Origin: Steinernema hermaphroditum
Lineage: Eukaryota > Nematoda > Chromadorea > Rhabditida > Steinernematidae
Reading direction: 5' to 3'
Assembly (NCBI GenBank): GCA_030435675.1
Contig: CM059624.1
Location: forward strand, 14,346,769 to 14,410,768
Length of the DNA stretch: 64,000 bases
Position numbers and translations under genes: made by a program. Numbering within the stretch: the stretch's first letter is position 1; each line of letters starts with the position of its first letter. Shown in pieces: positions 1 through 64,000 of the stretch. Under the pieces are notes generated by a model. The model was given only the letters and a program-made list of their open reading frames with translations. It did no database searches and was not told where the DNA came from.

Positions 1-280
1 TAATTAGCGAACGCTGGGGGACTCAAATTGCGCATCGCCTTCCTGTCAGGAGCCTCCCGCGCGTTCATTAGGCGCCGTGTTCCCTTCAGCCGTCATTCAA
101 TTAGAGACGCACGCCGAGCGCTTCGGACGACGGTTATCCCACTCCGCGTGTGTTTGTTTTTGTCGGAAAACCCGACCCTATCTTTGGAAAGGGAGATGAG
201 GAGCGAAGGGCGGAATTCAATCATGGATTTTGCGAGGGAACCAGTTTTAGATTTTGAAAAATTTTTGTCGTCCTCCTTCA
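1..280. other. GC-rich island at left edge, no gene recognised
   Basis: Noticeably more GC- and CpG-rich than the following AT-rich DNA, with TAATTAGC and CAATTAG homeodomain-type cores. An 85-codon open frame exists, but I see no family or splice context. It could be a conserved regulatory segment or part of an element cut by the window. Confidence 0.3.
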
Positions 281-479
281 CTTAACGACCATAACGAACC
301 AGTTATTGCATTTGTCATTGAATTTGCTCTGGAACAACACGGTTGAGTATCCGCATATTGTCCAAATTGGGTGCACGACACTCTGCAAGGTTCTTGTACG
401 ACGCAAACTTTTCAAATAGCATTTATTTTCAAGGTCTTAGAAGTAACTAAAAGATTTTTGTATCAAATATTTGTTCAGT

Positions 480-1490
480 GTGGAATGATCTTTGCCATAA
501 CCTGAATTTGAGTTAAAGACGAAAATGAGGAACTTGGTTCTATCGCAATTCGGACAGCGAAATACAGTGCTCATTACTATGTGATTGTGTTGGAACAGAA
601 GGACGGTCATGAAACGTTCCAGCCTAAATGCACCATCATATACAAAAGGGTTAAGAGAGAGTCGATTTTGGTAATTAGGTTAGATATGCCCGGCGAATTT
701 GACCGTCTTCGGTCTCGGTTGCGGTCTACTGGGGAGCATACATCAGGTGACCCAAAAAAGGTCATTTAGACAGAAGTCAGGAAGGCCATTGAGAAAATCA
801 GACGGCTGAGACCGCTTAGTTTCTTTCGTTTAATTTTGCTTCATCTCTTTTTTGTTTTCGACCGGACTCAACTCAGGATGTCCACCGAAATGTCTTTTTC
901 CAATGATTTAGACAATGTGTGCCAAAAGCTAAAAATTTTTCAATGTTGTCATTGCGTGTCATAAAGTTTTAAGACGACTCTTTTTCATTTGTGTGGTTTA
1001 ATTGTACTTACGTTTTGATCCAAAACTTTAAGCATTATTTTTGCAACCAGTCGATAAAGCTTTAACTTCTACAATTTGTAACTGCAATGTAAGCTGGAGT
1101 CTTTCATTTGTGATCAGTTAAGTTCTCCAATCGTTCTCAATCGGGACATGTGAATCATTGCGTTAAGAAACGAAATCTTGGAAACTAAAACGAGAAACTT
1201 CGTTCTATCGGGATTCGGACTGTGAAAAACAATGTTCAATGTGATTGTGTTGGAACGCGTGAACTGAACACGAAACGTTCTAAATGTATCGTCGGACATA
1301 AAAGGCCTAAGAGACAGGCGTGTTTGGGCATTTAGTTAAATAATATGTAAGATGTTCGATTGCGATATCGGCTTCGGCTGTGGTCTTCTGAATACATCTG
1401 TTTGTGTGAATAATCCCATTTAGTCTAAAAAGCCATTCAGTAATCAGACCGGTGAGACCGGCTGGCTTCCTTCGTTTGTTGCTTCATTCG
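480..1490 (+). repeat. Pair of degenerate direct repeats (~340 bp each, ~670 bp apart)
   Basis: 480-840 and 1150-1490 share, in order, TTCTATCG..ATTCGGAC, ATGTGATTGTGTTGGAAC, GAAACGTTC..TAAATG, and GACCG(G)CT..CTTTCGTTT. Identity is moderate with indels. No coding capacity is recognised. Confidence 0.65.
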
Positions 1491-1687
1491 CTTTTAGACC
1501 GGTGTCATGCCGTCTCTTGGTCGCGGAAATAACTTCCCCGTCTTCTGTCTAGATGCCTTTTTGTTGGGCAGCCCTGTGTAATAGGGTAAGCGGAGAACTG
1601 ACGGATTCGTTGCTGTGTCTCTGCTTTTCGGTGCGCACCAAAAACATAACCACGCAAAATAGGGACTCCTAAGAGGGCTTGACATCG

Positions 1688-1785
1688 AGCGACCGATTAC
1701 GAACGAAACGCGTTCGCAATGAGACATAGATAGTTCAGAGGGAACAGGTTCAGTGCCACTATGTCTCTGGGGACGTCGTCTCAAA
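1688..1785 (+). repeat. Dispersed repeat shared with 35795-35880
   Basis: CGATTACGAACGAAACGCG followed by TTCGCAATGA and a Thr/Ser-free noncoding stretch matches CGGTTACGAATGAAACGCG..TTCGCAATGA at 35799, then CAG(T)TCA and CTATGTCTCTGG / CCATGTTTCTGG. Same orientation. Confidence 0.6.
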
Positions 1786-1860
1786 TAAAAGTTTTCTGTG
1801 AGCACCGATCTTTTCGCCGTTCGTACTACTTCCAAGCCGGTTCCCATGACCGTGAGAAAA

Positions 1861-4400
1861 AAACGAAAAGACTTAAAAGAAGGTTGAATTTCGGGTAGTT
1901 TCTAGATAAGATTCCGGCTTATTCGAAGGCGCTTTTGGCCATTTTTGGCAGCGATTTTACAAGGAGGATACATATGAAAAAATTTTTGCTGTTCCGCGGA
2001 TACTGTCACGCAGGTTCTCGTGACCGTGCCTTTGTGATTCTTAAATCTGCAGTATGATATTTTTGGACAAGAAGAAAGCAATAGCTGACATAACTGATTC
2101 TTGCTCAAATTTATTATATTTTTGGATTTTGGTGAACGTGAAGTCGTATCAAGACAATGACAATACGAGCAACGTAAGAAAATTACAAATTTAATGCAAA
2201 GAGTTATCGGAGTGGCATTCCGTGAGATACATTTTTGACAGAATTTTCAGTATGTTTCCAGGTGCGCATATATATTTTGCCTGTGCTCCGAGTTTTTTCT
2301 ATACTGCTGAATTTTCCATCATTTTTGACACCTTTAAGTCCAGTTCTCTGGCTGGGCTGTTTTCAGTCAATGAAAGCGCTTTAACGTCTACAGCTTGTAA
2401 TTGCAATGAAAGCAATAGTTATCCGTTGTTCCGCTCTGCTGTGATGAACAATGTGTCGCAGAGGTTTTAGGAAAAATGCTGTTTATACCACTCGTTTTTC
2501 AAATCTGGATCATTCGATAAGAGTTAGCTATTAGCTTACATCTCGTAGCTTCGACAAATGTCTCAAGTCGCATAATCGATAATGAACAGATGGAGGAATG
2601 ATCGGTGACAGCGTTAATTGAAGTGTCGTCACTTAGTAGCCGGTGCCTCCGCTACTGTCATAGTGCTATTTTCTATACGGCGGTCGGAAGCATTAGAGCA
2701 CATCGCCTGATCAGGTCGATGATCCATGAGTTGTTGGAACAGTAGTGTGCCGTCTTGCGGGCGAAGCTCGTAGTCGTCGTCGACATACATAAGAACACCT
2801 GGTTTATACTTTCTTGACTCCATTTACGAATGTATCTTTGAGATATGAGAGTTGTAACCCTGGCCAATAAACTGTCCCTAATGTACACATGTGTACATGT
2901 ATACATGTGTGCTAATTTTCAGCTCGACCTGATGCGAACACTTTGATAGGTTCCCCTGCCATTTCGATTAATGGTTCGTGCATATCAATGTTTGGGTTTG
3001 GTTTCGTTAGATATCTGTCCAAATGAGAATTTTTGTTCAGCGGTGGTTCCATTTTTGGTCATCCGAAATGTGACCTAACGATTTGACGCATTTTGTCTTG
3101 GTCAATTTTAACCAGTTTGCAGTGCCAAAGAACTGCTGGCGCACTCAGCGCTGAAAACAGAGAAGAATCAGCAATAACGGTCTGGTATGCCTTCCATGTG
3201 GACACTGTTCCAGCACAGCGATTCTCGACGATTTGACCGAAATTTCGCAAACTTTTTATTAACATACGTATTTTCTAGTAGCGCAAAGCGTTTTTCATTG
3301 CTATCTAAAGGTATTTGACAAGCCGTGCTCCTTTATGATCTGTAGTAATAACTATAACTGTAAATTCCATTTCAAAGAGCTTTTTCAAAGAGTTTGCAAA
3401 TTAATAAATTCTCGGCAAACTTCTAATAAGCTTTGATTTGACCTGTATGACTTATATGATATGATTTTATATAATAAGTGAAATATTTTTGCATTCTTAT
3501 TTTTCTCGCGAAGGACAGCAGCAAACGGTTTATACTTACAGCAATGTCTGTACGCTTTTTAGCAGGAAACTCACTGGAAAATAAAAGTGACATGGGTGTT
3601 TTTGCACTGCGGTCATACCGCCCAAATTTCTGATAATACGTTCTTTATTCTCTTATCTCCCCTCGGCAGCCACTGCATTCCAAATAAGCAAAGTTTGGCC
3701 GTCCGCATACGATAGTGTTTTTCCAGACGTCCATGGCAAATACACTTACTTCGCACATAACTTAAGCCTGATTAAGTTACCCTTTATTGCGTGCACTCCT
3801 CTCCCACAGCTCGCCCTACGTGTCGCGCATCCTTAATACGATCTCTTTCGTTTATTAATAGAATTCGTAAGCTCATATTGCGTGTTTACAGCTCGGAGCG
3901 GTGAAAAACGAATCCACCCGGCCAACAAGACCAAAAATTGCACTTTCGACGAAAGTTTTCGTCACACAAGACCGAAGAACCCGCTGAATAATTGAAACAT
4001 TTCGCCGTTGTGGCACGAAGAAGGATCGCTTTCGCACGGCGCTCTTAATGGATTGCGCTTAGCGATTCCCAGAAGTCTTCGGTGACCGCGTCTGTTTGTT
4101 TTTGTGTTCTTCTTTTGGCTGCCGAGATTTGAGAACTTCCGAGAAGGGCATTCGGTAGTGAGAGTGGTGGTATTTACTCTGGAGGGCACTGATGCGATTA
4201 GGGTGGGCCGCGGAGGGCTGATTCTTGTGAAGGCTTTTTAATCAGTCGAAATTTAAAAAAAACTTATGAAAGAGTAGCCATACGTCATTGTGAGTGGCAT
4301 TGCAGTTTTTGCTGCTCAACTGCGACTCATCAATCGTTACATATTTTCGTGTTTTGCCTTCTCTCTCGTGATGATTGAATCAGAGCCGTAGTCCGCTTAT
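1861..4400. other. Non-coding AT-rich stretch
   Basis: No gene recognised. Holds several ATTTTTG heptamers, an alternating palindromic stretch (ACACATGTGTACATGTATAC at 2885-2904), and a CpG-richer segment at 3780-4210 with inverted GAAAGTTTTCG-type motifs. Confidence 0.5.
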
Positions 4401-6550
4401 GCTCTAAGGTGCACGTACTTTATAGTCAATTTTTGTTTTTTTTTTTCGATACGATAACCCCAGAACGGTATGGTTTACGTTTCATTCTTAATACGCGCTC
4501 TGGAAACCATGGAGATGCCTGAAGGAGACCACATAGACTGTTGTTTTTAGTTAATTTTTGGCAGTTCGGCTGTTGTAACTGCTTATCTCTAATTTGATGC
4601 AAATTTGAAGCAGCGGTTCTATCCATACGTAAAGCATAAAGACGTTTTTGAGAGCTTGATTCATCTTAATGTGACTTTACTCCGTTGTTTTAGGGATTTT
4701 TGTCCAGAAGATGTCTTTCTCACATAGAACACACTCGTTGTTCTATGATATGTGTACAGCATATTCGTTCAAATAATTATATATTTGTATGATTATTCAA
4801 GCTTAGACCTATCCAGACCTTCTTAGCAAAACCATGTTCTTTCTCGAACAGTTATATCTCGTCAGTTTGAGTGGTGTTGCAATTTCTGAAATTTCCTTTT
4901 AAGGTTAATCTATGCGTCTCGTTTTTGGTCAATTTTTTGTGATTTGATGCTGAATGGAATCGGAAAAAGAAATGGAAATGACCGTTGTTTTCCGTTAATT
5001 TTTCCCTACATGTTGGGAAGGTTTTAAGAAGCGCTCTTCTCCATAAAGCATGAAGACGGGAAAGGAAGTCAATTTTCTAGAGACGTCATTGTTTTCGGGA
5101 TTTTTGCCGAACAGCGGTCTCTGTAACATAGAATATAGAACGACCGCAGCCCGCATATCATCTGCTAAACCATGCGTTTTGTTTTCTGTCAATTTTTGTA
5201 CGTGTGCAGTGGATTGCAATGTTGCCTCATCATCATAATCGGATAACCTTGAAAAAGGCTCGTTGCTTTTCAATCTTATCTTGCGTTTTGGAATTCGTGG
5301 GTAAAGGCCGAAAGCGACCACATAAACCGTTATTTTCAGTCAAGTTTTGCTAATTTCGGCGTTGTGATTAGCTAGTTCAAAGTTTATTCATCTTCGAAAT
5401 AACGCTTCTTTTCGTTACCTTACTGTAGACATCGACATTTTTGAGAAAATCTACTGTTTTAGTGTGACGTAATTGTTTGTTTTGGAATTTCTTGATTAGA
5501 TTAAAAAGCGTCTCCAACACATAGAACACCGTAATTTTTCGTTAAACATACTAATCTGTACAGTCTTTCGAAGCCCTACTACTATAAATTGTCACAGTTT
5601 GCAATGCGGGACACTAATACTGTCTAATAATGCTGGTACTGTCTTCTAGATATTGGCTAATTTTTGATTTGTTTTGAATGCTTTCGGTATCACTCCCTGT
5701 AGGACTACCATAAGGCGGTGATTCCTGTATGTATGGTCGTCGGGAAGGCAAAGGGCTGATTCCCGTAAAGGCGTATTGCGACGGCGCGAGTGGGGTCGTA
5801 CGCTGATGACCTTCTTTCCAAAGCGATTTTCTTCGTTTGGTGTTCCAAATTTTTGAAGCATTGTGGCCGAAACACCATTGGTTGCATACTTCCATGTTAC
5901 AGCTTTTATTATGCCTTCTTTTCTTGATTTATCCAGGGCCGCATTCCTACAGTCAGCTGCACAAAGATAAGGCCACCCTGTTTTTCCTGTTCTTATGGTC
6001 TTCGCTTTAATGCTAAACTATACGCTTTGTTTTTGGTCAATTTTTGTGCTCTGGCTGTGCTTTCTAATTTCTTTTTATTCTTAATGCTTCTTTTGGAATC
6101 CGAAATGGAAAAAGCCAAAATCAATCACTTAAATTGTCGTCTTCAGTAAATTTTTGCCTCTATGTCTTAGAGGAAAGTTAGTTACTCTTAATGCGCGTCT
6201 TGGAATCCGAGGGTAAATGCCGAACGCGACCATGTAAACTGTTATTTTCAGTTTATTTTTGCTTGTATCGCGGTTGCGGATGCTTAGCTCTTATTTGATG
6301 TGGTTTGGAAACAGTGCTTCTCTGGATACACTTGGCATATACATAGACTTCAACACTGCTGAAAAAATACAGTGTCTTAACGTGACATTAATCGTTTGTT
6401 TTGGGGGATTTTTGCCCACGAGGCGTGTGCGTCATATAGAACAGCGTCATTTTTCGTCAACCATTCCAATATTTATACTCCTTCTTAAGCCCCACTACAA
6501 GAAAGTGCCACAAAATGGTTAAAAATGCGGTGTTTTGCAATACTGTCTTT
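4400..6550 (+). repeat. Degenerate repeated units carrying the heptamer
   Basis: The phrase CATAAACYGTTATTTTCAGT followed by TNATTTTTGC recurs with changes near 4531, 5321, 6231 and (outlying) 8357. A second phrase, GTTTGTTTTGGGGATTTTTG-like, recurs near 4690, 5470 and 6395. 5560-5690 and 6470-6590 also align, ending in GGCTAATTTTTGATTTGTTT. It is an old tandem or segmental repeat with no coding content. Confidence 0.6.
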
Positions 6551-6732
6551 TAGATTGGCTAATTTTTGATTTGTTTTAAATGCAGTAATACGATATGTAA
6601 CTTTGTTGGTATGCACTTGTTCAAATGATTGTATTTTTGTTTGGTATATACAATCATTTGAACAAGTGCATACCAACAAAGTTGCATATCGTATTACTGC
6701 ATTCAAAACAAATCAAAAATTAGCCAATCTAA
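6550..6732. repeat. Long near-perfect inverted repeat (~83-bp arms, ~13-bp loop)
   Basis: The left arm, from TTAGATTGGCTAATTTTTG, through CAGTAATACGATATG and TTGTTGGTATGCACTTG, to AATGATTGTAT, is matched by its reverse complement ending CAAAAATTAGCCAATCTAA at 6732. Only a few mismatches. It would extrude or be transcribed as one long hairpin. The outer end matches the 5650 repeat, so one arm arose by inversion-duplication of local repeat DNA or by insertion of a foldback element. Confidence 0.9.
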
Positions 6733-6734
6733 GC

Positions 6735-6780
6735 GGCATGCGGCAAAAACCTATATACTATATAGGTTTTGCCGCATGCC
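6735..6780. repeat. Second palindrome (~22-bp arms)
   Basis: GGCATGCGGCAAAAACCTAT-ATA is followed by its complement TATAGGTTTTGCCGCATGCC with a single A bulge and essentially no loop. It lies immediately beside the larger inverted repeat. Confidence 0.9.
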
Positions 6781-7571
6781 TGTATGGATGCTTTTTTAGT
6801 ACTTCTGTTCTATTACCTGGCTGTGTACGCCCAATACGGTGTGGGAGAGTGTCTTCTTACTTTAGTCTGCTCCATGCTATGGTTGGTCGAACAAAATTCG
6901 ATTGAAAATCGGACCAAACACTGACTCAGGTCGTTTCCAACGAATCGAATCTTCGATTTTGTAGGAAATGTCGAGTTATTCGATTTGACAGTCCTACTCG
7001 CGTTGTTGTGTATCTGGCGTAGATGAGTAGATCAGAGTGTTTTCTGCTCACTGACGAAGCAGAGCGGCTCGCGCTCGTTGGAAGCGACAACTGAAGTCCA
7101 GGCCGTTCGGACTTGTTGTTCGATAATTGGATCGTTGTGTTTTTGTGTGAACCACTGTAGATTCGTTGTTGTATTTTGGTGCAGTCCAGAGGGACAATTC
7201 ATAAAGAGTGAAAAGATAAGCACCGTTGTTGTTCGTTGTATCTTGCGCGACCAGTGTCCGCATATCAACTTGTTGTTGGCGTCGTCGTCGTTGTGAAGCC
7301 GTTCGTTGTTGTGTGACGCTTGTGTTTCGTCACGGTGCTTGGAGCAAGATCCGCACCATTTATTACCGTCGTATTACTGAGGATTTTACCGCATGGCAGC
7401 AGTCATTTACGTATCTCCATTGTTTGGAGACGTTTATTCCTGTTTTGGCGAGCATCCTATCACGTAGTGAACATCGGTTGCGTGGAAAGCTACCGTTTTC
7501 CACACATAGCATGGTTTATCATCTTAACTCAGTTTAACTAAATGCTTTCACAAAATAGTTTTAAATTTGAT
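6781..7571. other. Non-coding, GTT/CGTTGTTG-rich
   Basis: Contains repeated CGTTGTTGTT-type runs at 7220-7310. Open frames on both strands arise from this low complexity; no gene recognised. Confidence 0.45.
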
Positions 7572-7583
7572 ATTTGAGGTGGT

Positions 7584-8104
7584 GGTCTTTCATTTGTGCC
7601 CCCAGCGATCGGTCGGGTCGTCCACTCGCTCTCGCTCTCTCTGAGGCTGTCTGAGCCGAATGAGTTGAGTGAGCGGTCGTTCTCGGCCGTCGTTGTTGGC
7701 GCAATGATCGCCCCGGCTCCCAGAAGGCCTGGAACACCAGGGAGCCGTAGTTCCACCGTCTCGCCAAAAAGCCCGTCACGACCGCCCGACTCTACCCGCG
7801 CCGCCAGAGAAGCCGAAGAAGGGTTGCAACTCCGAAGTCCGCGCCGCCAGCCGAACCGAAGATGACTCTCCGCTCCGTTGGCTCTACTCCACCGCTATTC
7901 CACTTCCGGAATCAGCTCTTCACGACTTCGATGCCCGCGCAAACTAATGGGAGCGCTGCATTCTATTCGGATTCGTTTGCTCCACCGAAATCAGAAGAAA
8001 ATCAGCGACCACGGTGTGACTATGTTGTTCTTTGTGCATATATGAGACGTCCTGCACGGCGTAAGCCGTTGATTCGGGAAGATAAATCGTGTAAAATCGT
8101 GTAA
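7584..8104 (+). mobile_element. SINE-like element, copy 1 (521 bp)
   Basis: GC-rich unit starting (GG)TCTTTCATTTGTGCCCC and ending in the tail (AAATCGTGT)n. It is flanked by exact 12-bp duplications ATTTGAGGTGGT at 7572-7583 and 8105-8116. No terminal inverted repeats. It carries two short open frames overlapping at ATGA (7862-7865), ~89 and ~80 codons, Ser/Arg/Pro-rich and not matching a known family. Copies at 24010 and 33544 are about 97% alike by eye. Confidence 0.85.
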
Positions 8105-8116
8105 ATTTGAGGTGGT

Positions 8117-11100
8117 AGTAAATTTTTGGGCTTGAGACTGGCGGTTCACTGACCGAAATCATTAATCGTTGTCGTGGTAGATTTCCATGGTTAGGCTATT
8201 ATTGCGCCTTCTCTCCTTAGCTTAACAACGGCCTCAGTCCGCTTATCCTCTGTGATCTTCTCTTCAACCTATGTTTTCTATCGCTTATTGACTAATAATT
8301 TCGATCGGATAACTCAGGAAGAGTTTCGGCGGCTTTTCATTCTGAATGTCCGCGACCGCATAAACTATTATTTTCAGTTCATTTTTGTGTTGAACATAGC
8401 ATCGTTTATTCTCAGCTCGCATAAAATAAATTTTTTTAGCTAAAACGGTTTTAAATTTGGTATTTGAGGTGTTAGCAAATTTTTATGGTTTTTTTGCCTC
8501 AATGTGCATTTGTGATGTTAGCTAACACGAAATGAGAACAACTTACGCCTGCTGGTAGTCGCTCTTCTTGACTGAAAAGTCAAGAGGTAACTATCTTGCG
8601 ACTGCATGTTACATGATTCAGAATAAACCGAGTAAACTGTTCGTCTTTGCTTCTATAAAACGGAAACCAACGCTGTTAGCCCCACTGTAGTAATGCCTCT
8701 GACTAAAAGCTGTGAGATTCTTTCACCTATGACCTTTGTTGACCAAACAAGAACGGAAATTTTTGTGTATCGTTGTCCTCAATGATTCTTGTTTCCTTGC
8801 TTCCTTGATTCTTGATTTGGTTCTTTGATAACTCGATCCACAAATTGTGAAGAGAGAGTCAAGTATCCTCAATAATAAACTGCAGTGATGTGCTGTCACT
8901 ATTCCATGTTACACATGGTTTAACCACTCTGCTACTTACTCGCTGTTTTCCCTACTCGAAATCTAAAGTGTTTTCGTATTTTGTGTCGAAGCCCGACGTT
9001 CCGCCAATTATCACTTCCTGGACAAACAAGTCCGGCACACTAAGCATTTCTTTTCGGGAACCCTCCAGAGAGTTGCGCGTGTGTTTTGTTCCCTCGGCTC
9101 TTTCAGATCCTTTCCTTTATCGCTATTGTGCACACATAGGAAATGCAATTTCAGCAGTTAGATGGAATAGAATAGGCAATTTCCATTACGTACAGAATAG
9201 ATGTTATTCATTCCTGAAGGGTTAATTGTAGTCATGTAACGGTTATTTTTATAAACAGAACTATGCCACAGTGTAATAAATATTCATTTGAAAACTATCG
9301 AAATCATTTTTGTCGTCTACGGAAGTTCAACTTAATCTTTTAAAAAATGTGGCTGCGTAAAAGTCACCCTAAAGGTCCGAGAACGCCATTACTGGCCAAG
9401 ATGTAACTTTCAAGACTCATCTCTCAAGAAGAAGATGTGAGCTCTGAAGACGATCCTTTATCGCAAGACACAAAACGTCCCGAAAAGGACAGGTCCCGCC
9501 GCCATTCTTGGAAGGTTAATTGCAGTTTTGTAAAGAAGAGTTTGTTTTGTGGCTTCTGAGATCGCATCTGCTTCTGAGAGATGAGAAAGTCAAACTCAAA
9601 GTCAAGTCAAAGATTTTTTTTGTGAGCGATCTCATGGAGTTCGTTGACATTTCGAAACTACTGAACTGATTTTTGGGCCATTGCCGAAGTTCAATCTAAT
9701 CTTTTAATAAAACAACGAACGAATCTAACACCTTAGGTCAATTTTTGGCGCGGTTTCGAGTTGGGTTTCAGTGGATCGTTTTCAAATATCAATTCACAAT
9801 TGTTCTTTGAACTGTTGGACAATTTTTGCGTACTTAGACTAACTTCTTGCGTGAATGGTACTAAAATTGTTAAAGTTCAACTCCGATGATCGATGGTCGA
9901 CTTTTATTTGGCAAACTCGTTGATGCGAAATTTTTGGTGCAACACGATGCAAGATAACATTGCTAGAATACGGCTTCATGTCCAAGGGTGTATCAGTGCG
10001 CAAAGTGCAGGCACATCAATGTGAGGTCAGTTACATATGTGTATGTCGAACTCATCCCGTAAGTTTTGTGTGCTCTTAGCAGATCGTCATTTTGCTGTTT
10101 GAGCGCGTAGATCATGTTAGTCGCTCTTACCGTTTGGAATTATCAAATTGTGGCTCGCCAAGAAGACCTTCCAGCCAAAATCTGCATTCAACTCTGTACT
10201 TTCCTCAGTGTTGCCTATTCACCTCTTTTCACCTTTGCACTTCGCCCACCATCACAAACAACGTTCCGATGATTTATGCCACCCACACAGAAGCTACTCT
10301 GTTTACCCATGGACACCACATGGTTTTTCCCGTTCGCCAGCAGATCCCGCGCCTCATATTGATCGCTTTCATTCTGTTTGATTTGCTCTCCGAAGAGCAG
10401 ATGGATTGCCGCCAGCCGGCGGCCCCCGAATGACGACGGCGTTACGGAGTGACAATTGTTGTCTCTGTGTGATGAGCTGTCCGTTGGGCGGAGATCCCCA
10501 TTCGCGATCGCTTTTTTCGCCTTTGGCGCAGAGCAAATTTCGGTTTTTGGGATATTAATTGGCTTTGCTGCGGCGTTGCGATATCGGGACGGTCAAGCAG
10601 GAAGTGTTATTGTTGTTCAATGGCGGAATTATGCTTCTAAATTTTATTTCAGTCGTACTCGCTTTATAGAAGTAACATTCTAGGGGGATGACCATTTTAA
10701 CGAGCACTTTCTGTTGATCTAATGAATCGAGAAATGTTTATGATTTTGTCCCAAAATGGAGGAGTATAGGGTAATTTGCTTACATGATGCCTGCAAAGTT
10801 TCTATTTTTGGCGCATTGGAGTGGCTTCCATTGGTTTCCATTTTTGATCAGTTGACTATATCATGATAAATGGATGATGGGCACTGAAAAGCATGAATGA
10901 ATATAAAAAGCGGTCACAAATTCGTTTTAACCGACCCCCTTTTGGGATTTCAATTGTCTTCTTTTACGATTTACACCGACCCCTACACCGAGGCAACATT
11001 TGACAATTGAAATGGTTTATATATATCCCTTTCGCTCTGACCGTTCAGAAGGAGCGGTGAGATAGCACAGACGAGCAGAAATGAAGTATACTTTCCTTTT

Positions 11101-14070
11101 TCTTTGGGCGTATTACATGATTTTACAGTTCAACGGATGACTATGGATGACTATGGGGAATCAAAAGATCAGGAGGGTCAGTTGAAATGGCTATATGCCT
11201 AAAAAGATTCGATCACGATGAGATTCTCATGGAGACACCCCAATGTCGGAGTAGTCTATCGCCATAAGCACCTAGTCTGATCATGTTTTTCAATGGAGAG
11301 CGTTTTTAATGCACCTTTCTGCTTTTATTTCATTTAGTATTGTGCGCATATGTGTTGACCTTTTAGTTGCAGTGGTATCGCCACGGTTGCAAATTCGATT
11401 TTTGCAGTCCGAGCAACCCAAAATCGTCGAATGTTTGTGCTGTAGTAAATGACATAAAGCAGTGATTAATTGTAGTGTACTTTTCAAGAAACATCATGGC
11501 ATATGGTAGTTGAAAGGGGCAAGGGGAAGTCCGTTTCCATAAACGCGAACGGTGATCAAAAACACTATCACTAGTTGGTATTTTCGATAAATTTTTGTGA
11601 AAAGCCAAACAGCAATGGCCAAAGAAATATGTATTGTATCTGTTCTATGTAAGGTCGATGTCTGTATGCCACAGGAATACAACCACATAAATATCTAAGC
11701 TAATGCGTTTATGTACATTGGATTTTTGGGCTTCACTGTCTTTTATCTAAGATTCGTATTATCGAGCATTCGTGGTCCATTGCTACGTTCACAACTAGAA
11801 CTTCTTGAAGCACATTAAACTTTTCAGCACTTCGCACTTTCTGCCCCCAGGGATCAATCATGTGCAGCGTGCCTACCACAAGAACTATTCTCGTCCACAC
11901 GTCCAGCCTGTATCGAGCCTCATCGCTCCAACAGCTGTTCACCCTATTGCGAACATCTTCTCACTTCCTCCGCTCGTCGTTTTTCCGGCAGTTCATCATT
12001 TCTTCTTCTAAGCGCTCATCGATCACTAATTTCTTCGGAGATGGTCCTTCTTTTCTTTTAGGTTTTAGGTTTATTCTTTGAGCACTGAGGGTGATTTTTG
12101 CAGGCCGTATCCAAAACGTTGTAACTTCAAGTTAAGACATTGGGATGTATTTTGCGAAAACAAGGCCATTTTGGAGTCTTAAATACACATGAAAAGGAAG
12201 AACTTTTTTTCAGTCTAGTCGTCCATGATATGCGGCCTAAAAAGGAAATTGTGCATTTTCTCTGTTTGTCTGCGCTCTCTCACGCCTCCCTTGGATTCAT
12301 AGCTCATCTCAGTTTTGACTGTTACAAAATTTTTGATTTTTCCCGGCGGAAATAGTTCGCGGATCCGTCCTCTTTTCAGTTACCAAGTTTACACTACTTT
12401 AAAGCATTTATGAGTTTCTACTGGAGTTTATGTAATTTCAGCTGGATTTGGTAGCAGATGAAATTTTGTATGGGGCATTAAAGCACGTTGGTAAACTTTA
12501 TGTCCTGCACGAAATGACGTGATTTAGTTGCGTTCATAATTTGTACTAACGGCATGTCAAGACAACTATACCAAAAACGGCACTCTTTAAATTGATCTTT
12601 CTCACGCTTTTATAATGGCCATGCAATTTTTGCCCAACATATCAAGCCGAAATGATGAATACATCTTAGCGAATATTCAGCGATGTCGTAGTTTCTCTAA
12701 CTTCTTTAAATAATGCTGGGCTGTCCCACAAGTAATAAAATCTCTATTTGTTACTTACTTTTACTTTTACGCGAATTGCTTAAATAAAGTTCATGATAAC
12801 CATTCAGTTTTGATAGCAAATTTTTGCTGGCAGTTTCAATTAGCAGCTCCTTTGACAAAGCCGAAATTTCTTAACACATTTTTGCCTTCCATTTCATACC
12901 TTCTCATCGAAACCGAACTCTATCCAACCAAACTAAATTTTCGCCGGACCACAATCGTAATGGCCGTCACGCTGAATTTACGTCTACGACCTCAGCGGTA
13001 ATTGCGCCATTTAGTTTTTGTTGTTTAGCCGAACGCCATGTTCTCTGCATATCCGTTCATTTCCGCACGCGGGCTGACAAAGTGCAGTGCCTATCGGTCC
13101 GTGTCAGGCAAACGATTGGATTGAGATGTTTAAAATTGGGACTAGCTAAATCTTCAAATTTTTGTTGTACTATAGATAGCTTTTTCCATCCAATTGTAAC
13201 GTGCTCCAAGTAATGCGAAATGGCGTGCGATCTGATTGGAGTTCGGTTCTTCAAATAATAGCGGATTGCTTACCGTTTATAGTGTGTGACATCATGAAAT
13301 TATACTTTTATGGCTGTCACATAGTACTTCATGATTGATCTAAATGATCTCAGCTGCAAATGCAGCCATGATAGTTTGGTTTCTCATCTATGCAGGAATC
13401 GTGCTTTACTATGGTTTCCTAATGCTAACTCCAAAGAGCTACACCCACCCACCGATCCAAGGTCCAGGACTATTGCATGACAAATATGTTATGTTTGACG
13501 GTTTTTGGTCGTATATACGAACGTACTGAAGTAATCTGCGTGGATATGGTCGACTTGTTGGAATGTTCGGTGATGTGGCGCATTTTTGGAAAATAAAATC
13601 TATACTCGGACAATGTACAAGTCAATTTTTGAGACTTTGTTGTTGATGATAAAGGAGTGGAGGTATGAAAAGAAAGACGCCTTATGGATTTGTGAGAGTG
13701 AAAGGCGTCAAATTTGGCATCTTTTAGTATACGCAAGAATTGAGCGAGTCTCAGAAACCGTAATCTAAGCGTGAGATCTTTATGGATGTGGACGCATTTG
13801 CAACCCGAATAATGTATGCTTTTTTGCGTTTTCACCATTTGTCTCTGTAAACGTTTAGTACATTTTCTAGCAGATCCTCGAATCCGCATGAGTCAATCTC
13901 CATCTATATGTACATGACCTCGGCCACAGAAACGTGCCATTAAAAATTATTTTGAGTTCAGCTCGCAATTGGCTCAATCGGGGGCCATGTAAATCGATAA
14001 CTTATTAATGAGTGCGCTTCCGACGCTCTCAAAAGATTGTGTACATCACGTAGTGCACTGAATTCAGTAT
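8117..14070. other. Gene-free stretch
   Basis: AT-rich with about 20 ATTTTTG heptamers. A CpG- and GC-richer island at about 10290-10600 (GCCGCCAGCCGGCGGC palindrome near 10410) stands out. No coding family seen. Confidence 0.45.
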
Positions 14071-14075
14071 GCGGA

Positions 14076-14390
14076 GTTCGTGAGCGATGAGTAGTTCAGT
14101 TTATTTTTGTACTGAACGCTTCGTGTTGGATTTTCGGCATTTGGGGGGGGGGGTATTTATAAGGCGTCCTGCGTACCGTTGAGTTGAGTAATGCCAGTTC
14201 AGGTGGTACGATAAACAGTTCATGGATAACTTGTACCAGTTAAAAATCCGGAGTTCGTGAGCGACGAGTATGTCGGTCAATTTTTGTTAGAGGGCAGCAG
14301 TGCTCAAAAGCAACGAATGCTATATTTTTGGTTCGTGGGGTGTTTTGCATGCCGTTGAGTTCATGGATAACTTGTACAGTAATCCGCCAC
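14076..14390 (+). repeat. Local direct repeats (~172-bp spacing)
   Basis: GGAGTTCGTGAGCGATGAGTA at 14076 recurs as GGAGTTCGTGAGCGACGAGTA at 14249. TTCATGGATAACTTGTAC at 14218 recurs at 14360. A run of 11 G lies at about 14143. Confidence 0.75.
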
Positions 14391-14559
14391 CATGCAGCAC
14401 CTTCTATCAGAACATTTTTGTGTCTGGAATTATGTACGGGGCCGTAATACATACGCAATTGGGTATTTGGCATTTGTCCGCAATTCGTCTTGTCACGTCT
14501 TTTTTTCTGTGTACATCTGTGCTCTGCAGCCTTAGGGACACATTTTTTTGTGTTGTTCA

Positions 14560-15850
14560 TCATTCCGAAGATAGATTATGGACGTTGTTTTCTTATATTT
14601 TGAACTTTGTTTCCATAAAACAAACTTGTGTCTCCAAAGAAAATAGGATCATCCGTCATCTTTTGACTCAGAGATCTTGCTGTGTGTTAACATCGGAGAT
14701 GACCTGACTGTGTCTTTAGGCATTTTTCGTATCACAGCAATACCGGCCGTACATGAACATAAAACATTATGTTTCTGTCACTATCTACCACGAATTCGAC
14801 AATTTGCTTGCTGGCGATTTTCGCGGCAGGCGGAATGGCAGATGTGCCAGAATCACACAATGAGTCCAGCACCCTTTTCGAATATATTTATGCTAAACTT
14901 TTGCACATGACTTATTTTTTCAGGCCTTTTCAGATTCGGTGTCACAGAATCACAATCACAGTACGATTGTTTTTTTTTTTCGATCCAAAACATTCACACG
15001 TCTTTTTGAACTTTGTTTCCGTAAAACAAACTTATGGCTCTAAAGAAAATAGGGTCGTCCATCGTCTTTTGACTCAGAGATCTTGATGAGCACAGAACAT
15101 TGCAGTGTCTTTGGTCATTTCTGGTATCAGCAACGGCTGGCAACCGTGTATTTATGCTTCTTTCGTTAATCGTCAACGATCATACGTAACAATTCCACTT
15201 GTTTCAAATTATCTGTAATCTCTGGTTTGTCTGTGAAATACAAAGTGTTTCAGAATCTCGCATTGAGTTAATTACGATTTTTGAATACTGTTAGGCAAGT
15301 CTTTCTTTTTTGTGTCTTCTCATGATACATTATGGTCGTTTTGTTGTTTTCGAGACTTTTGAACTATGTAAAACGCGTCTCCAAGCAAAATAGAATCATC
15401 TGTCATCTTTTGACTCAGAGATCTTGATGTGCACAGGACATTGCAGATACTACCGAACAGTTTGTCTTTGGTAATTTCTGGTATCGTCAATGGTTGGTGG
15501 CAGCAGGCCGTTTAACTAACGTTAAACTTTATGTTTCTTTCACCATTTATTACAAACTTAGCAACTTTTTTCGCTCAGTTTGCGATCATACGATTTTTGA
15601 ATGCAATTGGTTTGTGGAATGGCAGGTGTTTCACGATCTCCCACTGAGTCAATTACCATTTTTGGGATTATTTACAGGACTTGCAAAACATTTGCACTTT
15701 TTTTTACTTTTTCGGTTCTTCTCATGATAGATTATGGTCGTTGTTTTCGAGGCTTTTGAACTATGTAAAAAGAAACTTGTGTCTCCAAGCAAAAATAGAA
15801 TCATCTGTCATTGTGGCTTCAGGACAGTCCTTTGTTCTTTGCCTAAGCTT
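14560..15850 (+). repeat. Four tandem degenerate repeats (~340-410 bp period)
   Basis: Anchors TTTTGACTCAGAGATCTTG at ~14661, ~15067 and ~15408, each preceded by TTTTGAACT(T/A)TGT..AAAAC and ATAG(A/G)(A/G)TC(A/G)TC. A fourth partial unit runs from ~15710 to 15815. No conserved reading frame across units. Confidence 0.8.
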
Positions 15851-15969
15851 AAACAAGAAGTTTTTTCTTGGGGTTATCCAATTACTCAAATGAGTCTTGG
15901 CCTTAAAATATTCAAATTCGAAATGGTACTATCTGACCTATTTTATCACTTTACCTGAATTAACCTCCT

Positions 15970-16080
15970 TCTCTGGTACCCGCGATTGGTCGGCTCGTCT
16001 AATCGCTCTCTCGTTCATTAAAATGAGTTAAATGAGCTGTCGTACATGGACCTTATTATGATCTTAACACTGGTGATTGC
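15970..16080 (+). repeat. Degenerate 5' fragment of the SINE-like family
   Basis: The run CGATTGGTCGGCTCGTC...CTCTCTCG...AATGAGTTAAATGAGC follows the same order as the 5' 110 bp of the three intact copies (CGATCGGTCGGGTCGTC...) with many substitutions. No target duplication is recognisable. Confidence 0.6.
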
Positions 16081-16439
16081 CCATTCGAAAAAAAAAATCA
16101 AAATTATGTGCTAATACATACTCACAATGCACACTTTTCCGTCTTTTCAATCCCAATTCGATTATCGAACCTAGCCGTCGTTAAGCAGTCGGCAAAGATT
16201 CATTGAAGAAATAGGTATTTTGTTATTTTTGGGCCGTGGGCGGGTTGCCTGTTATTTGAACCGCCAGTTGATTTCGGGTTGAGAGAAAGGTTGTAATACG
16301 TATTTTATTCTGATTAGATCATTAGAACAACTCTTGACAGCACAGCTGCGTAGATTTACTCATCCTGTAAATATTGGTGTAGTAGTCTGGTCTTGTTTTG
16401 ATCTTACAGAAAGGTAAAAAGCTCGTGAATTCTAGTTAG

Positions 16440-17020
16440 AATGAGCAACATCCAGGCATTAGAGACCCGGAACTTTTGTCATATTACAGTTTCCTGTCAC
16501 CAAGATTTTCCGACACCCCTCGCATCCCTTCCTATTATTCATTTTCCCTCGAAATTCTCACGCCCTCCCTTCCCACACATAGCCTCCTCGCTGATTACTC
16601 TTCCACGTCAATCATCGACGTCTCGGCTGTAACTTCGCGTTTGTTTTTTGGAACGTCCACTTCCCTCTCTTTTCGTCGTTTTTTATCGGTCTGCTCGAAT
16701 CGTTAAATGGCAAAGCCTCTGTCTCGGCACTCCTAATCATAGATAATGGGATTAGGAAAGAGAATCAGCATGCCTAAGCGCAATGTCGCCACTCCGTCTC
16801 CTTCGTTTCGTAGTACCCTCCTTCGCTGTTTTCGAGATTAAAAACACGTGCGCGCGACACTTCCCCGCTCCTCCTACGGCGTCGAGGGTGGCGACGGCGG
16901 GCCGTGATGGAATGCGTGCTGGTTGTCGAATATCTTTCCCGCCGAATAACAAAATAACATTTCAGGAGAGAAGCCTTAGGGAGTGCACATCACCCCTACA
17001 AGTGCATTTATTTTAGTCCG
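16440..17020. other. Pyrimidine-rich to GC-rich island, possible regulatory DNA
   Basis: 16500-16640 is a C/T-rich stretch. 16780-16925 is GC/CpG-rich (GGCGACGGCGGGCC). Both are unlike the surrounding AT-rich DNA. No gene family recognised in any frame. Confidence 0.35.
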
Positions 17021-20000
17021 TTCTGGAGGACAACAACTTTTGTGGAGACCGTGGGTGAGTGGTGAAGTTTGTTTTGTGTTTTGTTTTGAGCAAAGGGGAC
17101 TCATTTTAAGTTGTTTATCGTCCAACCAAATCGTCATTCAATGTTGCTTAGATGATTTTAGCCTATGCGTTGTAGCTGAGCGACCGCGACGACCTTAGCT
17201 GAACATAGCTCTTGTACATGTCTTCGGTTTGCTCTATCCTCTAACACCTCTATTTGGCTACACACTGACCATAAGTGTCTCTTTTTCGCTGCCTTTTTAA
17301 ATATAATGGAACAAAACGCTCAAAATATCTTTATATCATTGGTCTTTGATGGTTGAATATGGCCATCTGCCTTGGAAAAGAGAATTCACTAGCAAAATAC
17401 AGTACCCAAACTTCAAGTTTGCGCTATTTTTGCAGCCACGCTAATACCACCCACCTTCATTTCACGACATGCTAAGGACCCTGCTGATGAAAACTGTGTT
17501 CTTCACTCTTTCTGATTCTCTGAGTGAAAATTTATAAAAGCTTGTGTCCTGAATCACATGACATAGTGATTCGTTTTCACAAGATTGAAGGTTTTGCCGA
17601 GTGGAAACGGAAGGCCTTGCGAAAAGTGAGAAATATAGAGTCTAGGTGATTTTGGGATTCACGTATTGGCGGCATAGTTCGATTTTTGCTTACTTTGCCC
17701 TCGTCGTTTTAGTCATTTTCTGAGCTGAATTGGACATTTCCGCAAATTGTTGCAAATATTGAAAATGATTGTATATTCCCTAATTTTCAAACAATCCCCA
17801 ATCAGGGTTGTGTACAGTCTCGACTTTCGAGGGATTTTTTGCCTCTTAACTCTCGGCCTCTAGACAAATGGTCGAGAGAGGTGAGACGAGAGTAGTCTTG
17901 GTCCCACCACGAAAACATTGAAATTTTGCCATGAGAACACTGTGTGCTTTTCCTACTTACTCGTCATCGCTGCCAATGATGTTGATCGTCCCAAGACTCT
18001 TGTCCTCATTGAAGCATTGAATTCAGTGAAACGAATTAAAAATTTTTTAAACGAGGGAAACTTCGTCAGAATTTTATATCTCCCTTCCATAGTTCCAGAT
18101 ATTTCCTGTGGTTGAGTGACTTTTGTCCAGTGTTATGTAGGGATTTATTGGGAAATCGGTAATAATGCTGACTGATGGCTGATGTTGAATGAAGTAATGT
18201 TGAATGCAGTAATGAAATGGAAAAATTTCGATTTTCTGGGCCTATTGCAACTGAAGTTGAATTTGGAAGGATCAGACCACCACGTTGAACCCGAGTTTAT
18301 CCATGGTACGGCTTTGTTTGCCCTCGGACTCGACTAAATAAATTTTCAACTCAATTTTTGCAGACTTTTTTTCGTACATGTCTGATTTCTATTTTTAAGT
18401 CGTGCACAGAGATGCCAAGGCGGTGCAATTTCACAATCCGAGCCGACTTCAGCTCCGACTCGACGCGGTGGCTCCGGCACAGTTAACTTCTATGATTGTG
18501 GAGCAATTCTTATTCGATGGTTTACATGTTGGCGAACAGTAGTCCGTCTTATAAGCGGGACAAGTAACCGAAAGAAATCTGAAATATATCTGTAACAGCC
18601 TCCTTTTTGACTGCTTCACTAAAAGTTGATTTTAGTAAGTTTGCAAATAGCTGGTGTCAGTATCTCCATGGACTTTACACGAAAGCCATTTCACAAATAG
18701 TATTCACACGCCCATAATCACTATTTTCACACGTGCCACCTTTCGCAAAACACCAGTAACGTTCGAAGTTCTATTTGAGCGATCAACTGTTCTAGGATAT
18801 AAATAGAGCTTATAATTTTTGGGATCAACACGCCCCTTCGATCGTGTACACGGTAAACCTTTTCTTGTGCCACATACCTCAAAAAACAAGCATTTTTGTC
18901 AACATAACATCTCCGTAATCCATTTAGGAGTGTTCAACGCTTTCTCTCTGAAGACCGCGAGTAATTTTTGGTGTCCCCTGGTGTTAGCGTAGTGACCCGA
19001 TTCCTAAGGCTCTCTTGGAAGGCTAGCCAAAAGGTTGGTTCGGTGACCTGGTCATGCAAACTTTGAAATGTACAGGTGGCGTGTATTGCAAACGTGATTT
19101 TTTGTAATTTGCAATGTGGTCAATTTTTGTTACGTTCCTGTGTCAATTGAGCTAAGAAGCAATACAAAGCACCGTAAAACGAATGACTGGTGGCGAATCG
19201 AAGAAATTTTTCATAACAAAGACGTTGAGTTCGACCACGCGACAGCAGCTTTGCAATGTTGTCACAATTCTCTTCCCTCCGATTCTCACTCACCGTGTTC
19301 CTTTCACGCGATTTGCTTAGATTTTTGGGACTTAAACATGAAGGTTTACTTTAAAAAAGGATATACAAAACATTAAACTAAATGTACAAATTCAATCTTG
19401 ATGGAGCATTTTTGTATCGTTCCATTTCCATAATAGGTCACTGATCAGCCAGTAAGATACACATCACAAAGCTGTTATTATTTTTGGTGTCTCATGCTTT
19501 CCACCAATGTTTTTATTCGATCGACAGACCTAAAAGACTCCACAACGAGCACCGCCAAGACTACATCAATCTCCTTCGGACTCACTTAAAGTCAATAGGC
19601 ATAAGCCTAAGCCAAAACTTGATGTTAGCCCATGTACAAACGGTTTGCTTAAAAGCAAATGCTCGGTTTGCTCGCCCGAAACTTACATATCTCTTTTGGG
19701 CAACCCCTCGACCGATAAGGGAAAAGGAATTATTTTTCTGGCGATGAGTTGGCAGGAGTGAATTGTCGGAGGGATGGACTCGGACAATGCCAACCGCTCG
19801 ACTCTTTGCGGTCTATTAGATAGGAAAAGCCGTCGGCGGAAAACTTGGGTCACGAGTGAGCATCTAGGGCATGTTGTGTGGAACGGATTATGAATAAGTA
19901 ATTCCTTAGATACAGAGGAGGACTCCATCGCAGTTTGTCACTCAATTTTTGGAGATTGTCGTCATGCCCACCTTTTGAAGGTTCAAAGCACGTTGTTACT

Positions 20001-21470
20001 GAACATAAAAAGGATGCTTCAATTCATTTTTGCACTGTCAGACACTTGTTGAATGTGTGTCATACTTCATCGATTCGAAGCGTTCAAAACACGCAAATCC
20101 ACTCGGATACAACGAATTTTTGTTTCTTTCTCGCCACTTTCAATTAGATTTACTTCGTCGAGGTCGAGCCACCCACGATCGATATCACGCTTGAATTCTT
20201 TCTGTTTTTGTTGTCATTCCAAAAAACGTGATTTGTTTATCAAAATGAAGAATCGGTCGTCGTTTTTGCGTTCCCGCTGGGACCACTGTAGTGCGGAACT
20301 TTTAATTGCCATTTCCTTATGATGTCTTTTTCGGCAAACTTTTTATGTTGATTGAAGCGCGCATTTGGTGTGATGAGTTTCATATATGACATGTTCTCTA
20401 TCGGCTGCGAAATTTAAAGTTCAGGTTCAGTAACCTGAACTGTCTGTTCGTTTCTTAGTCCGGTTGAAAGGATGGTTAAATTGGTGGAAATTATTTTTTT
20501 CATTTAAGTAATTTTTGCGCCGCTTCCATCATACGGGCGACCTAGAGAGCTGTAGTACTGGCCGAACTCAAAAGTAGATGATAGGTGCTCGCGCTCGGCT
20601 CGTCCGTGGGTACGGTCAGGGTTTTCCAGATGGGAGTCGCACTATGTAGCGGACGTTACACAACCGTTTTTAGAATATGGCAAGAGATGCTCGAAATGAC
20701 CACGCTGAACGGCGATACTACAGGGTCCGGCAGAACTCCTGCCGATTTTTGAAAAATTGTCCGGCAGATGCTCCCGATTTTTGTTATTCAATTTTTGTGC
20801 ATCGTTCTGCGCTCTGTGATATCTGTGTTCCGCGTCCTTTCTTGCGTATTACGGTATTCTGCTTTTCCGGAAATCGTGCCGCAAAATGGTTTCAGTTCAG
20901 GTGTGCGTTCCGTGATCGTGCTGCTCCCTTTGGCATGGTGTGCCTGAAGCCGAGATCGAAGTTTGGATTGCACCGTAATAGGCTTTTTATTTTTGCGCGT
21001 GCAACAAAAGCTTCTAGTAATAGTTGTGCAGCCTACTGTATAAATAAGAAGAGTCGATGAAACATCTGCAAAGATGCACGTAATAAAGTTTCTCAACTCA
21101 TTATTCGTGCTCCACCACGCTTCAAAGATCAACTTGGGTGATCACCATGGTCAATTCCCTTTAGGGGTTCATAAAAATCTAACTCATGTGGACTATTTTG
21201 TTGAGACTACATATAATAAACAGCTACTAAGTATGCGCTTTCGTCCTTTCTACGTTACACCGACAAAAGTTCTTAACCGGGTCATGAACCAGTCGTCACC
21301 TTTTCAGCCATAGGACAGTCCCCTTTGAAAGACCCCCTAATCCAACTTTAATTCCCGCTAACTCAAACAAAAGTTAATTTGTTTACCACTCAGAGCCATC
21401 CATCGCGCAAGTGCAGTCGACCTGCCCTCAACTTTACTCTAATTTCTCCACTCAGCTGAGTGACGTCCCG
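17021..21470. other. Gene-free stretch
   Basis: AT-rich with about 20 heptamers. At 18415-18485, GAGATGCCAAGGCGGTG..ATTTCACAATCCGAGCCGAC resembles the left end of the foldback element at 62925. No coding region recognised. Confidence 0.45.
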
Positions 21471-21479
21471 TCTTCATTT

Positions 21480-21960
21480 GCATGAATAAGCCCGTAGGGG
21501 CCGATTTCTGGTCAGCACTTCTTGTTGACCGAGCCCGAAGGCCCTCGGCGGACGACTCTAATTGTGCGCCCTCGCGCGCGTCGAAGTATGCCGCTCAAGT
21601 CATTAGTGTTGCAATTGGGCCCTCCATCGCTCATTCGGCGAAGGGCATCCGCGCAGCTGCTCCGCTCCCAGCATATGGGCATCGTCGCGATGATTGGGTA
21701 AATATTTTCGAGCGGAAACAATTCCCAGAAGATGCCCGGCAGGCAGGAAACTCTTCTTCACGCTGTTTATCTCATTCGAAAGTGGACTTGGCGCGTTGTT
21801 GACCGAGTGGATTAACGACTTGATTCATTCGGATGTGATCGTGTCGTTTTTCTGGCGGCGTGCCGGACGGACATGTGCCCGACTAACGAGTTTCTGTTTC
21901 AGATTTCCGGACCGCATGACGTCGCAAACATGATTATTTATTCCGATCGCGACGCTTGTT
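21480..21960. other. GC-rich island, possible conserved regulatory or lost-gene remnant
   Basis: High GC/CpG content with overlapping open frames on both strands (106 aa plus; 69 aa minus). Neither frame shows a recognisable domain or splice context. Confidence 0.35.
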
Positions 21961-22039
21961 GGAGGAGGGGGCCAGATTTTTGAGCTTGAAAAGTATAAAT
22001 ATTCGGTGGATGGAACGGATTCACTCTTCATTGTTTTGA

Positions 22040-22560
22040 TTTGTTGATGGAGCTAATTAGTGTTTTGGTGATACCTTCCCTACGTGAACTAAGAATGGAG
22101 GTGCAGTGATGCTTTGACGGCTTTTCCTACATTTTTTTTCCAAAGCTTTTCCTACATTTTTGCCTGTTGTTGCTATAACCGTCAATGGCTGAAATTCGCT
22201 GAAATCGTCGATGGCGCCTGATTTCAGTGAATCCTAACTGGTATAAGCACGTATATTTCTCTCATGGCTTACACCTTCGAATGAATAGACCACGGTTACT
22301 GTGCTTCCACGGCGTCAGCTCCATCATCGACTATTGTGGAAGGTTTAGAGTAATGGGATATTTTGGTCCTTTTTGTCATATTTGAATATTTTCCAGGGAA
22401 GGGTGGATTTTTGGCTCTTCTTTTTCCACAGTTCGCTTTTATAGATATGGATTTATAGTACCGATAAGTGTTTTGGGGATAACTTCGTGACAGGAGCTGG
22501 GGGTACAATGACGCTTTGGCGTAAAGCTTTCCTATATTTTAGTATAAGCGATCCTCAAAT
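22040..22560 (+). repeat. Degenerate direct repeats; family also at 51497-51670
   Basis: TAGTGTTTTGGTGATAC..TCC at 22058 recurs as TAAGTGTTTTGGGGATAAC at 22466 and TTAGTGTTTTGGGGAAATA at 22995, each near a GCTTT..CG(G)C/GTAAA..TTTCCTA motif. The 22223-22400 part also matches 51497-51670. Confidence 0.65.
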
Positions 22561-23799
22561 TGTTTTTCTGCCCCAAGCTGTCCTGCTCAGTAGGTATACA
22601 TAGGTTTCGCTTTTGCTAGATTCTTTCATGACTTGCTCGCTCATCTTGCGTTTCAAAACGGCTACTGCATCACTCATTTTTATCTTCTTAGTTGTTTAAA
22701 TTGTATTTTTGCAACATTTGCACTTTGTAACATTTCCTATTTTTTAAACCTGAGTAAGCAGTGCATCACGCGTATTTGCGCGATTGTTTAGATTACACAT
22801 CCAATTTTTGTATTCCAACCCTTCGTATAACGACAAAAAACACCTCTGGCAACTCTCGGCATAATTGCGCGGAACAAATTTGATTCTACGTTGATAGATT
22901 GATAGAGTTCAACTGACACTTACAATCTGATTATTTTTTTCTCTTTGGAGAAAGACCGTTAATTGAATCCTACGCAGTTTAACCGTAATTATAGTTAGTG
23001 TTTTGGGGAAATATGTCTAAAATAAGGCGTAAACCTGTACAGCAATACTTGGGTTAAGGGTTATGGATCGAATGACCGTTTAATGTGCTTTCTTTTTGAG
23101 CAACTGGCAGATTTAAGGACTGCTGGACGGCCAAAACTCGGAATAGCGGCGAAAAGTGATTTTTGATGTCACGAAGGTTTGCGTTTCCCGGATCCTCGGC
23201 CGATGTGTGGCGACACGATATCGAATGGTTCGTGTTAAATGCGACAGTTGAACTTCTGGCGGTTGCTCTGCCTACGAAAATTTGCTTTTGAATTTGCTTT
23301 TGCTCAGGTTTATTGCTCGAATCATCGTTTCCATATATGATTTTTGCCAATCAAGCTTTCGAAGTCGAGTATCGCATTTGCAACATTCGACAACGGCTGA
23401 AATTTGATAACATTCCAGTCACATTGACAATCGTGTTATTTTTTTCTGTTGAAAGTCGCTTTATTTAATTCCATGTGTTAGAGAGACGTTGCGAAGCTCG
23501 GCTACTTTTTTCAAACCCAAAAAGCGTTTATACCGGATTTACATTGATCACTTTTGACATCGAAGACAAAGGCAAAGGAATTTGGAATTGGAAAAGCGGC
23601 GAAAGTGATTTTTGAATAATGAACGGCTGCCTTTTGATGGATACTGTCTCGTTTTTTAAAGACTTTCCCTTCAACTGTTTGGAATGGGAGTAACGTCAGC
23701 ATTGTCTGTCTTTTTTGCACAGGGTGCGGCATCGGATTCGAGCTACGCAGGGAGCTGATCGCGGTAAAGTCGGAGGTAACGAACCGCAGATTCGCTTCA

Positions 23800-23915
23800 T
23801 GTGGTCATGCGAGAGTGGTCGGGCGGTTATGACAGGATTCTTGACAAGGAGGTAAAACTACGGTTTTCTGCTGCTGGAGGCTTTCTAGGTGATCGCTACC
23901 GATGCAAATGAGAAC
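23800..23915 (-). repeat. Degenerate antisense relative of the SINE-like family
   Basis: Matches the middle-to-5' part of the element in reverse: GGTCGGGCGGTTATGACAGG, then GGAGGTAAAACTACGG and GATCGCTACCGATGCAAATG, versus GTCGGGCGGTCGTGACGGG, GACGGTGGAACTACGG and GATCATTGCGCC in the intact copies. It ends just before copy 2. Confidence 0.55.
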
Positions 23916-24009
23916 GGCACTCGCACATACACGCATTTTTGTTTTTCGCTTTTGATTAATAATACTCTTTTCGGGTACATCTTAACTTTTTATTATTTTT
24001 GTCGAGGGT

Positions 24010-24539
24010 GGGGTCTTTCATTTGTGCCCCCAGCGATCGGTCGGGTCGTCCACTCGCTCTCTCTCTCTCTCTCTGAGGCTGTCTGAGCCGAATGAGTTAA
24101 GTGAGCGGTCGTTCTCGGCCGTCGTTGTTGGCGCAATGATCGCCCCGGCTCCCAGAAGGCCTGGAACACCAGGGAGCCGTAGTTCCACCGTCTCGCCAAA
24201 AAGCCCGTCACGACCGCCCGACTCTACCCGCGCCGCCAGAGAAGCCGAAGAAGCGTTGCAACTCCGAAGTCCGCGCCGCCAGCCGAACCGAAGATGACTC
24301 TCCGCTCCGTTGGCTCTGCTCCACCGCTATTCCACTTCCGGAATCAGCTCTTCACGACTTCGATGCCCGCGCAAACTAATGGGAACGCTGCATTCTATTC
24401 GGATTCGTCTGCTCCACCGAAATCAGAAGAAAATCAGTGACCACGGTGTGACTATGTTCTTCTTTGTGCATATATGAGACGTCCTGCACGGCGTAAGCCG
24501 CTGATTCGGGAAGATAAATCGTGTAAATCGTGTAAAAAA
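24010..24539 (+). mobile_element. SINE-like element, copy 2 (530 bp)
   Basis: Same element as at 7584. The 5' end has four G before TCTTTCATTTG. The 3' tail is two AAATCGTGT units plus an A run. Flanking 12-bp duplications TTTGTCGAGGGT occur at 23998-24009 and 24540-24551. A CT dinucleotide stretch near 24058 is slightly longer than in copy 1. An older antisense relative lies immediately upstream. Confidence 0.85.
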
Positions 24540-24774
24540 TTTGTCGAGGGTAAACCTTCTGAGAAGCCGTAGAACAGCAGAGTCAGAATATAAGTTCCAC
24601 TCTTATCGTAAGTTCCCCTATGGACGTCAAAGGCAGCTATAATATCCACTGCTGCACGCGATTTGAAAATGTAAACTTAGATATGCTCTGTCTTTTCGCC
24701 TCTGTCAGTTCCTCCTTCGGAAGTTTGACTTTAGCACAGGGCTCAGCTTCGGAGTCGACTCCATTAAGGGATGT

Positions 24775-24905
24775 GGGCAATGCAGAGGCGTAGAGCTGAT
24801 TCCAGTGGAGTGTAGAGGCAAAGTAGGAAACTGCGGCTCCCTGCTGTTCCATGCCTTCTGGGAGCCGGGGCGATCATTGCTTCCGATGCAAATGAAAGAC
24901 CCACA
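24775..24905 (-). repeat. Degenerate antisense relative of the SINE-like family
   Basis: Contains GAGCTGATTCC...GTGGAGTG and ACTGCGGCTCCCTGCTGTTC followed by CATGCCTTCTGGGAGCCGGGGCGATCATTG-like sequence, corresponding to the antisense of the intact element with an internal deletion. It lies about 235 bp after copy 2 in the opposite orientation. Confidence 0.65.
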
Positions 24906-24919
24906 TACGTTGAAATACC

Positions 24920-26287
24920 GAGACTCATTACATACATTTTCATTTTTCCCTGTCGATGGATTATTGATAACACTCTTTTCGTCTTTGTCAATTGGTTATT
25001 GAGAAGTCGTACATCTTGCAAATATATTATTTTTGCAAGTTTTATCAAGTTCCTTAAATACGCTTTTCCACTCTTCTAGCTGTTTTGTTTATTTCGATCC
25101 CCACGGTTATCTCAATGCATGGGTCTGCAGTATCTCTTCAATATTCTGCTTCAATAATTTACATTTTTAATTTTCACGTTGATCATTTTAGCTACCGACG
25201 AAGGCTTGTAGCTTTGAATAAATGTTATTTTTGCAAGACGCATCCCGATTCGTCCCCCCCCCCTTGAGTCTGCCTTCTAGACAGGAAGACGAACACAAAC
25301 ACATCGCAGACATGTAAACTACTGATGGCAATAAATGTGGGCTTGGTGCCATGGATGCATGAATGCATCCGTCCGGGATACATATTAAATTGATTTCATG
25401 TTATTCAGCTCATTGATTCTGTGCCTTTTGATGGAAACCGCCTTTGCTTTCCCTTTGACCATTGCTGTTTCATACGGCATTGTGTAGTTTTGCACCACTC
25501 TTTAAACTGTATGTTTTATGACAGTTTTTACTACGTCCTCTGTTGCCACCTTTTTTAGTGATTCATATTGAATTCAGAAAATGCTGGCAGTTGGGAAACA
25601 AATTGAATATTTTGTTGTATTTTTGGATAGAACAGCAGGTAGTGCCTTGATCTAAATGGCTTTGCGAGCTAGATACGATTCGGTCATCTTTTCTAAAGTA
25701 AGATTTCTATCATTGGATATTTCAACTAGTTCAACGGACTAAACATTTATTCCTTTTGCTAACAACGGAGAGTTCAGATACTGGAATTCAAACCCGAGTC
25801 GGACATCCAAACCAATGTCGAAAAGTCGAGGGTCGATACAGTTTGAACTGTGCGCCATCATGTAGAATCATTGAAGAGTTAATTCCTTAACGATTTAATC
25901 TTCGTACACCATTACTTATTGAGAGCAATCGATACGTCGTTCTTCTCATATCAAACTTGTGGGTCCTCGGTGCTAAATCTCTTTTCCTCCCTTACCTTGG
26001 ACAACCTGGAATCTTTGTCTTTGTAGTCAGTCCGGGACATCAGATGTGTCTTCAAGGTGTCCGAATTGTGCTTTTGCTTCAAGGAGTCCTTGTTCTTGCG
26101 CCGCTTAGAGACGTTCTCCATAGGCGTTCTCCTTCACGTTCGGAATCTTCCAATTTCTTAGGAACTTCTTTTTATAATTGTTGTCCTCGTTTTCTTAGCT
26201 TTGGTTATCGACTGGCTACAAGGGTCTACCTGATATGTATGCCCCTTAGAACGGCAACCTATGGTACATTCGATCCCGTATAAGACT
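24920..26287. other. Gene-free stretch
   Basis: Includes a run of about 11-12 C at ~25253. Minus frame 25950-26150 is Lys-rich and open but has no recognisable domain. Nothing else identified. Confidence 0.4.
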
Positions 26288-26427
26288 TTCCATAGCGCGA
26301 GAACGAGGTCTGTTCCGAAAATCACTCCAGCATGCATGGTGACCATGCGGAGGACGAACACGCCGTCTTGGCGAAGGTACTCATTGACGAAACGGGACAC
26401 TTGTTTGCGCTGCTCTAGAGTGCCATG
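26288..26427 (-). pseudogene. Isolated innexin C-terminal coding fragment
   Basis: The minus strand reads LEQRKQVSRFVNEYLRQDGV followed by FVLRMVTMHAGVIFGTDLVL and ALWK, the conserved cytoplasmic C-terminal block of nematode innexins (FVxxxLRxDGVFVLRMxxxHAGxxxxxDLVxxLW). I searched the neighbouring sequence on the same strand and found no innexin transmembrane segments, no extracellular double-Cys loops and no N-terminus. Downstream the frame drifts into non-innexin sequence (IECTIGCRSKG). It is therefore most likely a relic or retained single exon. A functional terminal exon of a gene with very distant exons is possible but unsupported. Confidence 0.6.
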
Positions 26428-26429
26428 AA

Positions 26430-29400
26430 GTCAGAAAGGGAGACAAAATATTCAAGAAATTTTTGTGTCTATTGAGAATTGAGTCCAAAGTAATAAAGTA
26501 TAAACAATATTGAAACCAACGTTGGTCCTTCCCTATCATTATATACGTGATGAACACCCCATCATGTGGCCTGTTTTCGGCTATCTCACTTCCTGGTATT
26601 ACATTTCTTGTTATTTCCACTCGATGTAACGCACATCGATTATTCCTTTATTTAACATAACGCAATAATAGCAAAACAATGGTTGGCACGTTGGCGTTTA
26701 GCGCACTTGCCACTGAAAGTTCCGAATGGGGGTGTTCAGTATTTTCGATTTAGGTTAGAGATCTACAAGTTCTTGCCCCGTCCTAATATTTTTGACTTCC
26801 GGCAAATATTAAATCGTACAATTTTTCATATCGTAGCTGTTAGTTGTACTGCGTTGTAGCGTGCTTAACTCTCCTGTTTGTTAAAAGTGTTATGTTCACC
26901 TGTTTTCAGACGAGGAAAGCATGCGGAGTGCTCTGGAGCGTAGCGGATCTTGTTAACTTAAGCGCATTCCTCGAAAGCATTTCATTAAGCTCTGGTATTT
27001 GAATTACATACAAACACCTTAGGGCATGTTTTCCAGGCCACGGTTCGTTTGCCACGTAGTCGCTCCGTGTTTCTGGTTTCCTCGTTTTGTGACTTTGGCT
27101 ATGACTTTGGGGGGTTTTGATTAGTTATGTCCTTACGATATTATTTTTGGAACCGCAAATTACAAGGTGCCGTGATGATATTCTGGTGCCGACGCGAATT
27201 GCCGGAGGAGTCATGACCGACTTTTTTATCCCCCCCTCCTCCTATGCTGCAGAGATTTGAATTCTGAAAACTTTGATTCTGAATTAGGTTTATGCCTAGA
27301 AATTCTGAGTTGCAGGGCGATATTGTGATAGCCATATCTTAATACGCAAATTCAAACGCAGTACAAGGCGAAAGTTGGCGACACGCCCAAAATGTCCATT
27401 TTTGACGGATGTTCAAATATGGATTCTGTTAGTTAGATGTGCATCGAATAGCAGAGTAGACGCCAATATCTATTATTTCCCCATAGAGTTCGTGGCATAT
27501 ATTAGATTCAATGTGCATTTTTTGAATGTTTGACATAACTATTCTTTTGTAACCAGCCTGATATAGTATCGAAGGTACATATTGTATGTAGATGAATGAC
27601 TATCCTGGTTGGTGTTTGATTAGTCCTTAATATTTTTGGCACCGTGTCGCAAACTCTATTTTTACATCTTTGTGACTGAATAAAAATTGATTGACTGAAT
27701 CTTTTTGACCCTTCTTCAGTTCATCATTTACTTCATCTGGCCTTGTCTTTTGTCCAAGTCATCAGAACGTCAGCCTTATTGGTGTCCCATATGTAAAGTC
27801 AGTGGTGGGTGACCAAGGCCAGCTGCACAGTCACGGGTGGGTTCACCTAGCCGCGAAGATGGTCGAAAGAATCGTCTTTTCAAGATTTTTTTTCAAATTC
27901 ATACAAATTCTTTTATTTTTTTCGTCCAGTGTACTCATGGTTGTTGTATTCATATGACATTCGTAAGGTTAGCTCTTGAGTCATTAGAAATAGGACCAAT
28001 TCAAAGATCCTTCAGTATAAAATCAGCGGATTTCGTTCGAGTCAGAATTGGAGTACCTGCTGTGATGGGAACACTGTGCTCGGCCCTACGCGCCCTGTGC
28101 TGAAGTTTGAGGAAGAACAGTAACTACGGTTTGATATTCGCTCTTTTTGTCGTTTTTGTAATAGGTGTTGTGCGCGGTGCAATGCCGTTGATTCAAGGAA
28201 CTGAAAACCTTTTTTTCTGATTTGGACTGCAAAACACTAATGACATGTGCACAAATAAATGGCGATCCGTTTGGAAATTTGTATAAGACAAGTACAGAGC
28301 GACATATAATAGTGAATCAAATCTTGACCACTAGAACAACATTCTAGACCAACGACCATGACACGCTTCCATTCCGTGCAAAACATCCGGTTGAAAATGT
28401 GTTCTTCTTCCTTATTGCGTCGTCCTGAACGTTGTTATTATTATGATGACACGTCTTAGAACAGATCCGGGTTCGTTATTACAAAATTATTACACTGTTT
28501 GACGTATAAAAGAGAGAAGCCATTCTTATTTTTTAGTTTTTTTCCGTAATTCTGTCTGCAGATGCGTTTGTGCTAGCGATTAGTACGCTGGCACTAGGGT
28601 ATACCCTGCTGAATGATGCGTGTTTTCGCCGTCAAATGCAGCCCTGACGTCAAGGGATCCGTTAATTTCCATTTTTAACAGTGTATATCGGATGGTTCCC
28701 GGAAGAGACGCGGAAAAACAATTCTCATTTTTGAGTGTGACCCTTTGTTTTGACTGACTCTTATCGCTCTTTTTGTTGACTTGATGAAGGTCGATGTCTG
28801 ATGGGGTGTCTCTTAACTTCACTTTCTGGGCATATTTTTCATTCAAGCGGGCCATCGTTTTCAAATTCTTCCTTTTCATAGCTATTTTCTTGAATTTTTG
28901 ATCGCGGCCTTTTTTTCTGATGCGACCTTTTAAGCGGTAAGAGCTAAGTAGTACTGCGGGTAGCAAGATTTGTCCTCAGAAAATAGGCTAAAATGACTCA
29001 GGAGCTGCAAAAGAGCGCTGTAAAGTACTTGTGTCCCGAGAGACATAATCCTAGTGGAACAACGAGATGTAGTCTATCTGTATGGCTCATTGCAAATTTG
29101 TTTGATTCGCAAGCGGGCGGGGTCGAGTTCGGCCCCCTCCCCCTGTCCAGATCTTCTTAACTTTGGACGTTTTCAGTTTTTTCGACTACTTGGAGAGACT
29201 TTCTTTACGTGAAAAGGTGATGAGTCACCATGACAAGCATCATTAATTCATGGCAAAAGCACTCCATCCAGCGTGTTTTGGACACTTCTACGACGTAAAC
29301 AATTTAGAAATGGGCGCTGAATGAATGGACAGACTTGATTTATGGCTACGGAAGTGCCCTGATCTGTTTTGATTGTGACAGCTGTGCTTTTGATCGTGTC

Positions 29401-31060
29401 GATCCGAGCAACTGTCGCACAAAGATAGCTCGTGTACTGCCGCGTTACTTTCGAGCGCCATGTGATTTGTGTCCTAAGCGATGCGATTGATTTCAGGACT
29501 TTCCAAGAAGGATGTTGTGCTGTTATTTCTACCGCTGGGGATACTTTGACCGCGTAACCTTTAGTCTCGAGGTAGGAGCTTAAATAAAGCCCGTGCGATT
29601 TTTGACCTCTTTATTTGTGTTCAGGATTAGGGCAGGATCAGCTCTCTTTCTTAGCTTTCCATTTTTGGGAAATCTCACCCTTTCTGAACATAAATCTAAC
29701 CTATGATATTTTTGTTTTTGGGACCCTCTTCCAGTGGAATACAAAAGTGTACGTCTTTTTTCAACATGAATGTATACGTATTTCGTGTTGCAATAATGTA
29801 CAAAAGAAATTGAATAGTGGTTGTCTTCGGCGATTTTTGTCCGCATCGAACTTCTTAACTGAAGAAGATATTATTTGCAGATGACAGTTTGCAGTTTGTT
29901 GACATTCATTTACGGGTATATTCGTCCATTCATGTTTGATACACTTACTGACCTTTCAGTAGGAATCGAAGTGCTTCTTGATGACATTGTAGATTCTTAA
30001 ATAATGCGGGTTGCGGTGAGGTGGAGCAAAGTAAGCCATACATGCTTGTGCAGCTAATAAGACGGTCCCAGATTAGGATAAGGAGTTCTTATAAAGCTCA
30101 TCCTGAAAGCATGCAGTCTCGCGGTGTCGTACTTTTTGTCGATTTTCGGGTCATGTTTTCTCTATTTCCGCAAAGCATAGTTCAAAGAAACAATCCTTGC
30201 AATCGCATTAGTTCGAAATTCGAGGGTATTTATGACAGCCCCCATTCTTCATGCACCAACCAAATATATCCCAGTAGCTCTTCTGTGTGGTCTTAGTACT
30301 GCTCTAAATGATCCATATCTTATACGCTTTCAAACGTTTGGAATATGAGTAGAATTTTTGAGCCGCCTTTTTCGACACGATCACTCACCAAAGTCCGACT
30401 CTACTTTTTTGAACGATCACAAAAGCAATCAATGCATTCATCGTGGACAGTACCTCCTTATTCGATCATGTGTCACCTATTTGGTTTCGTGACGTTATTG
30501 TAGCTGTACATTGCAGAAAATTCCTATTGTATTTCTTTGGATATATTCATTGTCTACCGTTCATCTAAAACATTATCGGTGTCACATAATGGGCTTCTTG
30601 GTATCATTATAGTTGTTATTTTTGGCGATAATGACTTGTCATCGATTTGTTATCAATTTTTGCCTTTTGGCAGTCCTTTCTAGAGATTCGTCAGTACACT
30701 TATTAAGTGTACATTGTTTACATTTGACATTAAAGTCTGTGTTCAGCTAAGCTTTAAAAACATTTTTGGTTTGCGACAATCTACAGCAGTTATTCTCCAG
30801 ACCCATAAATTCTAAGCTCTCAATTTGATAAGTACAAACACAATCCTCCGAGACATTCGATAAACTCTTTTCCCATTCATTTTTCTCGAAAACATTTCGG
30901 AAGTTCGTCACATGTAATACTCGAATAAACAAATTATGGCATTTTTATGGGTCGCATGTTATTGTGTGCCATTTTGGAGTGTCTGTGCTTGTCACATTTG
31001 GACTTTTTGGCTTCGTAATGTCATGGCTGTTTTTCAGTAGTTCCGTCGCTTTTTAGTTAC
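26430..31060. other. Gene-free stretch
   Basis: AT-rich with about 15 heptamers. The 128-codon basic minus frame at 28580-28966 has no recognised domain or splice context. Confidence 0.45.
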
Positions 31061-31072
31061 CCTCAGTGTGAT

Positions 31073-31354
31073 GTATGCACTGATGTGACGTTGCTGGATA
31101 ATATTTCCGGTCATCTCTAGAATATGTTGTGGGCAATCACAATAAAACATTTCACCTTTCACTCAATATTTCGAATGTTTCATTTTCGTATCATACCGCT
31201 TAAACATGCACACTAGGGATGCCCCGACTCCGGTTTTCTGGCTTTTTTGCGCCGGAATTCCGGTGCCGGTGCCAGTTTTTTTCGCTCCGGTGCATCCCTA
31301 GTATGCACTGATGTGACGTTGCTGCATAATATTTCCGGTCGTCTCTAGAATATG
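31073..31354 (+). repeat. Direct repeat pair (54 bp) flanking a MITE
   Basis: 31073-31126 and 31301-31354 match almost perfectly (GTATGCACTGATGTGACGTTGCTG..ATAATATTTCCGGTC.TCTCTAGAATATG in pieces), differing at about two positions, with the MITE between them. Confidence 0.85.
31213..31301. mobile_element. hAT-like MITE (~89 bp)
   Basis: The ends CTAGGGATGC(C/A)CCG form terminal inverted repeats (TAGGGATGCACCGG is typical of hAT-type ends). The interior is CCGGAATTCCGG-centred and palindromic. Flanks CATGCACA and TATGCACT agree at 6 of 8 positions, consistent with an 8-bp hAT target duplication. No transposase. Confidence 0.7.
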
Positions 31355-31369
31355 ATGGGAGAAAGTTCA

Positions 31370-33531
31370 TGCTAGTTGATGTTCGGCGATCCATGATCCA
31401 GGATGAGGTCGCTTATGCCGCTTTCCGATTTATCTTCTCGTAAACATGTTATAAATGCGATATAAGTCATACCCTGGATAATGATTTTCTTCTGAACTCG
31501 GTTGAAGGCGTTCTGTACGCCGTAATCTGCAGGGTAAGCGTGGTAAGACCGCCAATGAGTACTGTATTCTTTCGTTCAAACCTGTAAAGACTACAGGGCT
31601 CGCATAAAATCAACTCACGAACAATCGAGTATGTCCTTTGGCGGTTGGGCATTCCGCTCGGATTGACTCACATAGTCATTCTTTGACTTTTCTGATTGTC
31701 ACCATTCTTTCGTTCCATAAAGATAAGCCAACCAAGCCAAGCCTGGATGTTAGGTCATGCACAGAATGAATGCGGGGAAATGAACACCCTTCTTCGAATA
31801 CCGTAACTTTAAATATGAAGACATATTCCTTAACTTTCCTGAGGTGATCTATCCTTACAGGAATCAATCAAACAAAAGGGCCTCCATCCTTATTCTACTA
31901 GCGCCCAAATGTAGTGCTTCACTCTTATCCTACCAAAAAAGGTGTTCTGAATAATAGTGAAAACGAGTGAGCAATGGTGCGAGTTGGAAGGTGGGCCGAG
32001 TGTGACGCAATCCTAATTTTGTACAAGAAGCTGCTTTTCCTAAACGCTTTTGTAATTATGATTAATTGAATGGTTTGAGCATTCTTTGTCTAATAGGATA
32101 TACATTTACCACCTCGCGTTTGCATCCCGTTCTCTATCCTTAGGTTGTGAAAAATCCCCAAGCTTTGAACTTACGACTTTTATGTCATTCAAAAATCTAA
32201 AAATCTGTTTTTCTCTCCGCTTCTCAAGGACTTACGAAATCAAGTATGGCCAGACACTATTCAAAAAAACAAAGTACTCCATATTGTTCGAGTCTTACTC
32301 GTTCATGCATTCGAAAAAAGGCTGACATTCCATATATGTCATCACTTCCGACATATAGTTTTCTCTCCTCATGCTTTCAAGATTCCATGTACTTGCCTCA
32401 CCTCGCTCTATCCTTTCCAGCGCGTCACAAGCACTTCGCAGCACCGTCTGCAACACTCACGACGTACGCGTCTTAACGATGTTTTTCCAGGAAGTGTTTT
32501 GCGCTCATCCTAAAAGCATTCCGTCTCTCTACTCTCATTCAATTACTGGACACGGAACGCTCATATAAGATTGTATGTAGGCGACGATGAATAATCGAAA
32601 ACATGAAAATTGCATTAGGTGTGTCGTCAACGGAAGGACTCGCGGAAAACAGGCTCATCCGGGATGATCGCTAGAGTTCTCAATGAGCGTGGTCCGTGGG
32701 CATTAGTCATTATCCGCTTTGCTGCTAGATGTGGTGTGTTCTCATATGAAGAGGTGGGATTTGCTCTGCTGCTGTGATATGTCCCCTGCTGGTCTTGGTC
32801 ATTAATGTAAGTGAGTTTAGTTGATTCTGACATAGATTGGACTCTCTAGAGGCAGTAAGCCGAAAGGTATTTCTTGCTTCTTGCGTAAGAGCAGGCGATC
32901 CGAATCCGAAAGCAGGAAATCCGAATCCGAAACCCAACGAAAACCAAAAAATCCGATCCGAAATCCGCCAGCTCTACTTGTGTACAGTCTCTAAAATTAG
33001 CGATATCTATTCAGGCAGCTTCTCTGAGGCTGAAGGCTCGGCTTACTTGTCTCACGATCCAATCGAGCTTCGCAAGCCGAGAGCGTAAGCGGTCAGAGAA
33101 TCAGAGAAAACTGGACCCTTCAGGTAACTTGTCTGAATTTGAGGAAAATCATTTAAAGGAATTATGTATTCCATTGTAGCCATGTTGGTTACCTCGGTCC
33201 GAAAGACTTTTTACCCAATCGAGCCAATCGAGCATCCCGAGCCAAGAGTGTAAGTCATCGGAGTCATTTTTTTGTCGATTTTCTCTGGTCGTCTGCGCTC
33301 TCTTTATACCACTCCTCGCGAACAGTCGCAATTGGTTCGAATATGTGCTGTGGCGGTTGGGCAGCCTTCCATGTGTTCTACATTGACGTCCATGCTGACC
33401 TTCTATCAGTAAAAAACAACGACCTCTTTATTTTGTTATCGGTTTACTCAGTCAGTGACAGAACAACACAGACAGGTGCTAAAGTCAATTTGATAGTACT
33501 GGGTAATGCTATGTGTTCTGTGCCAATATGT
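31370..33531. other. Gene-free stretch
   Basis: Contains a CCGAATCCGAAA-type short repeat at 32896-32965 and a near-duplicate CCAATCGAG(C)..GAGCC(A/G)AGAG(T/C)GTAAG at 33059 and 33218. The heptamer is absent here. No gene recognised. Confidence 0.45.
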
Positions 33532-33543
33532 GAGAATCCACCA

Positions 33544-34051
33544 CGATTTACACGATTTATCTTCCCGAATCAACGGCTTACGCCGTGCAGGACGTCTCAT
33601 ATATGCACAAAGAAGAACAGAGTCAGACCGTGGTCGCTGATTTTTTCTGATTTCGGTGGAGCAGACGAATCCGAATAGAATGCAGCGTTCCCATTAGTTT
33701 GCGCGGGCGTCGAAGTCGTGAAGAGTTGATTCCGGAAGTGGAATAGCGGTGGAGCAGAGCCAACGGAGCGGAGAGTCATCTTCGGTTCGGCTGGCGGTGT
33801 GGACTTCGGAGTTGCAACGCTTCTTCGGCTTCTCTGATGGCGCGGGTAGAGTCGGGCGGTCGTGACGGGCTTTTTGGCGAGACGGTGGAACTACGGCTCC
33901 CTGGTGTTCCAGGCCTTCTGGGAGCCGGGGCGATCATTGCGCCAACAACGACGGCCGAGAACGACCGCTCACTTAACTCATTCGGCTTAGACAGCCTCAG
34001 AGAGAGAGCGAGTGGACGACCCGACCGATCGCTGGGGGCACAAATGAAAGG
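33544..34051 (-). mobile_element. SINE-like element, copy 3 (508 bp, inverted)
   Basis: Same element in minus orientation, flanked by 12-bp duplications GAGAATCCACCA at 33532-33543 and 34052-34063. The tail is shorter (about one and a half AAATCGTGT units). The upstream short frame remains open to the common ...RQPNRR end. Confidence 0.85.
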
Positions 34052-34149
34052 GAGAATCCACCATTTTCCCATTATATTGTTCTTCTTGGCGAGCCCTCCA
34101 ATGACTCGTTCGTAGAAATTCGGGGGTTCGAAGTCCGTTAATTTTACGT

Positions 34150-34480
34150 TAATTAAGGCCTTTTTAGGCTGTCCGGTATATCGATAAATAAATTCGGTAA
34201 ATTTTTGTAACAATTGATGAGCTTCACAAGTATGTAGCTTATACTCAAAGCATTGAGTTGGACTTCATACTCTTGAATCACTTACAATGCGAAACGATGC
34301 GTAGGAAGCCCATAGATATTCGTATGCATGGTGCGAATGCTTTAAAATTTCCACCATGGACGCGAAATATTGCCCTTTTGGGCCATCCTGTATATCGATA
34401 AATAAATTCAGTTAATTTTTGCAACAAGCGGTACTAATAATGCGTAGGAAGCCCATATATAACGCATCTAAATTTCCGAA
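34150..34480 (+). repeat. Degenerate direct repeats (~210-bp spacing)
   Basis: GG(C/A)TGTCC.GTATATCGATAA with ATAAATTC(G/A)GTAAATTTTTG at 34168 recurs at 34384; GATGCGTAGGAAGCCCATA at 34297 recurs as AATGCGTAGGAAGCCCATA at 34439. These hold the last two plus-strand heptamers before the polarity switch. Confidence 0.75.
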
Positions 34481-36319
34481 TCATGCGAATAACTCTCCTT
34501 CAGAATGTCCCATTAAAGATTTAATAATTCTCAGTGACCAATTAAATTACATCACTCTATTACTTCGAGTTCTCGTGACTCAACTGGTGATGTCCGCTGA
34601 CGTCAAAATCTCCGCTCCAAGATGCATCTATTCATTGAATATGCCATGAATAGGATGGTACTTAATCCGCAAAGCAGATTTCAATTCCCCATTTTCAAGA
34701 TTTGAGAATTGTTACCTCGATGAACCTGATTAAATCCGATGATGTAGCCTTCCTTGCAGGACTTCCATAGCCCTTGAAATGTTTTTTCCGTTGAAGTGAA
34801 TCCCTTCGGTTCCTCGAACTCTCCACCTTCAACTCCGTCGTCACCAATTAAATTACAACGCTCCAATAGTGCAGTTCTAAGTATTCAAATGGACTACAAA
34901 TGAACTTCAAACGGGCGCATGGAGGCGTCATTTGTGGGAAGTCGGTCGTCTTCCATGTTCCACGTCGACAGGCCGCTAATTTGCTGGGCTTGTGATAAAC
35001 ATCCCCTAAGTTTACCGTACTTTGTGCCAGATCCAAATGGATTGATGCACTGTTGAGGTCAGTTAATTCCAACGATACATTATGAATTATAGCCTCTCAT
35101 TTGCATGCTTTTTGAACTCGGCGGACTATTTTGCCTTGACGGTCCTCTATCTGGTGTCTTGATATTTTGGGAGGGCGATGTTGTACAAGCGCCCTGTAGG
35201 GCTAATGTGACGTGACAATGACATGACAATGAAGTGCAGATAGCAAATTCCATTGACCATAGTATAAGACTTTGCCTGTCGAAGCCCCCCTTACCCCAAG
35301 TTCAGTGTCTCAGAGGCATAAGCTTTCAGCCTCAGCGAGATGTATTTAGCTGTCCGATCGAGTTCGGAGCTTAAAAACTAAATAGACACCACTGATCATT
35401 CTTACACTGACACCGCCAGCCGACATGAAATAACCAATGCAACAAATGACCCCATATTCACTTCCTGAACTCGAATTTTCTTTGCATAAATTATGATTTG
35501 GACCCAAACGTATTTATGCGAAATGTGTCCATAAAAAGATGTTTCTGGGGTCAAAATGAGAGTCATTGGTTGTGGGTTCAGATGAAGCGGTACCACACAA
35601 AAATAAAATTAAAATTAAAAGAAATTCTAATCGTGTCCTGGAAAGCCTCAAAGTATGCGCAGTACTTTAATATGGGAACTTTGATTTAAGCTGATCACTA
35701 TATGTAAAGGAACAGTTCAGTTAGCTTGTATTCTGTGGATATGTGACAGATAAACAGGCGAAATAAGGTACCGGAGAGGACCGAACCCGATACCGATCGG
35801 TTACGAATGAAACGCGTTCGCAATGAACCACACAGACAGTTCATATCAGAACCCCATGTTTCTGGTGATACTAGGCCTTACCAGTTTTTAAGTCGCCTTT
35901 AACCTATTCTGTGAGCGCTACTCTAGCCGGATATTCAGATGACAATTAATTGCCAATGGTTCCAATTCAACAACTAGTACATTTTCGCGTCGGTTTCTCG
36001 ATATGGTTCACACATGTGACAGATGTGCTTCCTATAGACACACATTCAACATCGGCATAACTCTATCTCAAAAATGAAAAAATATCGTTAAACAAGCTAG
36101 CAATACAGCGTTATTGAGTCTACGGCAAAAACAAAACTATAATCTTTGTGTTCTCTCGATTCATTTATTGGTCTTGGCGTGAAGTAGCACCCCTTCATTC
36201 AATGTTTGAGACACCAAAAAGCATCCAACAAAAAAACTTGGCGACTCGTCCATTCACCTTTCCGGTAGACAAACTCAATTACGCCGTTTTCAAATCCGTT
36301 TGTCACTAATTAAATGTTT
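34481..36319. other. Gene-free stretch containing the heptamer polarity switch
   Basis: Between the last plus ATTTTTG (~34411) and the first plus CAAAAAT (~35599) there is about 1.2 kb without the motif. No gene, tRNA or obvious palindrome marks the switch. The 1688-type dispersed repeat lies just beyond it (35795). Confidence 0.5.
35795..35880 (+). repeat. Dispersed repeat shared with 1688-1785
   Basis: Second copy of the ~85-bp repeat; the most conserved stretch is GAAACGCGTTCGCAATGA. Nothing coding. Confidence 0.6.
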
Positions 36320-36785
36320 GATTAGGAATGCTGCGGACTGCACGTTCACGAAAGTGCAAAAGCGGCGTCTTCTTTCAGCTGCGAAACTTCCCTATCCCAA
36401 GCGACCTCATTAGTCACTTCGTTTTTTTAAACTTTCCGCACAACTCTGCTCACCACCCTTTCGCGCTCCTTTGCTACTGCTCCGATTTGCTCTTCGACGC
36501 CGTCATCTCGATAATTACGGGTCCAATTGAGCCATTCATTCACTTCTTTCCCTCCATGTCCGCTATATGAAAGCCACGCCCATCGCCACGGCACACTGCC
36601 TCGGGCTCAATGGATCCTTTACCACGAAGCGTGGGCCTCCGTGGCTCTTCGCCAAAAATAGCGCTTATTTTGTTGACGATTTTGCCGGGCACCATAATTT
36701 GCATTTTACATATCTATCTTGGAGTGGCCCTGGTGGGGCGTGTGTGTGTGTGTCGATGGCAGCGCGTTTATTGTCGCCTTCCAGT
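36320..36785. other. GC-rich island upstream of the GPCR
   Basis: CpG-rich segment with AATTAAATG and ATAATTACGGG homeobox-type cores and a (TG)7 run at ~36740. No protein family in any frame. Candidate enhancer by composition only. Confidence 0.35.
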
Positions 36786-37846
36786 TTATTGAATTGCGAA
36801 AGGGTGGTTTCTGGCCAGTATCTCTGAAAATAACAAATTTGTATTGCCGTGTCCCTCGAAAACCTTCAAAAATTCAGCTGCAAAATGAACGGTTGAATTG
36901 ATGGCTATTTCGTATTGATCATTATTAGATAACGCTCCCAACAACCCTAAAATACGGTACTGTGAGAGGATGCGAAAGACCCAAAAATTAGCAATAGGTG
37001 GAACCCGAGATATATAATGAAAATCCGTACTTATTGTTAGCCACTAGTCAGCAACGGTGCTTTTCAATGGAAATATGACTTTTGTAATCGTGTTTCCATC
37101 TATTCTGTTCATGCGTTGCTAAACAATACCACATATATTGATATTGTATACATCCGTAAAAAATGGTCTATCGCTAGTGCTCGCTTTGTACCCTGGATTT
37201 TCAACGGTGGTTTCTGGTGTGTATATCTAAAAATAACAAATACATATTGCTGAGCCCATCATGAATCTTCAAAAATGTAACTGAAGAATGAAAAGTTCCT
37301 TTTCGTCGGTTGAATTCATGACAACGTTGTCCCGATCCCAGTAGCAACACAGTCATGTGATCCATCTCTGCAAGCAATGTCAATGCACATTCCTCCAAAA
37401 ATTAGCTCGAACCCGGAATGCATGAACAGAAACAACATGAAAATGACCTGCCACTACGTCTTACTCTAGGTTCTGTATATCATGGATGCCGCGAACCGAA
37501 CCTGAACTATAAAAGTCGTTCGAAAGGTTTCGAAAGGTGCTCACTTTGTCCCTCCCAGTTTACTGAATTCCATAGGTGCTTTCTGGCCAGTATCTTTAAA
37601 GATAACAAATTACTATTGCTGAGCCCGTTACGAAATAAAAAAAGTCCGTTTTCGTTGGTTGAATTCAAGATCATTTTCTCCCGATCGCAGCAGCAACCCA
37701 GTCATATGATCCAACCCAGCAAACAACGTCCAATTCACATTCTCCCAAAAATGAGCTCGAACCCGGAATGCATGAACAGAAACAACATGAAAATGACCTG
37801 CCACTACGTCTTACTCTAGGTTCTGTATATCATGGATGCCGCGAAC
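36786..37846 (+). repeat. Three-copy degenerate tandem repeat with a 93-bp identical block
   Basis: GGTGGTTTCTGGCCAGTATC (36800), GGTGGTTTCTGGTGTGTATA (37206) and GGTGCTTTCTGGCCAGTATC (37577) each lead into AAAATAACAAAT..TATTGC(T/C)G.G and a TTCGT.GGTTGAATT phrase. Copies 2 and 3 end in an identical 93-bp block (37404-37496 and 37754-37846) exactly 350 bp apart; the rest of each unit is only moderately similar. Confidence 0.85.
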
Positions 37847-38861
37847 CTGTACGGATTCGAGAAGAGAACCACAAAAATCATTTCTGTTTAGGATTCTTTT
37901 TCGATATCAGAACAACAAGCTGCTGGTAAATTGTATCTGTATCATTGTCTCATATCACTGAAACGTGCTCTAACGAAAGCTCTAACGAAAATGAAAATCA
38001 ACCATTTTTGGATATGAAAATCAAAAAGTCATCACAAGTCGTACACGCCCAAAACTCAACTCGATAAGCAGATGAACAGAATATCTCATTAGCTTAAAAC
38101 CTTCTTTTTCTGTGGTTTGTATATGATGTTCCTTCCGTTTTTCGTAGGTGACAACTTCGAAGTGCAAAAATTTGGTTACGTAAATGCATCAATTTTTAAG
38201 TTTTGATCGCTCTCGTTTGCCAAGGTCGAAAACTACAGTTCGCCTCCATTACACACAAAGTCTACAAAACGAAACAAGTTCTAAAATTTCTCTTTAAAAA
38301 TGTACCATGGGACCATTTGATAAACTGAGGTTACATCTAAACAAACTTCATGATCTTGGCGTAACTGCCGCGAAGGACCATTGCGCAAAAATATTTTAAA
38401 CTGTGGCTACATCTTCATGATCTACTTTCAGGTGTTCAATTTGACTATTGCGACAAGCCGATACATATTATTACCCTAATGACCACTGAAATGCGACGTG
38501 CCCTTGCAAGAAAACACTTTTTACCTCACTTCTTTCATCGCGCCTAATAGCATCTGTTCCGCGTTCGCGTCGAGACCGCCCACCCGGCTTGTGCACTATA
38601 TCCCTAACTCATCTCGCACGCCTTCAGGTGGTCACTTCCCCATTCCGCGAGGCGAGCCGTCCCGTGTCAAGTTTGTGAAGCTGTTCGCCGGCGGCAGTGA
38701 TGTCAGTGACGTAAACTGATTGACAAATTCGATTTCTACGCATCCGCGCTTTGTTCACCGCTGCTGCTGCCTCGTGCCGCCGCCACCGCCCCTCTCGTTT
38801 TCAATTTCTCCATCGTCGTTGTCATTAGTTAGTGTGCCAGAAGAGGAGCGGAGCCAAGAAG
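37847..38861. other. GPCR upstream region
   Basis: AT-rich until ~38490, then GC-richer leader DNA with C/T-rich tracts (CCGCCGCCACCGCCCC at 38776). No TATA box is evident near the start codon; probably 5'-UTR and promoter. Confidence 0.4.
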
Positions 38862-41800
38862 ATGAACATCGCCGAGAAATGTCAACTCGTGGCGATTCCG
38901 CTCCCCAACGAGAGTTTCATTTACGATATTCTGTTCGACGTGCACACGTTCTACCGGCCCATCCACACGTATCTGTCGATTATTATGTGCGTGGTGGGAA
39001 CCCTTTGCAACGTTTGCAACATCGTCGTCCTCACCAGGTTGGTTATTTATATTGCCACCCACTGGGAAAGCTTACTTATAAATAACAACGGGAAATGTTT
39101 ACATTTAAAAGAGAAATGGTTGTAAATACCATAATCTGATTTTCCACTATGACTAGCATCAAGTGGGCTGATGTTACACACCAAAAGGCCACTTGTTAAT
39201 CTCTAAAGGTAGCTCTGTGAGGTGAATATTGAGGATCGCATCAGTCAAAAATGTAAAGCTTTTTGAAACGATATCCGTTTTTTCGATCATCCACCGACCG
39301 TGACGAAACCATGACGATTCCGATCACCGATCCAAACCTTTTCCAACACGAAAAAGATGCCCCGGGCTCCCACCACGAAGCTCCTGTATAGTAGCTTCGG
39401 TCGCGCGAGCGAGTTGAATCCGCGCGGCGTTCCCAGTTTCGCTGTTGGGCTTGTTGTTCATTTGTTTGTGACTGATTTTGTACTCACCGGGAATATGAAG
39501 TACGAAGAAATATATGATATTTGATATTTGAGTGTATATTTGCGTGAAAAGTCTTTGGAAAGTGATCGCACGGTTGGCCATGTACTCAGTTTGCAGAAAT
39601 ATGGCAATTAAATTAAAATTGACTACGGATAACTAACACGTCAGGGGTAGATTATTAAAAATCTAACAACGAGTCCCTTATAACTGTACAGAGAGTTGGA
39701 GCCGTAGTTAAAGCAGGTCCAAGTCTTCCGTCAAAAATCTTCCCGAAAGCTCGGTTTAATTTTCGGAAATTAAAGAGCAAAACCCACACACTAAGGGTCT
39801 CACATTACTCAATCTTTGTCCAAGCTCAGTAATACTAAGCCGTCAGAAAACGGCCAGATGTAGCACACCATCTGTTATAAGTAACTAGACAAATGACTAA
39901 GACCGATAAGTGCTCAAAAATAGGCAAAGGATGTAGAGAAAGCAGTGCAAAAAAGTGATTCTCATCGATTTTCAAATTCTGATTCTTGCTACATTACAGC
40001 TTTCGCAAAGCAGCCCGAAGTTTTAAAATCTAAAAAACGACAAAGAATAGTATTTGGTATGCTATAAATGACAAGGACGACGAACATCGCATCCAAAAAT
40101 GAAATAACCTTCAATCCGATTGCACCATAACCTCGAAACCACTCGAGTTTCTCAATGTTGTCGTTATTCAAGCTTGGTGCTGTCGAAAACGCAACAAAAA
40201 TACTAAATTATCTTGGGTTATTCTAAGGGTTACCCTTCGTCACGTCCGCGAAGCTTGGCTCGATAGTCAACTTCCACGAACTAAACGAAGCAGAAATAAC
40301 AAAATTTAACCATCCCTGCAACAGTTAATTTGATTCAGTTTGGCTCACAAAGTGGAATCAGTCAAGTGTTCTAACAGTTCTACCCCAAAGTACAAGCTTC
40401 TACCCCGAACTCAGAGGGTAGTCTTAAAAAGAAAGTAGTTAGCATTGTCGTAGAAAACGTTTTGCATGTGTCTTCTAAGGGTATGTCCAATGCGCTTCTA
40501 AGGGTCCAAGTCGTTTTGAAAAAAAAATTTTAGCTGCTTGTGAGTGGTAAGAAACATTTAAAAATGGCACAATGCAACGTTTCGTCCAAGCTCAGCATTT
40601 AGTCAAAAAATAAATGATACATCCATCTGAGTAACATTCATGAAATATTACAGTCTACAAAAATTACGAGGAAAATGCTGTATCCAAACACATTTCGTTG
40701 ATTCTAATATGACTCTTTAAGCAACCCCTGTTTGTTTTTATAGAAACTGGTAAAATTTGCAGTTTCAGGCTACAAAAAAGAACTATAAAGTTAGCTAAAG
40801 CTAAGCTTACGTGACTCGATTCTAGTGAAGCGCAAGCAGATGCCTAGATGTTTGGTGATCAAACATTAACCCATCGACGCATCTCAGAGTAAAGTCATTC
40901 ACTAAATGAATTCAATGTTCGAAAATTAAAAGCCACTAACCCACGCATAGAATCTTCCCCTGATGTTCAAACATTGCTCATCCTATTCGACAGTGTTTCA
41001 ACAGCAAGTTGGCAAAGCATTGCGCAAAGCAGCGTACTGACACATGCGATATAGAACACAATGGTGTACCACAATAAATAAAGGTGATAATGATGTTTTT
41101 AAACAATAATTTGAAAAGGCTTCGAACTTGTCCCTTGTTCGTAAGTCATATCTTTTCACATCATAAAAGATAACTAATCATTTAGCAATGCTTGAAAGCC
41201 GAGTATGCAAAAATTACCACCACCCACTAAGACTAACAGATCTTCCATTATTTCTGTTTAATGTGTGTGAATAATCATCAACATAGACGCATCTCCAGAG
41301 CCCCATCGCCCTGAATGAGACCGCCCGAAATCGCGCTCAAACCCCCGCCGAGATTTTGCTATTTCGTTTGAGGAGCACTCAGATATCCTTGTATGATTCC
41401 TGTGTAATGCGTCCACAGTTCGCTTCTATTTTTATCGCTAAATCAGTTTTTGTTCAAAAATATTCATACGACTTCCGAGCGCCAAAAAGTCACTTCCTCC
41501 ACCCCCAGAAACCGCAGGGATCGATAAATCGGTCATTAAAATTTGATTGTGGTGCGAAATGTTTTTCTCAAAGTGCACTGGAAAAGATGTTTATCATACT
41601 AAACGCTTTAAAACTACGTAACACGTGCACGCCACTGGTGCTTAACAGCGAGAACATCAGCTGTGACTAAAAGCCAACAACAACACAAATTACTTTGGTT
41701 GAGATGATGTTGGAATGGGGAAGAAGAGATGAATGGTCTAAGAATAAAGATATATTGCTGCCGGAAGACTAGGAACAAAGAAAGAGTTCTCAATTCCGAG

Positions 41801-44800
41801 TTTATGTTAACCGGTATGAAGACAATTGACAAAAATGACCTGACAAAATGTACTAGAAATCACCAAGTGCTGATAAGAATACATCTGATTTTGTTTCTTT
41901 TTGCAAGTAGAAAAACAAAAACATCTGGAATCCAGATGCGCAATTGCAAAAATGGAAGCACAATGATGCCAGCCTAATGCGAAAGTTAAAGGTGAGCTTA
42001 ACCAAAATACAAAAATCGTAAATTCAATGGGACCAAGAGGTGACAATAGAATACCATTATTCAAAATCTATGTAAATCTCAGCCGCCCAGAATGACTGGT
42101 TCCTAACATATCTTTGATGTCTATTTAGAAGGTTCTGCGGGCGCTAAAAAATGAAAATTGTCGTGTTGAAACTCTATTCAAATGCATGATAGACACAAAG
42201 TAGCTTTGGCCCAAGTGGTATGGTGACTTCTGCAGCAAAAATGAGTTCTTACTGTTAAAGTCGTTGATGTCACATGGTGTCCGTAAAAATGACAAGTTGT
42301 ACGACCCAATTTGCCATTTCGATCCTCAAATCCTCTGGAATGCTGTGACCTGTTCCGCTGATCGCAAATTCAAATGCTTAATACAGTTAGTCATTAGATA
42401 CAAAAATGATATAATTAGAGTTGTTACGTTCACCTTATAGAATCAACACCCCAGAATCCACTAAACTCTGCGGCGCGATGACACTTTTCTTAATGAGCAA
42501 TGCATCACATCGTAGCTAAAGGTCTTCTTCTGGTTTTGGTGGGCGGTAGAACACGCTAACCCCGTCAGTTTGCGCAGGTCGGAAAAGCTGATTTCGGTAA
42601 AGGCGCTGACGGGGCGAAGAGTCATCATCTTGGACGCCGATCCTTTAGAACCCTTCGCTTAGTACGGATTATGTAGAAAATGACAAAAATGCAGCCCCTG
42701 ATCATTACTCTAAAAATACGGCCAAAGATGATTTGTAGATAGGAAGCATAAGTCTTTGGTCTCAAAGATTTGCCTCAAGACCCCCAAAAATTCACTTCAA
42801 CAACAACTTGAAGTTCGGGCAAAAATATTTAACACGACAAAGATTTCAATTCCTGGAGGCGCACTATTCCAAATGTTGCCAACCTGCAAGTATATCAATG
42901 ACCTTTCCAGAAGTTGCATTGGAGAGCAAGTACATTACAGAAAACCTGCATTTTCCCCCTTGAAACATCATTTCACTCTCGCATTGAAATGAATAATAAC
43001 ACTGTACAAAAATCAATCGAGTAAAAGCACTCATATTTTCGAGATCCAAGAAAGAGACAAAATTTGCAGCAGAGCCTTTAAGGCATGTTATGCTTTGTCC
43101 TTCACTTCCGTATCGTCCGCAGATCGAACCTTAGCCCTTATCTTGTCTTATTACATATCAAGCACGATGCCCAAAAGTGTTCCGTGAAATCAAAGATAGG
43201 GCTGAGCATTGACAGACTGTGTGCATCTTAGAGGAGTGAGCATCATAAAGACTACTTAGATTGACAGAAATTGTAATGATGGTACCGTTTGGATATCAAG
43301 AACTGTGCATAGATTCAATATTTGCATTAGTAATTCATTGTTCATGGAAAACAGCTATCTCCCGATTAAGATACACTAAAATCTTAACGGCGTTTCAAAA
43401 TCTTCTCATGTAATGGTTTCCAAATGGCAAAAATTGATCAAATAAAGATCCTCTCTAACTGGGTGATACCGGGCGCATCAGTTCTATTTTAATGAATGAC
43501 GAAGGGTCATTGTATACTGTAGACTCAGAAAGGATCCTTCCCAAGTTCGATCAGAAGCGGCCACTTCGGCACTCTATTCTTGTAATCAAATCCAAAATTA
43601 CATCCACATTATGTGCACAAATGGCATATTTGTCAAGTCCAAATTTCATTTGGAAGGTGTCTCAATTGTAGCCACACAATCATCACCCTCAAATTTCTAT
43701 AATATCATATTCCGGTAATTATGTTAGTTGCCCTTTCCGCCTGCACTACTCAAACATTCTTCCGCTGTACTTCACCATGCACTTTCTGTGTACTTAACCC
43801 CGACAATCCTCGGGCAAATCTTTGACCTCGCCAAAATTGCTTCCCCTCAACCGGAACCACCGAGGCTAACCGCATTTTCCGCTAGACCCGGCCTGAGTCA
43901 GCCGAATAATTAGCGACGCTTCCTCCGGGGGAATTCCCAGGAAGCTCGTTACTCATAAAAACAAAACTCTCCAAAGAGATCAGCGAACGCTTAGCGGCTT
44001 CGGCCTTCCCACGCGGAAGTGGGCGCCGAAGCCCAATTTGTCACTTCGGGCCTTCGGGTCCGTTTCTCAATAATTAATCGAATGTCACTCGCACTCCGCG
44101 TGTCGCCTTTTTGCACGCCCCAGCGAGAAGGACTTGTAAATAATATGTGACACCCTCGTTACACTCCGGCGAAGAACCAATTTACTTAATGTATCGTTAA
44201 TTAGATAGACATGTGAAGGGAGGGCAACGGCGCAGAGGACAAATTGGGGATTGTGTCGGATCGAGGGACATACAGCGGTGAGTAAAGGGGCAAATGTCCA
44301 GTATGGGTCAGCTTCTGGTGAGAGATCTGAAACTCGAAAGACCGATTTCATAATCGTGTGTGCCGTTACAAACTGTGGTGGAACTCCTAGAAACAGTAAA
44401 GTAGAGACCGTGTACCTTTAATGTGCCGAAGGGCAAGTTCGAAAGTATGATCAAAAATACACGACCCTGTGCTCTTTTGCTGGATGGATTCGTGCGTCCA
44501 CCTGCAAAAATAATGAGTTGCTTAGCCCGCTCGTAGCGACAAAAATCAGAACTCCCAGTTAACTTTGAAAAATTTCCAATATTGAACTCGGAAATGCCTG
44601 TTTTGAGTACCAAAAATAATAAAAAAAAGACAAAACCAGTTGCACATATCTTTATGAAGATGTATCGAATCAAGGAACATACAACGGTTACTAAAGGGAG
44701 AAAGTGTACTACTAGAAGTTTGAACATCGGAACAAAAATCCAGGAAGTAAAAACCCTGAGAGTCTGAAACTTGAAAATCGACAGACTTGTTGCGAAACCG

Positions 44801-47800
44801 ATTTGATCGTCATGTCCAACGTCTAAAACTAAGTGGGTGTTAAGTAACTCTTAGCGATTTTTTAGGAAATTTCTTCACGATGACGGTGCACATTCTATGA
44901 GCCGGGGCATTGTAAGACAAGCAAAAATACAAGACCTTGTGCTCTTTTTTATGAACAGGCTTAGACTGCTGCTATATCAATGACAAAAATACCGCTTTGT
45001 ATACTCAATATGTAATGCGATCATCAAGACCCGACACAAATGCATAATAAACGAGGAAATGTTTTCACAAAAATACACGACCATGTGCTGTTTTTCTGAA
45101 CGGATTCGTGCGTGCACCAGCAAAAATAACGCCTTGTTTACTAGCCTTATCAACAGTGCGTCAAAACCACAATTGACTTTCAAAAAGGTCCTATATTGAA
45201 CTCAAAAATGCCTCTATTTGATACGAAATTGCGGCGAAAGTATAAAAAATAATGCAAAAACAGGAGACCATATCTTCATGAAGCTGAGAGTGATATCCCG
45301 CAAAAAGTATGGCACAGAATCTCGGATGTGTCGGATCGAGAGACATACAACGGTGACTAAATGGAGAAAGTATACGTTGCAAGTTTGCAGATGAAACCAA
45401 AAATCAAGTAAGTAAGAATCCTGAGAGTCTGAAGCCACACTGTTGTGACACCTATTTTATCACCGTGTTCACTTAAAAAGCCAAGTAGCGACGATCTTTT
45501 ATGAGCCGGGGCTGTACTAGAATGAGCTGAAGTAGAAGACGAGCATAGACAAGACCGAGTGCTCTTTTCATTAATAAATTTTGCATCGCTATTCTTGAAG
45601 ACAAAAATATCGCCTTGTTTACTCAACTATGCGATCATCAATACCAAGACAAAGCTGACTGCATGAAAAAAGATGACATAAATAGAAAACTAAAAAGAAA
45701 ATGATAAATCATCAATCTAAAAGTGACATTGATGAGCCATTACCCGGTATTAAAAATAGAAAACTAGCAATCGTTCACTGGCCAAAAGAAAGTGCGTCAT
45801 CACGAGAACTTGTGCATAAGCATTAGCGATGTGGTTCACGTTTCATGATTTACTTCGAATTATTTGTGGAATCTTCAACATTACATCGAGCCATACCCCA
45901 TATGAATCCATTGCTGCCGGTCCTCTTCTTTTGCTCGTTGTCGCCATCTTTGTGTTCCTAACTTCTTCGTGAAGTCATCTCACCATCGGGTCCTCGGTCT
46001 TCCAATGGGGCATATTCGTCTTACCATTCATGATTTATACTGCATTAAAAGTCAACCGAAGTGTTTAAGTAAGATCATGTGTATGGCGGACTGTCAATCC
46101 CAAAAATTCCATTATAATATGAATTAGTATGTTGCGATGATGTAAATTAACAATGTGCTGGGCAATCATCGTTCTAAGAATCTATGAGTCATTTCTTCGT
46201 TTTCAGAAAGCAAATGCGCACACCTGTGAACATGGTACTCACAGCGATGGCCTGCTGCGATACAGTAGTCCTCTTCTCCAACCTCATCTACACTACCCAC
46301 TACACCTTCGTCGCCTTCGCCGACTGCCATCCGCGGCACTGGAGCTACGGATGGGCGATGTTTCTGATCGCACATGCACATCTCTCCCTTGTGGGGCACT
46401 CCTCGAGTGTTTGGCTGTCGGTCATGCTCGGACTAATCAGATTTTTGACTCTTGAAAATCGCAAGAAGAGCGCCTCCAATCACCGAAATGTAATCCTCCC
46501 ATGAAGTACTTCTTATTTATGACCAAAAATTCAGATTGGTCTCAAGCACAGCTACTGTGCCATAGCCGTCGTGCTGGTTTCTGTGACTATCTTCAACTCG
46601 CCCAACTTCTTAACCTACAGAATCGTCGAAATGAGGCTCAACGAAACGTGTGATGTCACCGATGATAGCCTCAAATTCGCTCCTTCCTATATTCCCGGAG
46701 TGTCAGACCTGGCTCTGGTCGTCAACTGCCTCGTAAGTGCCGCCATAAAGAGCCATATACATAAAAAACCTGGTCTTAGGTCTTCCGATTGGCCTTTTGG
46801 ATTTCCGGCATTGTGTTCAAAATCGTGCCGTCGGTGTGCTTGGCCTTCTTCGCCTATCGACTCTCGAAAGTGCTCAAGGAGGTGAAAAACAATCGCATGA
46901 AGCTGCTGAAGGGATCGCGTGTCGGGAACCACAGCAGCACACCAGCAAGTAATGGAACTTTGCTGGTGAACAATGGAACCGAAGTGTCACATTCCTATCG
47001 GGGATCGAGCAAATCGTTGCACAGCAACTACAGGACTAATTCTGTGAGGTGAGTGATGGCGTATTTGGGAAAGACACTTTTAAATGATACGAGTAACATT
47101 GTATAAGAGGCAAAAATGAGAAACGATGCGATGTATAGAGGTAATACGCAAAACACTCGGAATGTTATTTTGAGGATTTTCAAAAAATGAAAAAAAACAT
47201 GTACAAGACACTTTGCGAACATTCCTAAAAGTTACTACGGAAACATTTGCGAACATGGCAGTCAAAATGAACTTCGAAAGGCATACGATATCGTTGATAG
47301 AGTTCGGATCCCTCATAAAAACATTTTACATATGAAAAAACAAAACAACATGTCATTGATTTATATCACGCGGATCCCATTATGTTCGCATTGACATTGA
47401 TTATATATACATCGACCATGGAGATTCGATTCCACGCACAGCACTAAAACGATACAAACAGTTCCTTATCCGACTGTGACATGTAATCTCACATATCTCA
47501 CATACTATAAAAATTGTACAACTACGGTAGAAGCCAAAAGAGCACAGCAAAACCGAAAGCACTCTCAACATTCGGGCAAAAACAAAGCTGATTTGCTTGA
47601 ATATGACAGCGGTGAGCCAGACAAAAATATGTTATGGCTTGTGGCTTGTTTGGAAAAGATACTTTTGGATGATGTGAAAAACGGGTTTGGTGGACCAAAA
47701 ATGAGAAAAGTATATCGCGATACAATAAGGAAAACGGTCAGACTGGCATGGTTTGCACAAATGAAACGAAAACCATGGAAAAGTACAACACACATTGCGA

Positions 47801-49862
47801 ACATTCTTAAAGGATATCATGGAAGTATTTGCACAACGTAGCTTTCAAAGTCAAATCCGAAAGGCATCCGCCATCGTTGATAGAACTCGGATCTCTCATA
47901 GAAACAGTAGCTTATATCGATATAAAAATTTGCTTCAACATGAGAGGCAAAAATATGTTATTTGGCTTGTTTGTCTGACATGAAATACAGGTTTGCAGAG
48001 CCAAAAATTAGAAAACTATACCGGGATACAATAAGGAAAACACTCAGACTGGAATGATTTCCAAAAATCAAACCAAAACCATGCGTATAGTACAACACAC
48101 ATTGCGAATATTCTTAAAAGATACCATGGAAGCGTTTTCACAACGTATCAGTCAAAATCAAATCCGAAAGGCATCCGCCATCGTTGATAAAACTCGGATC
48201 TCTCATAGAAATAGTAGCTCATATCGGTAAAAAAGCTCATTTAGCAAAACAAGCTCACACGCCAAAAATGCAACAGAAGCCAAAGAAGCAAAAGAAAACC
48301 AAAAGCGCTCTCAATATTCGAGCAAAACGAAGTTGATTTGCTTGAACATGAAAGCGATGAGAGGCAAAAATATGTTCCTGATAGATGATATAATTTGAGG
48401 GTTCGGCTTACCGAAAACTGGAATCTTCGGTTCGCTGATCGTGTGCACTCTGTCGCCGGTATTTTCCAACACAATCTGCTCTGATATAAAAGAAAGCGTT
48501 GAGAAAATCACTACGGCCATCTTAATGACCAAATTGTCATTCTCATCCATTTCCGCTGCACCTGAGTTTATCGTTCATTTACTTAAAAGTGAGACTAGCG
48601 AGGGGCAAAAATTAGGTGGTATTTATGATTATAGATAGTATCTTCCTGATGAATAGCGAAACCGGCAAAAATTTCCGAAAGTTTTTGAAGTTGCACCGTA
48701 GAGTTTGAGTGATAAACTTTCGCATAACAAAAATGCATGAACAAGGCCTATGGATAAGTAGTTTTATGTGTTATCGAAGCTACCTATCTACGCTCGGAAG
48801 CAGTCTTAAAATCAAGATAATCACTACTTTTGTTCTGTGAAAGATATTATTGTTCTCAACTATTTCCGCTACCGCTAAGCACCCTAATTGATCACTTTTG
48901 AACCCTCTATAATTCCTACCCATGCAAAATGACACCGGCAAAAATCTCATTTAATTGATTGTCACCATAACTAAGCCAATGAGCATTGTTATGCCTGAAA
49001 GCATAATCTCATGCCATAATCTTATGCCAAAAATACAATAAATATCTGTAACAGGATTACCTAAAAATTTCTTTGATTTAGTTCCGAGTATCATCCAAAA
49101 ATTTTCTCGTTTTAATAAAACTGAACTCTAACTCTATCTCTAGAATCACCACTTTATACATAATCGATTCAAACCATCAAAAATGTCAAATTTAAGGTCA
49201 TCAGCAAACGTCTACTATGCAAATTTCCATATTTCAGAATACACAACAGAACAAGTGATCGAACGGATCGGACCACCCGCATGCTGATCATGATCGTTGT
49301 GGTCAACGTCGTCACCGAAACACCTCAAGGCATCATGGCCATCTTGAGTGGCATCCTCGCCGACCAGTATCGTCAGTTCGTCTACAATCGTCTTGGCGAC
49401 ATTCTTGACCTCCTTTCCCTCTGTGGAGCTTGTACTACCTTCATCATCTACTGCACCATGAGTGGACAATTCAGAACTGTAGGACCAGTTTGTATATTTC
49501 AGTGTGTTTACACTACATTTTAGGAATTCCGTCGAGTATTCATCCCCTCTTGGTGCTCTTCGTGGCTGGCCAAACGTCTTCGAGCCGCTTCTCACACCAG
49601 CGTGCTCACTAAGATGACCTACTTGACCACGAATCATCCGTCGACCTGCAACGACTTCAACAACGTCTCCGAGCGGTCAATCACCATGACGGTCGTCGGC
49701 TCAAGTACCTCAGTCCGCAAGTTCTATCCTAACGAGGGCATCGGTCAGAGCCAGAGCGAAGACCATCCCTCGGCGGAGGTGGAAAGCCCTAAGAAGGAGT
49801 ACTTCTCCACGCCGGAGTCCACGGACGAGTCGACGGAGCTGCTGGAGGACGTGCAGGTCTAA
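38862..49862 (+). CDS. DMSR-like neuropeptide G-protein-coupled receptor
   Basis: Rhodopsin-like seven-helix receptor of the nematode FMRFamide/myosuppressin-receptor (DMSR) type; it would sit in the plasma membrane and bind an FMRFamide-like peptide. Exons read from splice sites: 38862-39037, 46207-46489, 46535-46732, 46780-47048, 49238-49478, 49524-49862. Phases agree throughout and give 501 residues. Seen: N-glycosylation site NES near the N-terminus; TM1 ending IVVLTR; then RTPVNMVLTAMACCD in TM2; extracellular Cys in DCHPRHWSYGWAM before TM3, pairing with NETC in loop 2; HSSSVWLSVMLGLIRF at the end of TM3, with G-L-I-R-F in place of DRY; TRMLIMIVVVNVVTETPQG in TM6; LCGACTTFIIYC in TM7, without a classical NPxxY. 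The acidic tail ends VQV, a possible class II PDZ ligand (inference). Introns 1 (7.2 kb) and 4 (2.2 kb) are repeat-filled. AATAAA lies near 50040. Receptor family is confident; the exact orthologue and ligand are not. Confidence 0.9.
42565..42635 (-). repeat. Short degenerate match to the SINE-like family (intron 1 of the GPCR)
   Basis: AGTTTGCGCAGGTCGGAAAA, then GCTGATTTCGGTAAAGGCG and GAAGAGTCATCATCTTGG, resemble the antisense middle of the element (AGTTTGCGCGGGCGTCGAAG, GTTGATTCCGGAAGTGG, GAGAGTCATCTTCGG). A weaker echo is at 5715-5815. Confidence 0.45.
43720..44290. other. GC-rich island in GPCR intron 1
   Basis: CpG-rich with TAATTAGCG at the centre and ATTAATCG and TTAATTAG cores, plus palindromic GGCTTCGGCCTTCCCACGCG. 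Composition resembles the islands at 21.5 and 36.3 kb. A regulatory role is a guess. Confidence 0.35.
44240..45650 (+). repeat. Degenerate repeats inside GPCR intron 1
   Basis: GTGTCGGATCGAGGGACATAC (44253) recurs near 44664 and 45326. GTGCTCTTTT..GA.GGATTCGTGCGT.CACC(T/A)GCAAAAATAA recurs near 44467 and 45084, with variants at 44939 and 45557. Heptamers occupy the same place in each unit here. Confidence 0.75.
47080..48230 (+). repeat. Tandem repeats (~308-bp period) in GPCR intron 4
   Basis: ATCCGAAAGGCATCCGCCATC followed by GTTGATA.AACTCGGATCTC recurs 308 bp apart at ~47855 and ~48163, with a diverged third unit at ~47270. CCAAAAAT(G/T)AGAAAA lines up at 47694 and 48002. Confidence 0.85.
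48240..49237 (+). other. Remainder of GPCR intron 4
   Basis: AT-rich, with nine CAAAAAT heptamers often in the form GGCAAAAAT. No coding segment. Confidence 0.5.
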
Positions 49863-51496
49863 CGCCCAACTCTTGCCCACTACGGTATTGCCTCGAACGG
49901 GTCGCCGATAATGTTTTTGCGATTTGGTGCCCTCTGGTACGGGTTAACTTTAGTTTCTTTATGGTGTGTATCGTCATGTTGTTGCCATATTGGTCTGAAG
50001 ATCTGTTGCTTGCGTTCTGTACAAATAAGATGACATTATAAATAAACATTGTTTGCAGCATTCCGTTCGACTTTTCACACATCACATGTACTCTGAAATG
50101 ACCGACAAAAATATAAATAAACTCAAAGCCAGAAAGAATTCTACCTGAGGGTAGACTTTTCAGCAATTCAGTCAGCTTCGATTCAAAACATGCATATACA
50201 GTATAAGACTACACATGGTGTGCTAGGTTTTAAGTGCACAATGAACAAAAACTTCGCGTAACTTTATGTGAACAATTATAACCGTCCAAAAAAAAATATT
50301 ATTACAACAGATGCTCGAAGCATTCTCGCTACTTGGAGTTGCTGACGATGGTGAGCATGTCTTCTGATTCAATCCCTCCAATGCTTTTCGACTATTTATC
50401 AAGCTGACCTTGTGGATCATACATTTATCAAATAAAAGGGAAGGGAGGAATCATACAAACCGATCAAGTACTATTTGTTCGCTGTTAGAAACAGATGAGC
50501 CAGAAAGAAGATTAACCTTTAACTTCCTTTCTCTCAAGGGTACTTTCCAAATGGCAGTTGTCCATAGAAAGGGCCAATTGCGAGGCATCACTACGAATCT
50601 GGGTAGAGTGATTTGAAACTGTTCAAAGAAAATGAGAGACGTCCTCTGAGATCCAAATCAGTCAGTTCTCCTCTGAAGAAGCGATCGAACACACAAGTAA
50701 CCATGTCAAGCTGAATCCGGGAGCAGCCCGATGATGGAGCTCAGCAGGCGAGACGGAAAGACCTTCAAATCTTCAAAGTTTACCTTCAAAGCTGGGCTAT
50801 TATTCGGCTTGAGACAGCCCAAGTAGACGATGGGACCTTCCGCGACGTCATCTCCTTCCTCTTCCATGATGCACGTACTCAATTTACATGGTCTCTAATA
50901 CCCATGAAAATGTTGATATCCCTCTAGATAAGACGGTCTTGAGAACGAATGAAGCCAACTATGCAGAGAAGGGCGGATGTTCTGAAACGACGTTTCAGGG
51001 AATGTTATCAATAAATCATATAAAAACATGGCTGCTTTTAACATGCATACAACAGCAAAAATGGATCACTATTCACCCCTTACTTTCGTCGTTCACAAAC
51101 AGGATTTTGAAATACCGCTGTTTTCTCTTCCACTCACAAAACATCAACATCCGCTCTACGTCACACATTGAGCAATCACCATTTATTCACTACTTCATAC
51201 GTGTTTTCCCAGCAGATTATGCATGCATACTATGACTCACTATTGCTTCAGTCTTTTTATAAATCATTCAGCGACTAGTACAAGTTGATCTAAGGTGGAA
51301 TATGGAATCACGTCCCAAAAACGTTTAGGTTTCGCCCAGCGGTTTCAGCTTACTCTCAAAGGGAATACACATGATGTTTTTTTTCGAATTTAAAAATGTA
51401 CTGTAATATTATTCACGGTGTAAAGTTACCACCATCTTCAAAAATGCAACAAGTAAAGGTGAATTTATTTGGTTGTTACATTGAAAAATGCGCATG
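49863..51496. other. GPCR 3' region and intergenic DNA
   Basis: AATAAA at ~50040 is a likely poly(A) signal. The rest has no recognised gene; the last clustered CAAAAAT motifs are at ~50103, 51054 and 51438. Confidence 0.5.
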
Positions 51497-51670
51497 CTTT
51501 CAGTGAATTCTTACCGGTATAATCACGCAAATTTCACTCACGGTTTATACCTTTCGAAGGGCAAGTCCAAAGCTACTGTTCTTCCAGGGTATCAGCTTCC
51601 TGCTCGAATACTATGGAAGATTTAGAGTCAAGGAATATTTGGACCTCTTTGTCTGATTTTAAACGTTTCC
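51497..51670 (+). repeat. Dispersed repeat, same family as 22223-22400
   Basis: CAGTGAATTCTTACCGGTAT..CACG..TTTC..CTCA(C/T)GG and GGAAG(A/G)TTTAGAGT..GG.ATATTT(T)GG follow the same order as at 22 kb on the same strand, with an (A/C)CAGCTTCCTGC versus GTCAGCTCCATC segment between. Confidence 0.65.
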
Positions 51671-52093
51671 CACTAATATCGTTCTGAGTGGACAGGGACA
51701 AGTGTGGATCAGAAAGAACGAAGAAAGGCCGACAGAAAAATATCAGGGGAAAGCGTTGTAAACGCCCCGTGAAGAAGAGCATCTTGGTTTGAAAGTGTAA
51801 CAACCTAATGCGTACTCACAGAGGAAACCAGATTTCCAAAAAATGACTCACGCTTATCCTCGTCACACTTGATCGGATTACCAACGCCTGAGCCTCTTTT
51901 CTGTTTTTTATGTTTTCACGTGACAGCGTGTTCAGCTGCCTTCCGCTTTGACTCAATTGCAAAGGTCGCGCCAAACAGGTGCCAGTACAGGCGAACGCAC
52001 TGCCCACGTACTAATCCCGCATGCGACAAAGGGAGGGATCGTTTTCGTTTGAACAGGCTCTGTGATAAAGGACGGGAAGAGACCAAAGAGAGG

Positions 52094-52103
52094 CTATAAA
52101 AGA
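52094..52103 (+). promoter_or_regulatory. TATA box of the CAP gene
   Basis: CTATAAAAGA lies 59 bp before the CAP start codon, leaving room for initiation near 52125 and a short leader. A TGATAA (GATA-factor type) site occurs about 35 bp further upstream. In nematodes this pairing is common on abundantly expressed intestinal secretory genes; the tissue assignment is inference. Confidence 0.6.
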
Positions 52104-52152
52104 GTGTCCGCGTCAGTAGTGGCATCACGTCCAAAAGCGTCGTTCTCCAACT

Positions 52153-53289
52153 ATGCATTGCGCTTTCGTCTTCGGTAAGATTCAGCCTTCATCGGATGTC
52201 AAACAAGCGCTTTTAGGAATTGCTTTCATTTCGACCGTACTCAGCCAAAACTGCCCCACAACGGGGTTAAGCCCGGCCACGAGAAAGGCTATAGTGGACA
52301 GACACAATCAGTTAAGGTCGTCTAATGCATTGGGGAAGGAAATCGATGGATCTACTGGAGGATTCACTCCAAAGGCTAAGAATATGTACAAGATGGTGAG
52401 TTGGGAAATAGTGGTTGTAAGGGATAGGGATAGGGATAGGGATAGGGATAGGGATAGGGATAGGGATAGGGATAGGGATAGGGATAGGGATAGGGATAGG
52501 GATAGGGATAGGGATAGGGATAGGGATAGGGATAGGGATAGGGATAGGGATAGGGATAGGGATAGGGATAGGGATAGGGATAGGGATAGGGATAGGGATA
52601 GGGATAGGGATAGGGATAGGGATAGGGATAGGGATAGGGATAGGGATAGGGATAGGGATAGGGATAGGGATAGGGATAGGGATAGGGATAGGGATAGGGA
52701 TAGGGATAGTCTGACCTCCTTTCCATTTCAGTCCTATGACTGTCAACTCGAGAAGATCGCGCAATCCTGGGCCGATCGCTGTGAATTCAAGCACTCCCCT
52801 TCGAGTCTCCGCAACGCTGGAGAGAACCTCTACATGAGCTGGCCCACTGTGCAAAACGACGGTAATGGTATCACAGATTTTCCATCACAATCGTGTCATT
52901 CTAGGCCCTGCCCTGGCCGCTTCTGACTCCTGGTGGAGTGAACTGAAAGAAATCGGCGTTGGACAGTTCAGTCCCCAGTTCAACTTCACCGAGTTCCTCT
53001 TCTCAAAGGGCGTCGGCCACTACACTCAAATGGCCTGGGCTAAGACCACTAAAATCGGCTGTGGTCACGCTAAGTGCCCGAATATGAACCTGGTCGTGTG
53101 CAATTACCGCCAAACGTGGGTTTTCACTAAAGTTCGCATTGAAATATCCAATTTAGAGGCAACTACCTCAACTGGAATATCTACGAAATCGGAGAGCCCT
53201 GCAAAAAGGACTCAGACTGCACTACATTCCAGAACTCTCGGTGCAGCGTTAGCGAGGGGCTCTGCTATCAAGGTTCCACGTCGTGTTGA
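52153..53289 (+). CDS. Secreted CAP/SCP-domain protein (SCL/VAP/ASP family)
   Basis: Single-domain CAP (SCP/TAPS) secreted protein, 224 residues. Exons 52153-52174, 52217-52395, 52732-52861, 52905-53115, 53157-53289; phases agree. Removing the 42-nt first intron gives a clean signal peptide, MHCAFVFGIAFISTVLS, then QNCP. The CAP cavity residues are present: His in VDRHNQLR, Glu in RNAGENLYMSW, Glu in SWWSELKE, His in GHYTQMAWAKTTKIGCG (CAP signature 1). VCNYRQTGNYLNW is signature 2. A short Cys-rich tail follows (GEPCKKDSDC, RCSVSEGLC, STSC). Intron 2 is almost entirely a (GGGATA)n array and, like intron 1, is a multiple of three and stop-free, so unspliced reading gives an artefactual Arg-Asp repeat. 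A TATA box lies 59 bp upstream and AATAAA about 60 bp after the stop. Biochemical function is not predictable; family members are secreted from intestine, hypodermis or glands. Confidence 0.9.
52421..52709 (+). repeat. (GGGATA)n hexamer array, about 48 perfect copies
   Basis: Uninterrupted array of GGGATA filling most of CAP intron 2 (52396-52731). No interruption is visible across about 289 bp, implying recent expansion or homogenisation. The unit is not the usual nematode telomere TTAGGC. Because 6 is a multiple of 3, every frame lacking a stop stays open: Arg-Asp on the plus strand, Ile-Pro and Tyr-Pro on the minus strand. Confidence 0.98.
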
Positions 53290-53350
53290 ACGGGTGTTCC
53301 CTGGTGTATTGCTGATTGAGTTGGGCAATCGATTGTGCAATATAAAAACC

Positions 53351-53356
53351 GGAATA
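53351..53356 (+). terminator. Poly(A) signal of the CAP gene
   Basis: AATAAA about 62 bp after the CAP stop codon, in the sense orientation. Confidence 0.6.
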
Positions 53357-53476
53357 AAAAGGTCATTCAGATAATGTGCATCAAAAACAGGCAGTAGTGG
53401 GCCCGATGAAAGAAAGAACACCACAAATGTATAGAAAAGTGTAAAGGTAAAAGTTGTGAATTCGTGGAACACGAAT

Positions 53477-53547
53477 GCCGACTGCAGGGATCGAACCTGC
53501 GACCTTCTGTTTACAAGACAGACGCTCTGCCACTGAGCTAAGCCGGC
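53477..53547 (-). tRNA. tRNA-Thr (anticodon TGT)
   Basis: The reverse complement folds as a complete cloverleaf. The acceptor stem GCCGGCT pairs with AGTCGGC (one G-U). The D arm is GCTC-loop-GAGC. The anticodon arm has stem TCTGT/ACAGA around the 7-nt loop CTTGTAA, giving anticodon TGT (reads ACA, Thr). The T arm GCAGG-TTCGATC-CCTGC is canonical and also forms the internal B box. No intron. It lies about 190 bp after the CAP stop, on the opposite strand. Confidence 0.95.
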
Positions 53548-53975
53548 TTGGTGTCTATTCCTTTCCAAATGATACATGGCACGAAGTGTGAACTTTTGTG
53601 TTTTGATGTGTAGATTTCCGATGAATTGTCTTATCTGTACAAAGGCTTATCGATCAGATATTTTGTGCAACCGATCCCATGCAACGCCTTTGGTGAAGTG
53701 ACCTTGAGCTATGATAGACTGTGTCGGATACGTCTTGTAGACTTCTTAGCTTTTTTTAGCCTTGTCTCATCTTCAGACACCGTTTTCGGATTATGATATC
53801 CTTCTGATTTGCAAAAACACACATCTCATACCCTCCGCCGCCTTCAATTTTCCCTAGCTCCGGCTTTTTGTAGATCTCCTCTCTATGGGCCATTATAATC
53901 CATTTTCTGGCGCCGCCTGCAGAACATAGAAACGGCATAAAACATGTCTGTCAAACACTCTTTGCGACACGGACG

Positions 53976-54384
53976 ATGCACGGATATATCATTGCCGTCT
54001 GGTCGATTGCCCTCCTCTTTCCTCAGGTTTTGACCACGTGATTATCTCGATGAATCCAGTATTTCTCAGTCGATCCACAGCGGAACGTTCTATATTCGTG
54101 AATTTCCCACAAAACTGCTCGGAATGGAAGCTCAGCGAGTAAGTACCGTTGACTACAAGGACTGCGCCTACCAGACGATCAAACTCAAAGCGCTCGGCTT
54201 TCGCTACAACCAGCGTACTAAGGAATGTATCAGCTTTCAAGTGGTTCATGGCCAGTTTGGTGTTGGTCCGGAGGATGGTGAGAAGCACTACTACATCTCA
54301 CGGTCAGATGACGATATGTGTCCGCGAGATGTCGTCCAGGATATGCTTGACGATCGGAAGAACAAGACGACACTGCTCAAATAG
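53976..54384 (+). CDS. Small secreted cysteine-containing protein (possibly PAN-like)
   Basis: Two exons, 53976-54026 and 54070-54384, joined in phase 0 across a 43-nt intron ending TTTCTCAG, encode about 121 residues. Exon 1 encodes a hydrophobic leader, MHGYIIAVWSIALLFPQ. The mature part has three cysteines, in VDYKDCAYQTIKL, RTKECISFQVV and DDDMCPRD, and a strongly charged, Lys-ending tail. The spacing around DYKDC...LGFRYN...KEC loosely resembles half of a PAN/apple fold, but I do not recognise a firm family. The donor (CAG/gttttg) is weak, so the leader exon is less certain than the main exon. A-rich AATAAA-like sequence follows at 54504-54525, consistent with a 3' end. Confidence 0.6.
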
Positions 54385-54592
54385 GTTTATGTCTTGCTAA
54401 GTTGCATATCCTTGAAACCGGATATCAACACATAGCACTTGAACTTAGCCTAAATTACAATTTGGGAGAAATTTATAAGGGGACTCACGTTACAATGGTT
54501 AAATAAACAAATAAATAAATACACCCCACAATACATTACATATACAAAGAAATAGAATAAGATGACTGGTGATAAATAACGGTGTTAGCACT

Positions 54593-55985
54593 TTAGACGG
54601 CAATGGCGTCGTCTTCATCCTTCACGTCATTGCTTTCTGATGCCAGGCGGACACGGGAAGTAGCGGCAGGATGCGTGAACTGCGAGGCCATATAGCCAAG
54701 GTTTCGGTTCTCTGTCCGCGTGGATCCAGCTTGAAAGGCGCTATCCGGGTAGAACACGGATTGATGTTGATATATCGTGGGAGTCACGGGTGCGCGCATC
54801 ATTCTTGCGGAAGGGTCTGTAAGTACAGCAGTTAGAAAAGAGGTGATGATTGGACGTTGCACCTTGCAGATAGGCAAACTGGTTGCTGTAAACATAGGGC
54901 GATACGACGCCAACTGCAGCCTGACGATTTGCATACATCCCTAAAGAGCTCTTTGTCAATATTTGGATGAAAGAGTGCACAAACTGACCATTGTTCGGGT
55001 TGTAATTACTGCCGGTCGAGCAATGTTGCTGTTCAAGACGCGCCATGGGAGCCCACTGAGCCTGGGCGTACGAATGAGCTGCAGCGATTGGAGCAACAGC
55101 GTAAAGTGTGTCGCGGTGATTCTGTTGAGGGGCGGCACGACGGCGACGGCGCTTGGATGCAGGGCACGCCTCAGCTGGTTGACGTTGACGGTAGTGGTAG
55201 GGGTTGACGCACACCTGGAAATACAACGATTGTTGGAACTGGAACAAAATAACGTGCATTTACCAAGCTGCCATTTTCTGTGTTACCGTGAAGGCATTCC
55301 GGCAGGGCGATGATGTCACCAGTGCGCACTGAAGGGTTCCGGAAAAGCCGAAAGAAGGTCTCAGAGGGAAAGCACTTCTGCTTAGCAATCTGAACTGTTT
55401 TCGTAAGAACTAATCACCGCAAAAATATATGCACCTGGATGCGACCATCACGTGTCTTGGCGAACGTGACACATGGCGTTTCTTTCATGCCAGTGGAGAG
55501 GGCACTCAGCATATGATCAACCTGCACGGGATCACGGCGCAAGCGCTTTGTAAGACCCTCTATGGCCTTGGTGGTGAATTCGCTCTGATCCTCCTAAACA
55601 AAAGAGGCTTATGGAAAGAGTGAAGGTAATGCCCGTACCATAACGTAAATAGTGAGTTCACTGCAAATGTCGCGCGTATTGGACGAAGTACGACTGCCAG
55701 TGGGAGCGCTCCTCACTGCTGACCGGAACTGAGCGTTGATGTTCACGGATGGCGGTGAATGTGAGCTTCTCTGGGCTTCTTGGAGAGAGGGATTGCACAG
55801 CCGCGCAAGGGCGCTCTTGGTCTCCACCAGCGAGTTCGGTTCTTCACAAGACGTGGACGAGTTGCCCAGCTCCCAACTGGCGACATTCACTGGAGCATAC
55901 TGGTAGAACGGCTCGACTTTAAGGGCTGACATCTGAAAAACGCGGGATATAGCTTCTTGAAGGTGATGAGAGCGTGACTTACCAT
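54593..55985 (-). CDS. SMAD-like MH1-domain protein lacking an MH2 domain
   Basis: Exons on the minus strand: 55985-55983 (ATG only), 55932-55639, 55593-55435, 55389-55264, 55214-54863 (with an optional 48-nt intron inside), 54816-54593; about 369 residues. Residues ~100-200 form an MH1 DNA-binding domain. All four zinc ligands are present: ETPC, ALPEC, LVC and His of VCVNPYHY. The DNA-contacting hairpin GRIQIAKQK keeps the Arg, Gln and Lys positions of SMAD3. After the domain come a basic patch (KRRRRR) and a low-complexity region rich in Ala, Gln, Tyr and Asn, ending DVKDEDDAIAV. No MH2 (SMAD association/phosphorylation) domain and no SSxS tail follow before the stop. It could be a divergent DAF-3-like or other nematode SMAD relative acting as a DNA-binding-only factor. 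Domain call is firm; orthology is not. Confidence 0.85.
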
Positions 55986-56631
55986 TGCTGCACCGCTGAG
56001 ATCGAGTTTCGCGAAACAAAATGACCGACTGTCAGAAAGCGACGATCTGTCTCTTCTCTGCTGCGTATCGCGCCTCTCCGCGAATGATACTCAGCTGAGA
56101 CAGCTATTTGCAGACAGATACACCATTCATCGTGGTGGGATTCGAATTTAAATTTCAAGCGCATGTCGTGAGCTGAATTGTAAAAGCCGCTGGTTCGGAC
56201 GGCAAACTTTTCTTGCAGCGGTAACCAACTTGCCGTTGGCTGCGTTCCGTTTATGATGGGACCGGAGGGACAAGTTGACCTGCAGTCACTGTGGCGAATT
56301 CACAGTAACCGAAGCATCCCCATCAACCACAGGTGAACGTTCGAACAAGAAGTACTCTCTGTATCACAGCCTTCGCGCCGTTTTATGGTTTTACTAACGG
56401 CTGACAGTGCGATTGAGGTTCGCATTAAGTGCACCGTTGTTTCGTGACAGTCGAAAACCATCAAAATAGATTCCCATCTTCAACTTTGTCCTTTCCGCAA
56501 TAGGGGTCAATCTAGCCGGCAAACGAACAAATGACACCTCACCACGAACACCAACATCAGAATCAATCTTTAACCAGCACAAAATACAATATAGAGATCA
56601 AATATAAATGACTGATGAAAAACTTTCAATT

Positions 56632-59600
56632 TCACACTGTACAATGCCCGTTGACAAGCGGTTCCCCTTTCGACATATCGCCTTCTGCCGTCAAAACCGG
56701 AGGTTCATCCAAATCATGCTCTTCTTGCACCGTTTCTTGTTTAATTCCAGCCTAAAACGGTGAAATGAAACAGTTCCAACTACGAAATTCCTACTTCTTG
56801 AAGCTCCTGACTGTACTTTTCGGCAAATTCCCTAACTTGTGCAGCAGTTTTCGTTCGGAGGAACGCAGCGATCCGTGAGTGATTGCTTCCACGCACCAGG
56901 AGCACTGAAAGTTGTGCATAAGTTTTTGCGTCAATAGATAGGAACCATACAATGGAAAGCAATGGTCATCTCGCGATCAGTCCACTGTTCGCGGATACGA
57001 GAAGCCGGCCTTTGCCGCGAGAGGCTGGCAGCCATTTTCTTGTACCTATCCACTTCAGGATCCTTGCGTCGGAACTCGAAATTGGTCATTTGACGTTCCG
57101 AGCGGGCGATGGTAGATCGGATTTCGAGCATCGACTTTTGCATTTTCCTAAATCTTGTCAATCAGAAACGCTAGCTCTATTCGAACGCACCGTAAATCTT
57201 CGTCAACGATATGTTTTCTGCCCAGATAGATCTGCTTAGGATCGTCATTTTTGAGCAGCGGGTCCTTTTGCTCTGCCACAATATGCGCGAATCGCCTGAA
57301 CTCACAGACAATCGGAGCCATTTCAGGTGGACATTTTCGGCGAACGGAGTGATGAACAGCTTTGTGAGGTCGCATGGTGCCATTTTCCCTGAAACAACGC
57401 CATATGAACCTCAATTGCAGCAAGATAATCACAAAAACTACTCATATTTCTGTGAATAACTTACTGGAGATACAAGAAGCACGTCGTACATAGTTTTCCG
57501 CCTTCAGCTTCACGCGTCATGTTCACAAACTGCTCACAATTCGAACAGACTGACACGTCGCCATCGCTGGAATCCTGGCTTTCGTCGCCATTCCGATCGG
57601 CCACCGACTGCTCGCGACTGTTACGGCTCGTTTGGCCAGACTCCCTGAAACGAGACGAGACGATAAGGAGAGTCTTCACTTGCAGAATAAGACAGTAGAC
57701 CAAGATGGGATATAAAAACAACCGGAACGAATCCGGTGGTCAGTTGGTGGACTCGCGACACAGCCGACCGGTTGCCCCAACCCGCGCTCGTTCTACGCGT
57801 CTCGCAGATTTCGGCGAAGAACAATGTCGACGACCAATGCCGCTGAAGGAGCTTCCGTAACGTCGCCACCGCCAACGCCGCCGTCCCCGGTGTCAGCCGA
57901 GAATAGCGATCGTGACCGCACCTCTCCCACACCGAAGTGAGTCCATGCTCCGTCATTGCGCAAGGATAAGCACCAACGTTTAGATTTCCCGTGAAGCCTG
58001 GAGAGTTCCTGCATGACTGCAAAAGGGGAAGCGAGGAAACACCATTGGTGACGTTTGCCGGCCGCCTGTCGGCAATGAACGTCTACCGCGTGTTCTTCGA
58101 CTACACCACGGTCATTGCGCAGGATCAGAAGGCGCCGGCGGTGGCGTTTGAGGCGCGCCCGAACGAGAATCGCTATCGCGATATTCGTTGCTTGGATAGT
58201 ACGAGAGTCGTCGTACAGTAAGTGTTTGCAGCGATTCATTTCTCACTCACATTCGTTTGGAATCGTCGCAAAGACTACAGTGCTCCCAGAATTGAGAGAA
58301 CCATTTCCGCAGCAAAATATGAAGCAAACGCTCCTTGATTCTTTTGACGCGCCGATTTTCGTTTCCCGCCCATTTTGTAGTGCCTATCATTTCATCGTTT
58401 TGATCACTACGCATTTCCGAATTCCGAATTTGATACTCGCGCTTAGTGATTTTGTTACTTTGTTTGAAATACCTCGTACTTTTCAGGGGCGGAAATCACG
58501 ACTATATCCATGCGAACTACGTGGACGGGTACCGTGAAAACAAGAAGTTCATTCTCACTCAAGCGCCCCTCGAGCAAACGGCCGAACAGTTCTGGTCGAT
58601 GGTATGGCAAGAGAAAGCGGTGATGATTGTTTCACTCACACCGCTGGACAATATCAACTGCTACCGCTACATGCCCACTTCGAGCGGCTCAAAAATGACC
58701 ATTGGCACAAAGAACAAGTTCAGCATTGTTCACATGGGAACGGCGCATGTGCGCGAAACCTACGATGCTACTCATTTGATGGTATGCCGCTGTAAATTTA
58801 GTTTCTATTTGCTATTTGACGTATTTCAGGTTTGCAAGAACGACGAACCGGCTCGGAAGATTCTTCATTTGTGTTTCTATACATGGCCGGATAAGGGAAC
58901 GCCTCTGAGACCTACGGAATTGCTTTACTTCGTCTCTGACATTAACCACAATCGCAAATTGCTCACTGAGGATGCGATTAAGAAGGGATGGCTGCCTAAT
59001 ACGCCTGATATAAAGTAATAATAGCCATTTTCTTTTAATAGCTAGCCTACACCTCCCATTTCTAGAACCCCGATTGTAATCCACTGTCTCGCCGGAGTGG
59101 GACGCAGCGGTGCGTTGGCCTCTATCGACATATGCATCCAGAAATTGGATGATACATACGGACAGGGAAAACCGTTTTGTGACGTGAAGGACACCGTTCT
59201 CCGAATCCGTACCCAACGTGAGATGGCTGTGCAGAAGCCGGAGCAGTATCTATTCGTCCACTTGGCCCTACTGGAGTACTCTGTTCGCCGTCGCTATTAT
59301 ACAGTAATCGATGGGATCGACGTGTCATCCTTCTTTGTCAGTGGATATGAGTATGTTTCGCCTCCCTGACCCATCTAACTGCGAATATTTCAGCGAATAA
59401 CTTACTGTTCATCGTCGTCGTCGCTGCTGTCATCGGACTCGATTTCCTCTTGCTTGTGTGCGTGATGATCGGCGTCGAAGAAGCTCTTCTGGCTCTGACT
59501 CTTCTTCGTGTTGTAATAATGTTCTACGAGCGCGGCCGTCGTCTTATGTGGCATCTAAATTGGGGTTTATAAATGGCCAATTTAGGACTTTTTCAGTGAA

Positions 59601-60509
59601 GGTCGAAATTTTTCAGGACCACTCTGTGCGTTAGCTCACTTACCGCTGTGTTGATTCTCCCAAAGTTCTTTCCGAAAACATTTAAATACTGTTGGAAAAG
59701 GTGTTTATCCTCGGCAGACCATTCGTCTTTGTATGCTGCCCGCTGAGCGCATTTTTCCTTTGCTTTCTCCATGTCGTAATCGCTCATAAAGAGCAAGTAA
59801 AGACTCTGAAGGCTGACTTATTTTTCGAAAGTGTTTAGGTAGTTTGTACCTGATGGCGATCCATGCCGTATTCTCTTTCGCACTGATTACAATATGCATC
59901 GATTTTATCGTCTTTTGGCTCTTCAGCCGAATGCACCGGAACCCAATGTCTGATCTCCTTCTCCACTTCGCTCTTTCGCTCTTCTTCGGAGAGCTCAACG
60001 TAGTCGGGGACCAGTGCTTGGAAATCCTTTCCTTCACGTATTTCCAGATCCGTCGGGAGATTACATACTTGCGCTGAAAAGCGATGATCAGAGCTATCCC
60101 TGAGATCGATCGGCTCACATTTGTCGTTCTCCGCTGGAGCGACGTCTTGAATTCGACGCTTTCGGCTCATCGGAGGCGACATCGGCGCCGGACTCTCGGC
60201 CGCATTTGACTGTCCTCGAGAATCGTCGTCGTCCTTGTCGTCCGACTTCGATCTTGACGACGCCGTGGTCGACACCTGGCTCTCCTGGTCGTCTTCCATG
60301 ACCGTCGCCGACATCTCCGTGAGAATCAGTTCGTTCTGCGAGCCGTCGAAGTCGTCTTCGTCCTCAGCCTCCGTGTCGCAGTCGATCGGCTCCCTCTCGT
60401 CGCCGTCGTCCAGCATGCTCTCGGCGTCGGTGTCGATCTCGCGGATCGTTTCGTTCTCCGACTCGTAGCACGTGCCCGAGGGCGAAAGCGCGCCGTCCTC
60501 CATTTTCAT
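56632..60509 (-). CDS. CoREST-like corepressor (ELM2-SANT-GATA-like finger-SANT)
   Basis: Eight minus-strand exons (60509-59850, 59805-59644, 59554-59406, 57644-57465, 57388-57191, 57147-56951, 56904-56795, 56751-56632) join in phase to 591 residues. An acidic, Ser-rich N-terminus (1-~145) leads into ELM2 (LEIREGKDFQALVPDY, ~148-245). SANT1 follows (DEWSAEDKHLFQQY...FGKNFGRI...TTAALVEHYYNTKKS, ~247-295). Next come a GATA-like CxxC-x15-CxxC motif (~355-377), a CoREST-like linker (RRKCPPEMAPI, then a coiled-coil-like stretch) and SANT2 (REQWTDREMTIAF...KTAAQVREFAEKYSQEL, ~503-550). IKQE near the C-terminus could be a sumoylation site. By family, it would scaffold LSD1/HDAC complexes on chromatin. 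Exon 3 ends GAACA/GTAAGT, which looks like a stop (TAA) if unspliced. Splicing restores Gln and continues in frame past the nested phosphatase gene. The SPR-1/RCOR class is the best match; I assign no symbol. Confidence 0.85.
57824..59400 (+). CDS. Cytosolic protein tyrosine phosphatase, nested in a CoREST intron
   Basis: Plus-strand exons 57824-57936, 57984-58217, 58487-58781, 58830-59014, 59066-59350 and 59394-59400 give 372 residues in phase. After a Ser/Pro/Thr-rich N-terminus comes a single classical PTP domain. It has the substrate loop ENRYRD (~99-104), YIHANYVDGY (~122-131), the WPD loop TWPDKGTP with the general-acid Asp ~235, and the P-loop HCLAGVGRSG with nucleophile Cys ~283 and Arg ~289. 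The Q-loop VQKPEQYLF supplies Gln ~332. All catalytic positions are intact, so activity is expected: dephosphorylation of phosphotyrosine proteins. There is no signal peptide or membrane helix. The family resembles the large, often germline-expressed nematode single-domain PTPs. The last intron (43 nt) leaves a 7-nt terminal exon, and the TAA stop ends 5 bp from CoREST exon 3 on the other strand. The promoter must lie in or beyond the 179 bp after CoREST exon 4. Confidence 0.9.
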
Positions 60510-60717
60510 TTCTGTGGGTGTTCGAGGGAATCTGAAGATGGGGTTATGGATGTAGAGAGCAATGGTGGACGCGTCAACGCGAAGGGAAAAGAGCGAACAG
60601 TAACCGAACACGAAAAGAAGCGCGTCTCAGAATATTTTATCAGTTATCTTCACCCGACGAATTCATATTGAGCTGCCAGTTCGGAGGGCGTGGCTAGGAC
60701 TCGCCTAGGTGGAGACA
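60510..60717. promoter_or_regulatory. Divergent intergenic region between CoREST and a small ORF
   Basis: Start codons of the minus-strand CoREST gene (60509) and the plus-strand small ORF (60718) are 208 bp apart, head to head. On the CoREST side, TCTTCAG lies 23 nt before the ATG and could be a trans-splice or 5'-UTR acceptor. No convincing TATA box is seen. It is probably a shared bidirectional promoter (inference). Confidence 0.45.
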
Positions 60718-60963
60718 ATGCGTGAGTTGAGTCGACAACTGTCCCAACTTCTTGGGACGATCAAGAAGCGCAAGGAGAAGGAGGGCACCTTTGCCAAGAC
60801 AGTCTACGAGGTCGTCGACACGGTCACGGTGCCGCCAACACAGGAGGCCCAAGTGGTGGTGCTCCGAGAGGTGAGTAGAGTCCAGTTTGATTCTAAAGCG
60901 GTGCCTAATCATGTAAACATGGCTTAGGATATCTTTCATCCAATACATAACCCACTAATTTAA
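60718..60963 (+). CDS. Putative small protein, about 62 aa, unknown function
   Basis: ATG at 60718 opens 51 codons to a good donor (GAGAG/gtgagt) at 60870. A 57-nt intron ending GGCTTAG leads in phase 0 to a second exon, 60928-60963, of 11 codons plus TAA. The predicted product begins MRELSRQLSQLLGTIKKRKE, then has a Thr/Val-rich segment (YEVVDTVTVPPTQEAQVVV) and ends DIFHPIHNPLI. The first part is amphipathic and basic, coiled-coil-like. I do not recognise the family. Codon use and the head-to-head position with CoREST favour a real gene. Alternatively it is the 5' end of a longer gene cut off by the adjacent NYN pseudogene fragment, which starts about 20 bp after the stop. Confidence 0.45.
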
Positions 60964-60984
60964 CTGATAAGTGATCCACTCCTT

Positions 60985-61135
60985 TGGATCAGAGGAGCGA
61001 AGCTGTCATCGCTGAAGAACCGCACAAGGCCACGTTTATACAGAAACTTCAGAAGTTCGGGCATTATGATGAGCATCTTCATCATCCGGTCTCTGGCCAT
61101 AGCAGCCGTGTTGTAGATGGACGGTGACCCCTTGT
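60985..61135 (-). pseudogene. Decayed partial copy of the NYN ribonuclease gene
   Basis: About 150 bp are nearly identical to 62055-62205 inside the downstream NYN gene. On the minus strand they read PSIYN..AMARDRMMK.LIIM and the following PELLKFL.KRGLVRFF segment with few substitutions. Homology stops abruptly on both sides, with no start or matching flanks, and the frame ends shortly after in unrelated residues. It is an internal fragment, not a gene. Confidence 0.85.
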
Positions 61136-61259
61136 GACTGTAGGTAGTTCTGTATCCATCGATCAGCTTTTCGGGTCCAAGTAGCAGTGTTTTAAACAAA
61201 TGATCCTTCAGTCGTGCGCTTCTCTCTGAATTGTACAAGATTAATGGCTGCTGAAACAC

Positions 61260-61613
61260 TTTGATGTTCTGTTGATGCCAAAGGATGGTGATGCTGGAGC
61301 GCTCAGAAGGTCAGTAGCTAAGTGAATGTACATATGACTGGGCTAATCGACATAAGCAACATTCACTAATCACAACCCACAGAGGTGGCTAAAGCAACAA
61401 ACAAAGCCTTGAATACAAGGGCAACGTCATATTCCCAAAAATACCAGCATAAAATAAACGAAAAATCCATAAAAAAGGAAACAAATGCCCGTTCCGCATC
61501 GCTTTGCCTCCATCATACTCGAAAGTAACAGTTTGACAGATTGTTGACTGACAAAATAAACGCGGCATATCAAGTGAGATCGACTTTATTTACACGCCTA
61601 GATATTGACACTG
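61260..61613. other. Intergenic, 3' of the NYN gene
   Basis: AT-rich, no coding region. On the minus strand a TTTATT/AATAAA pair near 61555-61590 could serve the NYN 3' end. Confidence 0.35.
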
Positions 61614-62585
61614 TTAGCACCCGTTACTCTGATGTTCATAGAAGTATTCAGTGAGCCGCTGGAACGTTGTCATCTCGACATAGGTGACGCGCAACGCTAG
61701 CTTCTGGAAGAGCTCATGCAGTAGCTGAACGTATTCCACTTGGACGTTCAAGGCTAGCTGCTCTTCCAGGAGCTTGGCGTACAAGTCACTGCCTTCGGGG
61801 TGTTCGCGAACGTACATCCCTTGCGGGATTTCGCGGCTTTTTGAACTGCAGAATGCGGTCGTGAGGAACGTTTGTTCATGGCGGCTATATGCGGGCTCGA
61901 CGAAACGATCGAGTAGGTCGTCGTCGATGAGTCCGATGTTGGCCGTGTTCGTCATCATATCCACCATGACTTGATTGCGGTACTCGCGGCTTTCACTCAA
62001 ATCCCATCCTTTGGCTCTTGTGCACAGAAGAGCGTCCGTGTCCAGCACTTCTTCGATTAGAGGAGCGAAGCTGTCGTCGCTGAAGAACCGCACAAGGCCA
62101 CGTTTGTGCAGAAACTTCAGAAGTTCTGGCATTATGATGAGCTTCTTCATCATCCGGTCTCTGGCCATAGCGATCGGGTTGTAGATGGAGGGCAGCCACA
62201 CAACGGCCTTGTGGCCTTTGGAGATGAAGTGGAAAAGCGCCTTGAGCAGAATTCCCATGTTCAACCGGGAATGGGCGTACTCGGAAGAGTGCGCTTTTCC
62301 GGTCTTCATCACGATGTACCGTTCCATGGTCATCGCGCAGAACGTCTCTTTACAGACGTACTGCATGCCGAGGCCGTCGATGATGATGGGTCGAAGAAGA
62401 CGAGTGGCTTTGGCCCGACGACAGATCTTCGTGTCGCCTCCACCGAGGAAGCCGGCCGAGCAGATGACAGAGAGCTGATCGTTGGAGGCGCGTCTTTTAG
62501 GTTCAGTCAAGTCCAACTGATCGAAAAGCTCGCCGAGCTTCTTATCCAAAAGCCGCTCGGTCGCCACGTCGTTTGTGGCACTCAT
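61614..62585 (-). CDS. Divergent Zc3h12a-like NYN-domain ribonuclease
   Basis: Intronless reading frame of 323 residues. I start at MSATNDVATERLL because TTTCCAG immediately precedes that ATG (spliced-leader or 5'-UTR acceptor); a longer frame from 62693 would read through that acceptor. Seen: LLRPIIIDGLGMQYV at ~63-77, matching the first strand and catalytic Asp (~70) of Regnase/Zc3h12a NYN domains (family pattern LRPVVIDGSN). Then GILLKALFHFISKGHKAVVWLPS matches the helix plus GHK-ITVFVP segment. A metal-site-like DTDALLCTRAKGWD follows, corresponding to DGIIVSNDNY in the family but less conserved. The C-terminal third is helical with no CCCH finger. Expected role: RNA cleavage or RNA binding in the cytoplasm; loss of the second-Asp context leaves activity uncertain. 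A broken copy lies about 500 bp beyond its 3' end. Confidence 0.75.
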   Translation of the reverse strand: MSATNDVATERLLDKKLGELFDQLDLTEPKRRASNDQLSVICSAGFLGGGDTKICRRAKATRLLRPIIIDGLGMQYVCKETFCAMTMERYIVMKTGKAHSSEYAHSRLNMGILLKALFHFISKGHKAVVWLPSIYNPIAMARDRMMKKLIIMPELLKFLHKRGLVRFFSDDSFAPLIEEVLDTDALLCTRAKGWDLSESREYRNQVMVDMMTNTANIGLIDDDLLDRFVEPAYSRHEQTFLTTAFCSSKSREIPQGMYVREHPEGSDLYAKLLEEQLALNVQVEYVQLLHELFQKLALRVTYVEMTTFQRLTEYFYEHQSNGC

Positions 62586-62924
62586 CTGGAAAGTATGGCT
62601 GAAAGCAGCTCTAAAAGGTGTGGAGAGGCGAGAAGGCACGAGGAAAACGATCAATAAATGAGGGCTGAAATTGCGCGCGTGAGTCGCCGCCACACACGAT
62701 GAAATGTGACAGTGTTGGTGGGATGTGTGAAGGACATGTGAAATGCATTCAGTTGGTCAATGAAGGGAAACAACATAGAGCTGATGGCTCGATTGAGCCG
62801 TTCAACACCTGAGTCGGCTGGCTTTCGAATCGGTTGAACTGCTGTACGACTATCAATTGAGCATTGTACGTCGTCCACTTTCCCGAATTAACAGCATTAC
62901 GTTGTCCAGGTCGTTTTAAAAGCA

Positions 62925-63285
62925 GAGATGCCGACTCGGGTTGATTTCGCAATCGGAGCCGAGCCGCGAGCCGGCTCCGGCTCGGACCACCCGCCTCGGC
63001 TCGCAATACCCGAGCCGGCTCCGGCTCGTCGGCTCGGAGGCAAACCCGAGCCGCCCCAATATATACAAGGGACAATATCAACCGTTCGCAGGCGTCGGTA
63101 CAAATGGCGCAGACGACGAGAGACATTTGGCATACAGCGGCGGAGCAAAGACATCGGAATTTCTCTCGTCGTCTGCTACCGTTCCCTGCGAACAGTCGGA
63201 ATTTTCCCTAGTATATATGGTCGGGCTCCGGCTTGGGCCCATCTCGGAGCCAGCGAGCCGGAGCCGGCTCGGATTTCACGAGTTC
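62925..63285. mobile_element. Foldback/MITE-like element with GAGCCGG-rich ends
   Basis: The left part (CCAATATATACAAGGG, CCGTTCGCAGG, GCAGACGACGAGAG) is mirrored on the right (CTCTCGTCGTCTGC, CCTGCGAACAGTCGG, CCCTAGTATATATGG) around a centre near 63135. Both outer ends are blocks of GAGCCGGCTCCGGCTCG-type palindromes. A related solo end is at 18415-18485. No transposase frame. Confidence 0.75.
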
Positions 63286-63349
63286 CGCCGGGCGCGGAAC
63301 CACAATCGAAGATGGCGAGCTGATATTAAAGGCTCGTTCATAAGGCTCG

Positions 63350-63530
63350 TTCATACTCAGCGTGACGGTGACGGTGACGGTGACCGTGACGGTGACGAGC
63401 TGTTCATACTGACCGTGACGTCACCGGTGACGTCACCCGCGATATCACAGGCGACGTCACCGGTGATCCAGTATGAACACCTTGGTGACCGTCACAGTGA
63501 CGCCGCTGGTGACGGCGACCGTGACGCCCC
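63350..63530. repeat. GTGAC/GTCAC palindrome-rich element with CRE-like sites
   Basis: Begins GTTCATACTCAGCGTGACGG and is mirrored by CACCGGTGATCCAGTATGAAC at ~63476, with a second GTTCATACTGACCGTGACG inside. It contains two perfect TGACGTCA palindromes (~63417, 63429) and a third near-site. It lies about 90 bp before the MADF start codon. Confidence 0.75.
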
Positions 63531-63622
63531 GTCTCTTTCTCCTTTCATCTCTGCGCACTGATGCTGCCATGAACTTTTTGTATGCGTACCTATAGTTCTG
63601 CTTCACCCATTCGCCTTTTCAG

Positions 63623-64000
63623 ATGAGCATCGACGACGAAAACAGTGTTTTGATTGAGCTGATACAAGCACAGCCGATACTGTATGATCTCCGAGCCGAA
63701 GGCTTCTGCAACAAACGAAAGAAACAAGAAGTTTGGGAGAAGGTGAATTCAGAATGGAATGAGAAGCGCATTGTTCCCACTGATGTCGAATCGACCAAGG
63801 CGCGCTGGAAGAACCTCCGTGCAACATACGGGCGCAACAAGAAGAAGCTTCCATCTGGAAGCTCGAGCTCCGACGCTATTGTATGGCCGCTCTTCTCGGC
63901 AATGCGTTGGATTGATAAGTACGAAGTTGACAGAGCACAGTAAGCCATCTTCTCGTACTTTACACTGCATGTCTTGCAGGCTGTCGAGCCAGGTGTCCGA
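63623..64000 (+). CDS. MADF-domain protein, N-terminal part (runs off window)
   Basis: The start ATG directly follows CCTTTTCAG, a trans-splice or UTR acceptor. Exon 1 is 63623-63939; a 40-nt intron ends GTCTTGCAG; exon 2 opens at 63980 in phase and leaves the window. The first ~95 residues are a MADF domain: VLIELIQAQPILYDLRAEGF, then a basic stretch, EVWEKVNSEWN, and the signature KARWKNLRATYGRNKKKL. MADF is a Myb/SANT-like DNA-binding module, so this is probably a transcriptional regulator; a C-terminal BESS or other domain cannot be seen here. Confidence 0.85.

Follow-up and report, generated by a model that had tools for sequence, protein, structure and literature searches.

ATTTTTG islands: an exact heptamer with strand polarity over tens of kilobases of a nematode genome

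The question raised by this locus is why a single heptamer, ATTTTTG, should lie almost entirely on one strand over tens of kilobases and then change to the other, and what kind of element could be responsible.

Orientation of ATTTTTG in the window and beyond

Exact matches to ATTTTTG in the window, i.e. the whole 64-kb stretch of DNA analyzed, number 106 on the + strand and 68 on the - strand. The first-pass annotation had described a plus-strand bias of about 100:4 between 0.26 and 34.4 kb, its inversion to about 2:60 between 35.6 and 51.4 kb after a gap of about 1.2 kb, and near disappearance of the word at 52-64 kb. Recounting bore this out, with ratios (+:-) of 103:4 in 1-34,500, 2:61 in 35,501-51,500 and 1:3 past 52 kb, and with neither orientation present in 34422..35597. 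The + sites of the left block run from 261 to 34415 and the - sites of the right block from 35598 to 51439; one of the four wrong-way copies of the left block, at 6714, sits in a palindrome arm.

261..34421, + strand: left block, 103 ATTTTTG on + and 4 on -, no coding exon detected
6550..6732, no strand: palindrome with 85-bp arms, accounting for the reverse copy at 6714
34422..35597, no strand: switch zone, lacking the heptamer on both strands, holding two diverged copies (34534 and 34840) of a 29-bp direct repeat
35598..51445, - strand: right block, 61 ATTTTTG on - (CAAAAAT on +) and 2 on +

The strand-polarized pattern is real and extends further than first described. The island passes both bounds of the window (20:2 in the 10 kb leftward, 2:15 in the 10 kb rightward), and further ATTTTTG-dense places were found on the same chromosome and on one other. 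At locus L026 the count is 29:9, compared with 0-5 per strand in non-island samples, and both orientations are raised and interleaved, so that the units carrying the word look independent and not like parts of one transcript.

Right-block copies lie mostly around or inside the introns of a receptor gene on the + strand.

38829..49859, + strand: Srw-type 7TM receptor gene with long introns (codon scan and Pfam; piece limits approximate)
38829-39080, 46178-46501, 46523-46760, 46780-47049, 49164-49500 and 49524-49859, + strand: likely coding pieces of the receptor (codon scan)

Pfam Srw matches fall at 46178-46501 and 49164-49520. The pieces (1757 bp) hold two right-block copies, both at piece edges (46524 and 49178), as well as one of the two wrong-way copies of that block (46441). 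CAAAAAT does occupy the sense strand of the receptor introns, as had been noted, the right-block word thus being antisense in this gene; in the introns of a P450 gene at L028, ATTTTTG is sense. Orientation is therefore independent of host-gene strand in these two genes, and a link to host-gene direction, one of the meanings initially proposed, was rejected. In the left block the best codon-usage stretch scores 17.8, compared with 28-44 for the receptor pieces and up to 20.3 for shuffled sequence with a larger training set.

Specificity, spacing and conservation of the word

ATTTTTG exceeds every other 7-mer in strand imbalance (z 12.1); second comes TTTTTGT (7.9), with which it overlaps. Markov nulls (orders 1-4), fitted block by block, never exceed 38 copies in the left block, where 103 are observed, or 23 in the right block, where 61 are. 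Across the island the enriched strand carries 198 copies against 12.5 expected from 172 kb of non-island sequence, and the other strand carries 9. None of the 21 one-letter variants exceeds 31 on the enriched strand, and their sum (320 sense vs. 178 expected) is a 1.8-fold excess, against 16-fold for the word itself. Other T-runs on this strand are also about twofold above expectation, and a mild T-over-A skew persists once ATTTTTG is removed. The exact count on one strand, together with the low variants, thus indicates an exact heptamer added over a milder T-run excess. Of the two composition-matched words originally named for comparison, ATTTTAG has no comparable bias (9:7); GATTTTT does show a skew (37:9), to which its overlap with ATTTTTG contributes. 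The wider comparison holds, since among the 42 orderings of the same letters ATTTTTG scores 164 on the enriched strand and the runner-up 43. A mutational or transcriptional strand bias as the sole cause, also suggested at first, does not account for the 7-mer ranking, the variant counts, the excess over the Markov nulls, the background level of the antisense strand and the conservation of the word in diverged duplicates (below). TCGGATT was dropped as a second word, being mostly simple repeat in L017.

The seven bases are sharp and their flanks variable, as previously described: across 60 bp on either side, the information content is close to zero. Compared with control T-runs, base composition shifts weakly, toward AT 5' of ATTTTTG and toward GC over the 20 bp that follow (uncorrected P 0.002-0.02), with no difference beyond these. 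At fixed offsets within 200 bp of 246 sites there are weak, scattered 2-4-mers only, with no single base start-like at any offset. Nearest-neighbour distances of 60-100 bp are in excess (45 vs. 26.3 expected) and those under 40 bp are depleted (17 vs. 30.7), as for units having their own footprint.

The original statement that the copies are not one repeat family is correct for the whole island, in which no alignable sequence shared beyond ATTTTTG was found, but there are local tandem duplications that carry the word, and these alone align.

4475..6583, + strand: diverged tandem duplications, 63-72% identical, same-orientation heptamer retained by some pairs but not by others
14570..15811, + strand: tandem duplications, spacing 341-406 bp, aligned pair with heptamer conserved at 0 of 3
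34146..34427, + strand: 68-bp direct repeat, 81% identical, last left-block site pair, heptamer kept
36771..37847, - strand: tandem duplications, spacing 350-403 bp, conserved heptamer copies
44252..45679, - strand: tandem duplications, heptamers partly conserved, partly lost
47057..48376, - strand: tandem duplications, heptamers partly conserved, partly lost

Across the 18 stronger alignments between diverged duplicates, 14 of 27 places retain ATTTTTG against 3.9 expected (maximum 12 in 20,000 draws). Co-orientation may stem partly from tandem duplication, a cause that is partly evidenced because the detected duplications account for little of the islands' length and in one of them the word is not conserved.

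Possible explanations of the islands

Of the meanings initially proposed, a small-RNA-locus mark and an oriented DNA-binding motif are both still candidates. The reading that we tentatively place first, on the sequence evidence, is that the island is a cluster of short independent oriented units sharing just ATTTTTG, most likely a small-RNA cis-element. We infer a recognizing factor, by which each copy would be read singly and would fix the direction of its unit, and transcription into a class of non-coding RNA, probably small. Units would be placed in intergenic DNA and introns regardless of host-gene strand; local tandem duplication would yield new units, so that neighbours would be co-oriented, and selection would retain ATTTTTG while the remaining unit sequence drifts. 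The mode of action would be like that of Ruby-motif piRNA clusters, with another word and without membership of that class. A bolder and more doubtful version is that ATTTTTG may be the cis-element of an undescribed clustered small-RNA class in a PIWI-less lineage, i.e. an independent counterpart of the Ruby system with another word and recognition factor. Two papers report nematodes outside clade V, plectids excepted, to be without the PIWI/piRNA pathway (PMC9203780, PMC6436959). Of 91 Piwi-domain matches in the genome, five were searched by sequence against solved structures and all five were best on AGO-clade chains; three more were translated and read by eye. No title among the literature matches listed describes oriented ATTTTTG islands. 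A word that is under selection, strand-oriented and confined to discrete islands is a direct handle, since it can be counted, removed and related to nearby small RNAs; if there is no RNA, a DNA word both selected and strand-polarized across tens of kb of an animal genome, which we judge unusual, would need a reader.

Such a reader could be a sequence-specific DNA-binding protein that organizes chromatin or chromosomes from oriented sites with no RNA product, in a pairing-centre-like or heterochromatin-nucleating manner. We consider this unlikely, although it is the most probable of the alternatives. In nematode pairing centres, zinc-finger proteins bind short motifs that occur in clusters, and the exact word, the homotypic clusters of tens of kb, the few close neighbours and the conservation would all fit; there is, however, no obvious reason why 198 of 207 island copies should be on a single strand, and 10-10.5 bp helical phasing between neighbouring sites, considered and rejected, was not found (borderline 9-bp signal, P 0.04).

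Less probable still is a signal at the RNA level, in which long non-coding transcripts of the islands would present AUUUUUG, the Sm-site core, to an RNA-binding complex such as Sm rings. One-strand specificity is consistent with an RNA signal, the heptamer is part of the Sm site in 11 of the 15 SmY/U2 genes read in this genome, and it serves to illustrate the Sm site of SL RNA genes in one paper (PMC7986045) and is given, as AUUUUUG, for the U2-type site in another (PMC12359035). The genuine sites, however, have A before in 11 of 11 and G after in 10 of 11, unlike the island sites, where AATTTTTGG occurs at 25 of 273 (22.9 expected). Sm searches accept four to six T (PMC7986045), whereas such forms are little raised in the island (ATTTTG 53 vs. 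35.5 expected; ATTTTTTG 7 vs. 4.8), and in the re-refined U4 structure the bound sequence is AAUUUUU, with each protein contacting a single base (PMC4756616). Single-strandedness and a following hairpin show no excess (251 sites vs. 254 control T-rich sites, P 0.11-0.75), and the interleaved orientations of L026 also speak against an RNA-level signal. Sm-site RNAs were an attractive candidate before the nonamer and hairpin results. Only a tRNA reached the Rfam gathering threshold in the window, with no Sm-class RNA, and no SL1 RNA was found among the 50 of 14,422 genomic candidates scored.

We give little credence to the idea that the islands are what is left of an ancient tandem array, now functionless, with ATTTTTG in its repeat unit and with an orientation that its descendants inherited: many diverged same-orientation duplications exist and the one-letter variants, in excess as noted, are the expected decay products, but the seven bases alone persist amid unalignable flanks, and duplicates retain the word at a rate well beyond the local level. 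A sponge-like RNA arraying 7-mer sites for a small RNA with seed CAAAAAU is very improbable: a sharp 7-mer with free flanks and strand specificity would fit seed pairing, but A after the site is not preferred (59 of 273), the dense places are spread over two chromosomes and include introns of genes unrelated to each other, and we know of no small RNA with that seed.

Comparison with known systems

The motif clusters of C. elegans meiotic pairing centres are likewise dense, built on one short motif and located on chromosome arms; their motifs are longer and have no strand polarity that we are aware of. The Sm sites of U snRNAs, SL and SmY RNAs share the identical core heptamer, which the SmY and U2 genes of the present genome also contain. 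They differ in that the island has strictly five T and lacks hairpins, an snRNA-type promoter word and any AAUUUUUGG preference, this context being present at 25 of 273 island sites (22.9 expected) and 10 of 11 genuine ones.

Closer likenesses are found among piRNA loci. Type I Ruby clusters of Caenorhabditis and the motif piRNAs of Pristionchus also consist of many non-homologous short loci with a single short oriented word in common; these loci are clustered or intronic, may be sense or antisense to the host gene, and have AT-rich surroundings. Strand polarity over tens of kb is stronger in the ATTTTTG island than is known for C. elegans. No PIWI-type Argonaute was seen among the five of 91 Piwi-domain matches searched against solved structures. 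The word itself differs (CTGTTTCA/GTTTC there), and Ruby/SNAPc promoters were rejected since Ruby words are at about expected counts in the island (CTGTTTC 9 sense, 3 antisense, 7.3 expected; GTTTC 105, 70 and 94). Ruby loci have a start signal at a set distance of about 42 nt from the word (PMC6436959), whereas no such signal (YRNT, 5' U) was found at a fixed distance within 200 bp downstream of 246 ATTTTTG sites. In P. pacificus, too, piRNA loci show no clear preference for either strand of their genes, sense and antisense being about equally frequent (PMC6436959).

The piRNA-like 21-22U RNAs of Strongyloides ratti (clade IV, probably shared with the present species) also come from same-strand clusters on one chromosome with AT-rich upstream sequence, in which no piRNA motif was found (PMC9203780). 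No PIWI genes are reported there. The S. ratti clusters differ in that no motif was found, in spanning 1 and 2.7 Mb on X, and in being known from RNA, the ATTTTTG islands being known here from DNA. If a word stood at a variable distance, logos anchored on RNA 5' ends could overlook it. The S. ratti small RNAs have been proposed as stand-ins for piRNAs (PMC9203780).

An exact, strand-oriented heptamer in discrete islands

The heptamer ATTTTTG (CAAAAAT on the other strand) occurs 106 times on the plus and 68 times on the minus strand of the window, and its plus:minus ratio of 103:4 in positions 1-34,500 inverts to 2:61 in 35,501-51,500, which bears out the first-pass annotation of about 100:4 and then about 2:60 with a flip near 35 kb; the near-loss described there for 52-64 kb is likewise seen (1:3 beyond 52 kb). 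Among all 7-mers of the window it shows the greatest strand imbalance, the runners-up being words that overlap it. Markov shuffles of order 1-4 gave at most 38 copies in the left block (261-34421, plus strand; 103 observed) and 23 in the right block (35598-51445, minus strand; 61 observed), and with 164 copies ATTTTTG leads the 42 heptamers that can be written with one A, one G and five T, followed by TTTTTGA with 43. Composition-matched comparison words do not equal it, neither ATTTTAG (9:7) nor GATTTTT, which is also skewed (37:9), in part through overlap with ATTTTTG.

In 68.2 kb of the window's island, read in the enriched (sense) orientation against a background of 172 kb of non-island C4 sequence on both strands, there are 198 sense copies and 9 on the other strand, with 12.5 expected. 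Each of the 21 words that differ from it by one letter occurs 5-31 times (0.8-3.5 times expectation; summed, 320 vs. 178 expected), ATTTTTTG has 7 vs. 4.8 and ATTTTG 53 vs. 35.5. Both end letters and the five-T count thus matter, and the enrichment of the heptamer is confined to the sense strand. T-runs are generally raised on this strand too (TTTTT 600 vs. 189.5, ATTTTTG included), and the T-over-A skew persists with the heptamer removed (T/A 1.23 in the left block, 1.09 in the right). Examined position by position, the flanks are almost without information; at fixed offsets up to 200 bp no single base was outstanding, and 2-4-mers were only weak and scattered (246 sites, i.e. 248 minus 2 near-duplicates).

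The window occupies C4:14,346,769-14,410,768, and the pattern continues beyond it, with 20:2 copies in the 10 kb to the left and 2:15 in the 10 kb to the right. In this genome of 90.6 Mb (first five contigs 16.7-18.4 Mb), 16 other 10-kb samples of C4 hold 0-5 copies per strand, and 29 unselected small samples (37.5 kb) hold at most 3 per strand each, 12:12 summed. Dense counts came from two 10-kb samples picked for the close ATTTTTG pairs that an initial pattern search had turned up there, L026 at C4:13.48 Mb (29:9) and L028 at C4:12.19 Mb (25:3). Fourteen further places of 1.5-3 kb were taken around close pairs, minisatellite places being left out; three are dense, one is doubtful and the remaining 10 are not dense, each count containing the very pair that selected the place.

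Pair-chosen places with raised counts (plus:minus)
C4:13.99 Mb, 0:6, dense
C4:14.09 Mb, 10:0, dense
C3:12.74 Mb, 8:1, dense, single 1.5-kb sample
C4:12.34 Mb, 0:4, doubtful

With dense places few and unselected samples sparse, these counts show genuine islands that are separate from one another and infrequent among the places sampled.

Many of the close-pair matches belong to a minisatellite, ATTTTTG(T/C)AATGACG, found in opposed orientations in samples L004 and L008 and at other C2-C5 places; it is distinct from the islands and possibly represents transposable-element ends. Other elements were noted in and around the island. Four copies, about 96-98% alike, belong to a repeat some 0.5 kb long that has inserted into the island and lacks the heptamer; related pieces occur in samples L018 and L026.

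Copies of the 0.5-kb repeat and other elements
window 7578-8105, repeat copy
window 24007-24536, repeat copy
window 33542-34050, minus strand, repeat copy
sample L017 1260-1770, repeat copy
window 6550-6732, near-perfect palindrome, 85-bp arms, 13-bp loop
window 52420-52709, 48 exact AGGGAT units within an open frame, translated as an RD repeat; the frame runs on and there gives a weak match to CAP (cysteine-rich secretory)

Conservation, spacing and relation to genes

Local duplications were compared in 18 alignments, each 85 bp or longer and 62-85% identical. ATTTTTG stands in at least one copy at 27 places, and at 14 of these it is identical in both; windows taken at random from these alignments give an expectation of 3.9, with no more than 12 in any of 20,000 draws. 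The places are not fully independent, since the alignments partly overlap. Some pairs keep none, e.g. 0 of 3 places in the pair at 14.6-15.4 kb. In a looser set of 43 alignments, where the heptamer may itself aid the alignment, it is kept in 44 of 58 occurrences (both copies counted) vs. 16% for all windows. Retention in diverged duplicates, with loss in some, can be read as purifying selection with site turnover.

Nearest-neighbour distances (276 sites pooled from eight stretches) are in excess at 60-100 bp (45 vs. 26.3 expected) and depleted below 40 bp (17 vs. 30.7); samples L026, L028, L038, L039 and L043 were close-pair choices, a bias that can only fill the short class. Neighbouring sites among the 276 are not phased at 10-10.5 bp, and the test of a 9-bp period gave P 0.04.

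A codon-usage scan of window positions 1-52 kb found a single clear gene, of the Srw receptor type, on the plus strand with pieces at 38.8-49.9 kb. ATTTTTG is antisense to it, in agreement with the earlier observation that CAAAAAT lies on the sense strand of the GPCR introns after the flip. In L028 the heptamer lies between exons of a P450 gene, on the sense strand. Host genes thus do not dictate its orientation in these two cases, and the suggestion that it marks their transcription direction falls. The receptor pieces (1757 bp) contain 2 of the 61 right-block copies, both at piece edges, and one wrong-way copy. L026 has raised counts of both orientations, intermingled with each other, a pattern more easily reconciled with independent units than with one long transcript.

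Candidate RNA-level roles and known systems

One rival explanation is that ATTTTTG acts as an RNA-level signal, as it is identical to the textbook Sm-site core described in passages of PMC7986045 and PMC12359035. Thirteen SmY RNA matches were found in the genome, 12 above cut-off; the SmY family is known only from nematodes. In a set of 15 genes (the 13 SmY and two U2 matches) 11 contain the heptamer, preceded by A in 11 of 11 and then followed by G in 10 of 11. In the island this context is absent (AATTTTTGG in 25 of 273 copies vs. 22.9 expected), and the copies show neither extra single-strandedness nor a following hairpin, so that the core match may be coincidence; on context and hairpins the island copies do not qualify as members of the Sm family.

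Nine of the SmY matches lie on both strands within 32 kb at C1:14069620-14101572, with TCTCTGTTTC, similar to the snRNA/Ruby element, upstream of seven and a six-T Sm site in two. On C7, 19 U2 snRNA matches form a tandem array at 8605-187264, one per about 9.9 kb.

ATTTTTG is a real, exact, strand-oriented heptamer in discrete islands, apparently under selection, and it would work most like a cis-element of clustered small non-coding RNAs. The islands resemble the clusters of nematode type I piRNA loci, marked by the upstream Ruby motif, in having a short oriented word at many unrelated loci, intergenic and intronic and in either sense. They differ in that the Ruby word is not enriched and ATTTTTG has no start signal at a fixed distance, so that on these features they do not qualify as members of the Ruby family. 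A genome search for the Piwi domain gave 91 matches; all five that were compared with solved structures fitted best on AGO-clade chains, and three more were translated and read only. For these five, the result seems to agree with PMC6436959, which reports that PIWI is missing from nematodes other than clade V and plectids. Two Piwi-domain matches at C1:12994868-13007546, with equal scores and 388-aa frames, are oppositely oriented and separated by about 11 kb; the one compared with solved structures is AGO-like. In S. ratti, clustered piRNA-like 21-22U RNAs are described as lacking a piRNA motif (PMC9203780). Logos aligned to RNA ends would miss a word at variable distance, and we therefore conjecture that the S. 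ratti clusters and the ATTTTTG islands could be related.
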